NCBI RefSeq assembly: GCF_000213975.1
Contig: NZ_GL892076.1
Coordinates: 2,532,748-2,596,747 of the forward strand
Reading direction: 5' to 3'
Source: Centipeda periodontii DSM 2778
GTDB taxonomy: Bacteria; Bacillota; Negativicutes; Selenomonadales; Selenomonadaceae
DNA length: 64,000 nt
The notes beneath the pieces were generated by a model that saw only the letters and a list, made by a program, of their open reading frames with translations, did not search any database and was not told where the DNA came from. Shown here in pieces: positions 1 to 64,000 of this stretch (position 1 is the stretch's first letter; each line of letters opens with the position of its first letter). Position numbers and translations under genes: made by a program.

Positions 1-22
1 AAGCTAAGATGCCATAATTCTA

Positions 23-72
23 GCCTTCCCCGTTTGACGGGGAAGGGGGACCGCGCAAGCGGTGGAAGGGGC
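23..72. repeat. GC-rich palindromic repeat, copy 1
   Basis: The site has a CCTTCCCCGT / ACGGGGAAGG hairpin followed by GGGGACCGCGCAAGCGGTGG and AAGGGGC. The same two-part layout (C/G-run hairpin plus a CCGC-TTACG-GCGG box) recurs at 503-553, 15069-15110, 15227-15306, 16533-16568, 57105-57157 and 59779-59832, always between genes. It resembles REP/BIME-type extragenic elements; no associated transposase is visible in the window. Confidence 0.7.
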
Positions 73-120
73 ACAAAAAGGGGCGTTGTACGAAGTTTTA
101 GCTTCGTGCAACAACCCCTT
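73..120 (-). terminator. Hairpin terminator downstream of Rpn fragment
   Basis: Arms 79-95 and 102-119 pair almost fully around TTGCACGAAG/CTTCGTGCAA, and the minus strand runs into TTTTTG. It lies downstream of the minus-strand fragment at 200-496. The same stem core is used at 2191-2234 and, in diverged form, at 59737-59776. Confidence 0.6.
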
Positions 121-132
121 TCCGACACAGTT

Positions 133-178
133 CGGGCAAAAAAGATGCGTCAAGATGACTGTGCTGAATTTATCAGTG
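133..178 (+). repeat. Partial copy of MITE-like element
   Basis: This 46-bp stretch matches 59026-59071 at about 42 of 46 positions and ends in TTTATCAGTG, the inner part of the inverted repeat that bounds the 58914-59077 element. The left end of the element is absent here, so this is a truncated right-hand copy. Confidence 0.6.
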
Positions 179-199
179 CTTCCCTAACACCGCAGATCC

Positions 200-496
200 T
201 TACAGCATTGCCTTGTACCGCGCCCACTCCGACTGCGGAATCGCAAGCAAATCCATCGCTTTTTCTGCTGTGAGTGACAGCTTCCTCATTACGCCTCGGA
301 TGGACGCCAGATATGCACGCTCTTCCCCCTGTTCTCTTCCCTGTTCTATACCTTGCTCCCGCCCATGTTCATACTCTTCTTTCAGCAGTTGCTCCCACCT
401 TGCGCTCATGCTGCTCACTCCTTCCTCGTATCCATTGTCATCCCCCTCCTCTGCTCTCATGTTAGCGTATTCGTGATAGGAGTGCAATACCGCCAA
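200..496 (-). pseudogene. Rpn-family nuclease remnant (C-terminal part)
   Basis: The 98 codons match only the C-terminal tail style of the Rpn/PD-(D/E)XK family gene at 20234: a charged, Gln/Glu/Arg-rich coiled stretch (HGREQGIEQGREQGEERAY) followed by LSLTAEKAMDLL, which parallels NLSAEKAMDAL at the end of the full gene. The nuclease core with its D and ExQ residues is missing. The only usable start is a TTG at 496, and directly upstream lies a GC-rich palindromic repeat (503-553), so the 5' part appears to have been lost at that junction. A short functional protein cannot be excluded, but a decayed gene is the simpler reading. Confidence 0.6.
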
Positions 497-502
497 TAAA
501 AA

Positions 503-553
503 GCCTCCCCCGTCGCAACGGGGGAGGGGAACCGCGTAAGCGGTGGAAGGGGC
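503..553. repeat. GC-rich palindromic repeat, copy 2; likely flagellin terminator
   Basis: On the minus strand the copy reads CCTCCCCCGT-TGCG-ACGGGGGAGG followed by CTTTTTA, a strong intrinsic terminator placed 24 bases after the flagellin stop codon. The CCGCTTACGCGG box precedes it. The repeat may therefore have been recruited as the end of the flagellin transcript. Confidence 0.65.
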
Positions 554-576
554 GCTTTGAACGTCAGCCCCTGAAC

Positions 577-1983
577 TTACTGCAACAGACTCAGTACCGC
601 ACTCGAGTTCTGGTTCGCCTGTGCAAGCATTGCCTGTGCCGACTGCGTGAGCACGTTGTGCTTCGTATACGCCGTCATTTCCTTCGCCATATCCGCATCA
701 CGAATCGTGGACTCTGACGCCTGCACATTCTCGGATGCAACAACAAGGTTGTTGCTCGTATAGCCGAGCCGGTTCTGCGCCGCACCGATGGCGACCGCCT
801 GATCCGTCGCACGGATCAGTGCATTCTGGAAGACATTGATCGCGGCATTTGCCGCCTCCTGCGTCGTCACCTGGATCTTCGGACCCGCACCGACAACGCC
901 GTTCCACACCTTCGAGTGCGGTGAGGAAAGCGGCGGGGTAGGCGTCGGTATCGGTGTATGATCCCAGCCCTGTCCGTCGCCGGACTGAAGCCCGAGCGCC
1001 GCAGAGCGCATATCGGTAAGGCCAACCTTGACTGCTTGGTTTGCTCTCGTTCCTGTCTGAAGAACCAAGGAGTTGTCAGGAGAAGGATTCTGTGCACGCA
1101 CCGTCTCGCGGAAGTCGTCGAGCACGGCATTGACATCGTTGCGCATATGCCCGTCGCGTCCCATCACACGGAATGTGATGCCCGAAACCTGCCCCTCAAC
1201 GCCCGGAATTGTCGAAGTAATAGAAACGGCGGGCTGATTGTCCGGCGTATAAACCGGTTTGCCGTATTCATCAAAGCCGACATGCGCAGATGTCTCAAAT
1301 ATACCGGCATCCGTTGCCGTAATGAGCCCGATCATGTCATTGATGTTGGTATTGAGGATGGGGTTGATCGTACCCGAGTAGGTGACACCGTTCTTTGTCC
1401 ACGTTGCCGTAACGCTGTCGTACGGATCGATGGAGAGGGAACTGCCGTCGCGCCGCTTGAGATTGATGAGCTTTGTCACATCCGTCGTATCTTTTGCAAG
1501 GCTCATATTTGCATACGTCGCGCGCGTTCCCATTCCGGTCTGCCCGACCACAATTCCATTCTGCGACCCGTCAATCAGATACTTCCCGTTGTACGTCGTC
1601 AGTGCATTGTCGTCGATCTGGTCGATCATGCGGTCGACTTCCTTCTGAATCAACGCGCGATCCTCATCCGTGTTCGTATCGTTCGCAGCATTGATCGCCT
1701 TGTCCTTGAGCGTCTTCAGGATCTCGATCGTGGACTGCACCGCGCCCTCTGCCGTCCGCAACAGAGCAGAGCCATTCTTTGTGTTGTTGTCATCCTGATC
1801 GAGTGCACGCACCTGCACGCGCATCCGCTCGGAGATCGCCATCCCCGAAGCATCATCGCCGGCGCTGTTGATTTTCATACCCGAGGAAACCTTTTGCAGG
1901 CTCTTCGACAGCTCACTCTGATTCTTGTTGAGCGTATTGAGCGTATTCACCGCCGCCATATTATTTTTGACCACCATCGCCAT
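577..1983 (-). CDS. Flagellin
   Basis: Structural subunit of the flagellar filament, secreted by the flagellar type III system. The 468 residues begin with the conserved D0/D1 N-terminus (NNMAAVNTLNTLNKNQ; SSGMKINSAGDDASGMAISE at about 34-52) and end with the matching C-terminal helix (TSNNLVVASENVQASES, then AQANQNSSAVLSLLQ). The middle, about residues 170-370, is variable and carries a proline-rich piece (HTPIPTPTPPLSSPHS) not typical of the conserved core. An ATG preceded by GGGAGG fixes the start. It is monocistronic by appearance: a sigma-D-like promoter lies at 2065-2095 and a terminator-forming repeat follows the stop. The exposed middle domain is a plausible target for glycosylation, but nothing here proves that. 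Confidence 0.95.
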   Translation of the reverse strand: MAMVVKNNMAAVNTLNTLNKNQSELSKSLQKVSSGMKINSAGDDASGMAISERMRVQVRALDQDDNNTKNGSALLRTAEGAVQSTIEILKTLKDKAINAANDTNTDEDRALIQKEVDRMIDQIDDNALTTYNGKYLIDGSQNGIVVGQTGMGTRATYANMSLAKDTTDVTKLINLKRRDGSSLSIDPYDSVTATWTKNGVTYSGTINPILNTNINDMIGLITATDAGIFETSAHVGFDEYGKPVYTPDNQPAVSITSTIPGVEGQVSGITFRVMGRDGHMRNDVNAVLDDFRETVRAQNPSPDNSLVLQTGTRANQAVKVGLTDMRSAALGLQSGDGQGWDHTPIPTPTPPLSSPHSKVWNGVVGAGPKIQVTTQEAANAAINVFQNALIRATDQAVAIGAAQNRLGYTSNNLVVASENVQASESTIRDADMAKEMTAYTKHNVLTQSAQAMLAQANQNSSAVLSLLQ

Positions 1984-2064
1984 AAAGACTGCCTCCCTGA
2001 CTCTTATCTATGGTTTTGTACCGAAATAATTGCATAAACAGACGCAGTTACTCCGTCCTGAAAA

Positions 2065-2095
2065 TTATATCGATGAAATATATGCACGACTTAAC
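2065..2095 (-). promoter_or_regulatory. Possible sigma-28 (SigD/FliA) promoter of flagellin
   Basis: Minus strand: GTTAAG, 16-base spacer, then TCGATATAA. This approaches the motility sigma consensus (TAAA, N15-16, CCGATAT) and lies about 80-110 bases upstream of the flagellin ATG. The -35 half is imperfect. Confidence 0.45.
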
Positions 2096-2190
2096 ATCTG
2101 CCACAAATTTTTCATACGAGTTCATTTCATACCATGTAGCTTGCGGATTTTTGTGATGGTATATTTGCTCTCCTCCGAAACTCTCCCATA

Positions 2191-2234
2191 CAAAAAGGCT
2201 GTTGCACGAAGTTTTCTAGCTTCGTGCAACAGCC
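2191..2234 (-). terminator. Terminator of the chemoreceptor gene
   Basis: Perfect 15-bp stem (2197-2211 with 2220-2234; GGCTGTTGCACGAAG) with an 8-base loop, followed on the minus strand by TTTTTG. It sits about 50 bases after the stop of the gene at 2282-4000. Confidence 0.85.
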
Positions 2235-2281
2235 GCTTCCTTTATGTCGAGCAGGGCATTGCCGGAGCTGCCCATCCGATT

Positions 2282-4000
2282 TTATACCTTAAATTTGTTC
2301 GTCTCGGACTGCAGATCCGTCGCCATATCGGCAAGGCTGCGGCTCGAAGAAGCGATCTCCTCCATGCCCGCTGCCTGCTCCTCGGTCGCGGCAGAGACGT
2401 TCTGCGACTCGCTGCCGATCCCCTTTGCCGAGCTGTCTACGGCGCCCATGCCCTCGATAATCGAATTCATATTCTCACGCAGCTCAAGGACGCGCTTGCT
2501 GACCGCGAGCGATGCCGTCTTGACATCCTCGACCATGCTCAGGATGAGTGAGAAGGTTTCGCCCGTCGCGGTGACGTTCTCCTTGCCCTTCTCCGCCTCG
2601 CGGCGTCCTTCCTCCATCGAGGAAACGGCGTGGTTCGTCTCGTCCTGAATGCTGCGGATGAGTTCGGAGATCTGCTGGGAGGCGTTCTGTGACTCCTCCG
2701 CGAGCTTTCGGACCTCCTCGGCGACCACGGCAAAGCCGCGACCATGCTCGCCCGCACGCGCTGCTTCGATTGCCGCATTGAGTGCGAGAAGGTTCGTCTG
2801 TCCCGAGATGCTCGAGATGATCTCGACGATGTTGCCGATCTCCTGCGAGCGCTCGCCAAGCTTGCTGACGATCTCGCCCGTCTGCTGCACCGTCGCCGCA
2901 ATCGAGTTCATCTGCTCGACCGTCGTCTGGACGAAGGCATTGCCCTCCGCCGCCTTCTCCGCCGTCGCCTGCGTCTGCTCACGCGCACGGCGCTGGTTCG
3001 TGATTGCCTCCTCGAGACCGCGTTGGAACTCCTGCACTGTTATGCGGCTCTCGTCGATGATCTGGAGCTGCTTCTCTGCCGCCTCCGCGACCTCGGTGAT
3101 GGACTGGGCGACGTTCTGCGTCGCCTGTGCCGACTGGTTCGCGTTCGCCGTCAGCTCCTCCGATGAGCCCGCCACATCCGTCGCCGTCGTCTTGATCTTG
3201 CGGATCATCTTCTGCATGCTCTCGACCATTGTGTTGAACTGGTGCGCGATATGTGCGAACTCGTCATCGCCGTCCAGCATGATCTTCGAGCGCAGATCGC
3301 CGCCTGCAATGTGACGCGCGCCGTCGAGAATCGTATCCACGGAGTTCTTGATATTCTTGAGGAGGAGCACGAGGATCACGATCGAGAGAATGACCACAAT
3401 GGTAAGCGCGACGATCGTCGTCATCCATACCCCAGAGAATACATCCTCACTGTGTGCCATCTCCGCACGCGCGAGGCGCACGCTGTCCGCCTTATCCTCC
3501 TCAAGGATATCCGTCATGCGTTTGTAGACATCCGCCTGTTCGTTAAATCCGAGGAGGACGGCGCCCGCCTGATTTCCCGCATTGATGAGATCCGTCGCGT
3601 GCTGACGCGCTACTGCATAATTTTTACGCTCCTGCTTGAGTTTTTCGAGGCGCTCGAGTTTCTGCGTGCGATCCGCCTCGTTCTGGAACGGAGCCTCCTT
3701 AATCGCCTGCTCATACTCATCGTATGCCTTGTTCAGCTTCTGCGTAAGCTGGGAGAGCAGTCCCGCTGCACGGGAACGCTCCGCCTCGTTCGGCGCTGTG
3801 ATGCGCATGAGTTCGTATTCGCGTCCCTCTGCCGAGAGCGACTGCACCTGACCGCCCACGTTGAGGACGTGGGCCCAGCTGAACACACTGACCGTGTTGT
3901 TGTTGAGCACGCCGCTCGCATGATTTGCATAGAATCCGTAGCCGGCAAACATGACGACCAGAAATCCGATGCTCAGCACAATTTTCTTTGCTACCGACAT
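2282..4000 (-). CDS. Methyl-accepting chemotaxis protein
   Basis: Transmembrane chemoreceptor of 572 residues that signals through CheW/CheA. It has an N-terminal membrane helix (about 7-25), a roughly 160-residue helical periplasmic sensor resembling four-helix-bundle domains, a second membrane helix (about 190-213), a HAMP linker, and a long cytoplasmic coiled coil with the hairpin tip motif [20 protein letters not shown]. Start ATG has GGAGGG upstream. It is a single-gene unit with an extended -10 promoter upstream and a strong hairpin terminator downstream; the flagellin gene follows on the same strand. The ligand cannot be told from sequence. Confidence 0.93.
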
Positions 4001-4073
4001 TTCTCAATTCCCTCCATAAACTTGCAGGAGTTCCCTCCATCTCAGAATGTAAAACTTTCCCAGACTATTTTTG

Positions 4074-4082
4074 ATTATAGCA
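4074..4082 (-). promoter_or_regulatory. Extended -10 promoter of chemoreceptor gene
   Basis: Minus-strand TGCTATAAT, a consensus -10 with the TGn extension, 75-80 bases upstream of the ATG at 4000. No good -35 is seen at 17-base spacing, as is usual for extended -10 promoters. Confidence 0.5.
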
Positions 4083-4124
4083 CTGTCGCTTGCAAAAAAC
4101 CATATAGCGGCAAAGTTTTTTCTA

Positions 4125-4133
4125 TGCTATACT
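4125..4133 (+). promoter_or_regulatory. Extended -10 promoter of small membrane protein gene
   Basis: Plus-strand TGCTATACT (TGn plus TATACT), about 40 bases upstream of the ATG at 4174. It diverges from the chemoreceptor promoter at 4074-4082. Confidence 0.45.
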
Positions 4134-4173
4134 AACTTTATTCTTACAAAAATATACAAAAGGACGGACAGCT

Positions 4174-4503
4174 ATGGCAAAAATGTTGAAAAAGCTCCAA
4201 CAAAAGATAACTCCGCCGGAAAAACCGCGACCGGTACGCCCGCCCGGAAAGGATTATCTGCTCCTCATCCTCATGGCGTTCACCGTCATCGTCATGATCG
4301 CAGCATGGCAGGATCTGGACAGCCTCACACTCACAATGTATATTCTGCTGACGCTCTCGCTTGGGCTTACCTACACGCGGCGACACGCGACGGATCGGCT
4401 TTCCGAGTTTCAAATGATGATTGTCACGCGCGCCAGCTTCGTCACCATCGGCATGGCGGGTGCCCTCTTCCTCTTCGACGCCTACCGACGCTTCTTTGCA
4501 TAG
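4174..4503 (+). CDS. Small hypothetical membrane protein
   Basis: The product is 109 residues. A short basic, proline-rich N-terminus (TPPEKPRPVRPPG) precedes three hydrophobic segments at about 28-45, 53-67 and 84-102, so it is likely an inner-membrane protein with a cytosolic N-terminus. AGGACGG precedes the ATG, and a promoter with extended -10 lies upstream. I do not recognise the family and there is no catalytic motif. It is one of very few plus-strand genes in this part and stands alone between the divergent chemoreceptor gene and the convergent LPS operon. Confidence 0.75.
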   Translation: MAKMLKKLQQKITPPEKPRPVRPPGKDYLLLILMAFTVIVMIAAWQDLDSLTLTMYILLTLSLGLTYTRRHATDRLSEFQMMIVTRASFVTIGMAGALFLFDAYRRFFA

Positions 4504-4521
4504 AAATATGGGGGTGTATCT

Positions 4522-4617
4522 ATGCCCGAACTAAGTCGTTTTGGTGGTATGATAATATATATGTTCTTCAAGGATATCGGGCAACACCACAACCCCCATG
4601 TGCACGTTTACTACTGA
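4522..4617 (+). pseudogene. Truncated DUF4160 gene start
   Basis: A 31-codon frame opens with MPELSRFGGMIIYMFFKDI and ends QHHNPHVHVYY before a TGA. That is the conserved first third of DUF4160 proteins (MPELSRFYG...; HxPHxHVYYGEYEA), broken exactly where GEYEA should follow. GGGGGTG lies 5 bases upstream of the ATG. The rest of the domain is absent and the two-way terminator at 4639 follows. DUF4160 genes often pair with DUF2442 in small two-gene units; no partner is left here. Confidence 0.6.
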
Positions 4618-4638
4618 AACAAAAATCGTACAGACACA

Positions 4639-4678
4639 AAAACGCGGCTCATCTCCCTTGAGAAATGAGCCGCGTTTT
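4639..4678. terminator. Bidirectional terminator between plus-strand gene and LPS operon
   Basis: A 14-bp stem (AAAACGCGGCTCAT, 4639-4652, with 4665-4678) carries A-runs on its left and T-runs on its right, so it can stop transcription from lptB on the minus strand and from the plus-strand gene at 4174. Confidence 0.85.
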
Positions 4679-4688
4679 CGTATGTTCT

Positions 4689-5408
4689 TTACAAGCTGAA
4701 ATTCTCTCCAAGGTAGAACTTCCGTGCGATTGGACTCTCGGCGATGGTCTTGCTGTCGCCCTCAAGGAGGAGTTTGCCCTCGCTGAGGAGGTAGACGCGA
4801 TCGACGATGTGGAGCGTCTCACGGACGTTGTGATCGGTAATGAGAATGCCCATACCACGTTGCCGCAGATATTCGATGATCTCCTGGATGTCGGCGACGG
4901 CGAGCGGATCAACGCCCGCAAACGGCTCGTCAAGCAGAATGAACTGCGGCTCAAGTGCGAGGCAGCGCGCGATCTCGACGCGGCGGCGCTCACCGCCCGA
5001 GAGCTCCGTACCGCGCCGGCCGCGGACGTGTCCAATGTGGAACTCCTCAAGGAGTCCGTCGAGCTTGTGCTTCTGCTCTGCCTTCGATAGTTTCGTCGTC
5101 TCGAGGATTGCAGCAATGTTCTCCGTAACGGTGAGCTTGCGAAAGATCGACGGCTCCTGCGTAAGATAACTGATGCCGAGCTCCGCACGCCGATACATGG
5201 GGTAGTCCGTGATGCAGATGTCAGAGAGATAGACATCGCCGTGCGTCGGCTTCTCAAGCCCGACGATCATGTAGAATGTCGTCGTCTTTCCTGCACCGTT
5301 GGGCCCTAGGAGTCCGACGATCTCCCCCTTGTCGATGCGGACGGAGATGTGGTCAACGACGGTGCGGCTGCCGAATTTCTTGATAAGGTTGCGGGATTCG
5401 AGATACAA
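4689..5408 (-). CDS. lptB: LPS export ABC transporter ATP-binding protein LptB
   Basis: Cytosolic ATPase (239 residues) that powers extraction of LPS from the inner membrane with LptF/LptG and passes it to LptC/LptA. Visible motifs: Walker A GPNGAGKTT (about 37-45), signature LSGGERRRVEIAR, Walker B FILLDEPFAGVDP and the H-loop TDHNVRE. Length is that of the family. The start is a TTG with GAGGGGG 7 bases upstream. It is the last gene of the LPS operon, 12 bases after lptA, and is followed by a strong terminator. The membrane partners LptF/LptG are not in the window. Confidence 0.95.
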   Translation of the reverse strand: MYLESRNLIKKFGSRTVVDHISVRIDKGEIVGLLGPNGAGKTTTFYMIVGLEKPTHGDVYLSDICITDYPMYRRAELGISYLTQEPSIFRKLTVTENIAAILETTKLSKAEQKHKLDGLLEEFHIGHVRGRRGTELSGGERRRVEIARCLALEPQFILLDEPFAGVDPLAVADIQEIIEYLRQRGMGILITDHNVRETLHIVDRVYLLSEGKLLLEGDSKTIAESPIARKFYLGENFSL

Positions 5409-5420
5409 AATGGCGCCCCC

Positions 5421-6116
5421 TCACTCGCTCACAGCCGTGCCGTCATCCGCGAGGTAGACGGTCATATGATTGCTGCGCGCCATGTTGTTTCCCTGAAACA
5501 CCCATGCACTGCCATCGAGCACGACATACGGTCGTTCCGCACTGCCGAAATACTCCATGCGGTCGCCGCCGCCCTCAAGATCGCGCGGCGGGCTGACGAT
5601 GTGCGCGTTGCCCGTGCCGACAAAGCGGTTTTCCTTCATCCATCCCTCAAGCCGATCGGCACTGAGTGTCCCGTCGGCACTCGTGATCGTTCCGCCGCTG
5701 TCCGCGAGGATGTAATCGTTCTGCGAAGGGTAGTAGTCAAGCTGCGCACCCGTAAACGTGCGCCCCGCTTTGACCATATGAACACTGCCCGTCGCCTGCC
5801 AGTGCTCCTGCCCGATCCCAAAGAGACGGTCACAGGACAGATTCATGTCGTCACGCACGGCACGGACACCGCCCTCGACAGTGCCCTCCTCGGTGTGCGT
5901 ATTATACGTGGCACGCGCGCCCTCGACCCGGCTCGGCCCCTGTTCCATGCGGACGTTCGTCTCTGCCGTAATGAGTCCCGTGCGTGTATCGTAGGTGAGG
6001 CTGTCTGCCGTGACGCTGGTCGGCTGTGTGCCTTGCTCGGCAGCACCTGCCGCCGTGCCGATCGCTCCCGCCGCGAGCAGTACGAGAAGCCCTCGATACA
6101 ATTTCTTTTTCGTCAT
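5421..6116 (-). CDS. lptA: Periplasmic LPS bridge protein LptA (OstA-like)
   Basis: Predicted periplasmic component of the Lpt bridge that carries LPS to the outer membrane. The 231 residues start with a signal peptide (basic MTKKKLYR, hydrophobic LLVLLAAGAIGTAAGAA, cleavage near AAG-AAE at about 25), followed by an OstA-type beta-jellyroll with repeated G-D/T-x-V strands (for example TADSLTYDTRTGLITAETNV). Its ATG overlaps the lptC stop as ATGA, implying coupled translation. E. coli LptA is shorter (about 185), so this copy has an added strand or two. Confidence 0.85.
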   Translation of the reverse strand: MTKKKLYRGLLVLLAAGAIGTAAGAAEQGTQPTSVTADSLTYDTRTGLITAETNVRMEQGPSRVEGARATYNTHTEEGTVEGGVRAVRDDMNLSCDRLFGIGQEHWQATGSVHMVKAGRTFTGAQLDYYPSQNDYILADSGGTITSADGTLSADRLEGWMKENRFVGTGNAHIVSPPRDLEGGGDRMEYFGSAERPYVVLDGSAWVFQGNNMARSNHMTVYLADDGTAVSE

Positions 6117-6658
6117 TTCGCCCCACCTTTCTCTATATGTGCATTGCCTATGATGCTGAACCGCTGAAATCCATCTGTGCTCACAATGCGATCTCCCGTC
6201 GCACGGATATCATCGCGAATGAGCTCGGCGTCCCCCTCGGCACTGAGGCTGCCCTCTTCCGCTGTCCATGTGATCTTCTTCGCACGCAGGCTCGCCCCGT
6301 CGCTCGTCGTTGCCTCGATCGTACCCGTGAGCACGACATCGCGCGTCTTGCCGTCCATACGCCCCTCATCTGCATGCAGCGTGAGTGTGCGACCATCCTC
6401 CGTGTAAAAGGTTCCGTCGATTTTCAGCATGCTCGTATCGTTCGTGTCAATATCGACGTTTACTTTTTCCGCCGTCATCTTCCAGATCGTGCGTCCGTCG
6501 CGCTCCTCGCTGAGGCTATTGTCCACATAGGACATGACACGCGGACCGGATGGGGTATCCGTCTGTTGTGGAATTTCGGGCACCGTTGTGACCGCCCAAA
6601 TAACGAGTCCCGTGAGGAGGACGGCACCGCCGCCGTAAAGCCACTTGCTCTGAGCCAT
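6113..6658 (-). CDS. lptC: LPS export protein LptC
   Basis: Single-pass inner-membrane protein (181 residues) that receives LPS from LptBFG and hands it to LptA. A membrane helix at about 7-25 is followed by a periplasmic jellyroll with strand pattern like LptA (MLKIDGTFYTEDGRTLTLHA). The ATG shares one base with the lpxL stop (TGATG), with GGAGGGGG just upstream; a TTG three bases earlier is less likely. Position between lpxL and lptA supports the assignment because the LptC family is weakly conserved. Confidence 0.85.
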   Translation of the reverse strand: MAQSKWLYGGGAVLLTGLVIWAVTTVPEIPQQTDTPSGPRVMSYVDNSLSEERDGRTIWKMTAEKVNVDIDTNDTSMLKIDGTFYTEDGRTLTLHADEGRMDGKTRDVVLTGTIEATTSDGASLRAKKITWTAEEGSLSAEGDAELIRDDIRATGDRIVSTDGFQRFSIIGNAHIEKGGAK

Positions 6659-7569
6659 CAATCCCCCTCCTTCGCCGCCGACATGTGATGCTTGCCCGTC
6701 TTTTGCTCCTCAGGCGGGGTGTTCCAGCGCTTCTGAAACCAGATCCACTGCGTCGGATTTTCGCGGATGATCTTCTCAACGATCGCGGTCATCTGCACGG
6801 TGAACTCGTAGAGATCGCGGTCACTGTCGCCCGTATCCGGGCAGCGCATAATCTCACCGACGAGGACCTTGTGCTTGCCGTTGGGCTGACGCAGAATAAA
6901 TGCGGGTACGACGGGTGACTTGAACTTACGCGAGAAGACGGCGGGACCGAGCGGCGTCGATGCCGTACGTCCGAGGAACTCGATGAAGGCACCGCCGGGA
7001 CCGCCGTCCTGATCGGCGAGAAATCCGAGGAGACGCCCGCGTTTGAGAGCCCGTGCTGCCGCGATCAGCTCACTCGTCCCACGCGAGAAGATCTCGACGT
7101 GGATGGTCGCGCGCAGATCGTCGAGTGCGCGCGTGTACTCGATGTTCGGCTGCGGCTTTGCAATCGCGCTGACGGGGATACCGTTCAGTGTGAACGCCGC
7201 CGACAGCCACTCCCAACAGCCGACATGACCCGTGAGCACGACGACGCCGCGCCCCTCGGCAAGCGCCTCCTGCATGCGCTCAAGATGGTCGATCTCGATG
7301 TATTCACTGAGATTCTTTTCGTTCAGCATGGGCATGGCAAGGATGTCGAGAACATTGCGTGCCATATTGATAAAGGACGCACGCACGAGCTTCTTTGCCT
7401 CCGCCTCGTCAATGCCGAGTGCGGGCATCATGTGCTCCACAGCACGATTTCGCATCTTCGGAATGAGCAGATAGTAGAGATTGCCGAGCACCCAACCCGC
7501 TCCGAGCAGAACGGGGCGCGGCACGTGGCACGCGAGAAAGCTAAGAAACATGAGCGTATGATAGAGCAC
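6658..7569 (-). CDS. lpxL: Lipid A late acyltransferase (LpxL/HtrB family)
   Basis: Adds a secondary acyl chain to Kdo-lipid A, using acyl-ACP at the inner membrane. The 303 residues contain the HX4E catalytic motif as HVGCWE (about residue 115) and the family's later FFG-equivalent region with GGPGGAFIEFLGR. An N-terminal hydrophobic segment anchors it. Start is GTG with AAAGGAGGT 6-7 bases upstream. It overlaps lptC by one base. Only one such acyltransferase is present in the window, so penta-acyl lipid A is possible unless a second copy lies elsewhere. LpxL versus LpxM cannot be told apart by eye. Confidence 0.88.
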   Translation of the reverse strand: MLYHTLMFLSFLACHVPRPVLLGAGWVLGNLYYLLIPKMRNRAVEHMMPALGIDEAEAKKLVRASFINMARNVLDILAMPMLNEKNLSEYIEIDHLERMQEALAEGRGVVVLTGHVGCWEWLSAAFTLNGIPVSAIAKPQPNIEYTRALDDLRATIHVEIFSRGTSELIAAARALKRGRLLGFLADQDGGPGGAFIEFLGRTASTPLGPAVFSRKFKSPVVPAFILRQPNGKHKVLVGEIMRCPDTGDSDRDLYEFTVQMTAIVEKIIRENPTQWIWFQKRWNTPPEEQKTGKHHMSAAKEGD

Positions 7570-7595
7570 TGCCGCACCTCCTTTTTGCTGCCTTG

Positions 7596-8153
7596 CTACT
7601 GGGCAGCGCCGTCAACATCCGTTTGAAAGCTCGTGAGAACACGCTCCCACAGTCCCTGTGTCTTAAAGATGATCTCGTATATTTCACGCACGGCACCGCA
7701 TCCGCCGCGCTCCCCCGCGATGATCTGCGCAATCTCCTTTACCTCTGCCACAGCATCGCCCACCGCACACGGCAGCCCGACCATACGCATAATGGGGAGG
7801 TCGACGATATCGTCGCCGATGTAGGCGATCTCCTCATCGCGGAGTCCCGTCTTCGCCTTGATATCTGCATAGGCAGAGCGTTTGTCAAGATTGCCCTGAT
7901 AGACGAGGTCAATATGCAGTTCCTTTGCACGGTTCGCAACGATCGTGGACGAGCGTCCCGTAATAATTGCGGTCGCAATTCCGACCTTCCGTGCAAGTGA
8001 AATCGCAAGTCCATCCCGCACAAAGAACGGCTTATAGAGCTCACTCCCGTCAGGCGCAGCGTAGACGCACCCATTCGTAAGTACGCCATCCACATCGAGG
8101 ATGACACATTTGATTTTCTTCGCGCGGTCAATCGCACCTTCCCGAATCGGCAT
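7596..8153 (-). CDS. kdsC: 3-deoxy-D-manno-octulosonate 8-phosphate phosphatase KdsC
   Basis: HAD-type phosphatase that removes phosphate from Kdo-8-P. The 185 residues carry HAD motif I as VILDVDGVLTNG (about 17-28), motif II in IITGRSS, and motif IV GDDIVDLPIM; there is no cap domain, as expected for the tetrameric C0 KdsC. The ATG overlaps the kdsD stop (TGATG). Followed 26 bases later by lpxL. Together with kdsD, kdsA and kdsB it completes CMP-Kdo synthesis. Confidence 0.93.
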   Translation of the reverse strand: MPIREGAIDRAKKIKCVILDVDGVLTNGCVYAAPDGSELYKPFFVRDGLAISLARKVGIATAIITGRSSTIVANRAKELHIDLVYQGNLDKRSAYADIKAKTGLRDEEIAYIGDDIVDLPIMRMVGLPCAVGDAVAEVKEIAQIIAGERGGCGAVREIYEIIFKTQGLWERVLTSFQTDVDGAAQ

Positions 8154-9133
8154 CACACGACCCCCTGCCGCAAGAGATCTGTCAGATGGACAATGCCGAC
8201 GGGCACGCCCGCCGTATCGACAACAGGCAAAACGGTGACCGGACGCGGCTGATGCTTCTCCATGACGGAGAGCGCCGTTGCCGCCATTTTATCCGGCGCG
8301 ATCGTGAGCGGCGTGGCGAACATAATGCTCTCCACGTCCTTATCGAGGAAGTTATAGTCCTTCGCAAGGGCACGACGAATGATGCCGTCCGTCACGAGTC
8401 CGATAAATTTGCCGTCCGCATCCACGACGGAGACGGCGCCGAGCCCCTTGTCCGTCATAACAAAGAGGGCATCCTTTGCCGTCGTATTGTAGGCGACGAC
8501 AGGATTTTCGTCGCCCGTGTGCATCACGTTGGCGACCGTGAGCAGCAGCTTACGGCCAAGCGCGCCGCCCGGATGGAAGAGGGCATAGTCCTCCTTCTTG
8601 AAGTCGCGTGCCGCCATGAGCGCCATCGCGATCGCATCGCCCATCGCGAGTGTCGCGGTTGTCGAGCTTGTCGGTGCAAGCCCCAGCGGACATGCCTCGC
8701 GCTCGACAGCAATGTCGATGTAGAAGTCTGCACTGCGGCCGAGCTGGGATTTGCGCCGTCCGCACATGGCGATGATGCGCGCGCCGATGCGGTGGATGAT
8801 CGAGAGAATATTCACGACCTCGTTCGACTCGCCGCTGTTTGAGATGGCGATGACGATGTCGTCCGCCGTGACCATGCCGAGATCCCCGTGAAACGCCTCC
8901 GCAGGGTGCATAAAGAACGAGGGCGTCCCCGTGCTCGCAAGCGTCGCCGCGATCTTGCGCCCGACGTGACCGGATTTGCCCATGCCCGTGACAACAACAC
9001 GCGCCTTGCAGTCTAAAATGGCGCGTACCGCCGCCTCAAAGTCCGCATCGATGCGCTCTGTGAGCTGCGCGACTGCCTTTGCCTCAAGTTCCAATGTCTC
9101 GATTGCTTTTTCTCGGATTGTGCTCTGTGCCAT
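8153..9133 (-). CDS. kdsD: Arabinose-5-phosphate isomerase KdsD
   Basis: Converts ribulose-5-P to arabinose-5-P, the first committed step to Kdo. The 326 residues hold an N-terminal SIS domain (VVVTGMGKSGHVGRKIAATL, about 47-66; ISNSGES) and two CBS domains in the C-terminal third (VMHTGDENPVV... and ...GIVHLTDLLRQG). TAGGAG precedes the ATG by 6 bases. It lies 9 bases after kdsA and overlaps kdsC. GutQ-type paralogs share this layout, but the Kdo context decides for KdsD. Confidence 0.93.
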   Translation of the reverse strand: MAQSTIREKAIETLELEAKAVAQLTERIDADFEAAVRAILDCKARVVVTGMGKSGHVGRKIAATLASTGTPSFFMHPAEAFHGDLGMVTADDIVIAISNSGESNEVVNILSIIHRIGARIIAMCGRRKSQLGRSADFYIDIAVEREACPLGLAPTSSTTATLAMGDAIAMALMAARDFKKEDYALFHPGGALGRKLLLTVANVMHTGDENPVVAYNTTAKDALFVMTDKGLGAVSVVDADGKFIGLVTDGIIRRALAKDYNFLDKDVESIMFATPLTIAPDKMAATALSVMEKHQPRPVTVLPVVDTAGVPVGIVHLTDLLRQGVV

Positions 9134-9142
9134 GTAGTTCTC

Positions 9143-9970
9143 CTAGTTCAGCTTCTTGCGCACAACTTCGTAGATGGCGAGGGCATCCTTCAAGAGTTCC
9201 TCGAGTTTGTCGAGATAGACCATGTTCGCACCGTCCGAGAGCGCCTCGGGCGGATTGTCATGCACCTCGAGGAAGAGTCCGTCAACGCCCGCACCGACCG
9301 CCGCGCGCACAAGGTACTCAACGTACTCGCGCTGCCCGCCCGAGCTTGTCCCCGCACCGCCCGGCAGCTGAACGCTGTGCGTCCCGTCGAAGATCACGGG
9401 ATAGCCGAAGCCGCGCATGATGGGGAAGGCGCGCATGTCCACGACGAGGTTGTTATAACCGAAGCTCTCGCCGCGCTCCGTGAGGAGGATGCGGTCGCTG
9501 CCGCTCTCGTGAATCTTATCGACAACGTTGCGCATATCGCTCGGCGAGAGGAACTGTCCCTTCTTCACGTTCACAACGGCGCCCGTCTGCGCCGCCGCGT
9601 GCAGCAGGTCGGTCTGGCGTGAGAGAAATGCAGGGATCTGAAGGACATCCGCGACCTTTGCGACGGTGTCCGCCTGACAGGTCTCGTGGATGTCCGTCAC
9701 GACGGGCACACCGAGCTCATCGCGAATCTTGCCCAGAATCTTCACGCCCTCCTCAAGCCCCGGTCCTCGAAAGCTATGGAAGGCAGAGCGATTCGCCTTG
9801 TCAAAGGACGCCTTGAATACATAGGGAATGCCGAGACGATCCGTGATCTCCTTGATGCCGCGTCCGATCATGAGCGAGTGCTCGAATCCTTCGAGGACGC
9901 AGGGTCCCGCGAGGAGCACCAGCGGCTCGCCGCCGCCGATCTCAAAATTCGCCAGCTTCACTTTGTTCAT
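9143..9970 (-). CDS. kdsA: 3-deoxy-8-phosphooctulonate synthase KdsA
   Basis: Condenses arabinose-5-P with phosphoenolpyruvate to Kdo-8-P in the cytosol. The 275 residues begin [20 protein letters not shown] and include GPCVLEG and the [10 protein letters not shown]-equivalent [15 protein letters not shown] segment, with C-terminal [18 protein letters not shown]. Three ATGs are clustered; the AAAGGAG is 8 bases from the one at 9970 but only 2 from the one at 9976, so 9970 is chosen. Cys/His residues that separate metal-dependent from metal-independent KdsA were not resolved here. Confidence 0.93.
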
Positions 9971-10036
9971 CTTCATGGCTCCTTTCAACAATCATGCTAT
10001 TTACACTCATTATTATAGAATTTTCACGCGAAAAGG

Positions 10037-10771
10037 TCAATGAATCCCGCGTTTTCTGTATTCCTCATTGACTGCCGCAAGATCCTCCTCCGTATCGACA
10101 CCGATAAAGACGGCATCCGTTTCGATGACGCGAATGCGGTGCCCGTTCTCGAGCGCACGCAGCTGCTCCAGGGACTCGGAGAGCTCAAGCGGTGTCTGCG
10201 CCATGCGTGCATAATCAAGTAGAAAGTCGCGGCGATAAGCATAGATGCCAATATGCTTGTATACTTTCGCTCCCGTATTTCGCGCGTACGGGATGCATGC
10301 GCGAGAGAAGTAGAGGGCATCGCCCGTGAGGTCTGTGATGACCTTGACATTGTTCGGGTTCGCCATCTCCACCTCGTCTGTGAGCAGTGTCTTTGCCGTT
10401 GCCATCGGCAGAGTCGCATCCGCAAGGAACGGCTCGACGAGCGCGTCGATCACCGCGGGATCAATGAGCGGCTCATCCCCCTGCACGTTGATGATGAGAT
10501 CGTAGTCCGTCATCTTCTCCGCAACCTCGGCAAGGCGATCCGTCCCCGTCGCGTGATCGGCGCGCGTCATGACGGCGCGCCCGCCGTATTCTTCGACAGC
10601 GGCACGGATGCGCTCGTCGTCCGTTGCAACGACGACATCCTGCACGAGCCGAGCCTTTACAGCACGCTCGTAAACGCGCACAATCATGGGTTTCCCCGCA
10701 ATCTCGCGCAGGGGCTTCCCCGGCAGACGCGTCGATGCGTAACGCGCCGGGATGATACAGAGAACTTTCAT
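10037..10771 (-). CDS. kdsB: CMP-Kdo synthetase KdsB
   Basis: Cytidylyltransferase that activates Kdo with CTP. The 244-residue protein starts MKVLCIIPARYASTRLPGKP, the nucleotide-binding signature, and has VVVATDDERI, INVQGDEPLI (metal-binding DE) and the KHIGIYAYRRDFL motif. The ATG overlaps the stop of the upstream waaA/lpxK fusion (ATGA) with GGAGGT 6 bases ahead. A 66-base gap, without promoter signals that I can recognise, separates it from kdsA. Confidence 0.95.
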   Translation of the reverse strand: MKVLCIIPARYASTRLPGKPLREIAGKPMIVRVYERAVKARLVQDVVVATDDERIRAAVEEYGGRAVMTRADHATGTDRLAEVAEKMTDYDLIINVQGDEPLIDPAVIDALVEPFLADATLPMATAKTLLTDEVEMANPNNVKVITDLTGDALYFSRACIPYARNTGAKVYKHIGIYAYRRDFLLDYARMAQTPLELSESLEQLRALENGHRIRVIETDAVFIGVDTEEDLAAVNEEYRKRGIH

Positions 10772-13287
10772 GTGATTACCTCCGGTCTCAGCTTCGCCGC
10801 GAGCTGCTGCTCAAGCGTGCGGAAGAACGCATCGCCGCCCTTCTGGAACGTCACCTCGACCGCGATGACGTATATCGGGATGCGCCACTTTGCGCGCACC
10901 ACGTCGCCCGGCACCTTTACCGCGTCCTTCTCCGTGCTCACAATCGCCTCGACGCCGAGCGTCTCCGCACGATACAGCACCTCTGCCATATCGCGCTCGT
11001 CGTAGTCGTGATGATCGGGGTAGCGCATGCTCTCCACAATCTCAACGCCGAGATCGGCAAGCGTCTGCTCGAACGATGCGGGGTTTCCGATCGCCGAGAG
11101 CGCGAGCACCTTCTTGCCCTCCATCTCCGTGACGGGAATGCCGCCCGCGCCGATGTCCTCGTACCAGTCGGAGAGGCGCACAAACTGGCGCGGCTGATGG
11201 ATGCTCTCGAGGATCAGCCCGTCCTGATTGTAGCTGCGGAACGTCTCCCAGATGTGCTGGATCGCGCCCGGTGCCGCCTGATCGACCTTCGTCATGAGAC
11301 AGACATCCGCGCGGTCGATATGCGAGAGCGGCTCGCGCAGCGTTCCGCGTGGCAGGAGGTAGCCGTTGCCAAAGACGTTCACGGCATCCACGAGCAGGAT
11401 GTCCATATCGCGCTCAAGCTGCCAATGCTGATAACCGTCGTCGAGGATGGCCACCTCGGCACCAAAATGCTCGATCGCGTAGCGTCCTGTGACGGCGCGC
11501 TTCGGACCGATCAGCACGGGTACGTCCGGCAGATGCTTTGCCAGCATAAACGCCTCATCGCCCGCCGTCTCTGCATCCATCTTGAGCGTGTGCCCGTCGG
11601 AGACAATGCCGACCTCGCCGCGCCACTTCGCGCGGTAGCCGCGGTTGAGAATCGCGACGCGGTAGCCCATCCCGTGAATCGCGCGCGCGAGATGCTGTGC
11701 CGTGGGTGTCTTTCCCGTACCGCCGACCGTGACGTTGCCGAGACTGATGACGAAACAGGGCAGCTGCTCCTTTTTCACCCAGCCCAAACGATACATGGTC
11801 AATTTGAGATTGACCAGCTGTTCATAGATCAGCGAGAATACATAGAACACGCCCATGATGAGTCTGCGCGAGACACCACGCACATCCTTGTCATGAACGA
11901 GGTCGATGAAGTACGTCTGGAAATTCGCGACCTTCTGCGTTGCGCGTACCCGATGGGAACGGATGCGCTGCTGCGCGCGCAGGGCGCGGCGTGCCTCATA
12001 GGTTGCAAGCATATCCACGAGGATCTGCGCCGACTTCGCGGACGCGCCCTTGTTCTCGTTGATGATGGCAAGTGTCTCGTGCTCAAGGCGTTCGCGCTCC
12101 GCAGCGTCCCCGAAGAGGCGCAGCGTCTCGCGCGTCAGTTCCCTCCCGTTCGTAACCGTCACAACAGCGTTGCGGTTGCGGAAGAGCGCATGGATGTCCT
12201 TGAAGTTGAACATCTGATCGCCGACGATGATCGCCTTGCCGTGCGCTGCCGGTTCGAGGATGTTGTGCCCGCCGTGCGGGATGAGGCTGCCGCCGATGTA
12301 GATCACATCGCCAAGTCCATAGACGCGGCCGAGCTCGCCCACCGTATCGAGGATGACGATATCCTCGCCGCCCTCGGCGCCCTTTTGCAGATTCTTGCGC
12401 GTATTGACGGTGAATCCCGCCTTACGGCAGAGATGTTCGACCTCCATCGTGCGCAGCACCTCGCGCGGCGCGATGATCAGCCTCACATTTGGCTCTACGG
12501 CACGCACGGCGGCAAATGCCGCAAGCACAAGCTCCTCCTCGCCGCGATGTGTCGAGCCTGCAATCATGATATGGCTCGCACCCGTGAGACCTAATTCCTG
12601 AATGAGCGTCGCCCGTTCCTCGGGGCTGACGCTCGTATATGCCTGATCGAATTTCGTATTGCCCGTGACCGTAACCAGCTCGCGCGGTGCACCGAGCCGC
12701 ATGATGTAGTCCGCATCGATGCTCGACTGCATGGCGAAGCACTTCACCGTCCCGATCATCTCGCGCAGCATGCCGAGCAGGTATTTGTACTGCTTGACAC
12801 TGCGGTCACTGATGCGGCCGTTGACCATCATGACGGGCACGTCGAGCTCCTTTGCCTTCTTGAGGAAGTTCGGCCACAGCTCTGTTTCCACGGGAAGAAA
12901 TACGCGCGGACGGATGCGTCCCACGACGCGTGAGGCGAGGAAGGGGAGATCGAGGGGGAAGTAGATGATCGCGTCCGCATCCTTGATGATGCGGTGCGCC
13001 ATCTCATAACCGCCCGTCGTGACGACCGAAACGAGGATGGGGCTGTCCGGGAACACCTTGCGGAACTCGCGGACGAGCGGGCTGGTCGCAACGATCTCGC
13101 CGACGGATGCCGCATGCACCCAGATCGCATTCTTCCCCGCCACCTTGTCGATGGTCTCCTGCGGGTAGAAACCGAAGCTCTGTTTGATGCGCTCGACAAA
13201 GCCGCGCTCGCGTGTCGCGCGCAGCATGAAGATCGGTATGATGATGGTGACGATGAGGATTGCCGCTAAATTATAGAGAAATCTCAT
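10768..13287 (-). CDS. Fused Kdo transferase (WaaA) and tetraacyldisaccharide 4'-kinase (LpxK)
   Basis: One 839-residue frame joins two lipid A enzymes. Residues about 1-430 are a GT30 Kdo transferase: membrane anchor at 5-22, WVHAASVGEIVATSPL, PVETELWPNFL and GGSLIPHGGHNILEPAAHG. A charged linker (about 430-470) leads to LpxK with membrane-associated start and P-loop GNVTVGGTGKTPTAQ (about 517-531), then DDGYQHWQLERD. LpxK phosphorylates the 4' position and WaaA adds Kdo to that product, so the fusion couples consecutive steps in reverse order of reading. The ATG at 13287 has GGGGAGA 7 bases upstream; a GTG two codons earlier overlaps the msbA stop. No frameshift or internal stop separates the parts. 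Confidence 0.92.
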   Translation of the reverse strand: MRFLYNLAAILIVTIIIPIFMLRATRERGFVERIKQSFGFYPQETIDKVAGKNAIWVHAASVGEIVATSPLVREFRKVFPDSPILVSVVTTGGYEMAHRIIKDADAIIYFPLDLPFLASRVVGRIRPRVFLPVETELWPNFLKKAKELDVPVMMVNGRISDRSVKQYKYLLGMLREMIGTVKCFAMQSSIDADYIMRLGAPRELVTVTGNTKFDQAYTSVSPEERATLIQELGLTGASHIMIAGSTHRGEEELVLAAFAAVRAVEPNVRLIIAPREVLRTMEVEHLCRKAGFTVNTRKNLQKGAEGGEDIVILDTVGELGRVYGLGDVIYIGGSLIPHGGHNILEPAAHGKAIIVGDQMFNFKDIHALFRNRNAVVTVTNGRELTRETLRLFGDAAERERLEHETLAIINENKGASAKSAQILVDMLATYEARRALRAQQRIRSHRVRATQKVANFQTYFIDLVHDKDVRGVSRRLIMGVFYVFSLIYEQLVNLKLTMYRLGWVKKEQLPCFVISLGNVTVGGTGKTPTAQHLARAIHGMGYRVAILNRGYRAKWRGEVGIVSDGHTLKMDAETAGDEAFMLAKHLPDVPVLIGPKRAVTGRYAIEHFGAEVAILDDGYQHWQLERDMDILLVDAVNVFGNGYLLPRGTLREPLSHIDRADVCLMTKVDQAAPGAIQHIWETFRSYNQDGLILESIHQPRQFVRLSDWYEDIGAGGIPVTEMEGKKVLALSAIGNPASFEQTLADLGVEIVESMRYPDHHDYDERDMAEVLYRAETLGVEAIVSTEKDAVKVPGDVVRAKWRIPIYVIAVEVTFQKGGDAFFRTLEQQLAAKLRPEVIT

Positions 13288-13289
13288 AA

Positions 13290-15014
13290 TCACTCTCCCC
13301 GAAACTGAATGTCATAGAGATGCTGATAGAGTCCGCCCTCTCTGAGCAGCTCCTCATGCGTTCCCTGTTCCACGATATGCCCGCCGTCGATCACATAGAT
13401 GCGGTCGGCGTTAAATACCGTCGAGAGGCGGTGCGCAATGACAAAGCTCGTGCGCCCGACCATGAGATCGTCGAGTGCCGCCTGCACGATCTTCTCGCTC
13501 TCCGTATCGAGCGCAGAGGTCGCCTCATCGAGGATGAGAATGCGCGGATCCTTGAGGATCGCGCGCGCAATCGCGATGCGCTGACGCTGCCCGCCCGAGA
13601 TGCTGACGCCGCGCTCACCGATCTGGGTATCATATCCATGCTCAAGCTCCATGATGAAGTTGTGTGCATTCGCCGCACGCGCCGCCTCCTCGATCTCCGC
13701 ATCCGTCGCATCGAGGCGCCCGTAACGAATGTTCTCGCGGATGGTCGTGGAGAACAGCATCGTCTCCTGCGGTACCAGTCCGATCTGACCGCGCAGGGAA
13801 GCGAGCGTCACATCGCGGACATCATGGTCATCCACCGTAATCGCGCCGCTGTCCACCTCGTAGAAGCGCGGAATAAGGTTCGCAATCGTCGATTTTCCTG
13901 CACCCGAGGGACCGACAAAGGCGATCATTTCCCCCGGTGCCGCTTCGAGTGTCACACCGTCGAGCGCAGGACGCCCCTCCTTATAGGAAAAAACCACATG
14001 GTCGAAGCGCACGCGCCCCTCCACCGGGGGAAGCGGCTTCGCATGGGGGCTGTCCGTGATGCTTTCTTCGAGGTCAACGATCGAGAATACGCGGTCGACT
14101 GCCGCCATCGCCTTTTGAAGATTGCCATAGATGCGTGAGAGGCGCTTGACGGGATTCGCGAGGTTGACGGCGTAGGTGAGGAACGCGACGAACGCACCTG
14201 CGGTAATGTCGCCGTTGACGACCTCGTAGCCGCCGAACCATACGATGAAGGTGACGGCAATCGCTGCCAGAAATTCGACGGTCGGCGTGAGCATGCTCGT
14301 CTGCTGGACGTTCTTCATCACCGCATCGAAATTACGCTGATTGCTCTGCACGAATCGATCGATCTCATAATCCTCGCGCACAAAGGACTTCACAACGCGC
14401 GTCGCCGAAAAGCTCTCCTGCAAGAGAGCCGTGATCTCTGCGAGACGCTGCTGAATGACCGAGCTCGACTGCTTGATCTTGCGCCCAAAGATCTTCATCG
14501 CCTGCCCCACCATGGGAATCACGACGAGTGTCAGGAGCGAGAGCTTCCAATCGAGGTAGAACATAAGGACAAGCGAACCGATGAGGATGCAGCCCTCCGT
14601 CACCATATCGATCAAATTATCCACGAGCGCCGACTGGATCGCCGCCACGTCGTTCGTGACATAGCTCATGATCTCGCCGGTCTGATGGCGATCGTAGTAC
14701 GCGAGCGGCATCCGCTGGAATTTGCGGAACATGACTTCGCGCACATCGATGATGACCTTCTGCCCGATGTAGGAAACGAGATAGGACTGCCCAAAGTAAA
14801 AAATCCCGCGCAGGAAAAAGATGACGACAATGCCGATGCAGATGGCGTTGAGGAGTGCCATGTTCTTGTCGGCAAGCACGTCGTCGATCATGTCCTTGAT
14901 GATCCACGGGACGTAGAGATTCGCCGCAGAGGCGAGGATGATGCACACGATCGCGAGCGCAAATTTGTTCACGTACGGGCGCATGTAGGCAAGCAGTCTC
15001 GTATAGTTCTTCAT
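13290..15014 (-). CDS. msbA: Lipid A flippase MsbA (ABC transporter)
   Basis: Homodimeric half-transporter (574 residues) that flips core-lipid A across the inner membrane. Six membrane helices occupy about 1-310, followed by the nucleotide-binding domain with Walker A GPSGAGKST, signature ISGGQRQRIAIARAIL, Walker B LILDEATSALD and H-loop AHRLST. TAGGAG lies 4-5 bases ahead of the ATG. The stop overlaps the start of the waaA/lpxK gene. Other type IV ABC exporters look alike; the surrounding lipid A genes support MsbA. Confidence 0.92.
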   Translation of the reverse strand: MKNYTRLLAYMRPYVNKFALAIVCIILASAANLYVPWIIKDMIDDVLADKNMALLNAICIGIVVIFFLRGIFYFGQSYLVSYIGQKVIIDVREVMFRKFQRMPLAYYDRHQTGEIMSYVTNDVAAIQSALVDNLIDMVTEGCILIGSLVLMFYLDWKLSLLTLVVIPMVGQAMKIFGRKIKQSSSVIQQRLAEITALLQESFSATRVVKSFVREDYEIDRFVQSNQRNFDAVMKNVQQTSMLTPTVEFLAAIAVTFIVWFGGYEVVNGDITAGAFVAFLTYAVNLANPVKRLSRIYGNLQKAMAAVDRVFSIVDLEESITDSPHAKPLPPVEGRVRFDHVVFSYKEGRPALDGVTLEAAPGEMIAFVGPSGAGKSTIANLIPRFYEVDSGAITVDDHDVRDVTLASLRGQIGLVPQETMLFSTTIRENIRYGRLDATDAEIEEAARAANAHNFIMELEHGYDTQIGERGVSISGGQRQRIAIARAILKDPRILILDEATSALDTESEKIVQAALDDLMVGRTSFVIAHRLSTVFNADRIYVIDGGHIVEQGTHEELLREGGLYQHLYDIQFRGE

Positions 15015-15068
15015 AGTTCTCCTACTGGAAGGATAAATGAAAGGAAGTTGTCAACAGACGCTCAAAGC

Positions 15069-15110
15069 GCCCCTTCCACCGCTTACGCGGTCCCCCTCCC
15101 CCGTGTCGAG
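15069..15110. repeat. GC-rich palindromic repeat, copy 3 (interrupted)
   Basis: GCCCCTTCCACCGCTTACGC and the following CCCCCTCCCCCGT match copy 2 in opposite orientation, but the expected mirror arm does not follow directly. It resumes at 15227 after about 115 bases. Confidence 0.6.
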
Positions 15111-15226
15111 CGGTCAACGTCATCCAATCACACTTCGCTATCGCTTGTGTTCTTGGGACGTTTTCCCATACGACCTGTTGCCCAATCAGCTGCGTCCTTT
15201 CGGACTTGCTTCTTGGACAGGTCAGC

Positions 15227-15306
15227 AACGGGGGAGGCTTTGCGTTACGGCATATTAGCTTCCCCCGTCGCAACGGGGGAAGTGGCGAACGAAGTGAGCC
15301 GATAGG
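15227..15306. repeat. GC-rich palindromic repeat, copy 4 and the resumed arm of copy 3
   Basis: GCAACGGGGGAGGCTTTG completes the interrupted copy 3. Then CTTCCCCCGTCGCAACGGGG plus AAGTGGCGAACGAAGTGAGC gives a second subtype whose distal box differs from the CCGC-GCGG type. Confidence 0.6.
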
Positions 15307-15346
15307 GGCACTCAGAGCGCAGCTCCTTTCCGCACACTAATCAAAT

Positions 15347-16486
15347 TCACGTTTCAGAAGTTCTCGCAAGCGCAAGAATCTTCTCCGCCACGCGGCGCGC
15401 TGCATTTGGTTCGCCGAGTTTGGCGACGGCTCGCGCAAGGCAATCCATCACGTATGCGCGATCCGCGCTGTCGGCGATGATCCGATCCATCGCCTCGGCA
15501 ATGCGCTCCGGCTGCACCTCGTCCTGAAGGAGTTCTGTTTCGAATGTCTCGCCGACAAGGATGTTCGGCAGCGAGAAACGCGGCACGTCGACAAGCAGAC
15601 GTCCGACGAAATAGGAAAGCGCGGACATGCGGTAAAGGATGACGGCAGGCAGCCCCATAATCGCCGCCTCCATGACGACCGTCCCCGACGCGGCAATTGC
15701 CGCACGTGCGATGCCCATAAGCGCATAACGCGCGTCGTGTGTGAGCGTGACCGTGACGGACGAAACGGCAAGGTGTCCCTCAATCTGCGTGACATCCACA
15801 CCGCCCGCCACAGGCAGGAAGAAGCGCCGCGCAGGATCCTCTGCCGCAAGGATCTCTGCCGCATCGAGCATCGGCGGGAGGAGGCGCTCGATCTCCTCGC
15901 GTCGGCTGCCCGGCATCAGGAGAATCGGCACATCCTCCGCACGGATGTCAAAATGTATGCGCGCCTCCTCCGGCTCCATCTCGGCATGCACCGTATCGAT
16001 GAGCGGATTGCCGACAAAGGAGATGTTTGCACCCGCCGCCTCATACGGTGGGAGTTCGTGCGGAAAGATCGCGACGATCTCATCCGCGAGCGCGGCGCAG
16101 GACTTCGCACGCCCCTTGCGCCACGCCCATGCAGAGGGCGGAATATAAGAAAAAACGGGGATCCCCCGCTCTTTCGCCCGCGCCGCGAGCCGCCAGTTGA
16201 AGTCCGGATAGTCGATGATGACGAGTACGTCCGGACGCTCCTCCTCCATGAGCTGCGTGAGATCATCGAGAAGGGCAAAGATGCGGCGCAAATTGAGCAG
16301 CACCGCCGAGATCCCCATGACGTTGTAATCTGCATAATTTTGACGGAGTACAACGCCCGCTGCCGCCATCTCCGCACCGCCGAAACCGATAAGAGAAACA
16401 GAGGCATCAAGCGCCCGCAGCTCTCGTGCGAGTGCCGCGCCGTGGAGATCGCCCGAGGTCTCCCCCGCCGAAAGCATGATTTTCAA
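15347..16486 (-). CDS. lpxB: Lipid A disaccharide synthase LpxB
   Basis: Membrane-associated GT19 enzyme (379 residues) that joins lipid X and UDP-diacyl-GlcN. It begins MKIMLSAGETSGDLHGAAL, the family signature, and has FSYIPPSAWAWRKGRAK, SFVGNPLIDTV and LLMPGSRREEIERLLP. Start is a TTG with GAGGAGGT 9 bases upstream. It follows lpxI after a short repeat remnant, and precedes msbA across a repeat-filled 332-base gap. Confidence 0.95.
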   Translation of the reverse strand: MKIMLSAGETSGDLHGAALARELRALDASVSLIGFGGAEMAAAGVVLRQNYADYNVMGISAVLLNLRRIFALLDDLTQLMEEERPDVLVIIDYPDFNWRLAARAKERGIPVFSYIPPSAWAWRKGRAKSCAALADEIVAIFPHELPPYEAAGANISFVGNPLIDTVHAEMEPEEARIHFDIRAEDVPILLMPGSRREEIERLLPPMLDAAEILAAEDPARRFFLPVAGGVDVTQIEGHLAVSSVTVTLTHDARYALMGIARAAIAASGTVVMEAAIMGLPAVILYRMSALSYFVGRLLVDVPRFSLPNILVGETFETELLQDEVQPERIAEAMDRIIADSADRAYVMDCLARAVAKLGEPNAARRVAEKILALARTSET

Positions 16487-16532
16487 GTGGGCAAGACCTC
16501 CTCAAACATGACAAATAAAATGCCGTTGCCTC

Positions 16533-16568
16533 AAAGCCTCCCCCGTCGAAACGGAGGGGCGTTCAAAA
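16533..16568. repeat. GC-rich palindromic repeat, copy 5 (short)
   Basis: AAAGCCTCCCCCGTCGAAAC then GGAGGGGCG: only the hairpin half, with a damaged right arm, in the 87-base lpxI-lpxB gap. Confidence 0.5.
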
Positions 16569-16573
16569 GTCTC

Positions 16574-17377
16574 TCACATCGCAGCAATCGTAATGCCGTT
16601 TGCCTCAGCGAGCGCGACCGCGCGCTCCTTGTCGATGAAGAGTGTCCTCTCCGCCTCAATGACGAGAGCCGATGCCTTTGCCGCGACCAGCGACTCGATC
16701 GTATCAAGTCCGACTGCGGGCACATCGAAGCGGAGATCCTGCTGCGGCTTTGCCGCCTTTGCAACAACTGCACCGCCGCCCGCAAGCTGACCGCCGCGCC
16801 GAATGCACGCATCCGTTCCCTCGATTGCCTCAAGCGCCATGACCGCGCAGTCCTTTACAACGGCGGTCTGCCCGACATCAAGCCGTCCGATCTCGCGTGC
16901 CATCCGGAGACCGTACTCCATATCCGCGCGCTCGGCGTCGGTCGGAGGACGGCTCGTCAGCACACCCGCCTCCGGCATCAGCGGCTTGATCAGCGCCGTC
17001 TGATCGAGCGGCGTCACGCCCACCTTCATCAGCGCGCCGACGAACATCATCATGATCGTATCGTCATTCTGGTTCGGCAGCTGCATCAGCATCCCGCGCA
17101 GCATCTCATCCGGCTGAATCTGCCCCGTGAAGAGCAGTTCCTTCGTGACCTTTCCGATCATCGTCACCTTACCGATTTGCTCCTGCTGGAGATAGGCAAG
17201 GATCGCAGAGATCGAACCGATGCTGATCTCACGATAGACCGATGCCGCGTCCTTGAGCTCCGGATCGCAGTCCGGCAGCAGTGCGATTGCATGTACTTCA
17301 TACCCGAGCGCACGCGCCGCACGCGCACAGGCAGCAGGCAGATGTCCGACACCCGCGAGCAGACCCAGTTTTTCCAT
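16574..17377 (-). CDS. lpxI: UDP-2,3-diacylglucosamine pyrophosphatase LpxI
   Basis: Hydrolyses UDP-2,3-diacylglucosamine to lipid X and UMP; it replaces LpxH, to which it is unrelated. The 267 residues start MEKLGLLAGVGHLPAACARA and include GRLDVGQTAVVKDCAVMALE and EGTDACIRRGG in the C-terminal DUF1009 part, plus PAVGLDTIE. GAGGG is 6 bases from the ATG used here; another ATG is one codon upstream. It lies 6-9 bases after lpxA and before lpxB, the usual place for LpxI in lipid A operons that lack lpxH. Confidence 0.92.
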   Translation of the reverse strand: MEKLGLLAGVGHLPAACARAARALGYEVHAIALLPDCDPELKDAASVYREISIGSISAILAYLQQEQIGKVTMIGKVTKELLFTGQIQPDEMLRGMLMQLPNQNDDTIMMMFVGALMKVGVTPLDQTALIKPLMPEAGVLTSRPPTDAERADMEYGLRMAREIGRLDVGQTAVVKDCAVMALEAIEGTDACIRRGGQLAGGGAVVAKAAKPQQDLRFDVPAVGLDTIESLVAAKASALVIEAERTLFIDKERAVALAEANGITIAAM

Positions 17378-17386
17378 CATTATCCC

Positions 17387-18199
17387 TCACTCATCCTCAT
17401 GACGTTCGCGACAGATTCCGCGCTCCGCGTTGCGGAGGAAACGCAGGAGATGATCGATCTCCTCGCAGGCGTCCACCTCTTGCTCGATGACCGCAATCGC
17501 CTGCGTAAGGTTCAGCCCCGAACGATAGAGAATCTTATACGCCTGTTTAATGCGGCGGCGCACGTCGATCGGAATGCCCGCACGCGAAATGCCGACGCTG
17601 TTGAGCCCGACCGCACGCGCGGGATGCCCGTCCACCATCGTGAACGGCACAACATCCTGCACGAGCTTCGACGTACCTCCGATCATCGCATTGCGTCCGA
17701 TCTTCACGAACTGGTGCACACCCGCCATGCCGCCGATGACAACGCCATCCTCAACGATCGCGTGTCCCGCGAGCATCGCCGCATTGCTCATGATGATGCG
17801 GTTGCCGAGAACACAGTTATGTGCGATGTGTGTATACGCCATGAGCAGGCAGTCGTCGCCGATGCGTGTCTCCTCGCCCTCGCCCGTCGCGCGGTGCACC
17901 GTCGCGCACTCGCGGATCGTCGTGCGGTCGCCGATGAACGTATAGCTCCTCTCACCCTTGAACTTCAGATCCTGCGGCACCTCACCGATGGATGCACCTT
18001 GGAATATATGGCAATCCCGACCGATCTGAGTCCACTCCTTAATCACGACGTGCGGGCCGATCTTCGTCCCCTCGCCGATTTGGACATGATCCGAGATGAC
18101 CGCATAGGGACCGATCTCCACGTTCTTTGCGATCCGCGCCGTCGGCGCAATCACCGCCGTTTCATGGATGTAGGCAAGTACCTTGCTGCTGCCTGTCAT
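17387..18199 (-). CDS. lpxA: UDP-N-acetylglucosamine O-acyltransferase LpxA
   Basis: First lipid A enzyme: transfers a 3-hydroxyacyl chain from ACP to the 3-OH of UDP-GlcNAc. The 270 residues form a left-handed beta-helix of hexapeptide repeats (HETAVIAPTARIAKNVEIGP; VQIGEGTKIGPHVVI), with catalytic His in YTHIAHNCVLGN and a C-terminal helical part (RRRIKQAYKILYRSGL). AAGGAG is 9 bases ahead of the ATG. It sits between fabZ and lpxI; a 167-base gap without a recognisable signal separates it from fabZ. Confidence 0.95.
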   Translation of the reverse strand: MTGSSKVLAYIHETAVIAPTARIAKNVEIGPYAVISDHVQIGEGTKIGPHVVIKEWTQIGRDCHIFQGASIGEVPQDLKFKGERSYTFIGDRTTIRECATVHRATGEGEETRIGDDCLLMAYTHIAHNCVLGNRIIMSNAAMLAGHAIVEDGVVIGGMAGVHQFVKIGRNAMIGGTSKLVQDVVPFTMVDGHPARAVGLNSVGISRAGIPIDVRRRIKQAYKILYRSGLNLTQAIAVIEQEVDACEEIDHLLRFLRNAERGICRERHEDE

Positions 18200-18366
18200 C
18201 TATTTCAACTCCTTCAGCCCCAAACGGATTCAGGGCAGACATTTTCCACTCTCTCTTACTATCCGACAAAAGAGCTGGTTTCTCACCTCGGAAAATCAGC
18301 CATTATCGCCAAATAATCCTCTTTTACGGTGGATTATGTCCGGTTTCTCTCTATTTATCACTATCT

Positions 18367-18807
18367 TTAGAGCTCGTTTCCATCTTTCAATGCAAATTTG
18401 AAATCTGCGGATGCCACGAGTTCCCCCTCGACATAGGCGTCCGCATGCAGTACGCCGAACACGCCGCGCACGCGCACGATTTCCGCCTTCGTCATGACAA
18501 CATCGCCGGGCACGACGGGACGCTTGAACTTCACATTCTCCATCCCGCCAAAAAGCGCGAGCTTTCCGCGATGTTCCTCCGGATAGAGCATCGTCACACC
18601 ACCGACCTGCGCCATCCCCTCAAGAAGGAGAACGCCGGGCATGATCGGATGCCCCGGGAAGTGTCCGAGGAAGAACAGCTCGTTCATCGTCACGCACTTA
18701 ATCCCCGTCGCCGATTTGAACGGCACGAGTTCCGTAATCCGATCCACGAGCAGCATCGGTGGACGATGCGGAAGAATCTTCTGAATCTCATTGATGTCCA
18801 AAGTCAT
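18367..18807 (-). CDS. fabZ: 3-hydroxyacyl-ACP dehydratase FabZ
   Basis: Hot-dog dehydratase of type II fatty acid synthesis, 146 residues. It competes with LpxA for 3-hydroxyacyl-ACP, which explains its conserved place beside lpxA/lpxC. Motifs: ILPHRPPMLLVDRI near the start and FFLGHFPGHPIMPGVLLLEG with the catalytic His and Glu. The start is the internal ATG (MTLDINEIQ) 2 bases after the lpxC stop; a longer frame reading back into lpxC is only a shadow. Confidence 0.95.
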   Translation of the reverse strand: MTLDINEIQKILPHRPPMLLVDRITELVPFKSATGIKCVTMNELFFLGHFPGHPIMPGVLLLEGMAQVGGVTMLYPEEHRGKLALFGGMENVKFKRPVVPGDVVMTKAEIVRVRGVFGVLHADAYVEGELVASADFKFALKDGNEL

Positions 18808-18809
18808 GC

Positions 18810-19634
18810 TTATTTCCTCTCCTCTGCAATCTGTTTCGCCAGCGCTGTGTTGAGCGCGTGCCCCGACGCAACCGCAATGATATGACCGCGAATGATCCCG
18901 GCAAGCCGGATGTCCCCAAGCACATCGAGAATCTTGTGCCGCACGAGCTCGTTCGGGAAGTTGAGCGGGTTCATCCACCCCTCATCGTTGTAGACAATCA
19001 CCGTCTCAAGCGAACCGCCGAGTCCGAGACCGTTCGCCTGCAGCGCTGCGACCTCCTTTTCGTAGGCGATCGTGCGCGCGGGTGCGATCTCCCTCTCATA
19101 CGCCTCGGGCGTGACCTCGATATCGTAGTACTGCACCCCGATCAGGGGATGCTCGTTCAGCGACGTGAACGAAACACGCAGCCCATCATACGGCAATGCC
19201 ATGACGAAATGACTGCCGTCATCCACACGGTAGACGCGGTCGATCACCGTCACATGACGCTCTGCATCCTGCTCCACCGTGCCTGCCTGCGCAATCAGAC
19301 GGAAGAACGTACGCGCACTGCCGTCCACCACCGGCGGCTCCTCTGCATCGAGAAGCACGAGGCAGTTGTCCACGCCGTGCACGTGCAGGGCACTCATCAG
19401 ATGCTCGATCGTGAAGAACTTCAGCGTCCCCGCAGCGATTGTCGTCGCACGGAGCGTCGCCGTCACATTTGCCGCCGTCGCGGCAACGGGCAGCGCCTCC
19501 GGCAGATCTATGCGCGCAAACTGTATCCCCGTCCCCGACGCCGCCGGAGCGAGTTCCATATGTACCGGCTTCCCCGAGTGCAACCCGATGCCATCGTAGA
19601 CCACACGCGAAGCCAGTGTTCTCTCTCTTTGCAA
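18810..19634 (-). CDS. lpxC: UDP-3-O-acyl-N-acetylglucosamine deacetylase LpxC
   Basis: Zinc deacetylase that commits the pathway to lipid A. The 274 residues contain the zinc/active-site motifs FFTIEHLMSALHVHGVDN (His about 80), HKILDVLGDI and GHIIAVASGHALN, and the opening SRVVYDGIGLHSGKPV. Start is a TTG, fixed by GAGGAGG 8 bases upstream. First gene of the LPS operon, with its own promoter (19671-19699) divergent from ssrA. LpxD, which acts next, is not in the window. Confidence 0.96.
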   Translation of the reverse strand: MQRERTLASRVVYDGIGLHSGKPVHMELAPAASGTGIQFARIDLPEALPVAATAANVTATLRATTIAAGTLKFFTIEHLMSALHVHGVDNCLVLLDAEEPPVVDGSARTFFRLIAQAGTVEQDAERHVTVIDRVYRVDDGSHFVMALPYDGLRVSFTSLNEHPLIGVQYYDIEVTPEAYEREIAPARTIAYEKEVAALQANGLGLGGSLETVIVYNDEGWMNPLNFPNELVRHKILDVLGDIRLAGIIRGHIIAVASGHALNTALAKQIAEERK

Positions 19635-19670
19635 GTATTATCCTCCTCGGATACTGAATAATCTGTTTAC

Positions 19671-19699
19671 ATGATACTAAAATTTTTCCCATCTTGCAA
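19671..19699 (-). promoter_or_regulatory. Promoter of the LPS operon (upstream of lpxC)
   Basis: Minus strand TTGCAA, 17-base spacer, TATCAT, about 40 bases upstream of the lpxC TTG start. It is back to back with the ssrA promoter, and the two -35 boxes are less than 20 bases apart. Confidence 0.7.
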
Positions 19700-19717
19700 G
19701 AAAAAACAAAACGCGAT

Positions 19718-19746
19718 TTGACAGAGCGCGCAGCATCTGCTATTAT
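19718..19746 (+). promoter_or_regulatory. ssrA promoter
   Basis: Consensus -35 TTGACA (19718-19723), 17-base spacer, -10 TATTAT (19741-19746), about 28 bases before the mature tmRNA 5' end. Confidence 0.85.
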
Positions 19747-19774
19747 ATGCACAAGCACATATGCTTCCATTATC

Positions 19775-20126
19775 GGGGATGTAATGGTCTCGACGGGGAT
19801 GGGTAGTATGTGGACAGCGAGCCGGGGGGTCATCACCCCGTTAGTAAGGTGAAACTTTTATCTAAACATAAAAGCAAACGAAGACTACGCTCTGGCGGCT
19901 TAAGCCAGCCCCTTTCCGTCTGTTTCCCGCACGGATGGAGTCAGGGGTCAAACGCGGGATACCTGAGAGCCACTGCACGATAACTCACACGGGAACTTCA
20001 TCGTGATCGGTGCGTCGTAGCTTGTCTGCGGGCGACGCTGCACCTAAACAAAAACACAGACTGCGCTCGGAGAAATCCATGTAGTATTATCTTCGGACAG
20101 GAGTTCGATTCTCCTCATCTCCACCA
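19775..20126 (+). ncRNA. ssrA: tmRNA (transfer-messenger RNA)
   Basis: Rescues stalled ribosomes and tags the nascent chain. The 5' end GGGGATGTAATGGTCTCGAC and the 3' end GGAGTTCGATTCTCC-TCATCTCCACCA form the alanyl acceptor arm (GGGGATG pairs with CATCTCC) and T-arm. The resume frame begins at GCA 19874 and encodes ANEDYALAA followed by TAA (19901-19903), so the full tag after the charged alanine is AANEDYALAA. One-piece type, 352 bases, flanked by its own promoter and terminator. Confidence 0.97.
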
Positions 20127-20136
20127 ATTTGAAATA

Positions 20137-20163
20137 TGAGCCGCCCATGTGGGCGGCTTTTTG
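20137..20163 (+). terminator. ssrA terminator
   Basis: AGCCGCCC-ATGT-GGGCGGCT followed by TTTTTG, about 12 bases after the CCA end of ssrA. Confidence 0.9.
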
Positions 20164-20233
20164 CATGTAAGCAGGACAAGCCCTTCCCTTTTTGCATCTA
20201 CTATCATATAATGATGAAAAGGAGTGTACGCAT

Positions 20234-21085
20234 ATGAAGCGACGAAACTGCAATCCACTAAACGACTATCTGTTCAAATTCATCTTTGGACGTGAGGAGC
20301 GCAAACGCATCACGCTGAATTTTCTCAATGCAGTACTTGACCTTAACGATATGGAGGAACTTAGGGACATCACCTTCATTGATCGCGACTTGGAGCCGGA
20401 GTTCGAAGAAGACAAGTTGTCACGGCTCGACCTCTATGGAGTTGCAAATGATGGAAGCCGCATCAATATCGAGGTCCAGCTGGTCAACTGGCGCAACATG
20501 GAAAAGCGCACATTATATTATTGGGCAAAGATGTACCAGTCGATTCACAGGGGCGAAGATTATGTGAGGTTGAACCGTGCTATTACCATCAATCTGCTCA
20601 ATTTTATACTCTTGCCACAGCCGAAACCACATACGATGTACGGACTGTACGATCTCCAAAGTGGACACCGCCTCACAGAGGACATCGAAATTCACTTTAT
20701 CGAAGTTCCGAAGTTCGAAGTAAAATCCATCAAGGAATTAAAACGGCTCGAAAAATGGATGGCATATTTTTCCAACAAATTAAACGATGAAGAAATGGAG
20801 GAACTGGCAATGAGCGAAACGGCAATCCGTGAAGCATTGGACGCAGAACATATCTTCATGCAGGACGACATTGAGCGGTGGCAGTACGAGCAGCGCGAGA
20901 AAGCTGTACGCGACTATATCAGTGCAATGCACGCATCACGCGATGAGGGTATGGAGCTCGCGACCCTGCAAAACCTCAAAACCCTCATGAAAAACATGAA
21001 TCTCTCTGCCGAAAAAGCAATGGATGCCCTTCAGATTTCTGCCTCAAAGCGACAGAAATATCGTGCTCTTCTACACGATTCGTAA
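20234..21085 (+). CDS. Rpn family PD-(D/E)XK nuclease
   Basis: The 283 residues match the Rpn family (recombination-promoting nuclease, formerly called putative transposase, PDDEXK_2). N-terminal NPLNDYLFKFIFGREERKRI is the family opening; RLDLYGVANDG-SRINIEVQ (about 75-93) supplies the D and the ExQ of the active site; the tail is a helical, charged segment ending LSAEKAMDALQISASKRQK. The ATG at 20234 has AAAAGGAG about 10 bases upstream; 14 codons further upstream lack a binding site. TATAAT at 20207 may be its -10. Family members are DNA endonucleases linked to RecA-independent recombination. A long perfect palindrome lies downstream. Confidence 0.85.
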   Translation: MKRRNCNPLNDYLFKFIFGREERKRITLNFLNAVLDLNDMEELRDITFIDRDLEPEFEEDKLSRLDLYGVANDGSRINIEVQLVNWRNMEKRTLYYWAKMYQSIHRGEDYVRLNRAITINLLNFILLPQPKPHTMYGLYDLQSGHRLTEDIEIHFIEVPKFEVKSIKELKRLEKWMAYFSNKLNDEEMEELAMSETAIREALDAEHIFMQDDIERWQYEQREKAVRDYISAMHASRDEGMELATLQNLKTLMKNMNLSAEKAMDALQISASKRQKYRALLHDS

Positions 21086-21138
21086 CAAATATTTTATCTG
21101 CCCACAGTTGAACCGATGGATTTACCATGTCCGTTTGG

Positions 21139-21196
21139 CCACCAACGCAAAGAACCGTCGCACGCTTATACGTGCGACGGTTCTTTGCGTTGGTGG
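21139..21196. repeat. Perfect 26-bp inverted repeat
   Basis: Arms 21139-21164 and 21171-21196 are perfect complements (starting CCACCAACGCAAAGAACCGT) around a 6-base loop CTTATA. There is no T-run on either side, so it is not a textbook terminator, though it lies between the convergent ends of the Rpn gene and the glycan cluster and may stop transcription both ways. Confidence 0.8.
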
Positions 21197-21334
21197 TACA
21201 AAAGAGCACCACTCTACGTCCGGTTTGCTTCCTATTACAATAGATTTATAGATTAGGGAAGCAGTACGCGACCGCCCCTTCCCGTTCCACACGCACTTCC
21301 TCCGTCATAGAAACCGGTCCGACGGTAAATAGCT

Positions 21335-22063
21335 TCACTTCGCTGCCGCCTTTGCATTCCGCTCGTAAATATACGCCATAATCCGCTCATAGTCCTCGAT
21401 GTAATCGACCTCTGCCCAGAAATGCCCCGCCACATCGCGCACAAAGACATCGTAATCTGTGCTCAGCTGATAAAGTACATCCTCCCACCATGAAGTGTAC
21501 TGTTCCGCCTCCATCAATGTATGAAGCATCTTGCGGAAGTGTGGGAGAAAGGCGGACCGGATACGACCGACGCCCACATACTCATGGGTACGGATTTCCC
21601 GTGCAAGCTCCTTGCCGTATTTCACAATCTTATTGTCAGCGACACCGAAGAAATAATCGCCGCCCTCGAGCCGCGCAATGGAGGAATCCGCGAGGAGAAG
21701 AACATCCCTCTCCTCCTCTTTTAGAATGTCAAAAATATCCTGCTGCCAGAACACATCAGCATTCATCAGATAGAGTTCCTCATCGTCGCGAATGTAGTCC
21801 CGCGCAAACCAAAGAGAGCCAAGACTGTTCGTTACACGGAAGAATGGATTGTTGAGCAGCGTCACATCAACGCCTTTCAGGTTCTCCTCAATCAGCGCAT
21901 GCTGATACCCCGTCACAACGATCGACTGCACGCCATTGTGCGCAAGCATCTCGACTGTTCTCCGCAGAATCGACTTTCCCTCAATCTCAAGCAGGCACTT
22001 CGGCTTATCGACATGACGGCTGATACGGCTGCCGACTCCGGCTGCCATGATAATCGCTGGCAT
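21335..22063 (-). CDS. LicC-like nucleotidyltransferase
   Basis: Predicted CTP-dependent activator of a phospho-alcohol or sugar phosphate. The 242 residues open with MPAIIMAAGVGSRISRHVDK and PKCLLEIEGKSIL, the nucleotide-binding loop of the phosphocholine cytidylyltransferase/sugar nucleotidyltransferase family; LYLMNADVFWQ supplies the metal-binding Asp and HFWAEVDYIEDYERI the C-terminal Asp. The ATG at 22063 has AAGGGGG 6 bases upstream. It is last of the 23-gene cluster, behind a CobD-like PLP enzyme and LicD, which favours phosphocholine or phosphoethanolamine as substrate over a hexose phosphate; substrate remains inferred. Confidence 0.8.
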   Translation of the reverse strand: MPAIIMAAGVGSRISRHVDKPKCLLEIEGKSILRRTVEMLAHNGVQSIVVTGYQHALIEENLKGVDVTLLNNPFFRVTNSLGSLWFARDYIRDDEELYLMNADVFWQQDIFDILKEEERDVLLLADSSIARLEGGDYFFGVADNKIVKYGKELAREIRTHEYVGVGRIRSAFLPHFRKMLHTLMEAEQYTSWWEDVLYQLSTDYDVFVRDVAGHFWAEVDYIEDYERIMAYIYERNAKAAAK

Positions 22064-22194
22064 ATGCATCCCCCTTATTCCGGCGGCAGTTTGCCGCTCT
22101 CATCTCTTCACCGGCTTCTCCATCGTGACGCATCGTCTTCATCGACAATGCTTTCCATGCGAAAATGTCACAATCATCTGCCCGGCTTTTATCC

Positions 22195-22223
22195 ATTATA
22201 CCGATACACAAAGAAGTAGTCCA
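22195..22223 (-). promoter_or_regulatory. Possible internal promoter before the LicC-like gene
   Basis: Minus strand TGGACT, 17 bases, TATAAT, in the 182-base gap between the PLP enzyme gene and the LicC-like gene. The -10 is consensus, the -35 matches four of six positions. Confidence 0.4.
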
Positions 22224-22245
22224 GCGTTTCCTTTCTTCTATCCTT

Positions 22246-23298
22246 TCATGCATCGAGTGGTAAAAACGCTTCCAAAAAGCGTTGCATCGCCTCCTTTGAT
22301 CCTACACTAATTCGCAAGAACTTGCGCAAAAGACCATTTCCATAGGTTTTGACAAGGATCTTATGCCTGTCTTCCAAAGCTTTGGCAAGATCGTGCGTAT
22401 CCTTGCGCGGTTCTACAAAGATATAATTCCCCTTGCAATCCCGCACGAAATATCCCTGCTTTTTGAGTTCTTCCATAGCAAACGCCTTGCCTTCTTTTTC
22501 CTGCCGTATAAGCTCTACTTCCACCTCTGGATGATCGAGAAGCCGTTCTCCAAAAAGAAGTGCGATCGAGTTGACATCAAACGTCAGCTTTGCGTTTTTC
22601 GTGTAGTGTATAATCTCTTTTGAACCGATAATCACGCCCAATCTGCAAGCGGCAATGGAAAAGAGCTTGGAGAAGGTTCGTAAAATAGCAAGATTATCAT
22701 ATTTTTGCAAAAGATCGAGGAACGTCCCCTCGTAAAAATAATGATATGCCTCGTCGATGATAACGAGCGCACCCACCGCCTTTGCTTTTTGGATCACGGA
22801 TTCCGCTTCTTCTCGTGTATAGGTATTGCCAACCGGATTGTTGGGATTTAAAAGAACAACAATCCGCGTATTTTCACTGATTGCATGAAGAATATTTTCC
22901 ACTTTCATCGTCAGGTCGTTTTCATAAGCAACGGGAACGTGACGATAACCCAAGATCTTACAGTTGACCCAGTACATCTCAAAAGACGGTGCAACCGTTA
23001 CCACCTCTTTGCCTCGCTCGCCAAACGTCTCTAACAGATACCGTATCGCCATATCCGATCCATTGGTCGCCAGAATCTGATCCTCTTTCACCCCAACGTA
23101 GGAAGCATACTTTTTCGTAAATGCACTAGGCTCCGGATACACAGATAAAAATTCCGGCGTAATTTCTTTTTTCACCATTTCCACAAAAGACGCCGGCAAT
23201 CCTTCCGGATTCTCATTCATATCGTAACGAAGATATGCTCGTCTTCCCTCTTGTGGAAATACACGCTCCGTGTCCTTGATAAATTCATTTACATACAT
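22246..23298 (-). CDS. HisC/CobD-like PLP-dependent enzyme
   Basis: Fold-type I aminotransferase-family protein of 350 residues. Landmarks: LRYDMNENPEGLP near the N-terminus, NPNNPVGNTYT, DEAYHYFYEG, and RTFSKLFSIAACRLGVIIG with the PLP-binding Lys. HisC, and CobD which decarboxylates threonine phosphate, share this scaffold. No his genes are nearby; instead the gene lies between licD-like and licC-like genes, so decarboxylation of phosphoserine to phosphoethanolamine, as known for some CobD-like enzymes, is an attractive inference. A true transaminase is the alternative. The ATG at 23298 with AAAGGTG is preferred over one 16 codons upstream that overlaps licD. Confidence 0.8.
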   Translation of the reverse strand: MYVNEFIKDTERVFPQEGRRAYLRYDMNENPEGLPASFVEMVKKEITPEFLSVYPEPSAFTKKYASYVGVKEDQILATNGSDMAIRYLLETFGERGKEVVTVAPSFEMYWVNCKILGYRHVPVAYENDLTMKVENILHAISENTRIVVLLNPNNPVGNTYTREEAESVIQKAKAVGALVIIDEAYHYFYEGTFLDLLQKYDNLAILRTFSKLFSIAACRLGVIIGSKEIIHYTKNAKLTFDVNSIALLFGERLLDHPEVEVELIRQEKEGKAFAMEELKKQGYFVRDCKGNYIFVEPRKDTHDLAKALEDRHKILVKTYGNGLLRKFLRISVGSKEAMQRFLEAFLPLDA

Positions 23299-23327
23299 CG
23301 TTTTCACCTTTATATCTTCCCACGGGA

Positions 23328-24179
23328 CTATTCGTCCCGCTGCCATATCGTGCCATCCGAAAATTCAATATAGACAAAATCCGCATTGCCATAGCGCTTC
23401 TCTTCCGGTGGCAAGACCCAATAATCATAATACTTTGTCTTTAAAATTCCATCCGCACCAACAGGAATCGGAAGCATGTGCCCCTCAAAGCTTACCTCTC
23501 GCACATCCTTATACCACTCCCTACGATAGGCATACCCGTGCTTTGATGTGCTCGCTGTATTGAAGATTCCTATCCATTCCGTTTCCTTTCCTCGATACCA
23601 GCCCGACACCCAGTGATGGAGCGCCAATGCCGCATTACGAGGAAGCAGATGCAACAGGAAGAATCCCGCTTTTTCAAAAGGATTTTGAAGTATATGCCAC
23701 CCAATTGGTGCCCATAGAATTTTCCTCGCCACTGCCGTAAGAAAATACATGATGCTTTGCACCGGACGTGTAGAGGGCATCACATCCATAGCGAATACAT
23801 CCATAAAGATGCCGTCACGCTTCAACATACCTTTTTGATTGGGACGAACCCCACGTGTCCCTGCCTTCCGAAACTTCCCATACGGCCAGTTATAGTCCGG
23901 ATCAGTGGTACTATCTTGGAAATAGTATCTCCCATGTTCGTCCCACTCTTTTTTCGCCACCTCACGAAAACGTTCATATTCAGGACGGAAGATTTCAATA
24001 TCCACATCGTCATCCCAGGGGATAAACCCTTGATGACGCACAGCCCCCAACAGCGTCCCATCGGAAAGATAATAGCGAATATTGTACTTCTTACAAATGC
24101 GATCAAATTCCAACAGAATATCCAGGAGTTCCTGCTGTAACTTTTTCAACATTTCCGGAGGTATCCCCTTTTTCCTCAT
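23328..24179 (-). CDS. LicD family phosphotransferase
   Basis: LicD proteins move phosphocholine or a related phospho-group from a CDP-carrier to a glycan. The 283 residues have the family signature YYLSDGTLLGAVRHQGFIPW followed by DDDVDIEI, a nucleotidyltransferase-type metal site, in the first 80 residues. A moderately hydrophobic stretch at about 140-190 may contact the membrane. ATG at 24179 is preceded by GAGGGGAGAAAGG; the next ATG upstream lacks a binding site. Neighbours encode a CobD-like enzyme and a LicC-like cytidylyltransferase, which together could make the donor. Confidence 0.88.
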   Translation of the reverse strand: MRKKGIPPEMLKKLQQELLDILLEFDRICKKYNIRYYLSDGTLLGAVRHQGFIPWDDDVDIEIFRPEYERFREVAKKEWDEHGRYYFQDSTTDPDYNWPYGKFRKAGTRGVRPNQKGMLKRDGIFMDVFAMDVMPSTRPVQSIMYFLTAVARKILWAPIGWHILQNPFEKAGFFLLHLLPRNAALALHHWVSGWYRGKETEWIGIFNTASTSKHGYAYRREWYKDVREVSFEGHMLPIPVGADGILKTKYYDYWVLPPEEKRYGNADFVYIEFSDGTIWQRDE

Positions 24180-24230
24180 AGGGCCTTTCTCCCCTCTTCT
24201 CAAATCGATATGTCTCATAAAAGCAACAAT

Positions 24231-25406
24231 TTATGTCGACGTAACCCATGCGGGAAGAGGCACTTCCTGCATGATTTTATTCTCCACAAAACAAATTTTT
24301 TCCTCCGGTATTCCCTTCTGAATCATATCAAAGGCGATCTCTCTGCACAAGGATTCATTCAAAAGCGCAAGGACAAGCACATCAAACTCAGCCTTGTAAA
24401 GGTCAGACAAGGGATTAAGTGTAAGCTGCTGCAGTGCTTCTGACTGCCATGCCCGATCCGTCCACCCTGCGAGGGACAAATCTGCATGTCTCATAATCGC
24501 TCGATGCACCATACGTCCAAAAAGACCAGCGCCATAAAGGAAAACACGACAGCCCTTCGACACCTTTGAAAACGGAAACAATATGCCATAGGAGGAAAAG
24601 GCTTCATACTCCTGCTCCAAGAGAAGCATCTTCATATACGCATCTAGGCACTTCTTCCTCTCTACGGATCCATCCACCACTGTTTCTAAAAGCTGATAGA
24701 TGGATCGATACATTCCTTTTGGAAAGCCTCTCTGCTGCCTTGCCGCAGAACCATCACGGTGAATATAATGATACCATGCTCCCGGAATCGACAAGAGGCC
24801 GTTGCACGAAGCGCAGACCAAAAGCACCGCAACGACATCCTCTCCGTACACCATAGAAAGCGGAAGCTTCCTATGTACTGCTTGGATAAGCTTCGTACGA
24901 ATCAGCTTTGTACACAGACTGCCGATGATCGGTTCCCGAAACGTCGTATAGGAAAAAAACCAATCCTCCGGATGCTCCTGTAAATAAGCGGGGGCGTAAT
25001 ACCCTGCCTCTACTCCATTAAAAATTGCGTTTGAAGCATCTCCCTGCTCCTTCCAAAAGCCACACGCCACCACATCCGCTTGATACACGCGATTTGCCGC
25101 AACCATTTCCATAATGGCATCTGCCTCAATCCAGTCGTCCGCATCGACAAACGTCGTATATTCCCCCTTGGCGATACGCAGTCCCGCTTCACGTGCGCTG
25201 ACAACGCCGCCATTTTCCTTGTCGATGATACGAACGCGCGAATCCTGTGCTTCATATCGGAGAAGCACGGCAAGACTGTTGTCTGTCGAACCGTCGTTGA
25301 TACAGATGACATCAAGTTCCCGATACGTCTGTCCCAGCACACTGTCCAAGCACTTTTCTATATATTGTTCCACATTGTACACAGGGATGATGATGGAAAC
25401 AAGCAC
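24231..25406 (-). CDS. GT2 glycosyltransferase with C-terminal Rossmann module
   Basis: GT-A glycosyltransferase of 391 residues. The N-terminal catalytic domain has SIIIPVYNVEQYIEKCLDSV, ICINDGSTDNS and the DXD-type FVDADDWIEAD; the acceptor part ends near residue 270. A separate C-terminal module starts CRVFLYGAGLFGRMVHRAI (about 286-304) and continues as an alternating beta/alpha fold (FDVLVLALLNESLCREI). This glycine-loop module recurs in nine other proteins of the cluster. Start is GTG with GGAGG 8 bases upstream. Linkage and sugar are unknown. Confidence 0.85.
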   Translation of the reverse strand: MLVSIIIPVYNVEQYIEKCLDSVLGQTYRELDVICINDGSTDNSLAVLLRYEAQDSRVRIIDKENGGVVSAREAGLRIAKGEYTTFVDADDWIEADAIMEMVAANRVYQADVVACGFWKEQGDASNAIFNGVEAGYYAPAYLQEHPEDWFFSYTTFREPIIGSLCTKLIRTKLIQAVHRKLPLSMVYGEDVVAVLLVCASCNGLLSIPGAWYHYIHRDGSAARQQRGFPKGMYRSIYQLLETVVDGSVERKKCLDAYMKMLLLEQEYEAFSSYGILFPFSKVSKGCRVFLYGAGLFGRMVHRAIMRHADLSLAGWTDRAWQSEALQQLTLNPLSDLYKAEFDVLVLALLNESLCREIAFDMIQKGIPEEKICFVENKIMQEVPLPAWVTST

Positions 25407-25449
25407 TGCGGTATCCTCCAGAAAATCAGATATCTAACCTTGCAATCTT

Positions 25450-26994
25450 CTATCCGTCGATTTCAAACAGTATATGTGCCAATGAGGAAATCGGATACCC
25501 AACATACCTCCGTATATCCTCCCATATCTCCGCATACAACCCGTGCACGGTCACAACAATCAGATCCACGGACGGAAGCTGCTCAGAAAGCTGGTACGTG
25601 GGGCAATCCACATCGCGAGCGGAAACGGAGCGGTCGATGATGTAGTCGACCGTCACAGCAGAACCCTGCAGTTCCTTTTTCAAACGTATGCCCAAGTCGC
25701 CATAGCCGTAAATGGCAATGTTCCTTACGTTCTGTGCTATGAGGTAATCTGCCACACGCTTGCCGGCGTCTCGGATCTCCAGCCAGCGACAGAGCGTACG
25801 CGCTTCTTCCGTGCTCCTTACAGCCTCATAGGAAACGGTTGAGAGGCGCGGATCTTCCTCCGCAGCATCGGATGCTTCTCCTTCGAACATTTCTTCCTCA
25901 CGCATGACTTGGCGTATCGCCTCAAGGTACGCATACGCATATTCTTCATCCGGTTCCAGGATCATTCCTTCGCCCCACTCATTCCAAGCGTTGTAAAAGA
26001 GGAACGGATGCCCTTGATTGGCTGCCATGCGGACCGTCTTTCGCATCTGCTCTTGAAAATCGTTTGGCGAGAGCTTTGGCACAACGACCCCGGCCTCCCC
26101 TCTGCGCGGCGTATCATCATATCCATTCATGACAGAGGCATAGATATGCTTCCCGTTTCTATCTTTGGGTGCCTCCAATCGGAAAAACGCATCCCAGTAT
26201 ACCGCCGCATCATGATAGCGTATCCCCCCTGCCAGAAGCTTTGACGGAAGATATTGCCAAAGCGGCGCAGGGTCAGCCATGTAATAGGCATCGCAAGCAC
26301 TCTTTAAGCCTGCAAACGGAACTGCGCTATCATGTACCCCTGTAATCAGGTAAATCTCCTTATCACCATGATCCCGCAAATATGCATTCCAGCAGCAAAT
26401 CATATCCGAGAGGCAATAGACGGTCTCCGGATGATAAATCATGAACACGGGGCGTCCATCCATGCGAATATATCGGGCGTCCTGAAAAAACGGAAAGAGA
26501 TACCGAATATGCTCTTGCCATGCAGATTCGTTTCCGTACTTTTGCTCCATGAGCATCCCTGAATCGTCATCTTGCTCATCCGTCTCATATTGATCTGCCC
26601 AAGGAGATGCGTGTGCAATAGCACTCCACGTACGCGCCCATGATTCATTTGCCCAGTTGAAGCAAAACGGCATATCAATCTCTTTCCACCGCAGCAGATT
26701 TTCTGCCGGCTTTTCCAAGACCTGCCGTCCGTCCTTGAACCAGTAATGATAAAAGGAAAACCCGTCGATGCCGTACTTCTTTGCCAAATCCGCCTGCCAC
26801 TGCATCGTTTCTTTTTCGAGCAAATTGTAATACCGTTTGCCGAGCGGCACGATCGGCTGCTTATGCCCTTCAAAAAGAGACTTAGCCCCACGAGCAGCCG
26901 TCCATTCCGTAAACCCCTTCCCCCACCACCTGTCATTTTCAGGAGTGGCATGGAACTGCGGCAAATAAAATGCGATTAAGGACGGCTTCTTCAT
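25450..26994 (-). CDS. WbsX-like (GH99-type) protein with C-terminal Rossmann module
   Basis: The 514 residues begin KPSLIAFYLPQFHATPENDR and WWGKGFTEW, the opening of the WbsX family found in O-antigen and rhamnan clusters and related in fold to GH99. NWANESWARTWS, YNAWNEWGEGMILEPD and the ITGVHD segment are typical. Residues about 420-510 form an added module beginning RNIAIYGYGDLGIRLKKEL. WbsX proteins are thought to act on glycans, but biochemical function is not settled. The second of two close ATGs is used because AGGAG is 8 bases from it and only 2 from the first. Confidence 0.82.
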   Translation of the reverse strand: MKKPSLIAFYLPQFHATPENDRWWGKGFTEWTAARGAKSLFEGHKQPIVPLGKRYYNLLEKETMQWQADLAKKYGIDGFSFYHYWFKDGRQVLEKPAENLLRWKEIDMPFCFNWANESWARTWSAIAHASPWADQYETDEQDDDSGMLMEQKYGNESAWQEHIRYLFPFFQDARYIRMDGRPVFMIYHPETVYCLSDMICCWNAYLRDHGDKEIYLITGVHDSAVPFAGLKSACDAYYMADPAPLWQYLPSKLLAGGIRYHDAAVYWDAFFRLEAPKDRNGKHIYASVMNGYDDTPRRGEAGVVVPKLSPNDFQEQMRKTVRMAANQGHPFLFYNAWNEWGEGMILEPDEEYAYAYLEAIRQVMREEEMFEGEASDAAEEDPRLSTVSYEAVRSTEEARTLCRWLEIRDAGKRVADYLIAQNVRNIAIYGYGDLGIRLKKELQGSAVTVDYIIDRSVSARDVDCPTYQLSEQLPSVDLIVVTVHGLYAEIWEDIRRYVGYPISSLAHILFEIDG

Positions 26995-27012
26995 AACCAT
27001 TGCTCCTATCGA

Positions 27013-28068
27013 TTACCGTTTCACCAATATACAGCTTCCATGAATAAAGCTGATCAAATCCACTTCAGCAGCCAGCTCTTCAATGTCATTACAAAGCTTC
27101 TTTAGCTGTGGAGAAAGGTCTGTCTCTCGCAAATGCTCCCGACTTGTGACAACCTCTGCAACAACCTTCAACACATCGTACGCAGACACGGCGGCATCAT
27201 CGCATCCCATCCCCGCATACGCAGAAAAGCTTGTTTCAATATCCTCCACAATATACACCCCACCTGCAGTAAGCGCAGGAAACAGACGAAAGAGTGCCAG
27301 TATCTGATGACTCCAGTAATGCGACGCATCATCCACGATAATCGTCGGGTGCAATTCCGCAATCTCCTGCAATGTCGTATCCAGTGATAAATCTCGAATC
27401 CATACCGTACGATTCTCGCCTTGATATTGTTTGCAAGCGGGGTCGATGTCTATACCATAAACCTCAGCTTGAGGAAAATACTTCCCCCACATGGACAGAC
27501 TGCTACCTTTTAGAACACCCATCTCCACCAAAATCATCTTGCGTTCACGGAATGTCTGGAGGAAAAACTCATATTTTCGCAGATAATCGTGATGCACTTC
27601 CGCTTTATCCGTCTTCGTTTCCGCACCAATTTTTTCCAACTCATCAAACGACGCGAAATATTTTCCGGATTTCAACGTCATTCCAGTGGTTCCGTCAAGA
27701 TAGTCTGCGGCGTTTGGTACACTTCGCGTCGTGCCGGCACAAAAGACATCCTGCCCCATCCCCATTTTTTCCAAAACAGGCAGCACTTCACGACAATAAG
27801 AGTCTTTCATGGCAAGCAGTACGCCATCTCCCTCTTCGAATGACATCTTTGCAATCGGCATAATAGAAAACCCATGGAATTTGCTTTCCTGTGCAACTGT
27901 TGCGACCACACCGGACAGTGTAATTCCCTCATGCTCCAAGTACGCATACACACGCTCTGCCCATTCTCCCGCACCATAAAGAAAGATTCGCTTATGTGCG
28001 TGACAAAAATCGAGTAATTCCTGCCGAACGGGATATATGATTTCAAAAATCTCTTTGCTGCTTTTCAC
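27013..28068 (-). CDS. Methyltransferase with N-terminal Rossmann module
   Basis: The 351 residues combine an N-terminal glycine-loop module (KRIFLYGAGEWAERVYAYLE, about 26-45; continuing to about 120) with a C-terminal class I SAM methyltransferase of the MycE/cephalosporin-hydroxylase type: EMGVLKGSSLSMWGKYFP, VYGIDIDP, IIVDDASHYWSHQ and GGVYIVEDIETS with acidic metal ligands. It probably O-methylates a sugar. Start is GTG, overlapping the upstream stop, with AAGGAG about 10 bases ahead. Clearly more AT-rich than the LPS operon. Confidence 0.8.
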   Translation of the reverse strand: MKSSKEIFEIIYPVRQELLDFCHAHKRIFLYGAGEWAERVYAYLEHEGITLSGVVATVAQESKFHGFSIMPIAKMSFEEGDGVLLAMKDSYCREVLPVLEKMGMGQDVFCAGTTRSVPNAADYLDGTTGMTLKSGKYFASFDELEKIGAETKTDKAEVHHDYLRKYEFFLQTFRERKMILVEMGVLKGSSLSMWGKYFPQAEVYGIDIDPACKQYQGENRTVWIRDLSLDTTLQEIAELHPTIIVDDASHYWSHQILALFRLFPALTAGGVYIVEDIETSFSAYAGMGCDDAAVSAYDVLKVVAEVVTSREHLRETDLSPQLKKLCNDIEELAAEVDLISFIHGSCILVKR

Positions 28069-30107
28069 TTTGCTTGAACTCCTTCTTCTCTATCATGCGA
28101 GAACACGGCAGAGGACGTCAAAAGAATATCATTATAGAAACGGCTTCCTTCAAAGATGCGATTTTTAGCATCTTGGCTTAATCTTTCATGTTGAAAAAAG
28201 AGAACTGCTCCTATATTTACATTAAAGCCCTGCTCCGGAACATAGTATTTTCCGATAAACTCAGAAAAATAATCCATTACCCCTTGTTGTGCTTTTTTTA
28301 GCCATATTTTTTCACTATCTTCTTTTTCAAGCGCAGTGAACACAACCTCGCCATTCCCCCCATAGCCGGAAACACTTGCGTCATAAGAGGTACAAATGGT
28401 TTCCATAATCTTATTATTATCAGGGGTAAGCAATGCTGTTAATTGATTTTTAGGGAAAAGATACATTGCAGAAATACGAAGCGGTTCTCTGATCTTTCCT
28501 ATCTCACCTATGTAGTATATCATATTTAACCCCTCTATATTCCACGCAAAGATATTTTGCAAAAAATACTGGCTTGTTCCTGATGAGAGAATATCAACAA
28601 GTGCGTATTTCCCATTCTGCTTAATATCTTCCCGCTTTAGGTAGAGAGCAAAATTTTGATATTGTTCCTCGGATTCCTGTAAAGAGCGATTGCTGTCTAT
28701 GCACCCATCCTCAAAGAAGATAGCTCCTTCCGGCATCTGTTTTGCTATCTTTTTGATATCCTGCTTGCAAAGTCCCGCTCGTATTGCCGCCCTTCGAGAG
28801 GTATAGAAATAGCACCCCGGAGGTAAGTCCTCCGTCCTATCGGTATTGTTGCAGAACCACTGATACAGCTTCATAGGAAGGTATCCATCCCTTGCAACAA
28901 AAAGCAACTTCTCATAATCTTTATTGCGTACTTTTTGCACCAGCCAAAGGATATAGCACGTCAACAGCGGTCCCGCAAACGAAAATGCAAAGTCATATAT
29001 CCCCCATTCCTCTTCCGCTTCCTCCATTGCGTTTGCAAACGGATTTTGAAAACATCTTGATAGATATGTCCCAAGAAGTGTTCTGTCATTGACCGTCAAG
29101 AACATCTCAAGCCCTATAGAAGGGTCTCTCATCCTCCATATCTCAAGTGCTGACGGCACCCAGAACGTATCGATACCATAAAGATGTGCAGTCAAACAGT
29201 CAACTTGTTTATTATCGCCAACATGTAGAATCTTTCCGCTCGACGCAATGTTTTGTAAGACTCCGAATAGATTTTGACTCTTTGTCGTTCCTTCATATCC
29301 CGATATAATAATTTTTTCATAGCCTTCGATCCCATGATGGCATAGCAGTGCTCTTAGAAATTCTTCCGGCAAATACATATCTGTCGTCAAATATACAAGT
29401 TTCTTTTTCTGAATCGCATATCGAAATGCACGTACCACCGCGCTGCGCGCAACAATGACATCCCGCTCTGCTTCCAGCTCGGTATTCAACAAATACGCTC
29501 GTGTCTCATCGGTAAATCCATATGTTTTCTGCAGCTTGTCATAGATCGCATCCAGCGTGTGACAGCCCTCATCCAGCACGGAAAGCTCTGCCATGACACG
29601 ATTTGCCTTAAACTCCTCCACGCTGATGCCACTCCGCCCCCCTCGTGACGCCACAAGTTCGAATACATCTTCCGGATATAACGTTTTCCGCATGATAAGC
29701 GTATCAAAGATGTCAAAGCTGATCACATCATGTGCGTCAATTGCTGCGATAATATCATTAAAGGTTGCCGAGGCCTTGTCATTGTATTCAACACCAAATG
29801 TAGTTTGCCTCAGATTTCTTCCCATGACATCAAAAACATCTACATTATTTTGTGCGCAAAGCCTCTCAATCCGTCGAAAAATAATCTCTTCAACGGTCTG
29901 AGGCGCCGCAATGATGACAAGCTCCACGCCGATGGATGAGATATCCTTGATATCCCGAATCGGATATCCGCAAAATTCTCCATTCTTCCGCACGCGATCA
30001 AAGACCGCTGCAAGAGAGTTTCCACTGTAATTCTGAAAAAAATCTTTTGCGTAGGTCCCCGTGCCGTAGACTGCTATGCATGTATAATGATCCCAAAAGG
30101 CATCCAT
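28065..30107 (-). CDS. Large HAD-superfamily protein (COG5610-like) with N-terminal Rossmann module
   Basis: A 680-residue protein. Residues about 8-100 form a glycine-loop module (CIAVYGTGTYAKDFFQNYSG). The HAD part starts with SFDIFDTLIMR (motif I, about 130), then VYLTTDMYLP (motif II) and HVGDNKQVDC (motif IV), a set seen in the large COG5610 predicted hydrolases of polysaccharide clusters. The remaining 330 residues include LLFVARDGYLPMKLYQWF and YALVDILSSGTSQYFLQ, also characteristic of that family, of unknown function. AAAGGGA lies about 10 bases upstream. Its base composition is among the most AT-rich in the window. Confidence 0.78.
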   Translation of the reverse strand: MDAFWDHYTCIAVYGTGTYAKDFFQNYSGNSLAAVFDRVRKNGEFCGYPIRDIKDISSIGVELVIIAAPQTVEEIIFRRIERLCAQNNVDVFDVMGRNLRQTTFGVEYNDKASATFNDIIAAIDAHDVISFDIFDTLIMRKTLYPEDVFELVASRGGRSGISVEEFKANRVMAELSVLDEGCHTLDAIYDKLQKTYGFTDETRAYLLNTELEAERDVIVARSAVVRAFRYAIQKKKLVYLTTDMYLPEEFLRALLCHHGIEGYEKIIISGYEGTTKSQNLFGVLQNIASSGKILHVGDNKQVDCLTAHLYGIDTFWVPSALEIWRMRDPSIGLEMFLTVNDRTLLGTYLSRCFQNPFANAMEEAEEEWGIYDFAFSFAGPLLTCYILWLVQKVRNKDYEKLLFVARDGYLPMKLYQWFCNNTDRTEDLPPGCYFYTSRRAAIRAGLCKQDIKKIAKQMPEGAIFFEDGCIDSNRSLQESEEQYQNFALYLKREDIKQNGKYALVDILSSGTSQYFLQNIFAWNIEGLNMIYYIGEIGKIREPLRISAMYLFPKNQLTALLTPDNNKIMETICTSYDASVSGYGGNGEVVFTALEKEDSEKIWLKKAQQGVMDYFSEFIGKYYVPEQGFNVNIGAVLFFQHERLSQDAKNRIFEGSRFYNDILLTSSAVFSHDREEGVQAK

Positions 30108-30134
30108 ATCGGCACGTCCCTTTCCATCTTCTGA

Positions 30135-31766
30135 TCAACAGGTCATCCATGGATTTTCCCGTAAAAAATCGCGCCCCACTCTGGCATCATACCAAAGCAC
30201 ACGCGGGCGGGTCTTCAGATACGGCTCCAATATTGCCCAGAATTTGCTCTGAAGCATCTCGTCCTCCTCCGTATAGGAGAGTTTTCCGTCAAGACGCTCC
30301 AGCATTTCCTGCGTGACGGCTCGAATTTCCTCCGGCGTATTGGGAATAGGAACAATACCACACTTATCGTATTCCTCCATAACACGCACATTTCCGCTAT
30401 AAGCATAGGGCTGATCGGATAGATCCTCAATTTCAAGAATTTCACTGAGGTTCAGCAATCGGTTCTTTTCTTTTGACCAGAATTTATGATAAATCGCCAA
30501 ATCTCTTTCCCGAACAAAGGGAAAACTGCCATCTGCATAGCCGGTAATATTCGGCAAATTAATCATCACCATAGGTTTCGACCAGAATACCTGAAAGAAT
30601 ATTACACCGCTGTGGTCACCGAGGAAGAATTTACAATGCTTCGCCAGATAAAAATCCATAAAGTCACTATGAAAATCCTTCGCATAATCGACAATAGCAT
30701 CTACCTGCAAGGTAGATGCGGGAAAAGAACCGACACGGACAGAGGCAATGCCCCTGTCTTTTAGGAACTCTGCTGCAGAGAGAAACGTGCGAATATCCGA
30801 ATTCCGATAAAGATCCATAATCCTGAGAGGTTCGTCCATCGGCGCACACCAAGTCTTTTTATAATACCCGTCATCGCGCGCATAAATTGCGATAAAATCA
30901 CCATGTACACCCATTTTTTCTAATGCTGCACGACCGCTTTTTTCATCCTTATCAAGGCGGATAAGACCATCTTCCGTATTGCGAAACTCCCCTTGATGCA
31001 TCCGCTCAATGGATTTCTCCATAACATCCGTAACATAGCCATAGTCCGTATGGACTGCGAGCTTTTCCGGATGGTGTAAAAAAATGTACTTCCAAAATTT
31101 CAGATTATCTTCCCGCACACAACAGAAGTTTTTATCATCAAAGACGTTATAAAAGTATGCGTTCGGCTGTAAAAAATAGTTTTTCCTCGGATCTTCTTTA
31201 GTAGCAATAACATATAAGGTATACGCATGCTCCGCCATATCATATTTTTTTTGACAAAACAGCTCCAAGAGTGCTCCACCGATACTGTAGCCGAACCCTC
31301 TTTTGACTTCGATATGCTGATGTCCACCCAAAATCGCATGAAATTTTGCTTCATAACAGGAGGTTTCCGACTCAGAAAACCTTTCTTCTCTACGATTGCA
31401 AACCACAGCACACCAAGTCTGAAGTACAACAAAAAGCGGATCACCAATGCAATATAAGTCGGTTGAATGTATGCCTTTTGCCAAAAGGGAATCGCAAACC
31501 TTCCTCTGCCATTTTTCGGAAAGAGCTACGAATATTCCATCTCCATCAGAAAACTCTACCTCCGATAGATGACAGACAGCCACACCATCAATAGACGGCT
31601 TCCCTATGTATTCCCCGTCAGAAACAATATAGCCTGCGATGGATTGTTTTTCTTCTCCAAGGTACCATGCCAGCCACTGTGCATATTCACCGGCTCCATA
31701 GATAAAGATCCGATCATGCTGCATACAAAACGCCGCGATAGACTTCAACCGTTCCAAATAATCCAT
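30135..31766 (-). CDS. TIGR04372-type glycosyltransferase with N-terminal Rossmann module
   Basis: The 543 residues start with a glycine-loop module (RIFIYGAGEYAQWLAWYL, about 20-37, to about 115). The rest resembles the TIGR04372 putative glycosyltransferases: FIAIYARDDGYY, YRNSDIRTFLSAAEFLKDRG, SVRVGSFP and KHCKFFLGDHSGVIF. The ATG at 31766 follows GGGAAGGGGG closely; the only start further upstream is a TTG. The gene is AT-rich, like its downstream neighbour. Donor and acceptor are unknown. Confidence 0.72.
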   Translation of the reverse strand: MDYLERLKSIAAFCMQHDRIFIYGAGEYAQWLAWYLGEEKQSIAGYIVSDGEYIGKPSIDGVAVCHLSEVEFSDGDGIFVALSEKWQRKVCDSLLAKGIHSTDLYCIGDPLFVVLQTWCAVVCNRREERFSESETSCYEAKFHAILGGHQHIEVKRGFGYSIGGALLELFCQKKYDMAEHAYTLYVIATKEDPRKNYFLQPNAYFYNVFDDKNFCCVREDNLKFWKYIFLHHPEKLAVHTDYGYVTDVMEKSIERMHQGEFRNTEDGLIRLDKDEKSGRAALEKMGVHGDFIAIYARDDGYYKKTWCAPMDEPLRIMDLYRNSDIRTFLSAAEFLKDRGIASVRVGSFPASTLQVDAIVDYAKDFHSDFMDFYLAKHCKFFLGDHSGVIFFQVFWSKPMVMINLPNITGYADGSFPFVRERDLAIYHKFWSKEKNRLLNLSEILEIEDLSDQPYAYSGNVRVMEEYDKCGIVPIPNTPEEIRAVTQEMLERLDGKLSYTEEDEMLQSKFWAILEPYLKTRPRVLWYDARVGRDFLRENPWMTC

Positions 31767-31847
31767 CCCCCTTCCCGAACAATCGTATCCTACGAGCAAG
31801 GTATCTCAAAGAAGCTCTTCCTCATCCCTCTTTCTCCATACATTCCA

Positions 31848-32759
31848 TCATACGACTTTTTGCTCTCTCTTGATAAATTCTTCGAATACCCAGTCTACCG
31901 AATGAAAGGACAGCTCCGGAATCGCTTTTTGCAGTTTCGCGATCGACATGCGCGTGTCGAGCGGTCTGCCTTCCTTGAAGTTGAAGTATTCCACAGGTAC
32001 TGCTTCGACCGTTGCCTCTGAGCCGAGTGCCTTCAGGAACCGACGAACAAAGTCCGCGCGCTCCATATACTCGGGATTTGCACAGTGATAGATGCCGGAG
32101 AGATGACGTCGCAGCCCTTCCAACGCCCATTTTGCGGTATCCCCGATATACGTTGGCGAGATGATCTGTCCCTTGATGGAACGGAAATGACGCTCCGTCT
32201 TCTGCCGTTCATATACCTCGGAGAGAATCTGGATGCCGACAGGGTGAACATCTATGTTCTGACTGAGGCGATAGATGAGCATCTCCGGCATATTTTCCCT
32301 GATGTAGCACTCGATTTCCGCCTTGTGTCTGCCATAGGCGAAGACGGGGCACGATAAGGCTTCCTCCGTATAGGGGGCGAGCCCGTCTCTTCCGCTGAAG
32401 ATGTGCTCCGTCGAAAACCACAGCGTATGGATGCCAAGCGCATGAAAACGATCCAGCATGCGCTGTGTGCCCCAAAGATTGATGCGTTCCGCCAGCGGGA
32501 GGTTCGTCACCGTCCGTTCATTGCCGCAGTAGAATGCGGTAACGACAGCCTGTACCTCTTCCCCGCGCCTCAGCGCATCCATCAGTCCACTGACGGCAAT
32601 GACATCGGTGATATCATCTTCTGCCAGATCAAAGGGAAACCATGCGGGATTCTGCGGTCTGGTCGCCGTGCCAATGACGTGAATCCCCTGCTCCTCTGCC
32701 TGACGATAGATCTCTCCACCGATAAAACTCGATGCGCCGACGACCAGTAAATGCTTCAT
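31848..32759 (-). CDS. RmlD-like NAD(P)-dependent sugar reductase
   Basis: Extended short-chain dehydrogenase (303 residues) with Rossmann loop LLVVGASSFIGGE at the N-terminus, FSTEHIFSGRDG and the active-site YGRHKAE (YxxxK, about residue 140). It resembles dTDP-4-dehydrorhamnose reductase, which makes 6-deoxysugar nucleotides. The ATG lies 2 bases after the stop of the transketolase gene (TAGGAATG). RmlC occurs 13 kb away in the same cluster, but RmlA and RmlB are not in the window, so the exact substrate is uncertain. Confidence 0.8.
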   Translation of the reverse strand: MKHLLVVGASSFIGGEIYRQAEEQGIHVIGTATRPQNPAWFPFDLAEDDITDVIAVSGLMDALRRGEEVQAVVTAFYCGNERTVTNLPLAERINLWGTQRMLDRFHALGIHTLWFSTEHIFSGRDGLAPYTEEALSCPVFAYGRHKAEIECYIRENMPEMLIYRLSQNIDVHPVGIQILSEVYERQKTERHFRSIKGQIISPTYIGDTAKWALEGLRRHLSGIYHCANPEYMERADFVRRFLKALGSEATVEAVPVEYFNFKEGRPLDTRMSIAKLQKAIPELSFHSVDWVFEEFIKREQKVV

Positions 32760-32761
32760 TC

Positions 32762-33679
32762 CTACTGCTCCATCATGTTCCATATCCGGCGCATCACATC
32801 TTCCTTGCTGATATGATTGAGCGCCCGTATTTCATCCCGATTGCCGCACCCCGTCGCGCAGCCGTGCAGTCCCAAGCGGCAAAACCGCGTTGCTATCCCC
32901 GCTTCCGCCAAGACTTCGGCAACCGCACTCCCAAGTCCGCCTTCGACGGCATGTTCTTCCATCGTCAATACCCCTTTTGTCTCTTTGGCAGCAGATTTGA
33001 TGAGTTTTGCATCGATCGGCTTCAGCGTGGGCATATTGAGGACACGAACCGACAGCCCTCTTTGCTTTGCTTCCTCTGCCGCCTGTATTGCCGCATCGAG
33101 AATCGCGCCCATCGTGATCAGCGTAACATCATGCCCCGCACGAATCTCCTGTCCCTTGCCCACTGCAAACATATAGTTCTCCGGCAGGTACTCCGGCTCT
33201 CCCGATGCTTCCAGTCGGATGTATACGGGGCCGTCGTGCTCATAGGCGAACCGTGTCGCCTCACGCGCCTCGATGGGGGTCGCGGGTGTGATGACGACGA
33301 GATTGGGCAGACAGCGCAAAAGAGCGACCTCTTCCGTTCCCTGATGCGTCGCCCCCCAGCCGCCACGAGAAAGTCCTGAGAAAATGCCGAGGAACTTCAC
33401 GTTGTAATTCGGAATTGCCACATCATTGCGGATGAATTCGAATGCACGCATGGCAATGAAATTCGTTGTACCAAACAGAAAGGGAATCATGCCGCCGGCA
33501 GCAAGCCCCGCGGCAGAAGAAACCATATTTGCCTCCGCAATGCCATAATCCATGTATTGCGCAGGAAACTCAGCCCGGATTCGCTCATAAACACCATTTC
33601 TGCCGTCTGCGGTGAGCGCCATGACGCGCGCGTCGTTCTTGACAAATTCATAGACAAGATTCGTACTCGCCTCTCTCAT
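32762..33679 (-). CDS. Transketolase, C-terminal subunit
   Basis: Second half of a split transketolase (305 residues): pyrimidine-binding domain with MDYGIAEANMVSSAAGLAAG (catalytic Glu) and the C-terminal domain GVLTMEEHAVEGGLGSAVAE. Transfers two-carbon units using thiamine diphosphate together with the product of the upstream gene, with which it overlaps by ATGA. Its presence between heptose-type and deoxysugar genes suggests a dedicated role, either supplying sedoheptulose-7-P or making a branched or chain-extended sugar. Confidence 0.9.
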   Translation of the reverse strand: MREASTNLVYEFVKNDARVMALTADGRNGVYERIRAEFPAQYMDYGIAEANMVSSAAGLAAGGMIPFLFGTTNFIAMRAFEFIRNDVAIPNYNVKFLGIFSGLSRGGWGATHQGTEEVALLRCLPNLVVITPATPIEAREATRFAYEHDGPVYIRLEASGEPEYLPENYMFAVGKGQEIRAGHDVTLITMGAILDAAIQAAEEAKQRGLSVRVLNMPTLKPIDAKLIKSAAKETKGVLTMEEHAVEGGLGSAVAEVLAEAGIATRFCRLGLHGCATGCGNRDEIRALNHISKEDVMRRIWNMMEQ

Positions 33680-34509
33680 ATCCGCTCCAGCTCCTCTACA
33701 CGTATGCCCAGTTCCTCACAGGCACGTGTCCACTCCTCGCCCCTTGGCGCGCGGCTGTGCCAGTCCTCCTTCGCCTCGGCAAAGGAAATCCCCTTTCCCT
33801 TTGTCGTATGCGCAATGATAAGCGACGGCCTTCCCGCATACTCTTTTGCAGCAGAAAAGGATCGCAAAAGCGCAGGGAAATCATGACCTTCACACTCCTC
33901 TACATGCCATCCGAACGCCTCCCAGCGTTCTCTTATGGGCGTATCCTGTGTGATGTTTTCTACCCGGTCACTCGCCTGCAGACCGTTGCGATCCAATATG
34001 ACGCAGAGGTTATCCAGCCCATGCGCTCCGGCAAACATGGCAGCCTCCCATACAGAGCCCTCCTGCGACTCCCCATCGCCGAGCAGGACATAGGTGCGCG
34101 CTGCATTCTCCTTGCGTTTTGCTGCCAGTGCCGTTCCTGTGGCAAAACATATACCGTGTCCCAAAGAGCCCGTCGGCAAAGGAACGCCATTCACGCCGGA
34201 GCTTGCGAGTCCAACCAGCTTTGACCCTGCCTGATAAAACCCATTGAGATCTTCATGGGGGAAATAGCCTGTCCGCGAAAGACAGGAATACCACGTCGCA
34301 CACCCATGCCCCTTACTCATAATGACCCAGTCATGATCATGTTCAAAGCGCCGTTCCATACGCATGACGCCGCCGAAATAAAGCGCCGTGAAAATCTCGA
34401 CACAGGACAGCGCCGGCGTCATATGACCCCAGCCGGCACGATAGTACATCTTTAGAATGTCAATCCGTATCTCATGCGCGATACGCTCCAGTTCCTTTAC
34501 AGATGCCAT
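33676..34509 (-). CDS. Transketolase, N-terminal subunit
   Basis: First half of the split transketolase (277 residues). The thiamine diphosphate motif GDGESQEGSVWEAAMFAGAH with downstream DRNG is intact, as are MSKGHGCATWYS and GSLGHGICFATG. GAGGGGGG precedes the ATG by 4 bases. Works as a heterotetramer with the next gene product. Split enzymes of this kind are common in archaea and many Firmicutes; what is notable is the place inside a glycan cluster. Confidence 0.9.
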   Translation of the reverse strand: MASVKELERIAHEIRIDILKMYYRAGWGHMTPALSCVEIFTALYFGGVMRMERRFEHDHDWVIMSKGHGCATWYSCLSRTGYFPHEDLNGFYQAGSKLVGLASSGVNGVPLPTGSLGHGICFATGTALAAKRKENAARTYVLLGDGESQEGSVWEAAMFAGAHGLDNLCVILDRNGLQASDRVENITQDTPIRERWEAFGWHVEECEGHDFPALLRSFSAAKEYAGRPSLIIAHTTKGKGISFAEAKEDWHSRAPRGEEWTRACEELGIRVEELERI

Positions 34510-34522
34510 GATGCCCCCCTCG

Positions 34523-35599
34523 TCAAATAAAGTTCACATGCCGCATATCGACATCGAAATACGACCGAATTGCCTCGTTGCGGTCCTGATATACACAGCT
34601 GTTCCTGCAATCCACCTGTGGTCGCAGTGCAACCAATCGTGCCGCAGTCTCCTTGGAAAACCACATCGTACGGAAGCTCTGCTCCTTCAGACTGCCGACA
34701 ACGGCGTTCGAATCATACGCTCTTGTGTGGCAGAGATATACTCTTTGATCCGCAGCGATGACAGTCACCAGACGGCAGGTGTAGCAAACGGGGAATGATT
34801 GCCCCTCATTGTTCTTTTTGCTCCAATCCTGTTCATAATTGTTGATGATCCGAAATCCCTCGTCTTCAAAATCGGTCTTCGCACGGTGAATCTGTGCAAT
34901 CACATCGTCCTTGATCGCAATATGATCCTCCCCCTCGACTCCGATGACCGCCGCAAACTTGATATTGTCTGCGCCAAGCTCTTTCAAAAGTTTTGCAGCA
35001 TCGTACACCTGTGTAGCGTTCGTCTTGCTGATGACAAAATTCACGCCCAATACGCAATCCGCATCCTTCATACGCGCAAAGTCCCGAATGTTCTCGATGA
35101 CGCGCCGGAACATGGCGGGGTTGACGCCGCGCAGCTTGCAGTAGGTCTCCTCATACGGCGAATCGAAAGAGATACGTACCCACTTCGCATGAGAAAACAC
35201 TTTTGCGGTATCGCCCCGCAAAAGGCTGCCATTCGATATCAGGGACAAATCCATGCCTTGATCCAGAATCATCTGCGCCGCTTCTGCAATATACGGATAG
35301 AAAAGCGGTTCTCCGCCGCCTGAGAACGTAACTGCGCGTACACCCATCTGCCCCATATCCTGTATAATTTCCTGCATCTTCTCCCAAGGAATGACATCCA
35401 GATGGTTGATGTCGTCGCGATTTTCCGTCTTCTCTTCTGTATCACCGGAACCATACGTACAATAGGCGCAGTGCTGATTACAGATATTGGTTGGCTTTAA
35501 TCGTATATAAAAAGGGGCAATGTGCTCGCCCCGACCAATCGCCTCCAACTCCTTCATGTGGTGAAAAATCTTCAGCGAACTGTACGGATTACTCCCCAA
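34523..35599 (-). CDS. Radical SAM protein with SPASM-like C-terminus
   Basis: The 358 residues contain the radical SAM cluster motif as NICNQHCAYCTYG (CxxxCxxC, about 32-43), GGGEPLFYP for SAM binding, and late cysteines (CYTCRLVTV..., LCHTRAY, CRNSC) that could bind an auxiliary cluster. Start is TTG with GGAGGG 8 bases upstream. The chemistry cannot be deduced; dehydration, epimerisation or C-C bond chemistry on a sugar is plausible given the context between transketolase and methyltransferase genes. A second radical SAM gene lies at 42727. Confidence 0.82.
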   Translation of the reverse strand: MGSNPYSSLKIFHHMKELEAIGRGEHIAPFYIRLKPTNICNQHCAYCTYGSGDTEEKTENRDDINHLDVIPWEKMQEIIQDMGQMGVRAVTFSGGGEPLFYPYIAEAAQMILDQGMDLSLISNGSLLRGDTAKVFSHAKWVRISFDSPYEETYCKLRGVNPAMFRRVIENIRDFARMKDADCVLGVNFVISKTNATQVYDAAKLLKELGADNIKFAAVIGVEGEDHIAIKDDVIAQIHRAKTDFEDEGFRIINNYEQDWSKKNNEGQSFPVCYTCRLVTVIAADQRVYLCHTRAYDSNAVVGSLKEQSFRTMWFSKETAARLVALRPQVDCRNSCVYQDRNEAIRSYFDVDMRHVNFI

Positions 35600-35674
35600 T
35601 GTCGATTCCCTCCATGGATATTCTATGTGTACTATTTATCGTCTCTTTCCCGCACTCCGCAGCCCATCGCCATA

Positions 35675-36823
35675 CTACAACCCATAGTAATTCGGTTCAT
35701 TCCAATCTCCCAATACGATTTCGGTTAAAGACAGGTCATTCGGCATATCTGCCAACAGCGGGAGGTGCAACACCTTTTCTGATTCTTTCACCAAATCTTT
35801 CTTTATAAAAAGTGCTTCCATCGTTTCCGGGAACGGCTTTTGGTTGATGAACAGTACATTACCAAAATTATTACCATGCAGATGAACAAGTGCGTGTGTT
35901 TCCTGCAATCTCTTCAAGCAAGCTATATAGCGAGGCATGGATGCAAAATCCACCATCTCATGAAATTCGAGGACGATTTGGTCGAACTGTTCCAGCGTGT
36001 GTCTATTGGTATATTCTAGTACCCCCCACTCAGCACCTTCTACATCCATCTTTAGAATCATATGCTGTTCTTCTTCATGTCCATTTTGATGGATAAGCGT
36101 CGCAAGAGTCTTTAATTCTTCCGTATCTGTCGCGCCGTCAGCCACACCTAATTTGAAATAATGAAATTCATCGCGATAATAGGGCAGGTCTTGAATCGTA
36201 TGGTCGTACTGGAATACCTGAAAGCCTTTATCTGCCATCGCCGCGTCCCACGAAACATCATCGCATATGCCGAAAGAATATGCAATTGGATTTCGAAAGA
36301 TATTCTTCATGATGTATCCGCCATCACCATCCGCGCCGACACGAATAAAATCAGATCCGTCTGTATTTGTCACATGCATCGCCCGATGCAGAGTTTTGAT
36401 GAGTTCCTTTTCATGTGCATCAAACGCATCCCCTGTTTTATACTGATGATAGATGTGGTACGTACCAAGGATGGAAGATTTCTCCGGTTTTTCATGTATA
36501 ATCTGCGCAGAGGGTATCCCTTTCTCTTCGAGCCACAGGACAATTTCTTGACGGATTGCGTCGTTTACCACCGCAACAACGACATACTCACTTCCTGTAA
36601 AATCAATAGACTCCCTCTTGTCAATCTTCACGATACCATTATAGAAGGTAGACAACGGAGTCCCCGCATCGACCACTTGATGTAGGGTGCAATACTTCTC
36701 CGATCGAATCTGCGAATAGTATGACTGTCCAACCTCACCAAAACCATACAGGATAACAGAAGCACCCCTTGGAATCAAATGATACGGAAAGGCATATGTT
36801 GCCTGTAAATACTTCTGACACAT
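35675..36823 (-). CDS. FkbM-type methyltransferase with N-terminal Rossmann module
   Basis: The 382 residues pair an N-terminal glycine-loop module (SVILYGFGEVGQSYYSQI) with a C-terminal FkbM methyltransferase domain (KMDVEGAEWGVLEYT, LEFHEMVDF). FkbM enzymes O-methylate sugars or polyketides. The start is chosen at the ATG 6 bases after AGAGGGGG; a GTG and an ATG slightly upstream are alternatives. It follows the kinase-nucleotidyltransferase gene by about 25 bases. Confidence 0.8.
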   Translation of the reverse strand: MCQKYLQATYAFPYHLIPRGASVILYGFGEVGQSYYSQIRSEKYCTLHQVVDAGTPLSTFYNGIVKIDKRESIDFTGSEYVVVAVVNDAIRQEIVLWLEEKGIPSAQIIHEKPEKSSILGTYHIYHQYKTGDAFDAHEKELIKTLHRAMHVTNTDGSDFIRVGADGDGGYIMKNIFRNPIAYSFGICDDVSWDAAMADKGFQVFQYDHTIQDLPYYRDEFHYFKLGVADGATDTEELKTLATLIHQNGHEEEQHMILKMDVEGAEWGVLEYTNRHTLEQFDQIVLEFHEMVDFASMPRYIACLKRLQETHALVHLHGNNFGNVLFINQKPFPETMEALFIKKDLVKESEKVLHLPLLADMPNDLSLTEIVLGDWNEPNYYGL

Positions 36824-36848
36824 AAGCATCCCCCTCTTTGTAGACACC

Positions 36849-38393
36849 TCACACGTTGAGCACTGTCCCTAAGAACTTTAACAAATCCACCTTCTGCACT
36901 GCTTCTTTGTTTCCGACAACGTTTGTCTTTAGGGCTCCCGACGTATTTGCCAGCAAAGTTGCCATATCAATCGGCACATTTTTGACCGCAGAAAGCGCGG
37001 CCAGTGCGTAAAAAGCATCGCCTGCGCCGATGGTGTCCTTAACCTTATGCACAAGTGCAGGGATACGCACTTCCTCCTCGTCCTTCTGCCCGATGGCACC
37101 GTCCGCACCGATCGTTCCCCACGCCATCGCAGAATGCAGACGTTCCCTCAGTTTTTTCAGGAGATGATGTCTTGGGGTAAGTGCCTGACCGAATGCGAGA
37201 CGCAATTCTCGTTCATCGACAACAAAGGCATCCGCACGCTGATATTTTGTGATGATATTCGTTCCATAATTCGAGCTGTTCGTCTGACAGTTGACTGTGA
37301 GGAATTTCGCGTTGCGTTCCAAAATCCGAATCGACGTTTCATCCAAAAGGCCATGACCGTAATCGCAGACGACGACAACATCATATTTGCCTGCTTCCTG
37401 TTCCAGTCTTGCATGAAAAGCCCTATAGTCAAAACGCTTCCTCTGACCGCGCTTCAGCAAATAATTCACAGCGAAAAGTTTGGTAAATTCCTGTCGAACG
37501 GCGTTATGCTTCAAATACCGTCGCTTCAAAGGCGTAACAAAATGAGCATCCTCAAGAAGCTCCAAATGAACTCCCTGCATTTTTTCCGCGATAAAGTCAC
37601 GATACCCCGCCTCTTCTCCCATCATGGAAAGAAGTGTAACACGGTCGGAAAAGTTTGCAAGGTGACGCGCAATGGCAAGGCTGCCGCCCGCATACATCTC
37701 TTCGCCGTCACAAAAAGCGGAAAGCGTCGCATCTTTCATCGTCACGCCTTGCACATTGCAGAAAATATAATTGTCCAGTATTACATCCCCAACCACAAGC
37801 ACGCGCACATCGCGAAAAGATTCAACGATTTGACGCATCTGCCCATAAACATCTTCCCCATAGCGTGACTTTATCGCAAGTGCTGCCTCTCGTGCCTCCT
37901 CCGGCATCGTAGAAAAAAAGGTATTCAAAAGCTTTGTCGAACTGTAGACAGCGCCCTGTGTAAAGTAAATCCGTCCGCCATAGCGCTCGACAATTTCCTG
38001 CTCGGAGCCGATGTTCCCGGTAACATCGTTCGCAGCTGTCGCATATTCCTGTCCCTTGGCATAGACATCCGGCTGAACGCAGTGAACAATGTCATGCACC
38101 GTCACGCTCTCGGAGAGCAGTACATAGTCCACGACCGCAAGACTTGCAAGGAACGCCATTCGCTGTGCATCACTGAAATATGGGCGTCCGGGTCCCTTGT
38201 TGACAAAACGTCCGGCAGTTACCGATACCACAAGGACATCGCCCTGACGCTTAGCATCTTCCAAATGTTCAACGTGACCATAGTGAAGAAGATCGAACAC
38301 ACCATGGCAGAGGACAACCGTCTTTCCTTGTGCGCGCAGCGTCTCACGTACTTTGGCAAAGGTTTCACTCGTCACGATCTTACCCGCCGTCAT
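36849..38393 (-). CDS. Nucleotidyltransferase-PfkB kinase fusion (HldE-like, domains swapped)
   Basis: Predicted bifunctional enzyme for activating a heptose or related sugar. Residues about 1-150 are a cytidylyltransferase-type domain with VVLCHGVFDLLHYGHVEHLE (HxGH). Residues about 190-514 are a PfkB/ribokinase-type domain: VLVVGDVILDNYIF, AGGSLAIARHLA and DTIGAGDAFYALAAL with the catalytic Asp. E. coli HldE has the same two activities but with the kinase first. AAAGGAGGG lies 4 bases before the ATG at 38393; the reading frame extends further without a better start. GmhA and an epimerase are immediately upstream, as expected for NDP-heptose synthesis. Confidence 0.85.
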   Translation of the reverse strand: MTAGKIVTSETFAKVRETLRAQGKTVVLCHGVFDLLHYGHVEHLEDAKRQGDVLVVSVTAGRFVNKGPGRPYFSDAQRMAFLASLAVVDYVLLSESVTVHDIVHCVQPDVYAKGQEYATAANDVTGNIGSEQEIVERYGGRIYFTQGAVYSSTKLLNTFFSTMPEEAREAALAIKSRYGEDVYGQMRQIVESFRDVRVLVVGDVILDNYIFCNVQGVTMKDATLSAFCDGEEMYAGGSLAIARHLANFSDRVTLLSMMGEEAGYRDFIAEKMQGVHLELLEDAHFVTPLKRRYLKHNAVRQEFTKLFAVNYLLKRGQRKRFDYRAFHARLEQEAGKYDVVVVCDYGHGLLDETSIRILERNAKFLTVNCQTNSSNYGTNIITKYQRADAFVVDERELRLAFGQALTPRHHLLKKLRERLHSAMAWGTIGADGAIGQKDEEEVRIPALVHKVKDTIGAGDAFYALAALSAVKNVPIDMATLLANTSGALKTNVVGNKEAVQKVDLLKFLGTVLNV

Positions 38394-38416
38394 ACTTCCC
38401 TCCTTTGCTGTAGTCA

Positions 38417-39415
38417 TCATGTCTTGCCAAGATAGCGGAACCAGTCCTTCGTCGCCGTTTCGATCGTTTCCGTTGTCCAAACAGGCGCCTCTCGCCAATA
38501 GTCAATATTCGCTAAAATGTGCTTGACGCCCTCTTCCAACGCAACCTTCGGATGCCAGTCGAGCATCTTGGCGATCTTTGTCGTATCTGCCCATGTACAA
38601 TCCGGTTCTCCGGGACGTTTCGGGATATGGACAACCTCTGCCTCTTTTCCGCCGAGGAGTTCCACCAACCGATTCACAGAGTAGGTGTGCTCACTTCCGA
38701 CGTTAAACCGCTCTCCGACAATATCGGACTGCGCCGCCGTGTAGAACGCATCGACAATGTCCGTCACGTAGGTAAAATCGCGCGTCTGCTCCCCCGTCCC
38801 AACGACCGTGTAAGGCTTTCCGGCAAGTTTCTGCCCGAGGAACACGCCAAACACCGCGCCATATGTACCCGATGTGCGTGAGCGCGGTCCATAGACATTG
38901 AAGAGGCAAAGAGAAACGACGGGCAGTTGATACACCTTTGCCCAATGAAGGGCAAGTTCTTCGCCGAGACGCTTCGTCAGTGCATACGGATATTCGGGGC
39001 GGATCTCCGCCTGCTCATCCGTGGGGAAATGGTCGGGGATGCCATAGCACGAAGAGGATGCCGTATAGAGAAACCGCTTGACATTTGCCGCCTTCGCCGC
39101 CTGCAGGACGGCAAATGTGCCGTCCACATTGGCATGAAAATAGTCCTCCGGTCGCTGAATGGATGGAACGATGTCAGCGAGTGCCGCAAAATGGAAGACC
39201 CAGTCCGCACCGGAAAAAAGCGGCATGATTCGCGCAGAATCGCAAATATCCGCCTCAATCACGGTAAGTCGTGCATCTCCCTCGTGATGTGCAAGGTTCT
39301 CACGCCGCCCCGTCGAACAGTTATCAATGACAACGACCTCATGCCCCTCCGCAAGAAGCCTGTCTACCATGTGCGACCCGATAAAGCCGCACCCTCCCGT
39401 TACGATTGATTTCAT
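38417..39415 (-). CDS. NAD-dependent sugar-nucleotide epimerase/dehydratase
   Basis: Extended SDR protein (332 residues) of the GalE/WbpP group: NAD loop SIVTGGCGFIGSHMVDRL, ADWVFHFAALADIVPS, TASSSCYG and YALTKRLGE (YxxxK), C-terminal RPGEPDCTWADTTK. Probably epimerises or dehydrates a nucleotide-activated sugar. The ATG lies after a TGA of the GmhA-like gene; a GTG four codons upstream overlaps that stop. In this neighbourhood (GmhA, HldE-like) an NDP-heptose is a candidate substrate, though a hexose is equally possible. Confidence 0.85.
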   Translation of the reverse strand: MKSIVTGGCGFIGSHMVDRLLAEGHEVVVIDNCSTGRRENLAHHEGDARLTVIEADICDSARIMPLFSGADWVFHFAALADIVPSIQRPEDYFHANVDGTFAVLQAAKAANVKRFLYTASSSCYGIPDHFPTDEQAEIRPEYPYALTKRLGEELALHWAKVYQLPVVSLCLFNVYGPRSRTSGTYGAVFGVFLGQKLAGKPYTVVGTGEQTRDFTYVTDIVDAFYTAAQSDIVGERFNVGSEHTYSVNRLVELLGGKEAEVVHIPKRPGEPDCTWADTTKIAKMLDWHPKVALEEGVKHILANIDYWREAPVWTTETIETATKDWFRYLGKT

Positions 39416-39423
39416 AGCATTTC

Positions 39424-39975
39424 TCACTTCATTCCCATGCCATCCCGCGCCACGATGTCGTCAACAAGCTGTTGCAGTATCATGTTGTGGATGGATTCGA
39501 CCGGACCATACTCCATGCACGGAACGTATACGTTGATATCGCCCATGCCGCGTAGTTTGTTGTCGCCCTTGAACCCCGTAAATGTCACAATCTGGCATCC
39601 CTTTTCCCGCGCCACCTGCGTTGCATTTACGATATTGGGGGAGTTGCCGGAGCTGGATATGGCAACGAGCAGATCGCCTTCGTCCGCAATAATTTCGAGC
39701 TGTCTGCTAAAGACGAAATCATAGCCGAAATCATTTCCAAGACAGGTAAGGGTTGTCGGTTCGAGCATACTATGTGTCCGCATCCCACCATTTTTGAGAA
39801 AATCTGCGGACATATGCGTAGCAATGCCGGCACTGCCGCCATTGCCAATAAAATACACCATGCGTCGCTCACGTTTTACCAGAAAGAACTGCTCCAAAAG
39901 CGCAGCATACGATGCACCTTCGCCTCCTGTCCGTGTGTATTCCGTCTGATCAAGATGCGTAAAAATCTGTTTCAT
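39424..39975 (-). CDS. Phosphoheptose isomerase (GmhA-like SIS protein)
   Basis: SIS-domain protein of 183 residues with GNGGSAGIATHMSADFLKNG, the zinc/substrate region of GmhA, and LVAISSSGNSPNIVNATQVA. GmhA isomerises sedoheptulose-7-P to D-glycero-D-manno-heptose-7-P. TTAGGAGGG is 5 bases from the ATG used. The next two genes encode an epimerase and an HldE-like fusion; the 1,7-bisphosphate phosphatase GmhB is not recognisable in the cluster. Confidence 0.85.
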   Translation of the reverse strand: MKQIFTHLDQTEYTRTGGEGASYAALLEQFFLVKRERRMVYFIGNGGSAGIATHMSADFLKNGGMRTHSMLEPTTLTCLGNDFGYDFVFSRQLEIIADEGDLLVAISSSGNSPNIVNATQVAREKGCQIVTFTGFKGDNKLRGMGDINVYVPCMEYGPVESIHNMILQQLVDDIVARDGMGMK

Positions 39976-40069
39976 GGTATCCCTCCTAAACATTCGTTCC
40001 TACTCTTTGTTATTCCCTTATGGTCATGATTCACGAATCTCTAGGACGAATAAGCATCCTTCATCGTCT

Positions 40070-41554
40070 TTAGCTTCTGAACAGTTCAGGATAATAAAGA
40101 TCTCCAAATATGCTACGGCAGCCATGCTCTTCCAATAACTGTCGCACACTTTCATGATGTACGTAGTCCAATCCCAAAATGACAGACGTATCGCTCCAAT
40201 CCTCTATGCGGCAGACAGGAAGCACCGACCGGTCATGCAGGGACGATATTTCCGGCGTCGTTGACACAAGGAAGCCCTCAATTTCTATGCCGAGATGCTG
40301 CAAATACAAAAAGACCTTCTCTCCATATTCCCCCGCACCATAGCAGTAAACTTTTTTTCCGTGACAAAACTCCTTGACAGAAGTGTCCACCGACGCAATC
40401 CATTTCCACGAAACAGATTTTTTCATATCGGTATAATAGTGACATTGACACACCGCCTTCTCTTTAAATATATTGAGCGATGGTTCCCCTTTTTCCATAT
40501 AAGGAGATGCGTACTCTTTCCGTTTTGATTCGTAAATCCTTTTTTCTTCTACAGAAAGTGCCTCAATGGCGTCCTTGAAAATCTGCTCTTCTTGCTCTGT
40601 GGGGGCATCATTCAGATCATACAATGTTTTTTGCAAACTGATTCCAATCAGGGCATTTAATCGATTGGTACGCTTTCCACGGAGTTCCTCGCATCGGTCG
40701 ATCAGATACCCATGCTCCCCCGTAACCAAATTCAGATTGGTCGCATGATACCCCGGCAAAACTGCATGTTTCCAGCAGTCATGCGCCATAACTGAGGTGA
40801 AGTCACGCATACAGGAGTATTTTTGCGCGCAGTTTGCTCCGTTTGACTTTTCGGGAGAAACCGCGTGCATGACAGACAGGTTGTCATAAAGAGCAACATG
40901 CTTCTCCCCGATTGCTGCTATGATGAGATTCTGACCGAAATCGGGGACATCGGAAAGAAAAAACGTGCCATATTTATCCTCAATGGAATCAATGACGTTA
41001 CGATGTACAACACCTCCCATAATAGAGGCATAGGCAGTCCAAAGAAGCTCATTCCCGCAGGCACCCCAGCGTAAAATAAAATCAACCATTTCGTCCGAGG
41101 AAAAGATGCGCGTCCGCCCGGTTCTCTCCTTCCGCCGAAGAATAAAACCGCTTCCCTCATACTGATCTGATTGATGACACAAATACGCAAAATCCGCGCC
41201 TGAAAACACCGTCGCGGGAAAATGATGCGCTTTGATTTGGTCATAAAAAATTTGCAGGGAGTCTGTGTAATAATACATCTTATCCTGTATGAATCCAACA
41301 TATTCTCCCCGCGCAAACGATATTCCATACCGCCAATTATCAGCCATAGACAAGTCTTTGGGGGTATGATAATATCGAATCCGCTCATCCGAAAATGCTT
41401 GCACACACTTTTTGCAATCGAGCACGGAATCATTATCGCTCACAATAATTTCAAAATCGCGAAAGCTCTGCGCGAGCAGAGAGTGAATCGTCATCCACAC
41501 CAGACGCAGCCTTGCCTTCGTCGGTATGACAATCGAAAAAAATGGACGTTTCAT
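40070..41554 (-). CDS. GT2 glycosyltransferase with C-terminal Rossmann module
   Basis: The 494 residues start FFSIVIPTKARLRLVWMTIH and IIVSDNDS, a GT2 catalytic domain to about residue 330, where the usual DXD appears altered (FIQDKMYYYTDS). About 60 residues of charged helix lead to a C-terminal module, KKVYCYGAGEYGEKVFLYLQ (about 395-414), ending at the C-terminus. GGGAG lies 9 bases before the ATG. The module closely resembles those at 27013 and 30135 in the YGAGE loop. Confidence 0.8.
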   Translation of the reverse strand: MKRPFFSIVIPTKARLRLVWMTIHSLLAQSFRDFEIIVSDNDSVLDCKKCVQAFSDERIRYYHTPKDLSMADNWRYGISFARGEYVGFIQDKMYYYTDSLQIFYDQIKAHHFPATVFSGADFAYLCHQSDQYEGSGFILRRKERTGRTRIFSSDEMVDFILRWGACGNELLWTAYASIMGGVVHRNVIDSIEDKYGTFFLSDVPDFGQNLIIAAIGEKHVALYDNLSVMHAVSPEKSNGANCAQKYSCMRDFTSVMAHDCWKHAVLPGYHATNLNLVTGEHGYLIDRCEELRGKRTNRLNALIGISLQKTLYDLNDAPTEQEEQIFKDAIEALSVEEKRIYESKRKEYASPYMEKGEPSLNIFKEKAVCQCHYYTDMKKSVSWKWIASVDTSVKEFCHGKKVYCYGAGEYGEKVFLYLQHLGIEIEGFLVSTTPEISSLHDRSVLPVCRIEDWSDTSVILGLDYVHHESVRQLLEEHGCRSIFGDLYYPELFRS

Positions 41555-41578
41555 CAGTCGTGTCTCCCAATTTATACA

Positions 41579-42730
41579 TTACGCGTGCAACGTGTGAAAT
41601 ACAATCGTTCCTTTCGTACAAATACTCTCGCATTGCCTCTCGATTTCTTGTCGATATTGTTCGTTCATAACAATAACGACAACTTCTTCGGGACATGTTT
41701 GCAGAACTTCCGGGGATACAATCCGATGACCGGTTCCGACAAGAAAGTGTCCTTGTTTCTGTGGATTGATGTCAATAACAGCCTTAACAAGATGAGCCGA
41801 AGGGTCAAGCAAATTCAAAAAAGCAACTCCTTTTGCACCGGCTCCCCAGACAAAAACGGATCGCTCCTGTCGATTCCACGCCCGCAGACGCTCCTGCCAC
41901 TCCACACTGAACCGATTTTCCTGCTGTGCATACCACTCAGTACTGACCTGGACAGAGCGTATTTTCTTCGCCTCGATACACATATACTGACCACCAAACG
42001 TATTCGTGAAATAGGTCGGTGTAAAGTCATGTTCCTTCAAAAGTTCAACGATGGCTTCCGGCGAAAAAAAGCTGCAATGTTCGTAGACGATATCCTCAAA
42101 TGCGACATTCTCAAGAATCCAGTGGACATTTGGCGTCTCCAAAAACAATCGGACGTCCTCGGCATCGACAGCAGCGCACTCCCGCACGAGCATATGCGGA
42201 TCCGCTATATGTTCTATGGTATGACGTGAAACAAGCAGAATATGTTGATAGGGATGATTGATATAGGACCTTATTACCCCCCCCGCAAAATATTCTGAAA
42301 CATATCGTACGCATCCATCCGTCGCAGTGCCACGATATGCGGGGTCAAAGCCCAGCCCATCGCACTCTTTTTTCATGTAATGCAGAATACGCTGCAGAAA
42401 CGTGCCCTGTCCGCAGCCGATTTCTACGATGAGGGTGCTGCCCGACAACGTATCAGCACAATCCGCAATGCGTTTGGCTCGTGTATCCATATATTCTGAG
42501 AACGAGCGAGAGCACCCCTGATAGTTCTCGTAATCCTCACCGTAGGCAACTTGATCAAATACTGCATTTGTTACGAATTTACAGGATGCGCATTGGAAAA
42601 GCTGAATTTTTCCTACGGGAAAGGCTTTTGCTTTTGCATCCGTCTCACAAATGACATTTTGAAGAATCGGCACATTCTCTCTCACAGCAATCAAATGCAT
42701 CTCTGTGCCGTTGCATAAAGGGCATCTCAT
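41579..42730 (-). CDS. Zinc-ribbon SAM methyltransferase with C-terminal Rossmann module
   Basis: The 383 residues have an N-terminal zinc site (CPLC... about 3-6 and CASC about 52-55), a class I methyltransferase domain (LIVEIGCGQGTFLQRIL, SRHTIEHIADPHMLV) and a C-terminal Rossmann part (SVFVWGAGAKGVAFLNLL), the layout of NDP-sugar C-methyltransferases. Catalytic residues of the TylC3 group were not verified. The ATG overlaps the stop of the radical SAM gene. It may act on a sugar made by enzymes of this cluster. Confidence 0.8.
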   Translation of the reverse strand: MRCPLCNGTEMHLIAVRENVPILQNVICETDAKAKAFPVGKIQLFQCASCKFVTNAVFDQVAYGEDYENYQGCSRSFSEYMDTRAKRIADCADTLSGSTLIVEIGCGQGTFLQRILHYMKKECDGLGFDPAYRGTATDGCVRYVSEYFAGGVIRSYINHPYQHILLVSRHTIEHIADPHMLVRECAAVDAEDVRLFLETPNVHWILENVAFEDIVYEHCSFFSPEAIVELLKEHDFTPTYFTNTFGGQYMCIEAKKIRSVQVSTEWYAQQENRFSVEWQERLRAWNRQERSVFVWGAGAKGVAFLNLLDPSAHLVKAVIDINPQKQGHFLVGTGHRIVSPEVLQTCPEEVVVIVMNEQYRQEIERQCESICTKGTIVFHTLHA

Positions 42731-44166
42731 AAAGCTTGCTCTTCCCTCCTCTCTATTTTTTCCAATGTATTCATATAGTGATTATATGCAGCAATGTTAA
42801 CGTAGTATAGTTTCCCCTCAACGCCGGCATCATTGAGCTGCTTCACCATATCCGGCTGTACATCATCGGGAGTGAGAAGATAGATGCTCGGCGCATGAGA
42901 TTCCGCAAGATAGTCAACGGCATATTGAACTTCTACACCATCTATGATTGTTCCGCGCAAAGATGTATTGTTATCAATGCAAACACTTGGTATGTTCTCA
43001 TGGCGAAGCATCTTAATGGCTTTCTGCCCATTCTTGCCCGCGCCGCATATCACAACGGGATATGCGAGTTCCCTGATGGCGTCGAGCAGCATATCCGTCG
43101 TTGGGAATACCTCCACATACATTCCATGAGAAAAGCATGCCGCATCTATGTTGTCGCGATATACACTCGGTAGTTGTAATACATGATTTTCGTCATACTC
43201 CGCATGCCAAAGAAACGCGTATTCGCTTACCGTTGTGTGAAAGCCAAGTTCTCTTGCCTTATTGTACAAATAATGTGCCGCCTCGAATTCTTTTTTTCTG
43301 AAATAAAACGGTCCCACATTTTTTTCCTTTTGGTAGGAATTTGCCTCGCCTTCTACGCTGACACGAAGTACACCGGATTTTTTACACATGTCAAGAAATG
43401 CATCCATCTCTTCTTGGTCAGAGTTATAGTTGCATATATTATACTTGATTTCTACCTCTTCGGGATTTGCTTCGCAATAGCTCTTGATATTCGCCCATAC
43501 CGCATGGAAGCTGTCATTCCCCTTCATACGCCGAAAAACGGCAGGCGTTCCGGAATCCGGTGAAACGCGAACCGTCCCCATGCCGTTCTCCAGCATTTCC
43601 ATCGTTGCCTGCGATAAAACAATGGCATTCGTATTCACACGCTGCCGGTACCCCTTCTCCATCAAATACCGTACGGCATCTTCATAATGAGTATGCTGCG
43701 TCGGTTCTCCGCCCCCCCAGTCAAACCAAGCATCTTTCGCAAACATCCCCTCCCTGTCACACCGCTGCAAGACGGGGACGATATCGTGATCTTCACCATA
43801 CTCATCCGTATGTGCTGCACAATAAATACAGCGACTGTTACAATACATAGAAAGCCCGAGTATGACATGTGGTATTGGTGTAAAATGAAATATTTTCTTC
43901 CGGCATGCCTCGCATTTTCTGCAGGGGAAATCGGGGGACTGCATCTTTTTCATCAAATCATAAATGCGCTCGTAATAGGTCTCCGACCCAATCGTATCCC
44001 ATGAAGCAAGAGATTTTACCTCTTGCGGTTTCCAAGCAACATATTCGTGGCAAAGAGATACATTTCCCAGATCGAAGTTGATCCGTTTTCCATCCGTACC
44101 GGATATATCACAGATATAGATCTCTCTTCCCTCAAATTCCTCTTTTATCTTATCTATATAATTCAC
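42727..44166 (-). CDS. Radical SAM protein with C-terminal Rossmann module
   Basis: The 479 residues have an N-terminal pair of cysteines (CRKCEACRKK, about 81-90), the radical SAM motif SMYCNSRCIYCAAH (CxxxCxxC), a SAM loop FDWGGGEPTQ, and a C-terminal module YPVVICGAGKNGQKAIKML (about 365-383) with a typical acidic end of strand two (VCIDNN). Start is GTG with GAGGT 8 bases upstream. The coupling of a radical SAM enzyme to a sugar-cluster Rossmann module is unusual. Reaction unknown. Confidence 0.78.
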   Translation of the reverse strand: MNYIDKIKEEFEGREIYICDISGTDGKRINFDLGNVSLCHEYVAWKPQEVKSLASWDTIGSETYYERIYDLMKKMQSPDFPCRKCEACRKKIFHFTPIPHVILGLSMYCNSRCIYCAAHTDEYGEDHDIVPVLQRCDREGMFAKDAWFDWGGGEPTQHTHYEDAVRYLMEKGYRQRVNTNAIVLSQATMEMLENGMGTVRVSPDSGTPAVFRRMKGNDSFHAVWANIKSYCEANPEEVEIKYNICNYNSDQEEMDAFLDMCKKSGVLRVSVEGEANSYQKEKNVGPFYFRKKEFEAAHYLYNKARELGFHTTVSEYAFLWHAEYDENHVLQLPSVYRDNIDAACFSHGMYVEVFPTTDMLLDAIRELAYPVVICGAGKNGQKAIKMLRHENIPSVCIDNNTSLRGTIIDGVEVQYAVDYLAESHAPSIYLLTPDDVQPDMVKQLNDAGVEGKLYYVNIAAYNHYMNTLEKIERREEQAL

Positions 44167-44177
44167 AATGTCTTACC

Positions 44178-45050
44178 TCATTTCACATCCAACATATCAC
44201 ATATTCCGGAAACTAACGTATGTTGGCAGAAAATCCCATATTGCCTTGCTTTTTTCGCACTTCCAACGATTCGTATGTCCCCGCCCCCACCGGAGAACGA
44301 GAGCATTTTCTCGTAGCCGGATGCCTGTGCAAGCATTTCCAGCATCGTACGGACAGACTCTCCTTTGCCGGTAGATACATTAACAATGCCCTGTATCTGC
44401 TCATTTTGCAAAAAAGTCGTAAAGTACCGTGCTACATCTTCGACGTGAATATAGTCCAAGACGCTGTCCGGCGATTTACAGACAAATGTTTCTCCTTTTC
44501 GCCACGTCGTAAGTGCTGATGAGAAAAGTTTACGCGACTCCTCCCCGCGTCCATAGGGGTAAAAAATTCTTCCCCAGACAAAACGGGCATCATGTCGCTC
44601 GGATAATTCCGAAACAATTCGCATTGTTTCGAGTTTGCATTCCCCATAAGGGGTCAAAGGATGACAGACTTCGTCCTCCACATGATCTTCACGATATGCA
44701 AGATCGTATTCAAAGCAGGTGCCGCTTCCGACAAAAACACGCCCGCCCTGCTGAAAGAACGTTTGTGCAAGATGCCTTGTCCAATCAACCCACAGGCGGT
44801 TTTCCCCCGAATGGGCATACCGCTCTTCCTTCACGTTCCACGCAAGATGTAAAAGCATATCCGGTCTTGACATTTTCATAGCGCGTTCAACATCTCTCGC
44901 ATTTGCTATATCTCCAAAAAGATATGTAACGCGTTCATCCGATAACAGCTTCTTGCGTGTAAGTATGCTGATCTGTATATCGTGTGGAAGGTATTTTAAG
45001 ACATGACGCCCAACAAACCCGGTTCCGCCTGTGATAAGAAGGCTTTTCAT
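44178..45050 (-). CDS. NAD-dependent epimerase/dehydratase
   Basis: Extended SDR (290 residues) with LLITGGTGFVGRHVLKYL, LLHLAWNVKEE, VGSGTCFEYD and the active-site YGECKLE. Likely a nucleotide-sugar reductase or epimerase, similar to CDP-/dTDP-sugar enzymes. The ATG overlaps the rmlC-like stop (ATGA) with GGGAG 7 bases ahead, so it is translated with the 3,5-epimerase. Together with the adjacent C-methyltransferases it suggests a branched deoxysugar. Confidence 0.8.
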   Translation of the reverse strand: MKSLLITGGTGFVGRHVLKYLPHDIQISILTRKKLLSDERVTYLFGDIANARDVERAMKMSRPDMLLHLAWNVKEERYAHSGENRLWVDWTRHLAQTFFQQGGRVFVGSGTCFEYDLAYREDHVEDEVCHPLTPYGECKLETMRIVSELSERHDARFVWGRIFYPYGRGEESRKLFSSALTTWRKGETFVCKSPDSVLDYIHVEDVARYFTTFLQNEQIQGIVNVSTGKGESVRTMLEMLAQASGYEKMLSFSGGGGDIRIVGSAKKARQYGIFCQHTLVSGICDMLDVK

Positions 45051-45580
45051 ACCAAAACTCCCACCGGATGCTCTTTGTCTCTATTCGAGAGTATTTTCTC
45101 CTCGAAAGGCCATTGAATGGCATAGCGGGGGTCGTCGTATCGAATGCCTCGCGCTGCCTTCGGTTCGTAATATGCTCCAATCTGATAATACACAAGTGTA
45201 TCATCCTCAAGGGTTTGAAATCCATGCGCAATGCCTTTGGGAAGATAAAGCATCTCGTTATTGTCTTCATTCAGCTCACGAGAAATCCATCTGCCAAACG
45301 TTGGTGAATTGCTCCGAATATCAAGTGCGACATCGTAAATCGCGCCCTTCGGACAGGAAACAATCTTCACTTCCTCATACGGCTCTGCCTGATAATGCAT
45401 GCCGCGAAGCGTTCCTTTTTTCACATTATAGGAAAGATTACACTGTACGAAGGACGTGCATAGTCCAATCTCCCGGAATTCCCGTTCGCAAAATGTACGT
45501 GCAAAAAAACCGCGCTCGTCTTCGTTTTTCACAGGCGTAATAAGATATACTCCTGCGATTTCCAATTCCTGAAAGATCAT
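45047..45580 (-). CDS. rfbC: dTDP-4-dehydrorhamnose 3,5-epimerase-like protein
   Basis: Cupin epimerase of the RmlC family, 177 residues. Motifs: ITPVKNEDERGFFARTF, NLSYNVKKGTLRGMHYQ with the catalytic His, LYLPKGIAHGFQ, and VYYQIGAYYEP with the tyrosine pair. It inverts C3 and/or C5 of a dTDP-4-keto sugar. AAGGAAA precedes the ATG. RmlA/RmlB partners are not seen in the window; the adjacent C-methyltransferase favours a C3-methyl deoxysugar rather than plain rhamnose. Confidence 0.88.
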   Translation of the reverse strand: MIFQELEIAGVYLITPVKNEDERGFFARTFCEREFREIGLCTSFVQCNLSYNVKKGTLRGMHYQAEPYEEVKIVSCPKGAIYDVALDIRSNSPTFGRWISRELNEDNNEMLYLPKGIAHGFQTLEDDTLVYYQIGAYYEPKAARGIRYDDPRYAIQWPFEEKILSNRDKEHPVGVLV

Positions 45581-45590
45581 CGCATTTTCC

Positions 45591-46823
45591 TTATAGAACC
45601 TTCACAGAGGGGATCGAAACAATAAACTTGCCCCCCCACTCTCTGATGCACGCCATTTCCTCTACGATTTCATCGGTAAGATTCCACGGGAGTATGAGAA
45701 CGTAATCCGCTTTCACTTTCTCTATCTCACTTGGCGCAAGCACGGGAATCCTGGAACCGGGAAGCAGCGTATTTTGCTTGTAGGGATTTTTATCCACAAT
45801 AAAATCCAAGAACTCTGTCCCAATCCCACAGAAGTTCAGGAGTGTATTTCCCTTTGCCGCTGCACCATAACCGACAATGCACTTCCCTGCGCGTTTGCAC
45901 TCTATCAGCAGCTCCAAAAGGTCATATTTGATTTTCTTCGCCTTCTCATCAAACGAAGTATACGTTCCAAGCTTCTGCAATCCGTGTGCCTCTTCCTCCG
46001 CAAGGATCGCGTCAACCGAAGGACATAAGGCATGCCGACTGCTTGTCTCGCGGCAAGCATAGACACGAAGCGAACCTCCATGCGTTGGAAGCGTTTTGAC
46101 ATGAAAAATACGCAGTCCATGTGCCGCGAAAATCTGTCGCACCGTGTACAGCGAGAGATAAGAAAAATGCTCGTGGTAAATGGTGTCGAACTCGGCTTTT
46201 TCAATGAGATGAAGGACATGCGGAAATTCCATTGTAAGAATCCCATCATCCGCGAGAATAATACGCATTCCTTCCACAAAATCATTGATGTCCGGAACGT
46301 GTGCCAACACATTATTACCCAGAAGCAGATCTGCCTTTTTTTCCTCTTTCACGAGCTGTTCCGCAAGGCGCGTGCCGAAAAAATCGACGACGGTCTCAAT
46401 CCCTTTTCCAACGGCAATTTTCGCTACATTCGCAGCGGGCTCAATGCCCAGTACAGGGACCCCCTTCTCCTTGAAGTATTGCAGGAGGTATCCATCATTG
46501 CTCGCGATTTCGATAACACGCGTATCTGCCCCTATGCCATAGTGCTCCATCATGTGTTCTGTGTATTTCTTGGCGTGAGCAAGCCAACCCTGCGAATAGG
46601 AACTAAAATAGGCGTACTCCTCAAAGATATCCTGTGGAGATTCGAATTCATCAAGCTGCACGAGAAAACACTGTTTGCATACACGAACGTGAAGCGGATA
46701 CGTCATTTGTCCCATATCTTCATTTTCTTTGGAGATATAGGAGTTTGCAAGAGGCGACATCCCTAAGTCGATCATCGTGTCGTCCAAGCGCGACTTACAA
46801 AATCTACAGCAATGCTCCCTCAT
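45591..46823 (-). CDS. NDP-sugar C-methyltransferase
   Basis: The 410 residues have an N-terminal zinc site (CRFC, CKQC), the signature LGMSPLANSYI, a SAM-binding core (VIEIASNDGYLLQYF, GNNVLAHVPDINDFV), EFPHVLHLIEKAEFDTIYHE and the C-terminal Rossmann domain CIVGYGAAAKGNTLLNF plus DFIVDKNPYKQ. This is the TylC3/Methyltransf_13-14 family that methylates C3 of 4-keto deoxysugar nucleotides. The ATG at 46823 has AAAGGAA upstream and fits the family length; an ATG eight codons earlier overlaps the upstream stop (ATGA) and is a fair alternative. Confidence 0.88.
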   Translation of the reverse strand: MREHCCRFCKSRLDDTMIDLGMSPLANSYISKENEDMGQMTYPLHVRVCKQCFLVQLDEFESPQDIFEEYAYFSSYSQGWLAHAKKYTEHMMEHYGIGADTRVIEIASNDGYLLQYFKEKGVPVLGIEPAANVAKIAVGKGIETVVDFFGTRLAEQLVKEEKKADLLLGNNVLAHVPDINDFVEGMRIILADDGILTMEFPHVLHLIEKAEFDTIYHEHFSYLSLYTVRQIFAAHGLRIFHVKTLPTHGGSLRVYACRETSSRHALCPSVDAILAEEEAHGLQKLGTYTSFDEKAKKIKYDLLELLIECKRAGKCIVGYGAAAKGNTLLNFCGIGTEFLDFIVDKNPYKQNTLLPGSRIPVLAPSEIEKVKADYVLILPWNLTDEIVEEMACIREWGGKFIVSIPSVKVL

Positions 46824-46843
46824 CTGGTTGGATTCCTTTCCTT

Positions 46844-49279
46844 TCATAACCGCCCATCCCTTGCCCACCGATAAATACGTGTTCCTGCTGTCTCGCCCCC
46901 CACATGAACGCTGTTGGTACAGACTGTTTCCAGAAGCGACGGCATCATGGAAAGAGGAAGAACATTCACGAACGTATGATTTTCTGTTCCCTCACACATC
47001 ACCGGAACTTCGTCATGCAGAAATTCATCTGTCAAAGGATAGACGCGTCTCTCTTCCGGCAGGTCCAATACAATAGAATCTATATCATCTTCCACAACAT
47101 GACGCAGATATTGATTCGATCCAATCTTTTGCTTATAGTACGTTATTCCGGGTTCATCTGTAAGTAAATGTGCTTCTCCGGTTTCTTTGTGAATGGAAAC
47201 CGAAGAGCCGGTGTTTGCACCCAGCAGACGAAGCTCTTCTCCGATACATTCAAGAAAGTAAAAAGGAACAAAGTCCGGCAATCCACTCATCAGAGGCAGG
47301 TGCGCATCATATTCACGCAATTCCCCCGTTTCCCTGTCCCAACGAATGACAGGCGCATGCGTTCGTCCCATGAGATAGTAAAAGCGTCCGTCAAAATCAA
47401 TATCCTGCCATAACTGATCCGCTCCTCCGACCGCATGAAAGCGCCATGTGTCCGTCTCCATATCAAGTTCGAAGACAAGATTCGAACGCGCTATGACAGC
47501 CATGAGGATGTTGTCATGAACCGTAAGTGCAACAAACATGTCCCATTCTGCATCATGACTGTGCGCTACGCCAAGATACTTTTGAAGAGGCGAAAACCAC
47601 TCCGTCAAACGGGTCAATGTCCGTGTGCTGAAATCATACTTCAAGATTTCATTGCTCCGTATACCAAAGCCGTATACAGAGTTCCTATATCGAACAACGC
47701 GAAACGTAGTCCCCGATCCGTCTGCCACATAGGTATTATTGACCCTGCCAATCTCCTGCATTTGGCGCGTATGCAGATCAAAGGTGCAGATACGCTGCCC
47801 TGCAAACGGAAAGAGCACAACCTGATCGCCGCTGCGCCCAAATGTCCCGAACTCGAAAAGCGCCTGCCAATACGCACGCGGGATCGGAATCGCAGATGTC
47901 CGTCTTCCAGTCTCCATGTCCAACGTATAGAAAATCCCACGGAAGGAATCCAGAAAGAACATCTCATCGTTTTCCACATCAATATCCCACGTATGCGTCT
48001 TTGGAAACGCGGGGTCATAACACTGCAGGACAACGGGTTTTCCCGTTTCTTCAAAAAGGGTACACACCGAACTGGCGTCCCCATAATAGGCATCTGCCCA
48101 AGCGATTGCCCGTTCCACATTCGCACTGGTATCGAAGATTCCCCATGCCGCCTTCCGGTATTCGTCCTCGATCTGACAATATGCTTCATATACGCTGCTT
48201 TCACGCATGGCTTTCAAGGTGGACCGCAGGAGCGGGTGCGGACGCCACCACAGGGCAATATCCGGTTGTGCCTCAAAAAAAGCGAGGATTTCCTTTGTTT
48301 TCTCGCAAAAGTGTTCGGTGTTTTCAAGGATTGGCGTAAGGGTTGTGCCAAACAGCACAACCTTCTTCCCTCGCACAATGCGCTCCCATTCTTCCGGCAG
48401 CGCATGATCTTCTCTGCGTGCAGCAAGTACCGCATCGATCTTCGGAGAGCCCAGCGGAAGGATTTTTTGCTCGTCGATCCCCGCCTTTTTCGCATAGGCT
48501 GCATACTGTGCCCGGATACGCTCGTTCTCCACAATAACATAGTCTGCATTCTGCACACCGGGCGCTATCGTAAGAACTTCAGTAACCGTCGTGCCCGATA
48601 CAAAATATGGCACGTATACTAGGCAGTCCGTACACTCCTTCAAAGATCTGCTGTAATACTGCGGATGAACCGATGTGACGCGGTTATAGTCATCATAGGG
48701 ATTGTGGATAAAGATGGCATCCGGGCGCAGTTCTTTGAGCTTTTCGAGGGTAAAGGTTGTCCATGACTGTATGGGAACGTAGGAGGGGAAGTCCTCAGCC
48801 TCGCAGTGCCACGCGGCAGGACTGCCGTCGGGATTGCGATCGGCATAGGGAATCGGGACGACGTACGACTCGGTACGCTCGCTGTCCTCCGCCGCAGCTT
48901 TCCATATGCTCTCAAGGCTGTCCCACATGGATGCCTTATAGGGAAGAAAGACAAAGATCTTCTTGACTTCCCGTTCCTCCTGCAAGGCGCGTATGGCTGC
49001 TGCCAAAATGTCTGTAAGGAGCTGCCGAATCTGCCGCTCCGTATCCGCTGTCATCTCATTCCAGCCCACTACAGAGACAGCGTCTATCATGCCGCCAAAA
49101 ACATCATGGTAGTATGTGGCACGACCTACGGAGAGTTTACTGTTGCAGAGCGTGTCTGCAGATACAAGACAATCAACGAAAAGCTGACGAGGTTCTTCTT
49201 CTGCCAGTGCGATGCCCGGCAGAATCTCCGAAAGATTCGCAAGCACCTCCAAAAGATTGCGCTGCTCGTTCCTTGTCAT
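46844..49279 (-). CDS. Glycerophosphotransferase-like domain fused to a beta-propeller-like domain
   Basis: An 811-residue protein, first gene of the cluster. Residues about 100-450 resemble CDP-glycerol:glycerophosphotransferases of the GT-B type: KIFVFLPYKASMWDSLES, DAIFIHNPYDDYN, KVVLFGTTLTPILEN, ALWWRPHPLLRST and AYYGDASSVCTLF. Residues about 460-790 consist of repeated beta-rich blocks that each end in a short turn (RICTFDLHTRQMQEI; EILKYDFSTRTLTRL; LVFELDMETDTWRFH; PVIRWDRETGELREY), as in a Kelch/WD-like propeller. I know no named family with this order. A promoter lies upstream at 49331-49359. Confidence 0.75.
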   Translation of the reverse strand: MTRNEQRNLLEVLANLSEILPGIALAEEEPRQLFVDCLVSADTLCNSKLSVGRATYYHDVFGGMIDAVSVVGWNEMTADTERQIRQLLTDILAAAIRALQEEREVKKIFVFLPYKASMWDSLESIWKAAAEDSERTESYVVPIPYADRNPDGSPAAWHCEAEDFPSYVPIQSWTTFTLEKLKELRPDAIFIHNPYDDYNRVTSVHPQYYSRSLKECTDCLVYVPYFVSGTTVTEVLTIAPGVQNADYVIVENERIRAQYAAYAKKAGIDEQKILPLGSPKIDAVLAARREDHALPEEWERIVRGKKVVLFGTTLTPILENTEHFCEKTKEILAFFEAQPDIALWWRPHPLLRSTLKAMRESSVYEAYCQIEDEYRKAAWGIFDTSANVERAIAWADAYYGDASSVCTLFEETGKPVVLQCYDPAFPKTHTWDIDVENDEMFFLDSFRGIFYTLDMETGRRTSAIPIPRAYWQALFEFGTFGRSGDQVVLFPFAGQRICTFDLHTRQMQEIGRVNNTYVADGSGTTFRVVRYRNSVYGFGIRSNEILKYDFSTRTLTRLTEWFSPLQKYLGVAHSHDAEWDMFVALTVHDNILMAVIARSNLVFELDMETDTWRFHAVGGADQLWQDIDFDGRFYYLMGRTHAPVIRWDRETGELREYDAHLPLMSGLPDFVPFYFLECIGEELRLLGANTGSSVSIHKETGEAHLLTDEPGITYYKQKIGSNQYLRHVVEDDIDSIVLDLPEERRVYPLTDEFLHDEVPVMCEGTENHTFVNVLPLSMMPSLLETVCTNSVHVGGETAGTRIYRWARDGRL

Positions 49280-49330
49280 CACGCCTACCACACTCCACCC
49301 AAGATTATTCCATATATATGTATCGAAAAG

Positions 49331-49359
49331 TTTATAAAAAAATTAAGTGGAGGGGACAA
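49331..49359 (-). promoter_or_regulatory. Promoter of the glycan cluster
   Basis: Minus strand TTGTCC, 17 bases, TATAAA, about 50 bases upstream of the first ATG of the cluster. No other strong promoter is seen until the last gene, and most junctions are tight or overlapping, consistent with one transcript. Confidence 0.55.
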
Positions 49360-49390
49360 GACACTCCCCCCCCTTGGCAGTACACATAGA

Positions 49391-50050
49391 TTACAGGTTC
49401 TTTTTCAGCTTTTCAAGATCGGGGAAGAGTTCACCGATGGAGTCGGAGAGCCTCTCGCTCGGCTCTAGGATCTCAAGGACGGGGCGCATGGTCTCGCGAA
49501 ACTTCGCATCGTCCTGCATGAGTGCGAGGACGGCGCTCGTGTTGATGGCGTCGGCGAGTGCGGAGTGCTGACTGCCCTCGAAGCTGCGCCCCATCGCGCC
49601 GAGCGCGTGCTTCAGCGCGAGGCTGTTGTGGAGACCTAGGCGATCGTCGAACGCCTGCTGCAGGTCGACCCAGCGCGTATCGAGCCAGCTCACGTCGAAC
49701 GCGGGGAGTTTCAGACGGCACTCCTTGCGCAGCTGCTTGATGTCGGACATGCTCCACGAGTAGATCTTCGTCTCTGCCGCGCCGATCCAATCGACAAACG
49801 CATGAAAACTCTCAGAGAACACGGGACGCCCCGCGACTTTCTCCTGCGTGATGCCCGTGAGCTCGGTGATGTGCTTCTTGACCATACCGTACTCGGGACA
49901 AACGTAACACTGAAATTCGTCCTCCTGCTCAAAGTCCTCATTCAGACGCACAGCACCGATCTCAATGATCTCCCCGTTGAGTTTTCTGCGGATGTCCCTG
50001 TGTTCCTTCGCGACAGGGTTCATCTCCAAGTCTACGACGATGTGTTTCAT
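49391..50050 (-). CDS. DnaQ-like 3'-5' exonuclease
   Basis: Predicted DEDD exonuclease of 219 residues: HIVVDLEMNP (DxE), a middle Asp, SDIKQLRKEC, and HSALADA with the final His-Asp pair. GEIIEIGAVRLNEDF is the usual ExoI region. AAGGA is 6 bases before the ATG. It stands alone between the glycan cluster and the divergent MFS gene. The exact role (DNA repair, RNA turnover) cannot be told from the domain. Confidence 0.85.
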   Translation of the reverse strand: MKHIVVDLEMNPVAKEHRDIRRKLNGEIIEIGAVRLNEDFEQEDEFQCYVCPEYGMVKKHITELTGITQEKVAGRPVFSESFHAFVDWIGAAETKIYSWSMSDIKQLRKECRLKLPAFDVSWLDTRWVDLQQAFDDRLGLHNSLALKHALGAMGRSFEGSQHSALADAINTSAVLALMQDDAKFRETMRPVLEILEPSERLSDSIGELFPDLEKLKKNL

Positions 50051-50249
50051 GAGCAATCCTTACTTTCGAAAAAATCTGCCGTAAATGACGCATGGCAGAC
50101 AGTGTTGCAGTGTTCTATGGCGCCGCCGATTGGCGCGTGTTTCGGACAGGAAACGTCTTGTGTTGCACACATCATAGCATAAAATTTTCAGAAAATCAAC
50201 GTCTAGGTATTTTGTCCCATATCTTTTTCTGTTTCTTTTCTCAAAAACG

Positions 50250-50258
50250 TGATAGAAT
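50250..50258 (+). promoter_or_regulatory. Extended -10 promoter of the MFS gene
   Basis: TGA-TAGAAT, a TGn-extended -10, about 27 bases upstream of the ATG at 50285. No clear -35. Confidence 0.35.
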
Positions 50259-50284
50259 ACAGAATATGGGAAAGGGGTCTGCGC

Positions 50285-51478
50285 ATGAATTGGAAAGTAA
50301 TACTCGCTCTGCTCACGTGCAATGTACTCTTCATGTCAGCGAGCTATACGATGATCATTCCGTTCCTGCCGATGTATCTGACCATCGAACTCGGCGTGGA
50401 CGATTCCTCGGTCAATCTCTGGGCGGGGCTGGCGTTCTCCGTGACCTTCCTCATCTCAGCGGTGATGGCGCCGATCTGGGGACGCATCGCCGACCGTAAG
50501 GGAAAGCGGCTCATGGCGATGCGCGCAAGTCTCCTGATCTCGATCAGCTATCTCCTCGGCGGCATCGTCACCTCGCCCGAGCAACTTGTGATTGTCCGCC
50601 TCTTTCAAGGCTTTGCCTCGGGGCTCTGGCCGATGGATCTCGCGATCATGACACTCTACGCGCCGCGCGAGCGCCTCGGCTTCTCCCTCGGCATACTGCA
50701 GGGCACACTGACGGCGGGCGGCGTCGTCGGTCCTCTGCTCGGCGGCGTGCTCGCGGAGGCGTTCGGGATGCGCGCCAGCTTCTACATCGGTGGACTCGCG
50801 CTCTTCATCAATTTCCTCGCGTTCACCTTCATCATCAAGGAGCCGCCGATGCCGACAGATGCCACGCCGCTCACGGCGGAGGAGCAAAATCCATGGCACC
50901 TCTGGCACATTCCCATCCTGCGCACGATGATGGTCGTGAGCACGCTCGCGCAGATGGTAAACTTCGTCCTGATGCCCGTCATCACGACGTACATCAAGTA
51001 TCTCGCGGGCGATATGGAGAACATCGTGTTTGTTGCGGGACTTGTGTTCTCGCTCGGCGGGATTGCGGGCGCGATCGCGGCACCATTCTGGGGCATCCTC
51101 GGGACGCGGCGCAGCTACTTTACGGCAATGTGTCTCGCGATGTCCTGCGCCGGCATAATGCTTACACTGCAGGGGATTCCCGATACACTTGTACCGTTCG
51201 CTGTCATGCAGTTCGGCGTAGGACTCTTCCTCGCCGGCGTACAGCCCTCGCTGAACGCCGTGATTGCGCAGCATACCCCCGCACGGCTGAAGGGCAGCGT
51301 GTTTGGCATGCTTTTCGCCGCACAGCAAGTCGGCGGCTTCACAGGGCCGCTGCTCGGCGGCGCGGTCGCGACCTATCTCGGCATGCACTATCTCTTCCCC
51401 ACAGTGGGCGGTCTCCTGCTCGTCCTCGCGCTCTTTGTGTGGTGGAGGTATATACACAAAAGAGGCACAGAAATGTAA
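50285..51478 (+). CDS. MFS multidrug-type transporter
   Basis: Inner-membrane transporter of 397 residues with about 12 membrane helices. The loop 2-3 motif WGRIADRKGKRLMAM marks the major facilitator superfamily, and GILQGTLTAGGVVGPLLGG in helix 5 is antiporter motif C of the drug:H+ exporters. AAAGGGG is 7 bases before the ATG. Single gene with a terminator directly after it. Substrate is unknown; similarity in style is to MdtG-type pumps. Confidence 0.88.
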   Translation: MNWKVILALLTCNVLFMSASYTMIIPFLPMYLTIELGVDDSSVNLWAGLAFSVTFLISAVMAPIWGRIADRKGKRLMAMRASLLISISYLLGGIVTSPEQLVIVRLFQGFASGLWPMDLAIMTLYAPRERLGFSLGILQGTLTAGGVVGPLLGGVLAEAFGMRASFYIGGLALFINFLAFTFIIKEPPMPTDATPLTAEEQNPWHLWHIPILRTMMVVSTLAQMVNFVLMPVITTYIKYLAGDMENIVFVAGLVFSLGGIAGAIAAPFWGILGTRRSYFTAMCLAMSCAGIMLTLQGIPDTLVPFAVMQFGVGLFLAGVQPSLNAVIAQHTPARLKGSVFGMLFAAQQVGGFTGPLLGGAVATYLGMHYLFPTVGGLLLVLALFVWWRYIHKRGTEM

Positions 51479-51518
51479 AAATGCGGTACGAAGACAAAGC
51501 ATCTCCGTACCGCATTTT
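51478..51518 (+). terminator. MFS gene terminator
   Basis: AAAATGCGGTAC (51478-51489) pairs with GTACCGCATTTT (51507-51518), immediately after the stop codon. The A and T runs flank it on both sides, so it could also act on transcription from the convergent gene at 51606. Confidence 0.8.
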
Positions 51519-51605
51519 CGTTGTCAAGAGAAACGCCGAGAAAATCCACCGAATAGGTATCGATCATCCGATGGAGGAATCAAGACGTACGCATAGCATG
51601 GACTA

Positions 51606-52415
51606 TTACGTGCCGCCCACGCCCGCCAGTCGCTTGACCTCTTCCACCGGGAGCCGTGTTGCCGCAGCAATCTGTGCAACTGTCAGCTTGCCCAAAGCAA
51701 TCAAAGCCGCTGCCGTTGCACGTGCCGATTCCATACGCCCTTCTTCCATTTTCTTCTCGCCGAATTTTTCCATCAGTTCACACATGGCATTAACCCCCTC
51801 TGTTTTTGCCTTGAAATAGTCCGCTCTATCGGCAAGTTCCTTATAATTCATACGCTCCGGTATCTCACAAAAGAAATCCTGCATCAATCGTCCAAGCGGC
51901 GTATCTGCACGATTTGCCCCGTTCACATAGAGGATATGAGCCCCGTCCTCAAAGGGTCGTCGCATCTCCTGAACAATCCGTTCCACATGATAGAGCGGAT
52001 GCCCTGCCCCGTAAATATCATTCTCCGTGATAAAGATAACCCACGTCTCAGACAGATCGGAAAACTCCGCGCCTTTAGGCAGCTTACGCGCGTCCAGCAT
52101 TGCGCTGTTATACCGTGCCCGACGTGCAATCGCGCCTTCGTTCGCACGCTGAACTTCACAGTCGTAAAGCTTTCCTTCGCTGTCCTCCGCCAACACATCA
52201 AAGCGCACACCACGCCCATAGAGATTGTCTGCACTTTGCTGCGTAACGACACATTTTACCGTCAGGTCATCACGCGCCAGAAATATACGCAGCAGGAGCT
52301 GCATCCCCTCGATATTGTTGTCGAAACAGACATTGAAAAACGTATCATCAATGAGACGCAGCTTTTGGATCATCGCAAGATATTCGACACGCGCTTCTTG
52401 CTTAATCATACTCAT
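51606..52415 (-). CDS. Rpn family PD-(D/E)XK nuclease
   Basis: The 269 residues follow the Rpn/PDDEXK_2 pattern: MIQKLRLIDDTFFNVCFDNN, RFDVLAEDSEGKLYDCEVQ (active-site D and ExQ) and a C-terminal helix-turn-helix-like end (LTVAQIAAATRLPVEEVKRL) instead of the LSAEKAMDAL tail of the copy at 20234. AGAGGTG is 5 bases before the ATG. A near-consensus promoter lies at 52446-52474. It probably makes a DNA endonuclease; such genes often behave as selfish or defence-island elements. Confidence 0.85.
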   Translation of the reverse strand: MSMIKQEARVEYLAMIQKLRLIDDTFFNVCFDNNIEGMQLLLRIFLARDDLTVKCVVTQQSADNLYGRGVRFDVLAEDSEGKLYDCEVQRANEGAIARRARYNSAMLDARKLPKGAEFSDLSETWVIFITENDIYGAGHPLYHVERIVQEMRRPFEDGAHILYVNGANRADTPLGRLMQDFFCEIPERMNYKELADRADYFKAKTEGVNAMCELMEKFGEKKMEEGRMESARATAAALIALGKLTVAQIAAATRLPVEEVKRLAGVGGT

Positions 52416-52445
52416 TGATTCACCTCTTTTTTCTTTGATACTATC

Positions 52446-52474
52446 ATATTATGGAATGGAAAAGATATTGTCAA
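52446..52474 (-). promoter_or_regulatory. Promoter of the Rpn-family gene
   Basis: Minus strand TTGACA (52469-52474), 17 bases, TAATAT (52446-52451); about 30 bases upstream of the ATG at 52415. Confidence 0.8.
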
Positions 52475-52534
52475 GCGTACGCATGCCGGCAAAGAAGCCG
52501 TCTTTTTCATTGAGAACAAATGAAAATTTTGTCT

Positions 52535-53608
52535 CTACAAATGAGCAAGCACAACATCGGTCATTTCCGTTATGCCGACCTTCGTGCAGCCGCTTCCCTC
52601 GATGTAGATGTCTGCCGTGCGCTTGCCGTCCGCAAGTGCCGCATCCACCGCAGCCTCGACCGCGTCCGCCGCCGCCTCCTCATGGAGGGCGTAGCGCAGG
52701 AGCATCGCCGCCGAAAGGATCGTGCCGAGCGGATTTGCAATCCCCTGCCCCGCGATGTCGGGCGCACTGCCGTGAATCGGCTCAAAGAGGCTCGTGCCCG
52801 TACCGATCGATGCGGATGGCATCAGCCCGATCGAGCCACCGATCACCGCCGCCTCATCCGAGAGGATGTCGCCGAAGAGGTTGCCCGTCACAATCACATC
52901 GAACTGCGTCGGGCGCACGGCAAGCTGCATGGCGCAGTTGTCCACGTAGAGATGATCGAGCGCCACATCGCCGTATTCGGGCGCGAGTGCCGTCACCGTG
53001 CGCCGCCAGAGCCGCGAGGTTGCGAGCACATTCGCCTTGTCCACGGACGTGACCTTGCCGCGGCGCAGACGTGCCGTCTCGAACGCAAGGCGTGCGATAC
53101 GTTCTACCTCGGACACGGAGTAGTTCTCCATGTCCCATGCGCGCTCCGCGCCGTCCACCTGTTCTGACTCGCATTTCTCGCCGAAGTAGATGCCGCCGAT
53201 CAGCTCGCGCACGATGACGAGATCGACACCGCGCACGAGCGCGGGTTTGAGCGGTGAGTGTTCGATCAGCGCATCCGCGACCTTCACGGGGCGCAGATTC
53301 GCATAGAGACCGAGTCCCTTGCGGAGCCCCAAAATCGCACGCTCGGGACGCATGGACGGCTCAACACTGTCCCACTTCGTTCCGCCGACGGCACCGAACA
53401 GCACGCCGTCGGATGCCTTACAGACGCTGAGCGTGTCCTCGGGCAGCGGCGTGCCGAACTTATCGTACGCCGTGCCGCCCGCATCGCGCGTCTCGTATGT
53501 AAGTCCAAGCGAAAATTTTTCGTCAACAGCACGCAGCACGCGCACAGCCTCGCTCGTGATCTCCTGCCCGATGCCGTCGCCGGGCACAACTGCGATCCTA
53601 TACGCCAT
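52535..53608 (-). CDS. leuB: 3-isopropylmalate dehydrogenase LeuB
   Basis: NAD-dependent oxidative decarboxylation of 3-isopropylmalate in leucine synthesis. The 357 residues begin [17 protein letters not shown], with LLFGAVGGTKWD, the tyrosine motif DMENYSVSEVERI, and the C-terminal EPIHGSAPDIAGQGIANPLG. Start ATG has GGAGGG 7 bases upstream and overlaps the leuD end by 11 bases. Last gene of leuCDB; leuA is not in the window. Confidence 0.96.
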   Translation of the reverse strand: MAYRIAVVPGDGIGQEITSEAVRVLRAVDEKFSLGLTYETRDAGGTAYDKFGTPLPEDTLSVCKASDGVLFGAVGGTKWDSVEPSMRPERAILGLRKGLGLYANLRPVKVADALIEHSPLKPALVRGVDLVIVRELIGGIYFGEKCESEQVDGAERAWDMENYSVSEVERIARLAFETARLRRGKVTSVDKANVLATSRLWRRTVTALAPEYGDVALDHLYVDNCAMQLAVRPTQFDVIVTGNLFGDILSDEAAVIGGSIGLMPSASIGTGTSLFEPIHGSAPDIAGQGIANPLGTILSAAMLLRYALHEEAAADAVEAAVDAALADGKRTADIYIEGSGCTKVGITEMTDVVLAHL

Positions 53609-54104
53609 GACGGAACCCTCCATTCTCACGGATGTAGTTTAAGAGGCCTCCCGCGCGTGCAATGTCCTGCACGAAGCCCGGCAGCGGATGTGCATGGAAT
53701 GTATCGCCCGTCGTGAGGTTCTCAATCGCTCCCGTCGCCGTATCGACGCGCAGACGATCGCCCGCGCTGATCTTCTCCACATCATCGCCAATCTCGAGCA
53801 GCGGCAGTCCGATGTTGATGCCGTTGCGGTAGAAGATGCGCGCAAAGCTCGCCGCAATCACCACGGGCACGCCTGACGCGGCAATCGCAATCGGTGCGTG
53901 CTCGCGCGAGGAGCCGCAGCCAAAGTTTTTCCCGCCGACCATGATATCGCCCGCGACAACTTCCTTTGCAAAGGTCGTATCGATATCCTCCATGCAGTGC
54001 TCTGCAAGCGCCTTCGGCTCAAACGTATTGAGATAGCGCGCAGGGATGATGACATCCGTGTCGATGTTATCGCCGTAGCGCCAGACTTTTCCCTCGAACA
54101 TCAT
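53598..54104 (-). CDS. leuD: 3-isopropylmalate dehydratase small subunit LeuD
   Basis: Small (swivel) subunit of isopropylmalate isomerase, 168 residues: [38 protein letters not shown] and NIGLPLLEI. Forms the active dehydratase with LeuC, whose stop overlaps its ATG (GAGGAGGTGGCATGATG). Two ATGs in tandem leave the first residue uncertain by one codon. The short length is that of the bacterial-archaeal LeuD2 type, not the 200-residue E. coli form. Confidence 0.95.
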
Positions 54105-55363
54105 GCCACCTCCTCGGGGGTCGCAATCCGCCCCAATATCGCGCTCGCCGCCGCGACGTGCGGTCCTGCGAGATAGACCTCGCTGTCAACGTGCCCCATG
54201 CGCCCGCGGAAATTGCGGTTCGTCGTCGAAACGCACCGCTCGCCCGCCGCGAGGATGCCCATATAGCCGCCGAGACACGGCCCGCAGGTGGGCGTCGAGA
54301 CCGCCGCGCCCGCATCCATGAAGATCTCGAGATAACCGCGCCGCATCGACTCCCGATACACCCACGGCGAGCCCGGGATGATGATGCAGCGCACGCGCTC
54401 ATGTACCGTATGCCCCTTGAGGATCTCCGCCGCAATCTCCATGTCCTCAAGCCGCCCGTTCGTGCACGAGCCGATCACAACCTGATCGATCTCGATCGGT
54501 TCGGGGATGTCCATGACGCGCTTCGTATTCTCCGGCAGATGCGGGAACGAAACGACGGGACGCAGCTCACTGAGGTTGATCTCCACCGTGCGCGCATACT
54601 GTGCATCGGGATCGGGATTCACGGACTCAAACGCGCCCGTCATGCGTCCCTCGACGTACTCTTTGCAGACATCATCATACGGGAAGATGCCGTTCTTGCC
54701 GCCCGCCTCGATCGCCATGTTGGCAATCGTCAGACGGTCGGTCATCGTGAGATCCGCGACGCCCTCGCCCGTGAACTCAAGGCTCTGATAGAGCGCGCCG
54801 TCCACGCCGATCATGCCGATGAGTGTCAGAATGACATCCTTGCCGCTGATATCGGCGGGCTTTTTGCCCGTGAGATGCACATTGATCGCCTCGGGTACCT
54901 TGAACCACGCCTCACCCGTCGCCATGCCGACCGCGAGATCGGTCGTGCCGACGCCCGTGGAGAAGCCGTTCACCGCGCCGTACGTGCAGGTATGCGAGTC
55001 CGCGCCAATCGTGAGCATCCCCGGGCCGACGATGCCCTTCTCCGGCAGAATGACATGCTCGATGCCGACACGTCCCTGCTCATAGTAGTGCAGGATGTTG
55101 TGCTTGCGTGCAAAGTCGCGCATGATCTTCGCCAGTTCGGACGATTTGATATCCTTTGCCGGCTGGAAATGGTCGGGAATCAGTGCAATCTTCGTACGGT
55201 CGAAGACAGGGCGGCCCGTCTTTTCAAATTCCTTGATCGACGGCGGTCCCGTCACATCGTTTGCGAGTACCATGTCGAGCTGACACGTCACGAGCTGCCC
55301 CGGCTCGACGTGATCCAGACCCGCATGGCGTGCGAGAATCTTCTCGCTCATATTCATGCCCAT
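54101..55363 (-). CDS. leuC: 3-isopropylmalate dehydratase large subunit LeuC
   Basis: Aconitase-family subunit that binds the 4Fe-4S cluster, 420 residues. Motifs: [27 protein letters not shown] and [14 protein letters not shown] supply the cluster cysteines. Start is set at 55363, 4 bases after AGGAGG; two further ATGs follow within 3 codons. Upstream frame is not protein-like. Separated from ilvC by a hairpin terminator at 55389-55418. Confidence 0.95.
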
Positions 55364-55388
55364 ATGCCCTCCTAAAATCATTTGAAAA

Positions 55389-55418
55389 AAGAAGTCTCCC
55401 CGCATGGAAAGACTTCTT
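55389..55418 (-). terminator. Terminator or attenuator between ilvC and leuC
   Basis: AAGAAGTCT (arms 55389-55397 and 55410-55418) around a 12-base loop, followed on the minus strand by a T-run. It lies directly after the ilvC stop and only about 25 bases before leuC, so leu expression either needs read-through or an internal promoter that I cannot see. Confidence 0.65.
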
Positions 55419-55446
55419 GACAGACTCGTATGCGTATCCGCCTAAA

Positions 55447-56460
55447 TTAGAATTCGAGTTCTTTCTTATCGCGCAGCCACGGCATCATGTTGCGCAGCTG
55501 TGCGCCGACCTTTTCGATCTGGTGCTCGCGATGGAGGCGGCGCTGTGCGAGGAAGTTCGCGCGACCGGCGGCGCGGTTTTCCAGCAGCCAGTTGCGGGCA
55601 AACGTGCCGTCCTGAATCTCCTTCAGAACCCTCTTCATTTCTTTCTTCGTCTCTTCCGTGATGATGCGCGGTCCGATCATATAGTCGCCATACTCTGCCG
55701 TATCGGAGCAGGACTGGCGCATCTTCGTCATACCGCCCTCGTAGCAGAGGTCGACAATGAGCTTCATCTCATGGAAGCACTCAAAATATGCCATCTCAGG
55801 CGGATAGCCCGCCTCAACAAGGACCTCAAAGCCCGTCTGCATCAGCTGGCATACACCGCCCATGAGCACGCACTGCTCACCGAAGAGATCCTCCTCCGTC
55901 TCATCGCGGAAGGTCGTCTGGAGAACGCCGGAACGCGTTGAACCGACACCGCGCGCATAGGCGAGAGCAATATCGAAACACTTGCCCGTCTCATCCTTCT
56001 CGACGGCAAAAACGGCCGGAACGCCCGACCCCTCCGTGAATGTGCGGCGAACGAGGTGACCGGGCCCCTTCGGCGCGACCATGAACACATCGACACCCTC
56101 CGGCGGGATAATCTGCTTGAAGTGAATGTTAAAACCATGAGCGAAGGCAAGAGCACTGCCCTTCTTGAGGTTCGGGCCGATCTCCTCTTTGTAGACATCC
56201 GCCTGCTTCTCGTCGGGGATGAGCACCATCGTGATGTCCGCCTGCTTGACCGCCTCGGCAACCGTCGCAACCTTCAGTCCGTGTGCCTCTGCCTTTGCCT
56301 TGGACTGCGATCCCACATAGAGACCGACGACGACATTGACGCCGCTCTCCTTGAGGTTCAGCGCGTGTGCATGCCCCTGACTACCGTAGCCGATGATGGC
56401 AACCGTCTTGCCCTCGAGCACGCTCCAGTCGACATCCTGATCATAGTAAGTTTTTGCCAT
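55447..56460 (-). CDS. ilvC: Ketol-acid reductoisomerase IlvC
   Basis: NADPH- and Mg-dependent isomeroreductase of valine/isoleucine synthesis; class I, 337 residues. [17 protein letters not shown] is the nucleotide loop, [17 protein letters not shown] and [22 protein letters not shown] carry substrate and metal ligands. The start at 56460 has GGGAG 4 bases upstream and lies 20 bases inside the ilvN end, so the two are translationally linked. Confidence 0.96.
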
Positions 56461-56971
56461 AGTACTCCCGCTCCTCACAATGCTCATAAATTGTGTGTTC
56501 CCCTCGCTCGAGCGCAATGAGCCCCGTGCGGATGACTTCGACGATGCCGTAGGGTTTGATTACCTTCAGAAACGCCGTCACCTTGTCATCGCTGCCCGTG
56601 ATCTCAAAGATGATCGAGGCGGACTCCACATCGACAACGTGTGCACGGAACAGCTCGCCCATCTTGAGCACATCGAGGCGATTATCATCGTCCGCCCGCA
56701 CCTTGATGAGCGTCATGCCGCGGCACGCCGCATTCTTTTCGTCCAGCCGCTGAACCGCCCGCACAACGGGCATCTTTTCCAGCTGCTTGATCATCTGCTC
56801 GACGAGATTCCCGTCCCCCTGCATCACAACCGTGATGCGCGAGAAATCCGGTGACTCCGTCACACCGACAGACAGGCTGTCAATGTTGAATTCCCTCCGA
56901 GAAAACATGCTGACAACGCGCACCAGAACCCCCGTCTGGTTCTCAACAAAGACGGACAGCACATGTTTCAT
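56441..56971 (-). CDS. ilvN: Acetolactate synthase small (regulatory) subunit IlvN
   Basis: Feedback-regulatory partner of IlvB, 176 residues: N-terminal ACT domain ([29 protein letters not shown]) and a C-terminal half with [15 protein letters not shown]. Valine sensing is the usual role. Upstream there is a promoter (57031-57059) and no ilvB, so the catalytic subunit must be encoded elsewhere. The stop lies within the ilvC start region. Confidence 0.93.
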
Positions 56972-57030
56972 ATGAAAAAACTCCTCCCCGCCGCGTCACA
57001 AGCGAATTTCTCAATACGGAAAACTCCTTT

Positions 57031-57059
57031 ATTATCACCCACGCATGCGCATTTGTCAA
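57031..57059 (-). promoter_or_regulatory. Promoter of ilvN-ilvC
   Basis: Minus strand TTGACA (57054-57059), 17 bases, GATAAT (57031-57036), about 60 bases upstream of ilvN. No leader-peptide run of branched-chain codons and no T-box features were recognised in the short leader. Confidence 0.8.
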
Positions 57060-57104
57060 TATGTTTTAGCTGCTCGTTCGTGTATACGAGCAAAACACAA
57101 CAAA

Positions 57105-57157
57105 CGCCCCTTCCAGCGCTTCGCAGTCCCCTTCCCCCGTACCGACGGTGAAGGCTT
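57105..57157. repeat. GC-rich palindromic repeat, copy 6
   Basis: CGCCCCTTCCAGCGCTTCGC then AGTCCCCTTCCCCCGT-ACCGACGG and AAGGCTTTG: same layout as copy 2 in opposite orientation, with substitutions in both boxes. It separates the ilv promoter from the minus-strand gene ending at 57175. Confidence 0.6.
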
Positions 57158-57174
57158 TGAGAGCGCGGTATTTA

Positions 57175-58080
57175 TTATACACGCACCTCGAAGCGCGGTT
57201 TCTCCTCTGCGTCGTCCTGCTTCTCCTGTTTTTTCACCGGTGTTTTCTGTACGGGAGGAGGCGGGGGCGGTGTCTCCGTCGCCGTCACGTGCGGATGCAC
57301 GGGGCGCGGGGGCTCTGCTGCAGGTTTCCTCGGCGGTGTTGGAGACGCCTTCGCGTCCTCCTTCGTCAGACGCGCAAGTGCCTCGCCCGCCGTCAGCCCC
57401 GTGAACTCGGGCAGGATCTCGCCGTGCGTATTACGTGCACGGCGTGTGCGCTCCGCCGCCGCGAGGAGATCGTCGTGCTCTCCCATCTGCGGTGCACGAT
57501 CGACGTTATGCCCTGCCCCGCCCTGCTCGCGCGCAAGGATGCGCTCTCCGAGCGACGACTCCTCTACAAGGGGCGCCTGCTTCTTTTGAAAGAAGCGACG
57601 GAAGAATACGAGTCCGAGCACGACGGCGAGAACGATCATCCCCACCCAGTAGAGCCCGCTCGTTGCCGTGTAGGACTGCGGTACCTGCGGCGGCTTCTGC
57701 TCTGTATTCCCAAGCTGCTGCTTGAGGATCGCATTCTCCTGCGCCATATCGAGCCCATTTGCGACATCCGCGCCCGTCTGTCCCTCGACCTTTGTCCCGT
57801 GATCCACCTTCGACGCGGAGGTGCTTACGGAATCGCCCTTTGCCGCGTCCGTACGCGCGGCGGCATTCGGACGCTCTGCGGCGCTTTTATCCTTCGGCGT
57901 TTCGTGCGTCGTCTTGGAGAGTGCGCCGTTTCCCTGCGCGACGGAGTCACGTGCCTGCTGCTCCGCCTGCGCATCGCCCGTCGTGTGCGTCGTATTCGCC
58001 TGCGCGTCGCGCGCCGCATCCCCGAGCGTGATCTTCGGCGGCGCGGGAGGGGTGGGCGGTGTCGGCGGTGTAATCGGCAT
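57175..58080 (-). CDS. Proline-rich single-span membrane protein, unknown
   Basis: The 301 residues start with a proline/threonine run (MPITPPTPPTPPAPPKITLG), continue as a low-complexity, Ala/Asp/Gln-rich region to about 130, cross the membrane once (LYWVGMIVLAVVLGLVFF, about 143-160), and end in a charged, proline-rich tail (TPPPPPPVQK). No signal peptide at the N-terminus. AAAGGAG is 7 bases before the ATG. I do not recognise the family; length and single helix recall accessory proteins of flagellar or envelope systems, but that is only an impression. Confidence 0.7.
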   Translation of the reverse strand: MPITPPTPPTPPAPPKITLGDAARDAQANTTHTTGDAQAEQQARDSVAQGNGALSKTTHETPKDKSAAERPNAAARTDAAKGDSVSTSASKVDHGTKVEGQTGADVANGLDMAQENAILKQQLGNTEQKPPQVPQSYTATSGLYWVGMIVLAVVLGLVFFRRFFQKKQAPLVEESSLGERILAREQGGAGHNVDRAPQMGEHDDLLAAAERTRRARNTHGEILPEFTGLTAGEALARLTKEDAKASPTPPRKPAAEPPRPVHPHVTATETPPPPPPVQKTPVKKQEKQDDAEEKPRFEVRV

Positions 58081-58104
58081 AACAGCACTCCTTTCTCATA
58101 TCAT

Positions 58105-58145
58105 TTGACAACATGGCTTGACTTTTGATAACGAATTAATTATCA
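58105..58145 (+). promoter_or_regulatory. Promoter and possible operator of the toxin-antitoxin pair
   Basis: TTGACA (58105-58110), 16 bases, GATAAC (58127-58132). An inverted repeat TGATAA-N8-TTATCA (58126-58145) overlaps the -10 and is well placed for autorepression by the HigA-type antitoxin. Confidence 0.5.
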
Positions 58146-58164
58146 TAAATATGGAGGGATTCCC

Positions 58165-58530
58165 ATGTATGAACTAATTTTCTACCATTCTCGAAACGGA
58201 ATCTCAGAGATCGAAGCTCATCTTGATGAACTTGCCAAAGAAGTGCAGACGAACAAGACCAGCCGAATCAATCGCGAAAAAATACTCGCCTATATGAAAG
58301 CACTCTCCCTCTACGGAACAAGACTTGGAATGCCATTTGTCAAACACATTGGGGGTGATCTCTGGGAGCTTCGACCTCTGAGCAACCGCATCTTTTTCTT
58401 TTATTGGAAAGACAATCAATTCGTCCTCCTGCACCACTTTATAAAGAAATCCCAGAAAACACCCACAAAGGAACTCCAACAGGCAAAGTTGAAACTCAAG
58501 GACTTTTTAGAAAGGAGCGGAAATTCATGA
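58165..58530 (+). CDS. RelE/HigB-like toxin (type II, Gp49 family)
   Basis: The 121 residues match the phage-derived Gp49-like HigB/RelE toxins: MYELIFYHSRNGISEIEAHL, LGMPFVKHIGGDLWELRP and RIFFFYWKDNQFVLLHHFIK with the basic patch KKSQKTPTKE. Such toxins cleave mRNA on the ribosome. Toxin precedes antitoxin, as in HigBA and RelE-Xre pairs, and overlaps it by ATGA. Confidence 0.85.
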   Translation: MYELIFYHSRNGISEIEAHLDELAKEVQTNKTSRINREKILAYMKALSLYGTRLGMPFVKHIGGDLWELRPLSNRIFFFYWKDNQFVLLHHFIKKSQKTPTKELQQAKLKLKDFLERSGNS

Positions 58531-58823
58531 GCGTAGAAATCAACGGCGAACAGTTCCGCACATTTTCGGACTATATGAATGACGAGGCGAAAGTCCCCCC
58601 CGCCGAAAAAAATCGTATCGAATTCGAGGCGGAACTCATCGGCAAACTCATCGAAGCACGCGAAGAAAAAGGTCTGTCACAGCGAGGTCTTGCAGAGCTC
58701 AGCGGCATGAAACAGCCGCAAATTGCACGTCTTGAGAGCATGAAGAGCATCCCCCAACTCGATACACTGTTCAAAGTCCTCACGCCTCTGGGATATACAC
58801 TCTCCATCATCCCAATGGAATAA
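58527..58823 (+). CDS. HigA-like antitoxin (Xre/HTH)
   Basis: The 98-residue partner of the toxin. N-terminal part (about 1-35) would cover the toxin; residues about 38-95 form an HTH_3 domain (GLSQRGLAELSGMKQPQIAR). AAAGGAG precedes the ATG, which overlaps the toxin stop (ATGA). It probably represses the operon at the inverted repeat near 58126. Confidence 0.87.
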   Translation: MSVEINGEQFRTFSDYMNDEAKVPPAEKNRIEFEAELIGKLIEAREEKGLSQRGLAELSGMKQPQIARLESMKSIPQLDTLFKVLTPLGYTLSIIPME

Positions 58824-58865
58824 CCGAGTATATCATAACAGAAAAACGTCCTTGACGAAATAGCA

Positions 58866-58893
58866 AAAGCGTCCCACGCAAGCGGGACGCTTT
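58866..58893 (+). terminator. Terminator of the toxin-antitoxin pair
   Basis: AAAGCGTCCC (58866-58875) pairs with GGGACGCTTT (58884-58893), with TTTCTTC following. Confidence 0.8.
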
Positions 58894-58913
58894 CTTCATG
58901 CGCAAAGAAATAA

Positions 58914-59077
58914 AGGAATCACTGATAAAATGAAGTCCGTCAGATTGGCGTAGTTTTTTTCGTCCGATTGAGGAGGCAAACCGGACGCATAGCCAAAGCT
59001 ATGTGGAGGATTTGCAGGCATTGAGCGGGCAAAAAAGATGCGCTAAGATGGCGGTGCTGAATTTATCAGTGACTCCT
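58914..59077. mobile_element. MITE-like element
   Basis: The 164-base stretch is bounded by inverted repeats AGGAATCACTGATAAA (58914-58929) and, at the other end, the complement of AGGAGTCACTGATAAA (59062-59077), 15 of 16 identical. It carries no gene. Its right third recurs at 133-178 with about 91% identity. This fits a non-autonomous transposon mobilised in trans; the source transposase is not in the window and target-site duplication is unclear. Confidence 0.65.
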
Positions 59078-59082
59078 AAACC

Positions 59083-59709
59083 TCACGCCTTATACGCCCG
59101 TACATTAAGGCGGTCGTGCTTCACATCCTCGTCGATGACGACGCGCGCAAAGCCTGCGCCCGTGAGCAGTGCCTCAAGTTCCTCACCCGTATAGACAGAC
59201 AGTCCATCAACGAGTTTCTGCCACTTTTCATGTGCGCCCGTCTTGCCGCTTGTTTCGTTCGTAATCATGAATACGCCGCCCGCTTTCAGCACACGATGAA
59301 TTTCGGTAAAGCAGCGCGCAATCTCCGGCCAGAAGTACACTGTCTCGAATGCCGTAACAACGTCGAAACGATCCCTTTCAAACGGCAGCTCCAGTACATT
59401 CCCCTGCACGATCGCACAGCACCCCGCCTCGATTGCCGCACGGTTTACCTCCCGCGCCTTTTCCACGGAGACAGTCGAGTAGTCGAGGCCCGTCACATGC
59501 CCCTCATCCACCATACGGAGGAATACGGCGATGTTCGCACCTCCGCCGCAGCCGCAGTCAAGCACCTGCTCGTCCCCTTGCATGTCGAGATGTGAAAAGC
59601 CCCACGCCGCAATGCCCGCATGACCACGATTCATCATGGCGATGACAAATTTACCCATCTTCCCTTGGGGGTTTCCCATATTGCTGAAAAATTTACGAAG
59701 CAGACCCAT
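59083..59709 (-). CDS. Class I SAM-dependent methyltransferase
   Basis: The 208 residues contain VLDCGCGGGANIAVFL (SAM loop), GLDYSTVSVEKAREVN, and the Methyltransf_11-like FDVVTAFETVYFWPEIARCF and VLKAGGVFMITNE. GGAGGAG lies 4 bases before the ATG at 59709; longer readings upstream are not protein-like. It is a stand-alone gene; substrate unknown. Downstream is the MITE-like element. Confidence 0.85.
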   Translation of the reverse strand: MGLLRKFFSNMGNPQGKMGKFVIAMMNRGHAGIAAWGFSHLDMQGDEQVLDCGCGGGANIAVFLRMVDEGHVTGLDYSTVSVEKAREVNRAAIEAGCCAIVQGNVLELPFERDRFDVVTAFETVYFWPEIARCFTEIHRVLKAGGVFMITNETSGKTGAHEKWQKLVDGLSVYTGEELEALLTGAGFARVVIDEDVKHDRLNVRAYKA

Positions 59710-59736
59710 GCTGCTCCTCCTTTCTGATGAAGAAAA

Positions 59737-59776
59737 GGGCTGCTCGTCGAAACTTTCGCTTCGTACAGCAGCCCTG
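59737..59776 (-). terminator. Imperfect hairpin terminator after ddh
   Basis: AGGGCTGCT...GAA and TTC...AGCAGCCCT form a stem with two mismatched positions; on the minus strand it is followed by TTTTCTTC. It is a diverged member of the TTGCACGAAG hairpin family seen at 73-120 and 2191-2234. Confidence 0.55.
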
Positions 59777-59778
59777 CT

Positions 59779-59832
59779 CGTGCCTCTTCCACCGCTTCGC
59801 GGTTCCCCTTCCCCGCAAGCGGGGCAGGCTGG
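59779..59832. repeat. GC-rich palindromic repeat, copy 7
   Basis: TGCCTCTTCCACCGCTTCGC then GGTTCCCCTTCCCCGC-AAGC-GGGG: same family, opposite orientation to copy 1, between ddh and the hairpin terminator. Confidence 0.6.
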
Positions 59833-59845
59833 GGGTATGTAGATT

Positions 59846-60826
59846 TTACAGCAGCGCCTTGCGCAGCTCCTCGCCGCTCTTTGCTGAGAGATAGGCAGGA
59901 GCAATGTCAAGCACGGTCTTGCAGCCCTTCGCGCCCTCGGACGCGAGACGGTGCGCAGCGCGCGCATAGGCAGCGAGGACACACGCCGTGAACTCGGGGT
60001 TTGAGTCGAGCTTCAGATTGAACTCGATCACATGCTTATGCTCGCCCCCCTTGCCCGTCGCGCCGGAGCGCACGACAAAGCCCGCATGGGGAAGTCCCGC
60101 ATGATCGCGCTGCAGCTCCTCCTCGCTGATAAAGTGCACCGTCGTGTCGTAGTCCGAAAAATAGTTCGGCATCGTCACGATCGCCTTCTCCACCGCAGCC
60201 GCGTCCGCGCCCTCCTCGAGCACAACGTAGCATTCACGCGTATGCTTCTCGCGCGTCGAGAGCGTCGGATTCGCGCCGCTGCGCACCGCCTCGAGCGCAG
60301 CGGGAACGGGTACGGTATACTGCTTGGCATCCTTGACCCCCGGCACGCGGCGAATCGCATCCGAGTGCCCCTGACTGACACCGCGTCCCCAGAACGTATA
60401 GTCCGTGCCGCCCGTGAGCACTGCGTTGCCGTAGACGCGTGCGAGTGAAAACAGCCCCGGATCCCAGCCGACCGAGATCACGCCGACATGCCCCGCTGCC
60501 TTTGCTGCCGCATCCACCGCCGCGAAATGCGCGGGGATATTGGCGTGCGTATCGAAGCTGTCAACCACATTGAACAGCTTTGCAAACTCCGGCGTCTGCT
60601 TTGGTAGATCGGTCGCAGAACCGCCGCAGAGGATCAGAACGTCGACCTTGTCCTTCCACTCTGCCGCCTTATCCGCAGCAACTACGGGCACATTCGTGCG
60701 CGGCTTCACCGACGCGGGAGCGCGGCGCGTGAACACGGCGACGAGCTCCATATCCTCATTTGCCTCCACGGCGTACTCCACGCCGCGTCCAAGATTTCCA
60801 TAGCCAAGAATACCAATACGAATCAT
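59846..60826 (-). CDS. ddh: meso-Diaminopimelate D-dehydrogenase
   Basis: NADPH enzyme that makes meso-diaminopimelate for lysine and peptidoglycan in one step. The 326 residues begin MIRIGILGYGNLGRGVEYAV, with ILCGGSATDLPKQTPEF, the VISVGWDPGLFSL substrate loop and GRGVSQGHSDAIRR. GGAAGGAG is 5 bases before the ATG at 60826. Family length. It lies 58 bases downstream of a small unknown gene on the same strand and may share its promoter. Confidence 0.95.
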   Translation of the reverse strand: MIRIGILGYGNLGRGVEYAVEANEDMELVAVFTRRAPASVKPRTNVPVVAADKAAEWKDKVDVLILCGGSATDLPKQTPEFAKLFNVVDSFDTHANIPAHFAAVDAAAKAAGHVGVISVGWDPGLFSLARVYGNAVLTGGTDYTFWGRGVSQGHSDAIRRVPGVKDAKQYTVPVPAALEAVRSGANPTLSTREKHTRECYVVLEEGADAAAVEKAIVTMPNYFSDYDTTVHFISEEELQRDHAGLPHAGFVVRSGATGKGGEHKHVIEFNLKLDSNPEFTACVLAAYARAAHRLASEGAKGCKTVLDIAPAYLSAKSGEELRKALL

Positions 60827-60884
60827 AAAAACTCCTTCCGCCATCCCCTCGGACGGCGTAAAACCTTCGAGGAAACGGCTTTCC

Positions 60885-61199
60885 TCAGTAATGCGGGTGT
60901 GCCTTCACATAGTCGACGGGACGCGACCAGTCCACCTGGACATTCGTCTCGTTCCACAGGCGTGTGAGAGCCAGTTCGAAGCTCTCCCGATCCGCGAGCG
61001 GAGTGACGGTCTCCTTCGTGAAGTCCATCAGCGTCTTATGCGGCACCTCGACCTCATGATCGACGGCGAGAAAATCCTCCACCGCCGTGCGCCCTTTCTC
61101 ATCCGCAAGGTTCACCGTCGCCGAATGCGAGGCTGCGTCATAATCAATCCAACCGAGAACGTCGCCATAGCTGATGGCGACACTGTACGTATCACTCAC
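60885..61199 (-). CDS. Small conserved-looking protein of unknown function
   Basis: A 104-residue soluble protein with no membrane span, rich in acidic and aromatic residues (YGDVLGWIDYDAASHSATVN; RLWNETNVQVDWSRPVDYVK). A GTG at 61199 is preferred as start because AGAGGTG lies 6 bases upstream; an earlier GTG would be part of that same ribosome binding site. A consensus promoter at 61242-61270 and the short gap to ddh suggest a two-gene unit. I do not recognise the family. Confidence 0.7.
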   Translation of the reverse strand: MSDTYSVAISYGDVLGWIDYDAASHSATVNLADEKGRTAVEDFLAVDHEVEVPHKTLMDFTKETVTPLADRESFELALTRLWNETNVQVDWSRPVDYVKAHPHY

Positions 61200-61241
61200 T
61201 CGTATCACCTCTTTTATATCCTGCCATTATGGGCGTTCCTT

Positions 61242-61270
61242 ATTATAGAACGATTCTCCCACACACGCAA
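61242..61270 (-). promoter_or_regulatory. Promoter of the small gene and ddh
   Basis: Minus strand TTGCGT, 17 bases, TATAAT, about 40 bases upstream of the GTG start at 61199. Confidence 0.7.
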
Positions 61271-61385
61271 CCGCTCGATAAAAATAATTCTGTATACAGA
61301 GGAGCACGGATACTTTCAGGTCTTCCCCTTGCCGAATACTGCCATATAGGATAAAACAAGCCCACGGGAGGATGCGCGAATAAAA

Positions 61386-61425
61386 ACTAGGGCTGCCGAC
61401 CGAAGGTGATCTTCGATCGGCAGCC
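61386..61425 (-). terminator. Autotransporter terminator
   Basis: GGCTGCCGA-C-CGAAG (61391-61405) pairs with CTTCG-A-TCGGCAGCC (61411-61425), one mismatch, with a TTTTT run on the minus strand; about 28 bases after the stop at 61453. Confidence 0.85.
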
Positions 61426-61452
61426 TCGCTTTTCTATATTATGTGAAACGTC

Positions 61453-64000
61453 TCAGAACGCCCAGTTGACCTGAACGCTGCCCGCAATGCCATCGCGCTT
61501 GCCCTGCATGCCCATGAGGTTCACACCGTAGCTGACGCTACCGGATTTCGGTGCGAAGCGGTAGCCGAGCTCCAGAATGCCCGTGCCGCCTCCGATGGAC
61601 GGACTCGGGGTCGCGTAGCCCTGATAGGTCGCCGTTGCCCCGCCGTCAAATTCGTACTCATATGCGAGTCCCGCATAGACCTCGCTGCGCGCACTGTCCG
61701 CGTGCGTATAGCGCGCACCAACGCGGAGACGGTGCGAATTCACGTCGCCAAAGTCGAGCTCCGCACCCGAGCGCAGCGTCGTCGTATTTCCGCCCTGATG
61801 GGAGTAGAAATACTTCGCGTAGCCCTCAATCTTGTCTCCGCCTGCGAGTTTCCACTCCTGTCCAAGCCCGATATGCCCCGCAAAATACGTGCTCGAATCA
61901 TCGTAGCTCAGATCTGCGGCATCACCGCTGCCCGTATAGTCGCGCGAGAGACGACCCGCGCGCAGACTGCCCTCGATATAGCTGCCGCTCTCCTGCGTCA
62001 GTTTTGCCATCACGCCGCCGCCGATGTAACTCACTTTGCCGCTTCCGTGCGTGCCGTCGTCCAGATAGGAATCATACGAGCTGCGCCCGTACTCGACAAA
62101 GGGACCGTACATCAGCGTGGCATCGTTCACCTTGTTTTCTCTTGCGAATCCGACATTGAGGTTCCATCCCTTCGCGTCCACATAGGAGCCGGAGTTGATC
62201 CGCATATTGGAGCCGCCCTGCGCCGCCCACAGCTGATATTTGCCTGTGTCCGCCCCGACCTCGTCTGCGGGATCTGCGACGGAGGACTCCTCGTCGACCT
62301 CAAACGAGCTGTCCTCATTCACCACCGACTGTTCAGAAGCCGTCGGCAGTGTCTGCGCAGAGATCGTGCCCGCAGCATCCGCTGCAGCCGCCATCCCCAT
62401 ATTGGTCAGGAGATCAGCCCCCGCATTGATCGCTGCTGTCGCTGCCGCACGTGTCTCGACCGGAGATTTGCTCCGATCGTTTACTGTGACCGTTTCGACC
62501 GTCGCGATGAGTTCGTTCTCTCCGCGCTTTGCAAGGCTGAGCGTATAGTCGAGAATCCCGCCGTGCGATGCTGACATCGTCCGTGCATTGCCCGTATTCC
62601 GCAGCTGTGTAGCCGTTGTCAGCGTGCCGTTCGTCTTGAGCAGACTCACCGCATCGCCGGGACGGAGCGCACGCGCATCCGCCGCAACCGCCGCCACACC
62701 GAGGTTCAGCGTGCTGATATCCTTGACCACAGGTGCATTCGTGAGCGTCAGCATCGTCCGCGTCTCTGCAGAGGTTGTACCCACCGGCAGATAGAAATGC
62801 AGATTCTGCACATTGTCAATATCCTTCGCCTTCGCGCCGAACGAATGCACGGCAAGTGTGTTGTTCGTGCTTGCTCCGCTTGCCATACCGCCGTGGATCG
62901 TTCCGCCCACGGTAACGGGTGCAAGGAGGTTCACCGTATTGCCCGCCGCATCGCCCGCCGTCGCGTGACCGCCGTAGACATCGCCGCGCACCGTGCCGCC
63001 GAAGACATCGACCGTATTGCCCGATGCCGATTCGCCAAAGCCGCCCTTCAGTGTCTGTGCCTCACCGCCGCGCATAACGAGCTTGTTATTCTGTGCCTTG
63101 CCCCTGCGCGACGTGCCGCCGTACGCCGTATCCGTGATCGTGCCACCCGTGACGGTGAGGACATTGTCCTCTGCCGTCTTGCCGAGCTCCGAGCGTCCGC
63201 CCCACGCAAATTCATGTGCGCTGTCCGACGCCCCGTAGGTCGCCGCCGTGTTTCCTTTGAAGCGGTAGCCGTCCGCATAGACCGCCTTGCCGTTGCCCGC
63301 ATGGGTGTCGGTATCAATGCCGATCTCGTACCCGTCCGGGGCAGACAGTTCCTTTGCCCCGTGATAGCCCGTGCCGAAGTCAATGCCCTTGTCGTTTGCC
63401 ATCAGCGTGACACGCGTCGCCTCATAGCTCTTCACGCCGATGCTGTCCATCGTGACATCCGCCGTCAGCTTCTGCCAGTCAAGCCCCGTGGTCGCCGCAC
63501 CGCCATTGACGGTGAGAAGCGTCCTACCGACCATATCCCGGTTCGCCGTCAGGCTGACCGTCTCAAAGTTTGCAAGCTGCCCCGCCGTGACCGGTCCTGT
63601 GACATGCAGCGCATTTCCTGCCGCCCCCTTGTTGCCGCCCGCGACCGTGCCGCCGACACTGCCGCCCGCGAGATTCACAATATTGCCCGTGGTCGCACCC
63701 GCGCCCGCCGTGTAGCCGCCGTAGACATCGCCCGTCACCGTGCCGCCCGTGAGCGTCACCGTATTGCCCGTGACATCGCCGCCGCCTGCATTCGTGACTG
63801 CACCGCCGTAGACATTTGTAAGCGAGCCTTCGCCCGTGCCGTTCACAAGCACCTTGTTGTCCTTCGCGCCGCCGTGCGCACCGACGGTTTTGCCGCCGTA
63901 CGCACTGACAGACGCACCTGGGGCGACCCCCGTAACGGTGAGTGTATTGTTTTCCGTCGTATTGCCGAGAGCGGAGTAACCGCCGAGCGCCTCGCCCGCC
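61453..64000 (-). CDS. Autotransporter (type Va), 5' end beyond window
   Basis: The frame is open to the window edge, about 849 codons visible. The passenger part consists of repeats of about 24-26 residues with a shared pattern (NTVNL..GGTV.GDVYGG): TVTLTGGTVTGDVYGGYTAG, NTVDVFGGTVRGDVYGGHAT and so on, expected to form a beta-helix. A linker rich in Glu/Asp/Ser (FEVDEESSVADPADEVG) leads to a roughly 270-residue translocator: YQLWAAQGGSNMRINSGSY, VNDATLMYGPFVEYG, YTHADSARSEVYAGLAYEY, and final ...SVQVNWAF with terminal Phe for BAM recognition. Function is probably surface adhesion. Signal peptide and start lie outside. Confidence 0.9.
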   Translation of the reverse strand, partial: AGEALGGYSALGNTTENNTLTVTGVAPGASVSAYGGKTVGAHGGAKDNKVLVNGTGEGSLTNVYGGAVTNAGGGDVTGNTVTLTGGTVTGDVYGGYTAGAGATTGNIVNLAGGSVGGTVAGGNKGAAGNALHVTGPVTAGQLANFETVSLTANRDMVGRTLLTVNGGAATTGLDWQKLTADVTMDSIGVKSYEATRVTLMANDKGIDFGTGYHGAKELSAPDGYEIGIDTDTHAGNGKAVYADGYRFKGNTAATYGASDSAHEFAWGGRSELGKTAEDNVLTVTGGTITDTAYGGTSRRGKAQNNKLVMRGGEAQTLKGGFGESASGNTVDVFGGTVRGDVYGGHATAGDAAGNTVNLLAPVTVGGTIHGGMASGASTNNTLAVHSFGAKAKDIDNVQNLHFYLPVGTTSAETRTMLTLTNAPVVKDISTLNLGVAAVAADARALRPGDAVSLLKTNGTLTTATQLRNTGNARTMSASHGGILDYTLSLAKRGENELIATVETVTVNDRSKSPVETRAAATAAINAGADLLTNMGMAAAADAAGTISAQTLPTASEQSVVNEDSSFEVDEESSVADPADEVGADTGKYQLWAAQGGSNMRINSGSYVDAKGWNLNVGFARENKVNDATLMYGPFVEYGRSSYDSYLDDGTHGSGKVSYIGGGVMAKLTQESGSYIEGSLRAGRLSRDYTGSGDAADLSYDDSSTYFAGHIGLGQEWKLAGGDKIEGYAKYFYSHQGGNTTTLRSGAELDFGDVNSHRLRVGARYTHADSARSEVYAGLAYEYEFDGGATATYQGYATPSPSIGGGTGILELGYRFAPKSGSVSYGVNLMGMQGKRDGIAGSVQVNWAF

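Follow-up and report, generated by a model that had tools for sequence, protein, structure and literature searches.

The window analysed here, a 64,000-nucleotide stretch of Centipeda periodontii DSM 2778 DNA, holds a 22 kb cluster in which ten proteins of a glycan pathway each begin or end in a short segment with a glycine-rich loop. Are these segments one module, and what might such a module do for the different enzymes that carry it?

Ten modules in one cluster

The initial annotation had read ten glycine-loop motifs from the cluster. All were found in place, and HMM match positions agreed with the N- or C-terminal placement given for each of the ten proteins. The modules are listed below; their coordinates comprise the HMM match with 3 residues before it and up to 8 after.

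24252..24572, minus strand: C-terminal in GT2 protein 24231-25406 (FLYGAGLFG; HMM residues 282-377, E = 2e-11)
25477..25770, minus strand: C-terminal in WbsX protein 25450-27000 (IYGYGDLG; HMM residues 414-500, E = 4e-13)
27721..28053, minus strand: N-terminal in methyltransferase-like protein 27013-28068 (LYGAGEWA; HMM residues 9-108, E = 9e-18)
29802..30107, minus strand: N-terminal in HAD-like protein 28065-30107 (VYGTGTYA; HMM residues 2-94, E = 1e-12)
31437..31754, minus strand: N-terminal in TIGR04372 glycosyltransferase 30135-31799 (IYGAGEYA; HMM residues 19-113, E = 4e-19)
36464..36787, minus strand: N-terminal in FkbM-type methyltransferase 35675-36847 (LYGFGEVG; HMM residues 24-120, E = 5e-12)
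40082..40402, minus strand: C-terminal in GT2 protein 40070-41554 (CYGAGEYG; HMM residues 388-483, E = 4e-19)
41582..41914, minus strand: C-terminal in methyltransferase 41579-42730 (VWGAGAKG; HMM residues 276-380, E = 2e-18)
42742..43080, minus strand: C-terminal in radical SAM protein 42727-44166 (ICGAGKNG; HMM residues 366-467, E = 8e-17)
45630..45941, minus strand: C-terminal in sugar C-methyltransferase 45591-46868 (GYGAAAKG; HMM residues 313-405, E = 6e-11)

Catalytic-domain matches, where present, stop before the module or start after it: GT2 at residues 4-125 of 24231 and 7-112 of 40070, WbsX at 8-362 of 25450, TIGR04372 at 301-524 of 30135, FkbM at 237-304 of 35675, Radical_SAM at 108-248 of 42727, and a weak Methyltransf_24 match, under the Pfam cut-off, at 181-277 of 27013. 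The glycine loops therefore lie outside ordinary catalytic domains, in a separate module as had been proposed. Pfam gave no family for 28065, several plasmid relatives of which are annotated as HAD-IA hydrolases. The partners were first described as ten unrelated enzymes; two are in fact GT2 proteins and four are methyltransferase-like proteins from several families. Pfam names the module in two of the ten, as Methyltransf_14 (PF08484, cut-off 23.5 bits), with 213.9 bits over the full length of 45591 (E = 1e-63) and 49.6 bits at residues 267-375 of 41579 (E = 5e-13), which bears out their assignment to the C-terminal domain of sugar C-methyltransferases. The other eight proteins have no match to this family, and with the module unnamed in them its recurrence over enzyme types is easily missed.

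Direct BLAST joined modules with different partners (27013-40070, E = 7e-17; 27013-30135, 1e-16; 24231-27013, 1e-9; 41579-45591, 6e-8; 24231-35675, 8e-7), these E-values being generous for a database of ten sequences. An HMM started from five modules and then iterated matched the remaining five too, with E-values of 6e-11 to 2e-18 in the last round, when those five were already in the profile. Searched against the 2.76 Mb genome at an E limit of 0.01, the family profile, built with the ten modules included, gave ten matches at E ≤ 2.5e-11, all within the 22 kb cluster; the next was an ordinary enzyme, KARI (55447-56517, E = 3e-5). That the segments are unrelated, ordinary Rossmann segments brought together in one cluster by chance can hardly be right: the profile does pick up true Rossmann enzymes such as KARI, but the pairwise similarity between modules with different partners, the confinement of all ten strong genome matches to one cluster, which contradicts this reading, and the recurrence of the pattern in other genomes all argue against it. 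All ten belong to a single family of Rossmann-like accessory domains about 100 residues long, fused N- or C-terminally to transferases and decorating enzymes of the glycan pathway that otherwise differ.

Recurrence, partners and flagellin context

Of 398 genomes searched in the phylum, 23 carried at least four module matches, and the richest mapped region held 15 module genes. Mapping drew on 20 stretches, less one of 5.1 kb (G226), and gave 117 rows; removal of the KARI match left 116 modules. As KARI alone was taken out by hand, these may include a few Rossmann proteins of the ordinary kind. Placement was N-terminal in 58, C-terminal in 52 and other in 6. Across the clusters the partners included GT2, GT4, GT11, WbsX, FkbM and TylF methyltransferases, radical SAM and HAD proteins, as well as TagF-like, PIG-L, GNAT and ATP-grasp enzymes. 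A plasmid search led to relatives in Brachyspira hyodysenteriae and Paenibacillus that carry the module, while an [Eubacterium] eligens relative carried no module at 0.001. A phage search gave three weak partial matches to GT2 protein 40070, each covering the glycosyltransferase part only.

Carriers were compared with neighbouring non-carriers for the 25 Pfam families listed, 'at most' denoting an upper limit. The carrier set had 111 of the 116 (minus four short ORFs and one cut at a stretch end). As non-carriers we took ORFs of 150 aa or more on the same strand, no further than 4 kb from a module run; 109 of 112 were used, three being cut at a stretch end, and a transposase and a flagellin are among them. 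GT2 occurred in 23/111 carriers versus 10/109 non-carriers, and FkbM in 13/111 versus at most 2/109. Families that make sugar nucleotides and are typical of these clusters were nearly missing from the carriers: Epimerase (7 non-carriers), NTP_transf_3 (8), DegT (6), GDP_Man_Dehyd (6) and RmlD (6) each occurred in at most 1 of 111. Carriers and non-carriers had Radical_SAM (8 and 8), Glyphos_transf (5 and 5) and CTP_transf_like (3 and 4) about equally often, so the module is not on every copy of a family.

Of the 23 genomes, 21 had a flagellin gene no more than 50 kb from a module cluster, where about 2 would be expected; a lipid-linked initiating enzyme and a flippase were each found near the cluster in 1 of 23. 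In the window the flagellin gene nearest to the cluster is:

577..1983, minus strand: flagellin gene (Flagellin_N, 4e-36; Flagellin_C, 5e-19)

The module clusters look like flagellin glycosylation islands, with flagellin as the putative target. Flagellin is not the sole possible target, however: in the window, 22.7 kb and lipid A genes separate the flagellin gene from the nearest module, and on contig 14 of G303 another set of modules has a lipid-linked initiating enzyme 16.6 kb away.

Fold, relatives and predicted nucleotide site

Structure prediction for two modules, whose alignments had one window row in common, gave confident Rossmann-like folds: model 1, from 27013 (pLDDT 89), and model 2, from the WbsX protein 25450 (pLDDT 91). 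The common fold expected from the sequences was thus found in both. The predicted secondary structure is beta-alpha-beta with a glycine-rich loop and an acidic end to strand 2. By sequence and model, then, the module has the secondary structure, GxG and D/E that place it in the predicted Rossmann-like nucleotide-binding superfamily. GxG is kept in 101/116 modules, an aromatic residue precedes it in 114/116, and strand 2 ends in D/E in 96/116. The 15 modules that depart from GxG include that of 45591, which lacks the second G. Outside the core, conservation is highest at the positions of the predicted nucleotide site.

The first VIA match for both models was 2g6t_A, an uncharacterised Clostridium acetobutylicum protein (residues 1-99), at Z 11.0 for model 1 (rmsd 2.6 over 93) and Z 10.0 for model 2 (rmsd 2.6 over 91); the next rows were tied with it within 1 Z, and absence from these tables does not exclude a family. 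We take 2g6t to be CAC2185, with Pfam family C2185-like_N (PF22674), a family matched by 5/111 carriers at 0.001 and listed for none of the ten window proteins. WbaP was the sole Foldseek match with E < 0.001 for model 1 (E = 2.7e-4; VIA Z 10.4, rmsd 2.4 over 87) and matched the module family by sequence profile at 2e-5. Model 2 had no Foldseek match under 0.001, and WbaP was one of many ties in its VIA table (Z 8.1, rmsd 4.6 over 96). VioB, PerB, PglB and the C-methyltransferase KijD1 were also among the sequence or structure matches; the PDB entry titles of VioB, PerB and KijD1 name nucleotide-sugar ligands.

The N-terminal domain of PglD and NeuD-type acetyltransferases (PglD_N, PF17836) has the same fold as the module. 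It was matched by 10/111 carriers at 0.001, with no window protein over the gathering cut-off of 23.4 bits (best, 24231, 13.7 bits), and a NeuD family model covered residues 31-120 of 35675 at 2e-6, under its own cut-off. Pfam, profile and structure comparison together support the likeness to PglD_N and Methyltransf_14 noted at the outset. The module family is kin of these two, of the WbaP accessory domain and of the N-terminal domain of 2g6t.

What the module may do

Nucleotide binding is predicted because the site residues are the most conserved outside the core and because the leading matches include relatives that bind nucleotides. We tentatively favour a nucleotide or nucleotide-sugar sensor or handle that couples glycan enzymes to the nucleotide-sugar pool, the likeliest of the readings considered here though a little short of being probable. 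Each module would hold a small ligand in its glycine loop, either a nucleotide of the UDP/UMP type or a nucleotide-sugar. Through this binding the pool would influence how active the attached enzyme is or how it handles its substrate, and the same sensor or handle would recur at most steps of a single cytoplasmic assembly line for a glycan, most likely one on flagellin. Rossmann-like folds also bind NAD(H) or CoA, which counts against this reading, and the fold alone does not discriminate between NAD, CoA and nucleotide-sugar binding. Many carriers (methyltransferases, radical SAM proteins, a deacetylase) release no UDP, so simple product feedback would not fit them. The broader idea of a mobile 'assembly-line' module is possible but doubtful; here a single nucleotide-binding domain, present on most of the transferases and decorating enzymes in cytoplasmic flagellin-glycan pathways, would give each pathway a common ligand-gated control or recruitment signal, whatever the chemistry of each enzyme. 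Of the function first suggested, nucleotide or nucleotide-sugar binding gains indirect backing from the conserved site and the relatives; the holding together of an enzyme assembly found no direct support.

That assembly role belongs to a reading we consider somewhat unlikely, in which the module docks to one common partner, be it flagellin, its chaperone or further modules, and brings soluble enzymes together at the acceptor. It would suit a module carried by many assembly enzymes and few precursor makers, in clusters near flagellin genes, and has parallels in the Maf flagellin glycosyltransferases Maf-1, which binds flagellin via a C-terminal TPR domain, and Maf-2, which needs GlfM for this binding (PMC13317340), and in the WbaP domain, which supplies most of the dimer contact (PMC10942596). 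However, conservation outside the core peaks at the predicted nucleotide site, and a search for a scaffold or hub gene found no non-carrier family in more than 8 of 15 clusters. A cluster-specific docking code was unsupported overall by pairwise alignment Z-scores of the 116 modules, since pairs from the same cluster with different partners (n = 456; mean 5.41, median 3.61) were not clearly above pairs differing in both (n = 5818; mean 4.78, median 3.66); pairs from different clusters with the same partner averaged 8.57 (n = 364). Within-cluster similarity did stand out in a few clusters (within versus outside: G395, 13.2 vs 5.2; G097, 15.1 vs 6.5; G386, 11.8 vs 6.9; G346, 7.8 vs 4.6), and others, such as G040, showed the opposite trend (2.6 vs 3.7). 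With neither a widespread non-carrier family nor clear within-cluster likeness, neither a scaffold gene nor a docking code was seen, results that are compatible with docking as such.

A tree of the 116 modules, made by a quick method from a short domain and poorly resolved, was compared with 200 label shuffles. Partner labels (classes of at least 2 members) required 47 changes (minimum 19; shuffled 63.2, sd 1.6), terminus 27 (36.9, sd 2.6), cluster 82 (88.8, sd 2.4, lowest 79) and GT2 versus the rest 20 (21.4, sd 1.3). We read this pattern as repeated swapping of the module with partial inheritance alongside its partner, tree noise inflating the change counts.

A substrate handle within the active site, gripping the nucleotide half of the partner's nucleotide-sugar as in sugar C-methyltransferases, is unlikely. 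Two of the ten modules match the C-methyltransferase C-terminal family, and VIA also matched KijD1, whose entry title describes a crystal with its dTDP-sugar product, at Z 8.2 (rmsd 3.1 over 97). GT2, GT4 and similar glycosyltransferase domains, however, have their own donor sites, and the mixed placements make one active-site geometry for all carriers improbable. Less probable still is a Rex-like NAD(H) redox sensor on glycan enzymes. Among PDB sequences Rex matched the profile best (9e-12), and it stood near the top of the VIA tables (Z 9.4 and 9.0 for models 1 and 2), but other leading matches were glycan-pathway domains, and the single aligned Rex row reads LIGVG, without the aromatic residue that nearly all modules place before GxG. 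The quinovosamine dehydrogenase row reads LIYGAG at the glycine loop.

The module can serve as a handle for locating flagellin-glycan clusters, and it turns the coordination of soluble glycan enzymes in the absence of a lipid carrier into a testable question. No report of a shared module across glycan enzymes was found in the titles and abstract openings searched, which cover part of the literature. Known flagellin glycosylation islands of Clostridia and Geobacillus are likewise glycan clusters near flagellin, with FkbM methyltransferases in Geobacillus and cytidylyltransferase and TagF-like enzymes in C. difficile; the available passages mention no shared accessory domain of this kind, and the word 'Rossmann' does not occur in the three papers (PMC5109656, PMC10714395, PMC13317340). 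PglD and NeuD differ in being fused to a left-handed beta-helix acetyltransferase; for the ten window proteins Pfam lists no hexapeptide domain.

Among the closest known systems is the large phosphoglycosyl transferase WbaP, likewise a glycan enzyme with a Rossmann-like accessory domain (CoA_binding_3, PF13727), one reported to bind uridine nucleotides. Judged by the models, the module has the same fold as this domain, although a Pfam search to E = 1 lists PF13727 in no protein of the ten. The WbaP domain lies between transmembrane helices and a single catalytic type, whereas the module of the window occurs on many enzymes that lack it. In the WbaP study, UMP, UDP and UTP stabilised the isolated domain and UDP-Gal destabilised it, and the full enzyme is inhibited by UMP (IC50 4.1 uM), perhaps through both domain and active site (PMC10942596). 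If the module is a nucleotide sensor, it would allow many steps of a glycan pathway to be controlled at once and would extend the WbaP finding from a single enzyme to an assembly line.

A shared module and its predicted fold

The initial annotation had placed one Rossmann-type glycine-loop module on ten glycan enzymes. All of the ORFs it named were present, on the minus strand, and the glycine loop was found in each of the ten carriers, here given by ORF start:

24231 and 40070: GT2 proteins
25450: WbsX
27013: methyltransferase-like
28065: HAD-like
30135: TIGR04372
35675: FkbM
41579: methyltransferase
42727: radical SAM
45591: C-methyltransferase

Pairwise BLAST within this set directly linked modules that differ in partner and in terminus, as for 27013 (N-terminal module) and 40070 (C-terminal module), 34% over 85 residues. 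An iterated HMM from five modules matched 159 of 743 distinct ORFs at 0.001 (from the window and further loci), including the other five window modules, and extended to true Rossmann enzymes such as KARI at 55447. A whole-genome search with A3, a 116-row profile containing the ten window modules, returned ten matches at ≤2.5e-11, every one in this cluster; the eleventh was KARI (3e-5). Pfam named the module in only two of the ten proteins (41579 and 45591, as Methyltransf_14), and 35675 had a sub-threshold NeuD match in NCBIfam.

Rossmann-like alpha/beta folds were predicted both from the ten aligned modules, 27013 first (model 1, AlphaFold2; pLDDT 89, pTM 0.82), and from the WbsX module with its own family alone (model 2; pLDDT 91, pTM 0.86), the latter alignment comprising 25450 and ten relatives, one a Mitsuokella record and nine Lachnospiraceae or Lachnoclostridium. 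The top VIA match for both was 2g6t_A, from an uncharacterised C. acetobutylicum protein (Z 11.0 and 10.0), with the next row less than 1 Z away each time. For model 1 there followed WbaP (10.4), PerB (9.7), Rex (9.4) and a UDP-quinovosamine 4-dehydrogenase chain (9.3), and WbaP was the sole Foldseek match at E <0.001. Model 2 gave no Foldseek match at E <0.001, and its VIA match to WbaP (Z 8.1) was tied with many others. The best PDB sequence matches of the profile include Rex (9e-12), the quinovosamine dehydrogenase chain (2e-11), VioB (9e-6) and WbaP (2e-5).

Distribution and partner enzymes

Of 398 genomes sampled from the phylum, 38 matched a five-row profile at 0.001. Another draw of the same size, searched with A3 at 1e-8, gave one or more matches in 207 genomes and four or more in 23, as counted from the table with up to 12 candidates scored per genome; genomes with a single match probably often reflect ordinary Rossmann proteins. 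The window and 15 other stretches, picked for matches to the five-row profile, were mapped.

Module genes in the 15 other mapped stretches, by genome
10 or more: G322, 15; G144, 14; G340, 13; G303, 10 (and 5 in a second region)
6 to 8: G040, 8; G395, 7; G183, 6; G309, 6
5 or fewer: G373, 5; G386, 5; G346, 4; G097, 4; G238, 3; G307, 1

At 141453-159651 of G322, 12 of 13 selected ORFs carried the module. Placement among the 116 modules was N-terminal in 58, C-terminal in 52, and internal or within a short ORF in 6; two ORFs (L069:1647-2795 and L065:834-2945) held two tandem modules. Stretches around WbsX relatives in ten named records had 3 to 8 module ORFs among 4 to 13 (WbsX counted), and the relative's own module scored at 1e-4 in nine. 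Across 14 genomes of the window's genus, the window genome had 10 matches and the other 13 had 0 to 6. A plasmid of Brachyspira hyodysenteriae (Spirochaetota) also encodes a module-bearing HAD-type protein, as does a Paenibacillus replicon, judged by similarity to 28065. The Brachyspira plasmid region (L093:9371-14621 and 17073-18230) has a run of five radical SAM or SPASM genes next to the HAD protein, and a further radical SAM gene there is a carrier.

After module removal, the remainders of the 116 proteins formed 46 classes, among which distant homologues are possibly split. Pfam families were tallied in carriers at 1e-5, and in non-carriers from 15 clusters, window included.

Pfam matches in carriers and non-carriers
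Carriers (111): Glycos_transf_2 23, FkbM 13, Glycos_transf_1 8, Radical_SAM 8, Glyphos_transf 5, WbsX 3, TylF 3, CTP_transf_like 3
Non-carriers (109): GT2 10, Radical_SAM 8, NTP_transf_3 8, Epimerase 7, DegT 6, GDP_Man_Dehyd 6, RmlD 6, Glyphos_transf 5, Glycos_transf_1 4, CTP_transf_like 4

NTP_transf_3, Epimerase, DegT, GDP_Man_Dehyd and RmlD each appeared at most once among the 111 carriers. Thus, the module sits preferentially on glycosyltransferases and FkbM methyltransferases and tends to be missing from enzymes that typically make sugar-nucleotides. No bias between the 111 and 109 proteins was seen for Radical SAM, Glyphos_transf and CTP_transf_like. The window alone, ten carriers against thirteen non-carriers (10 of these scanned singly), gave a similar split. 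Single scans added PIG-L, GNAT, DUF4422, GT11, TupA ATP-grasp, TIM-barrel and B12-binding radical SAM partners. One family (L047:5299-7677, L050:13427-15700, L053:3933-6194) has the module mid-protein, followed by a cytidylyltransferase domain in both members scanned singly.

Between clusters, modules on the same partner were more alike (mean Z 8.57) than those on different partners (4.78). A few clusters showed internal module spread, and partner-label changes on the module tree were far above the minimum and below shuffled labels. Together, these sequence comparisons suggest that modules have been partly kept with their partner and partly swapped.

Candidate role of the module

In the 116-row alignment the residue preceding GxG was aromatic in 114 modules, GxG was intact in 101, and strand 2 ended in D/E in 96. 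Conserved columns outside the hydrophobic core, read from the column table, lay mostly at the nucleotide site, and other polar positions were mostly variable. This pattern fits a ligand better than a conserved docking face common to the modules. The WbaP domain is a close relative with tested binding: UMP, UDP and UTP stabilised the isolated domain, UDP-Gal destabilised it, and UMP inhibited the full enzyme (PMC10942596). By analogy, the likeliest reading is that the modules bind a nucleotide or nucleotide-sugar and give the enzymes a sensor or handle in common. Alternatively, the module might grip substrate, as in C-methyltransferases. Docking, which the initial annotation had offered alongside sensing, is a further possible role, with a precedent in Maf TPR domains (PMC13317340).

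Flagellin context and comparison with known pathways

Flagellin was present in all 23 module-rich genomes and in 321 of 398 in the phylum (Fisher p 0.006, provided both surveys drew the same 398 genomes, as the identical totals suggest). Proximity was the stronger signal. In 21 of 23 genomes a module cluster shared a contig with flagellin and lay within 50 kb of it (in one, G226, flagellin is a partial match), and in 15 the distance was within 25 kb; G353 and G373 have their modules on other contigs than flagellin. Random placement, with spans and positions from the listed rows and a null that ignores contig breaks, predicted 2.04 of 23 genomes within 50 kb; the highest count reached in 20000 simulations was 8. 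Lipid-linked initiating enzymes (PF02397) and PF01943 flippases were each found within 50 kb in one of 23 genomes. The module clusters look like flagellin glycosylation islands. The module is not limited to such islands, since in G303 a second set of five module genes, on contig 14 (L046), has a lipid-linked initiating enzyme 16.6 kb away. At L096:4154-17530, a YDG-domain protein of 4458 residues adjoins the flagellin gene and is possibly another glycosylation target.

In the window, flagellin lies at the start, 22.7 kb from the nearest module, with lipid A and Kdo-transfer genes between; the flagellin-island case is weaker here than for the clusters as a group. Other genes in or beside the cluster are:

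21335-24218 and 46844-49291: NTP_transf_3 cytidylyltransferase, class I aminotransferase, LicD and TagF-like Glyphos_transf protein, all without modules
32762-34509: two adjacent half-transketolase genes, inside the glycan cluster
36849-39993: CTP_transf and PfkB fusion, and a small protein

We take the fusion to be HldE-like with the order reversed and the small protein to be a GmhA-like SIS isomerase, which would suggest a heptose precursor. The second gene at 32762-34509 is presumably a half-transketolase, and the pair possibly serves a branched sugar. The genes at 21335-24218 and 46844-49291 are similar to the branch that adds an amino-acid phosphate in the type A flagellin glycan pathway of C. 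difficile; cytidylyltransferase 21335 and TagF-like 46844 recall that pathway as described in PMC10714395, a resemblance rather than a test.
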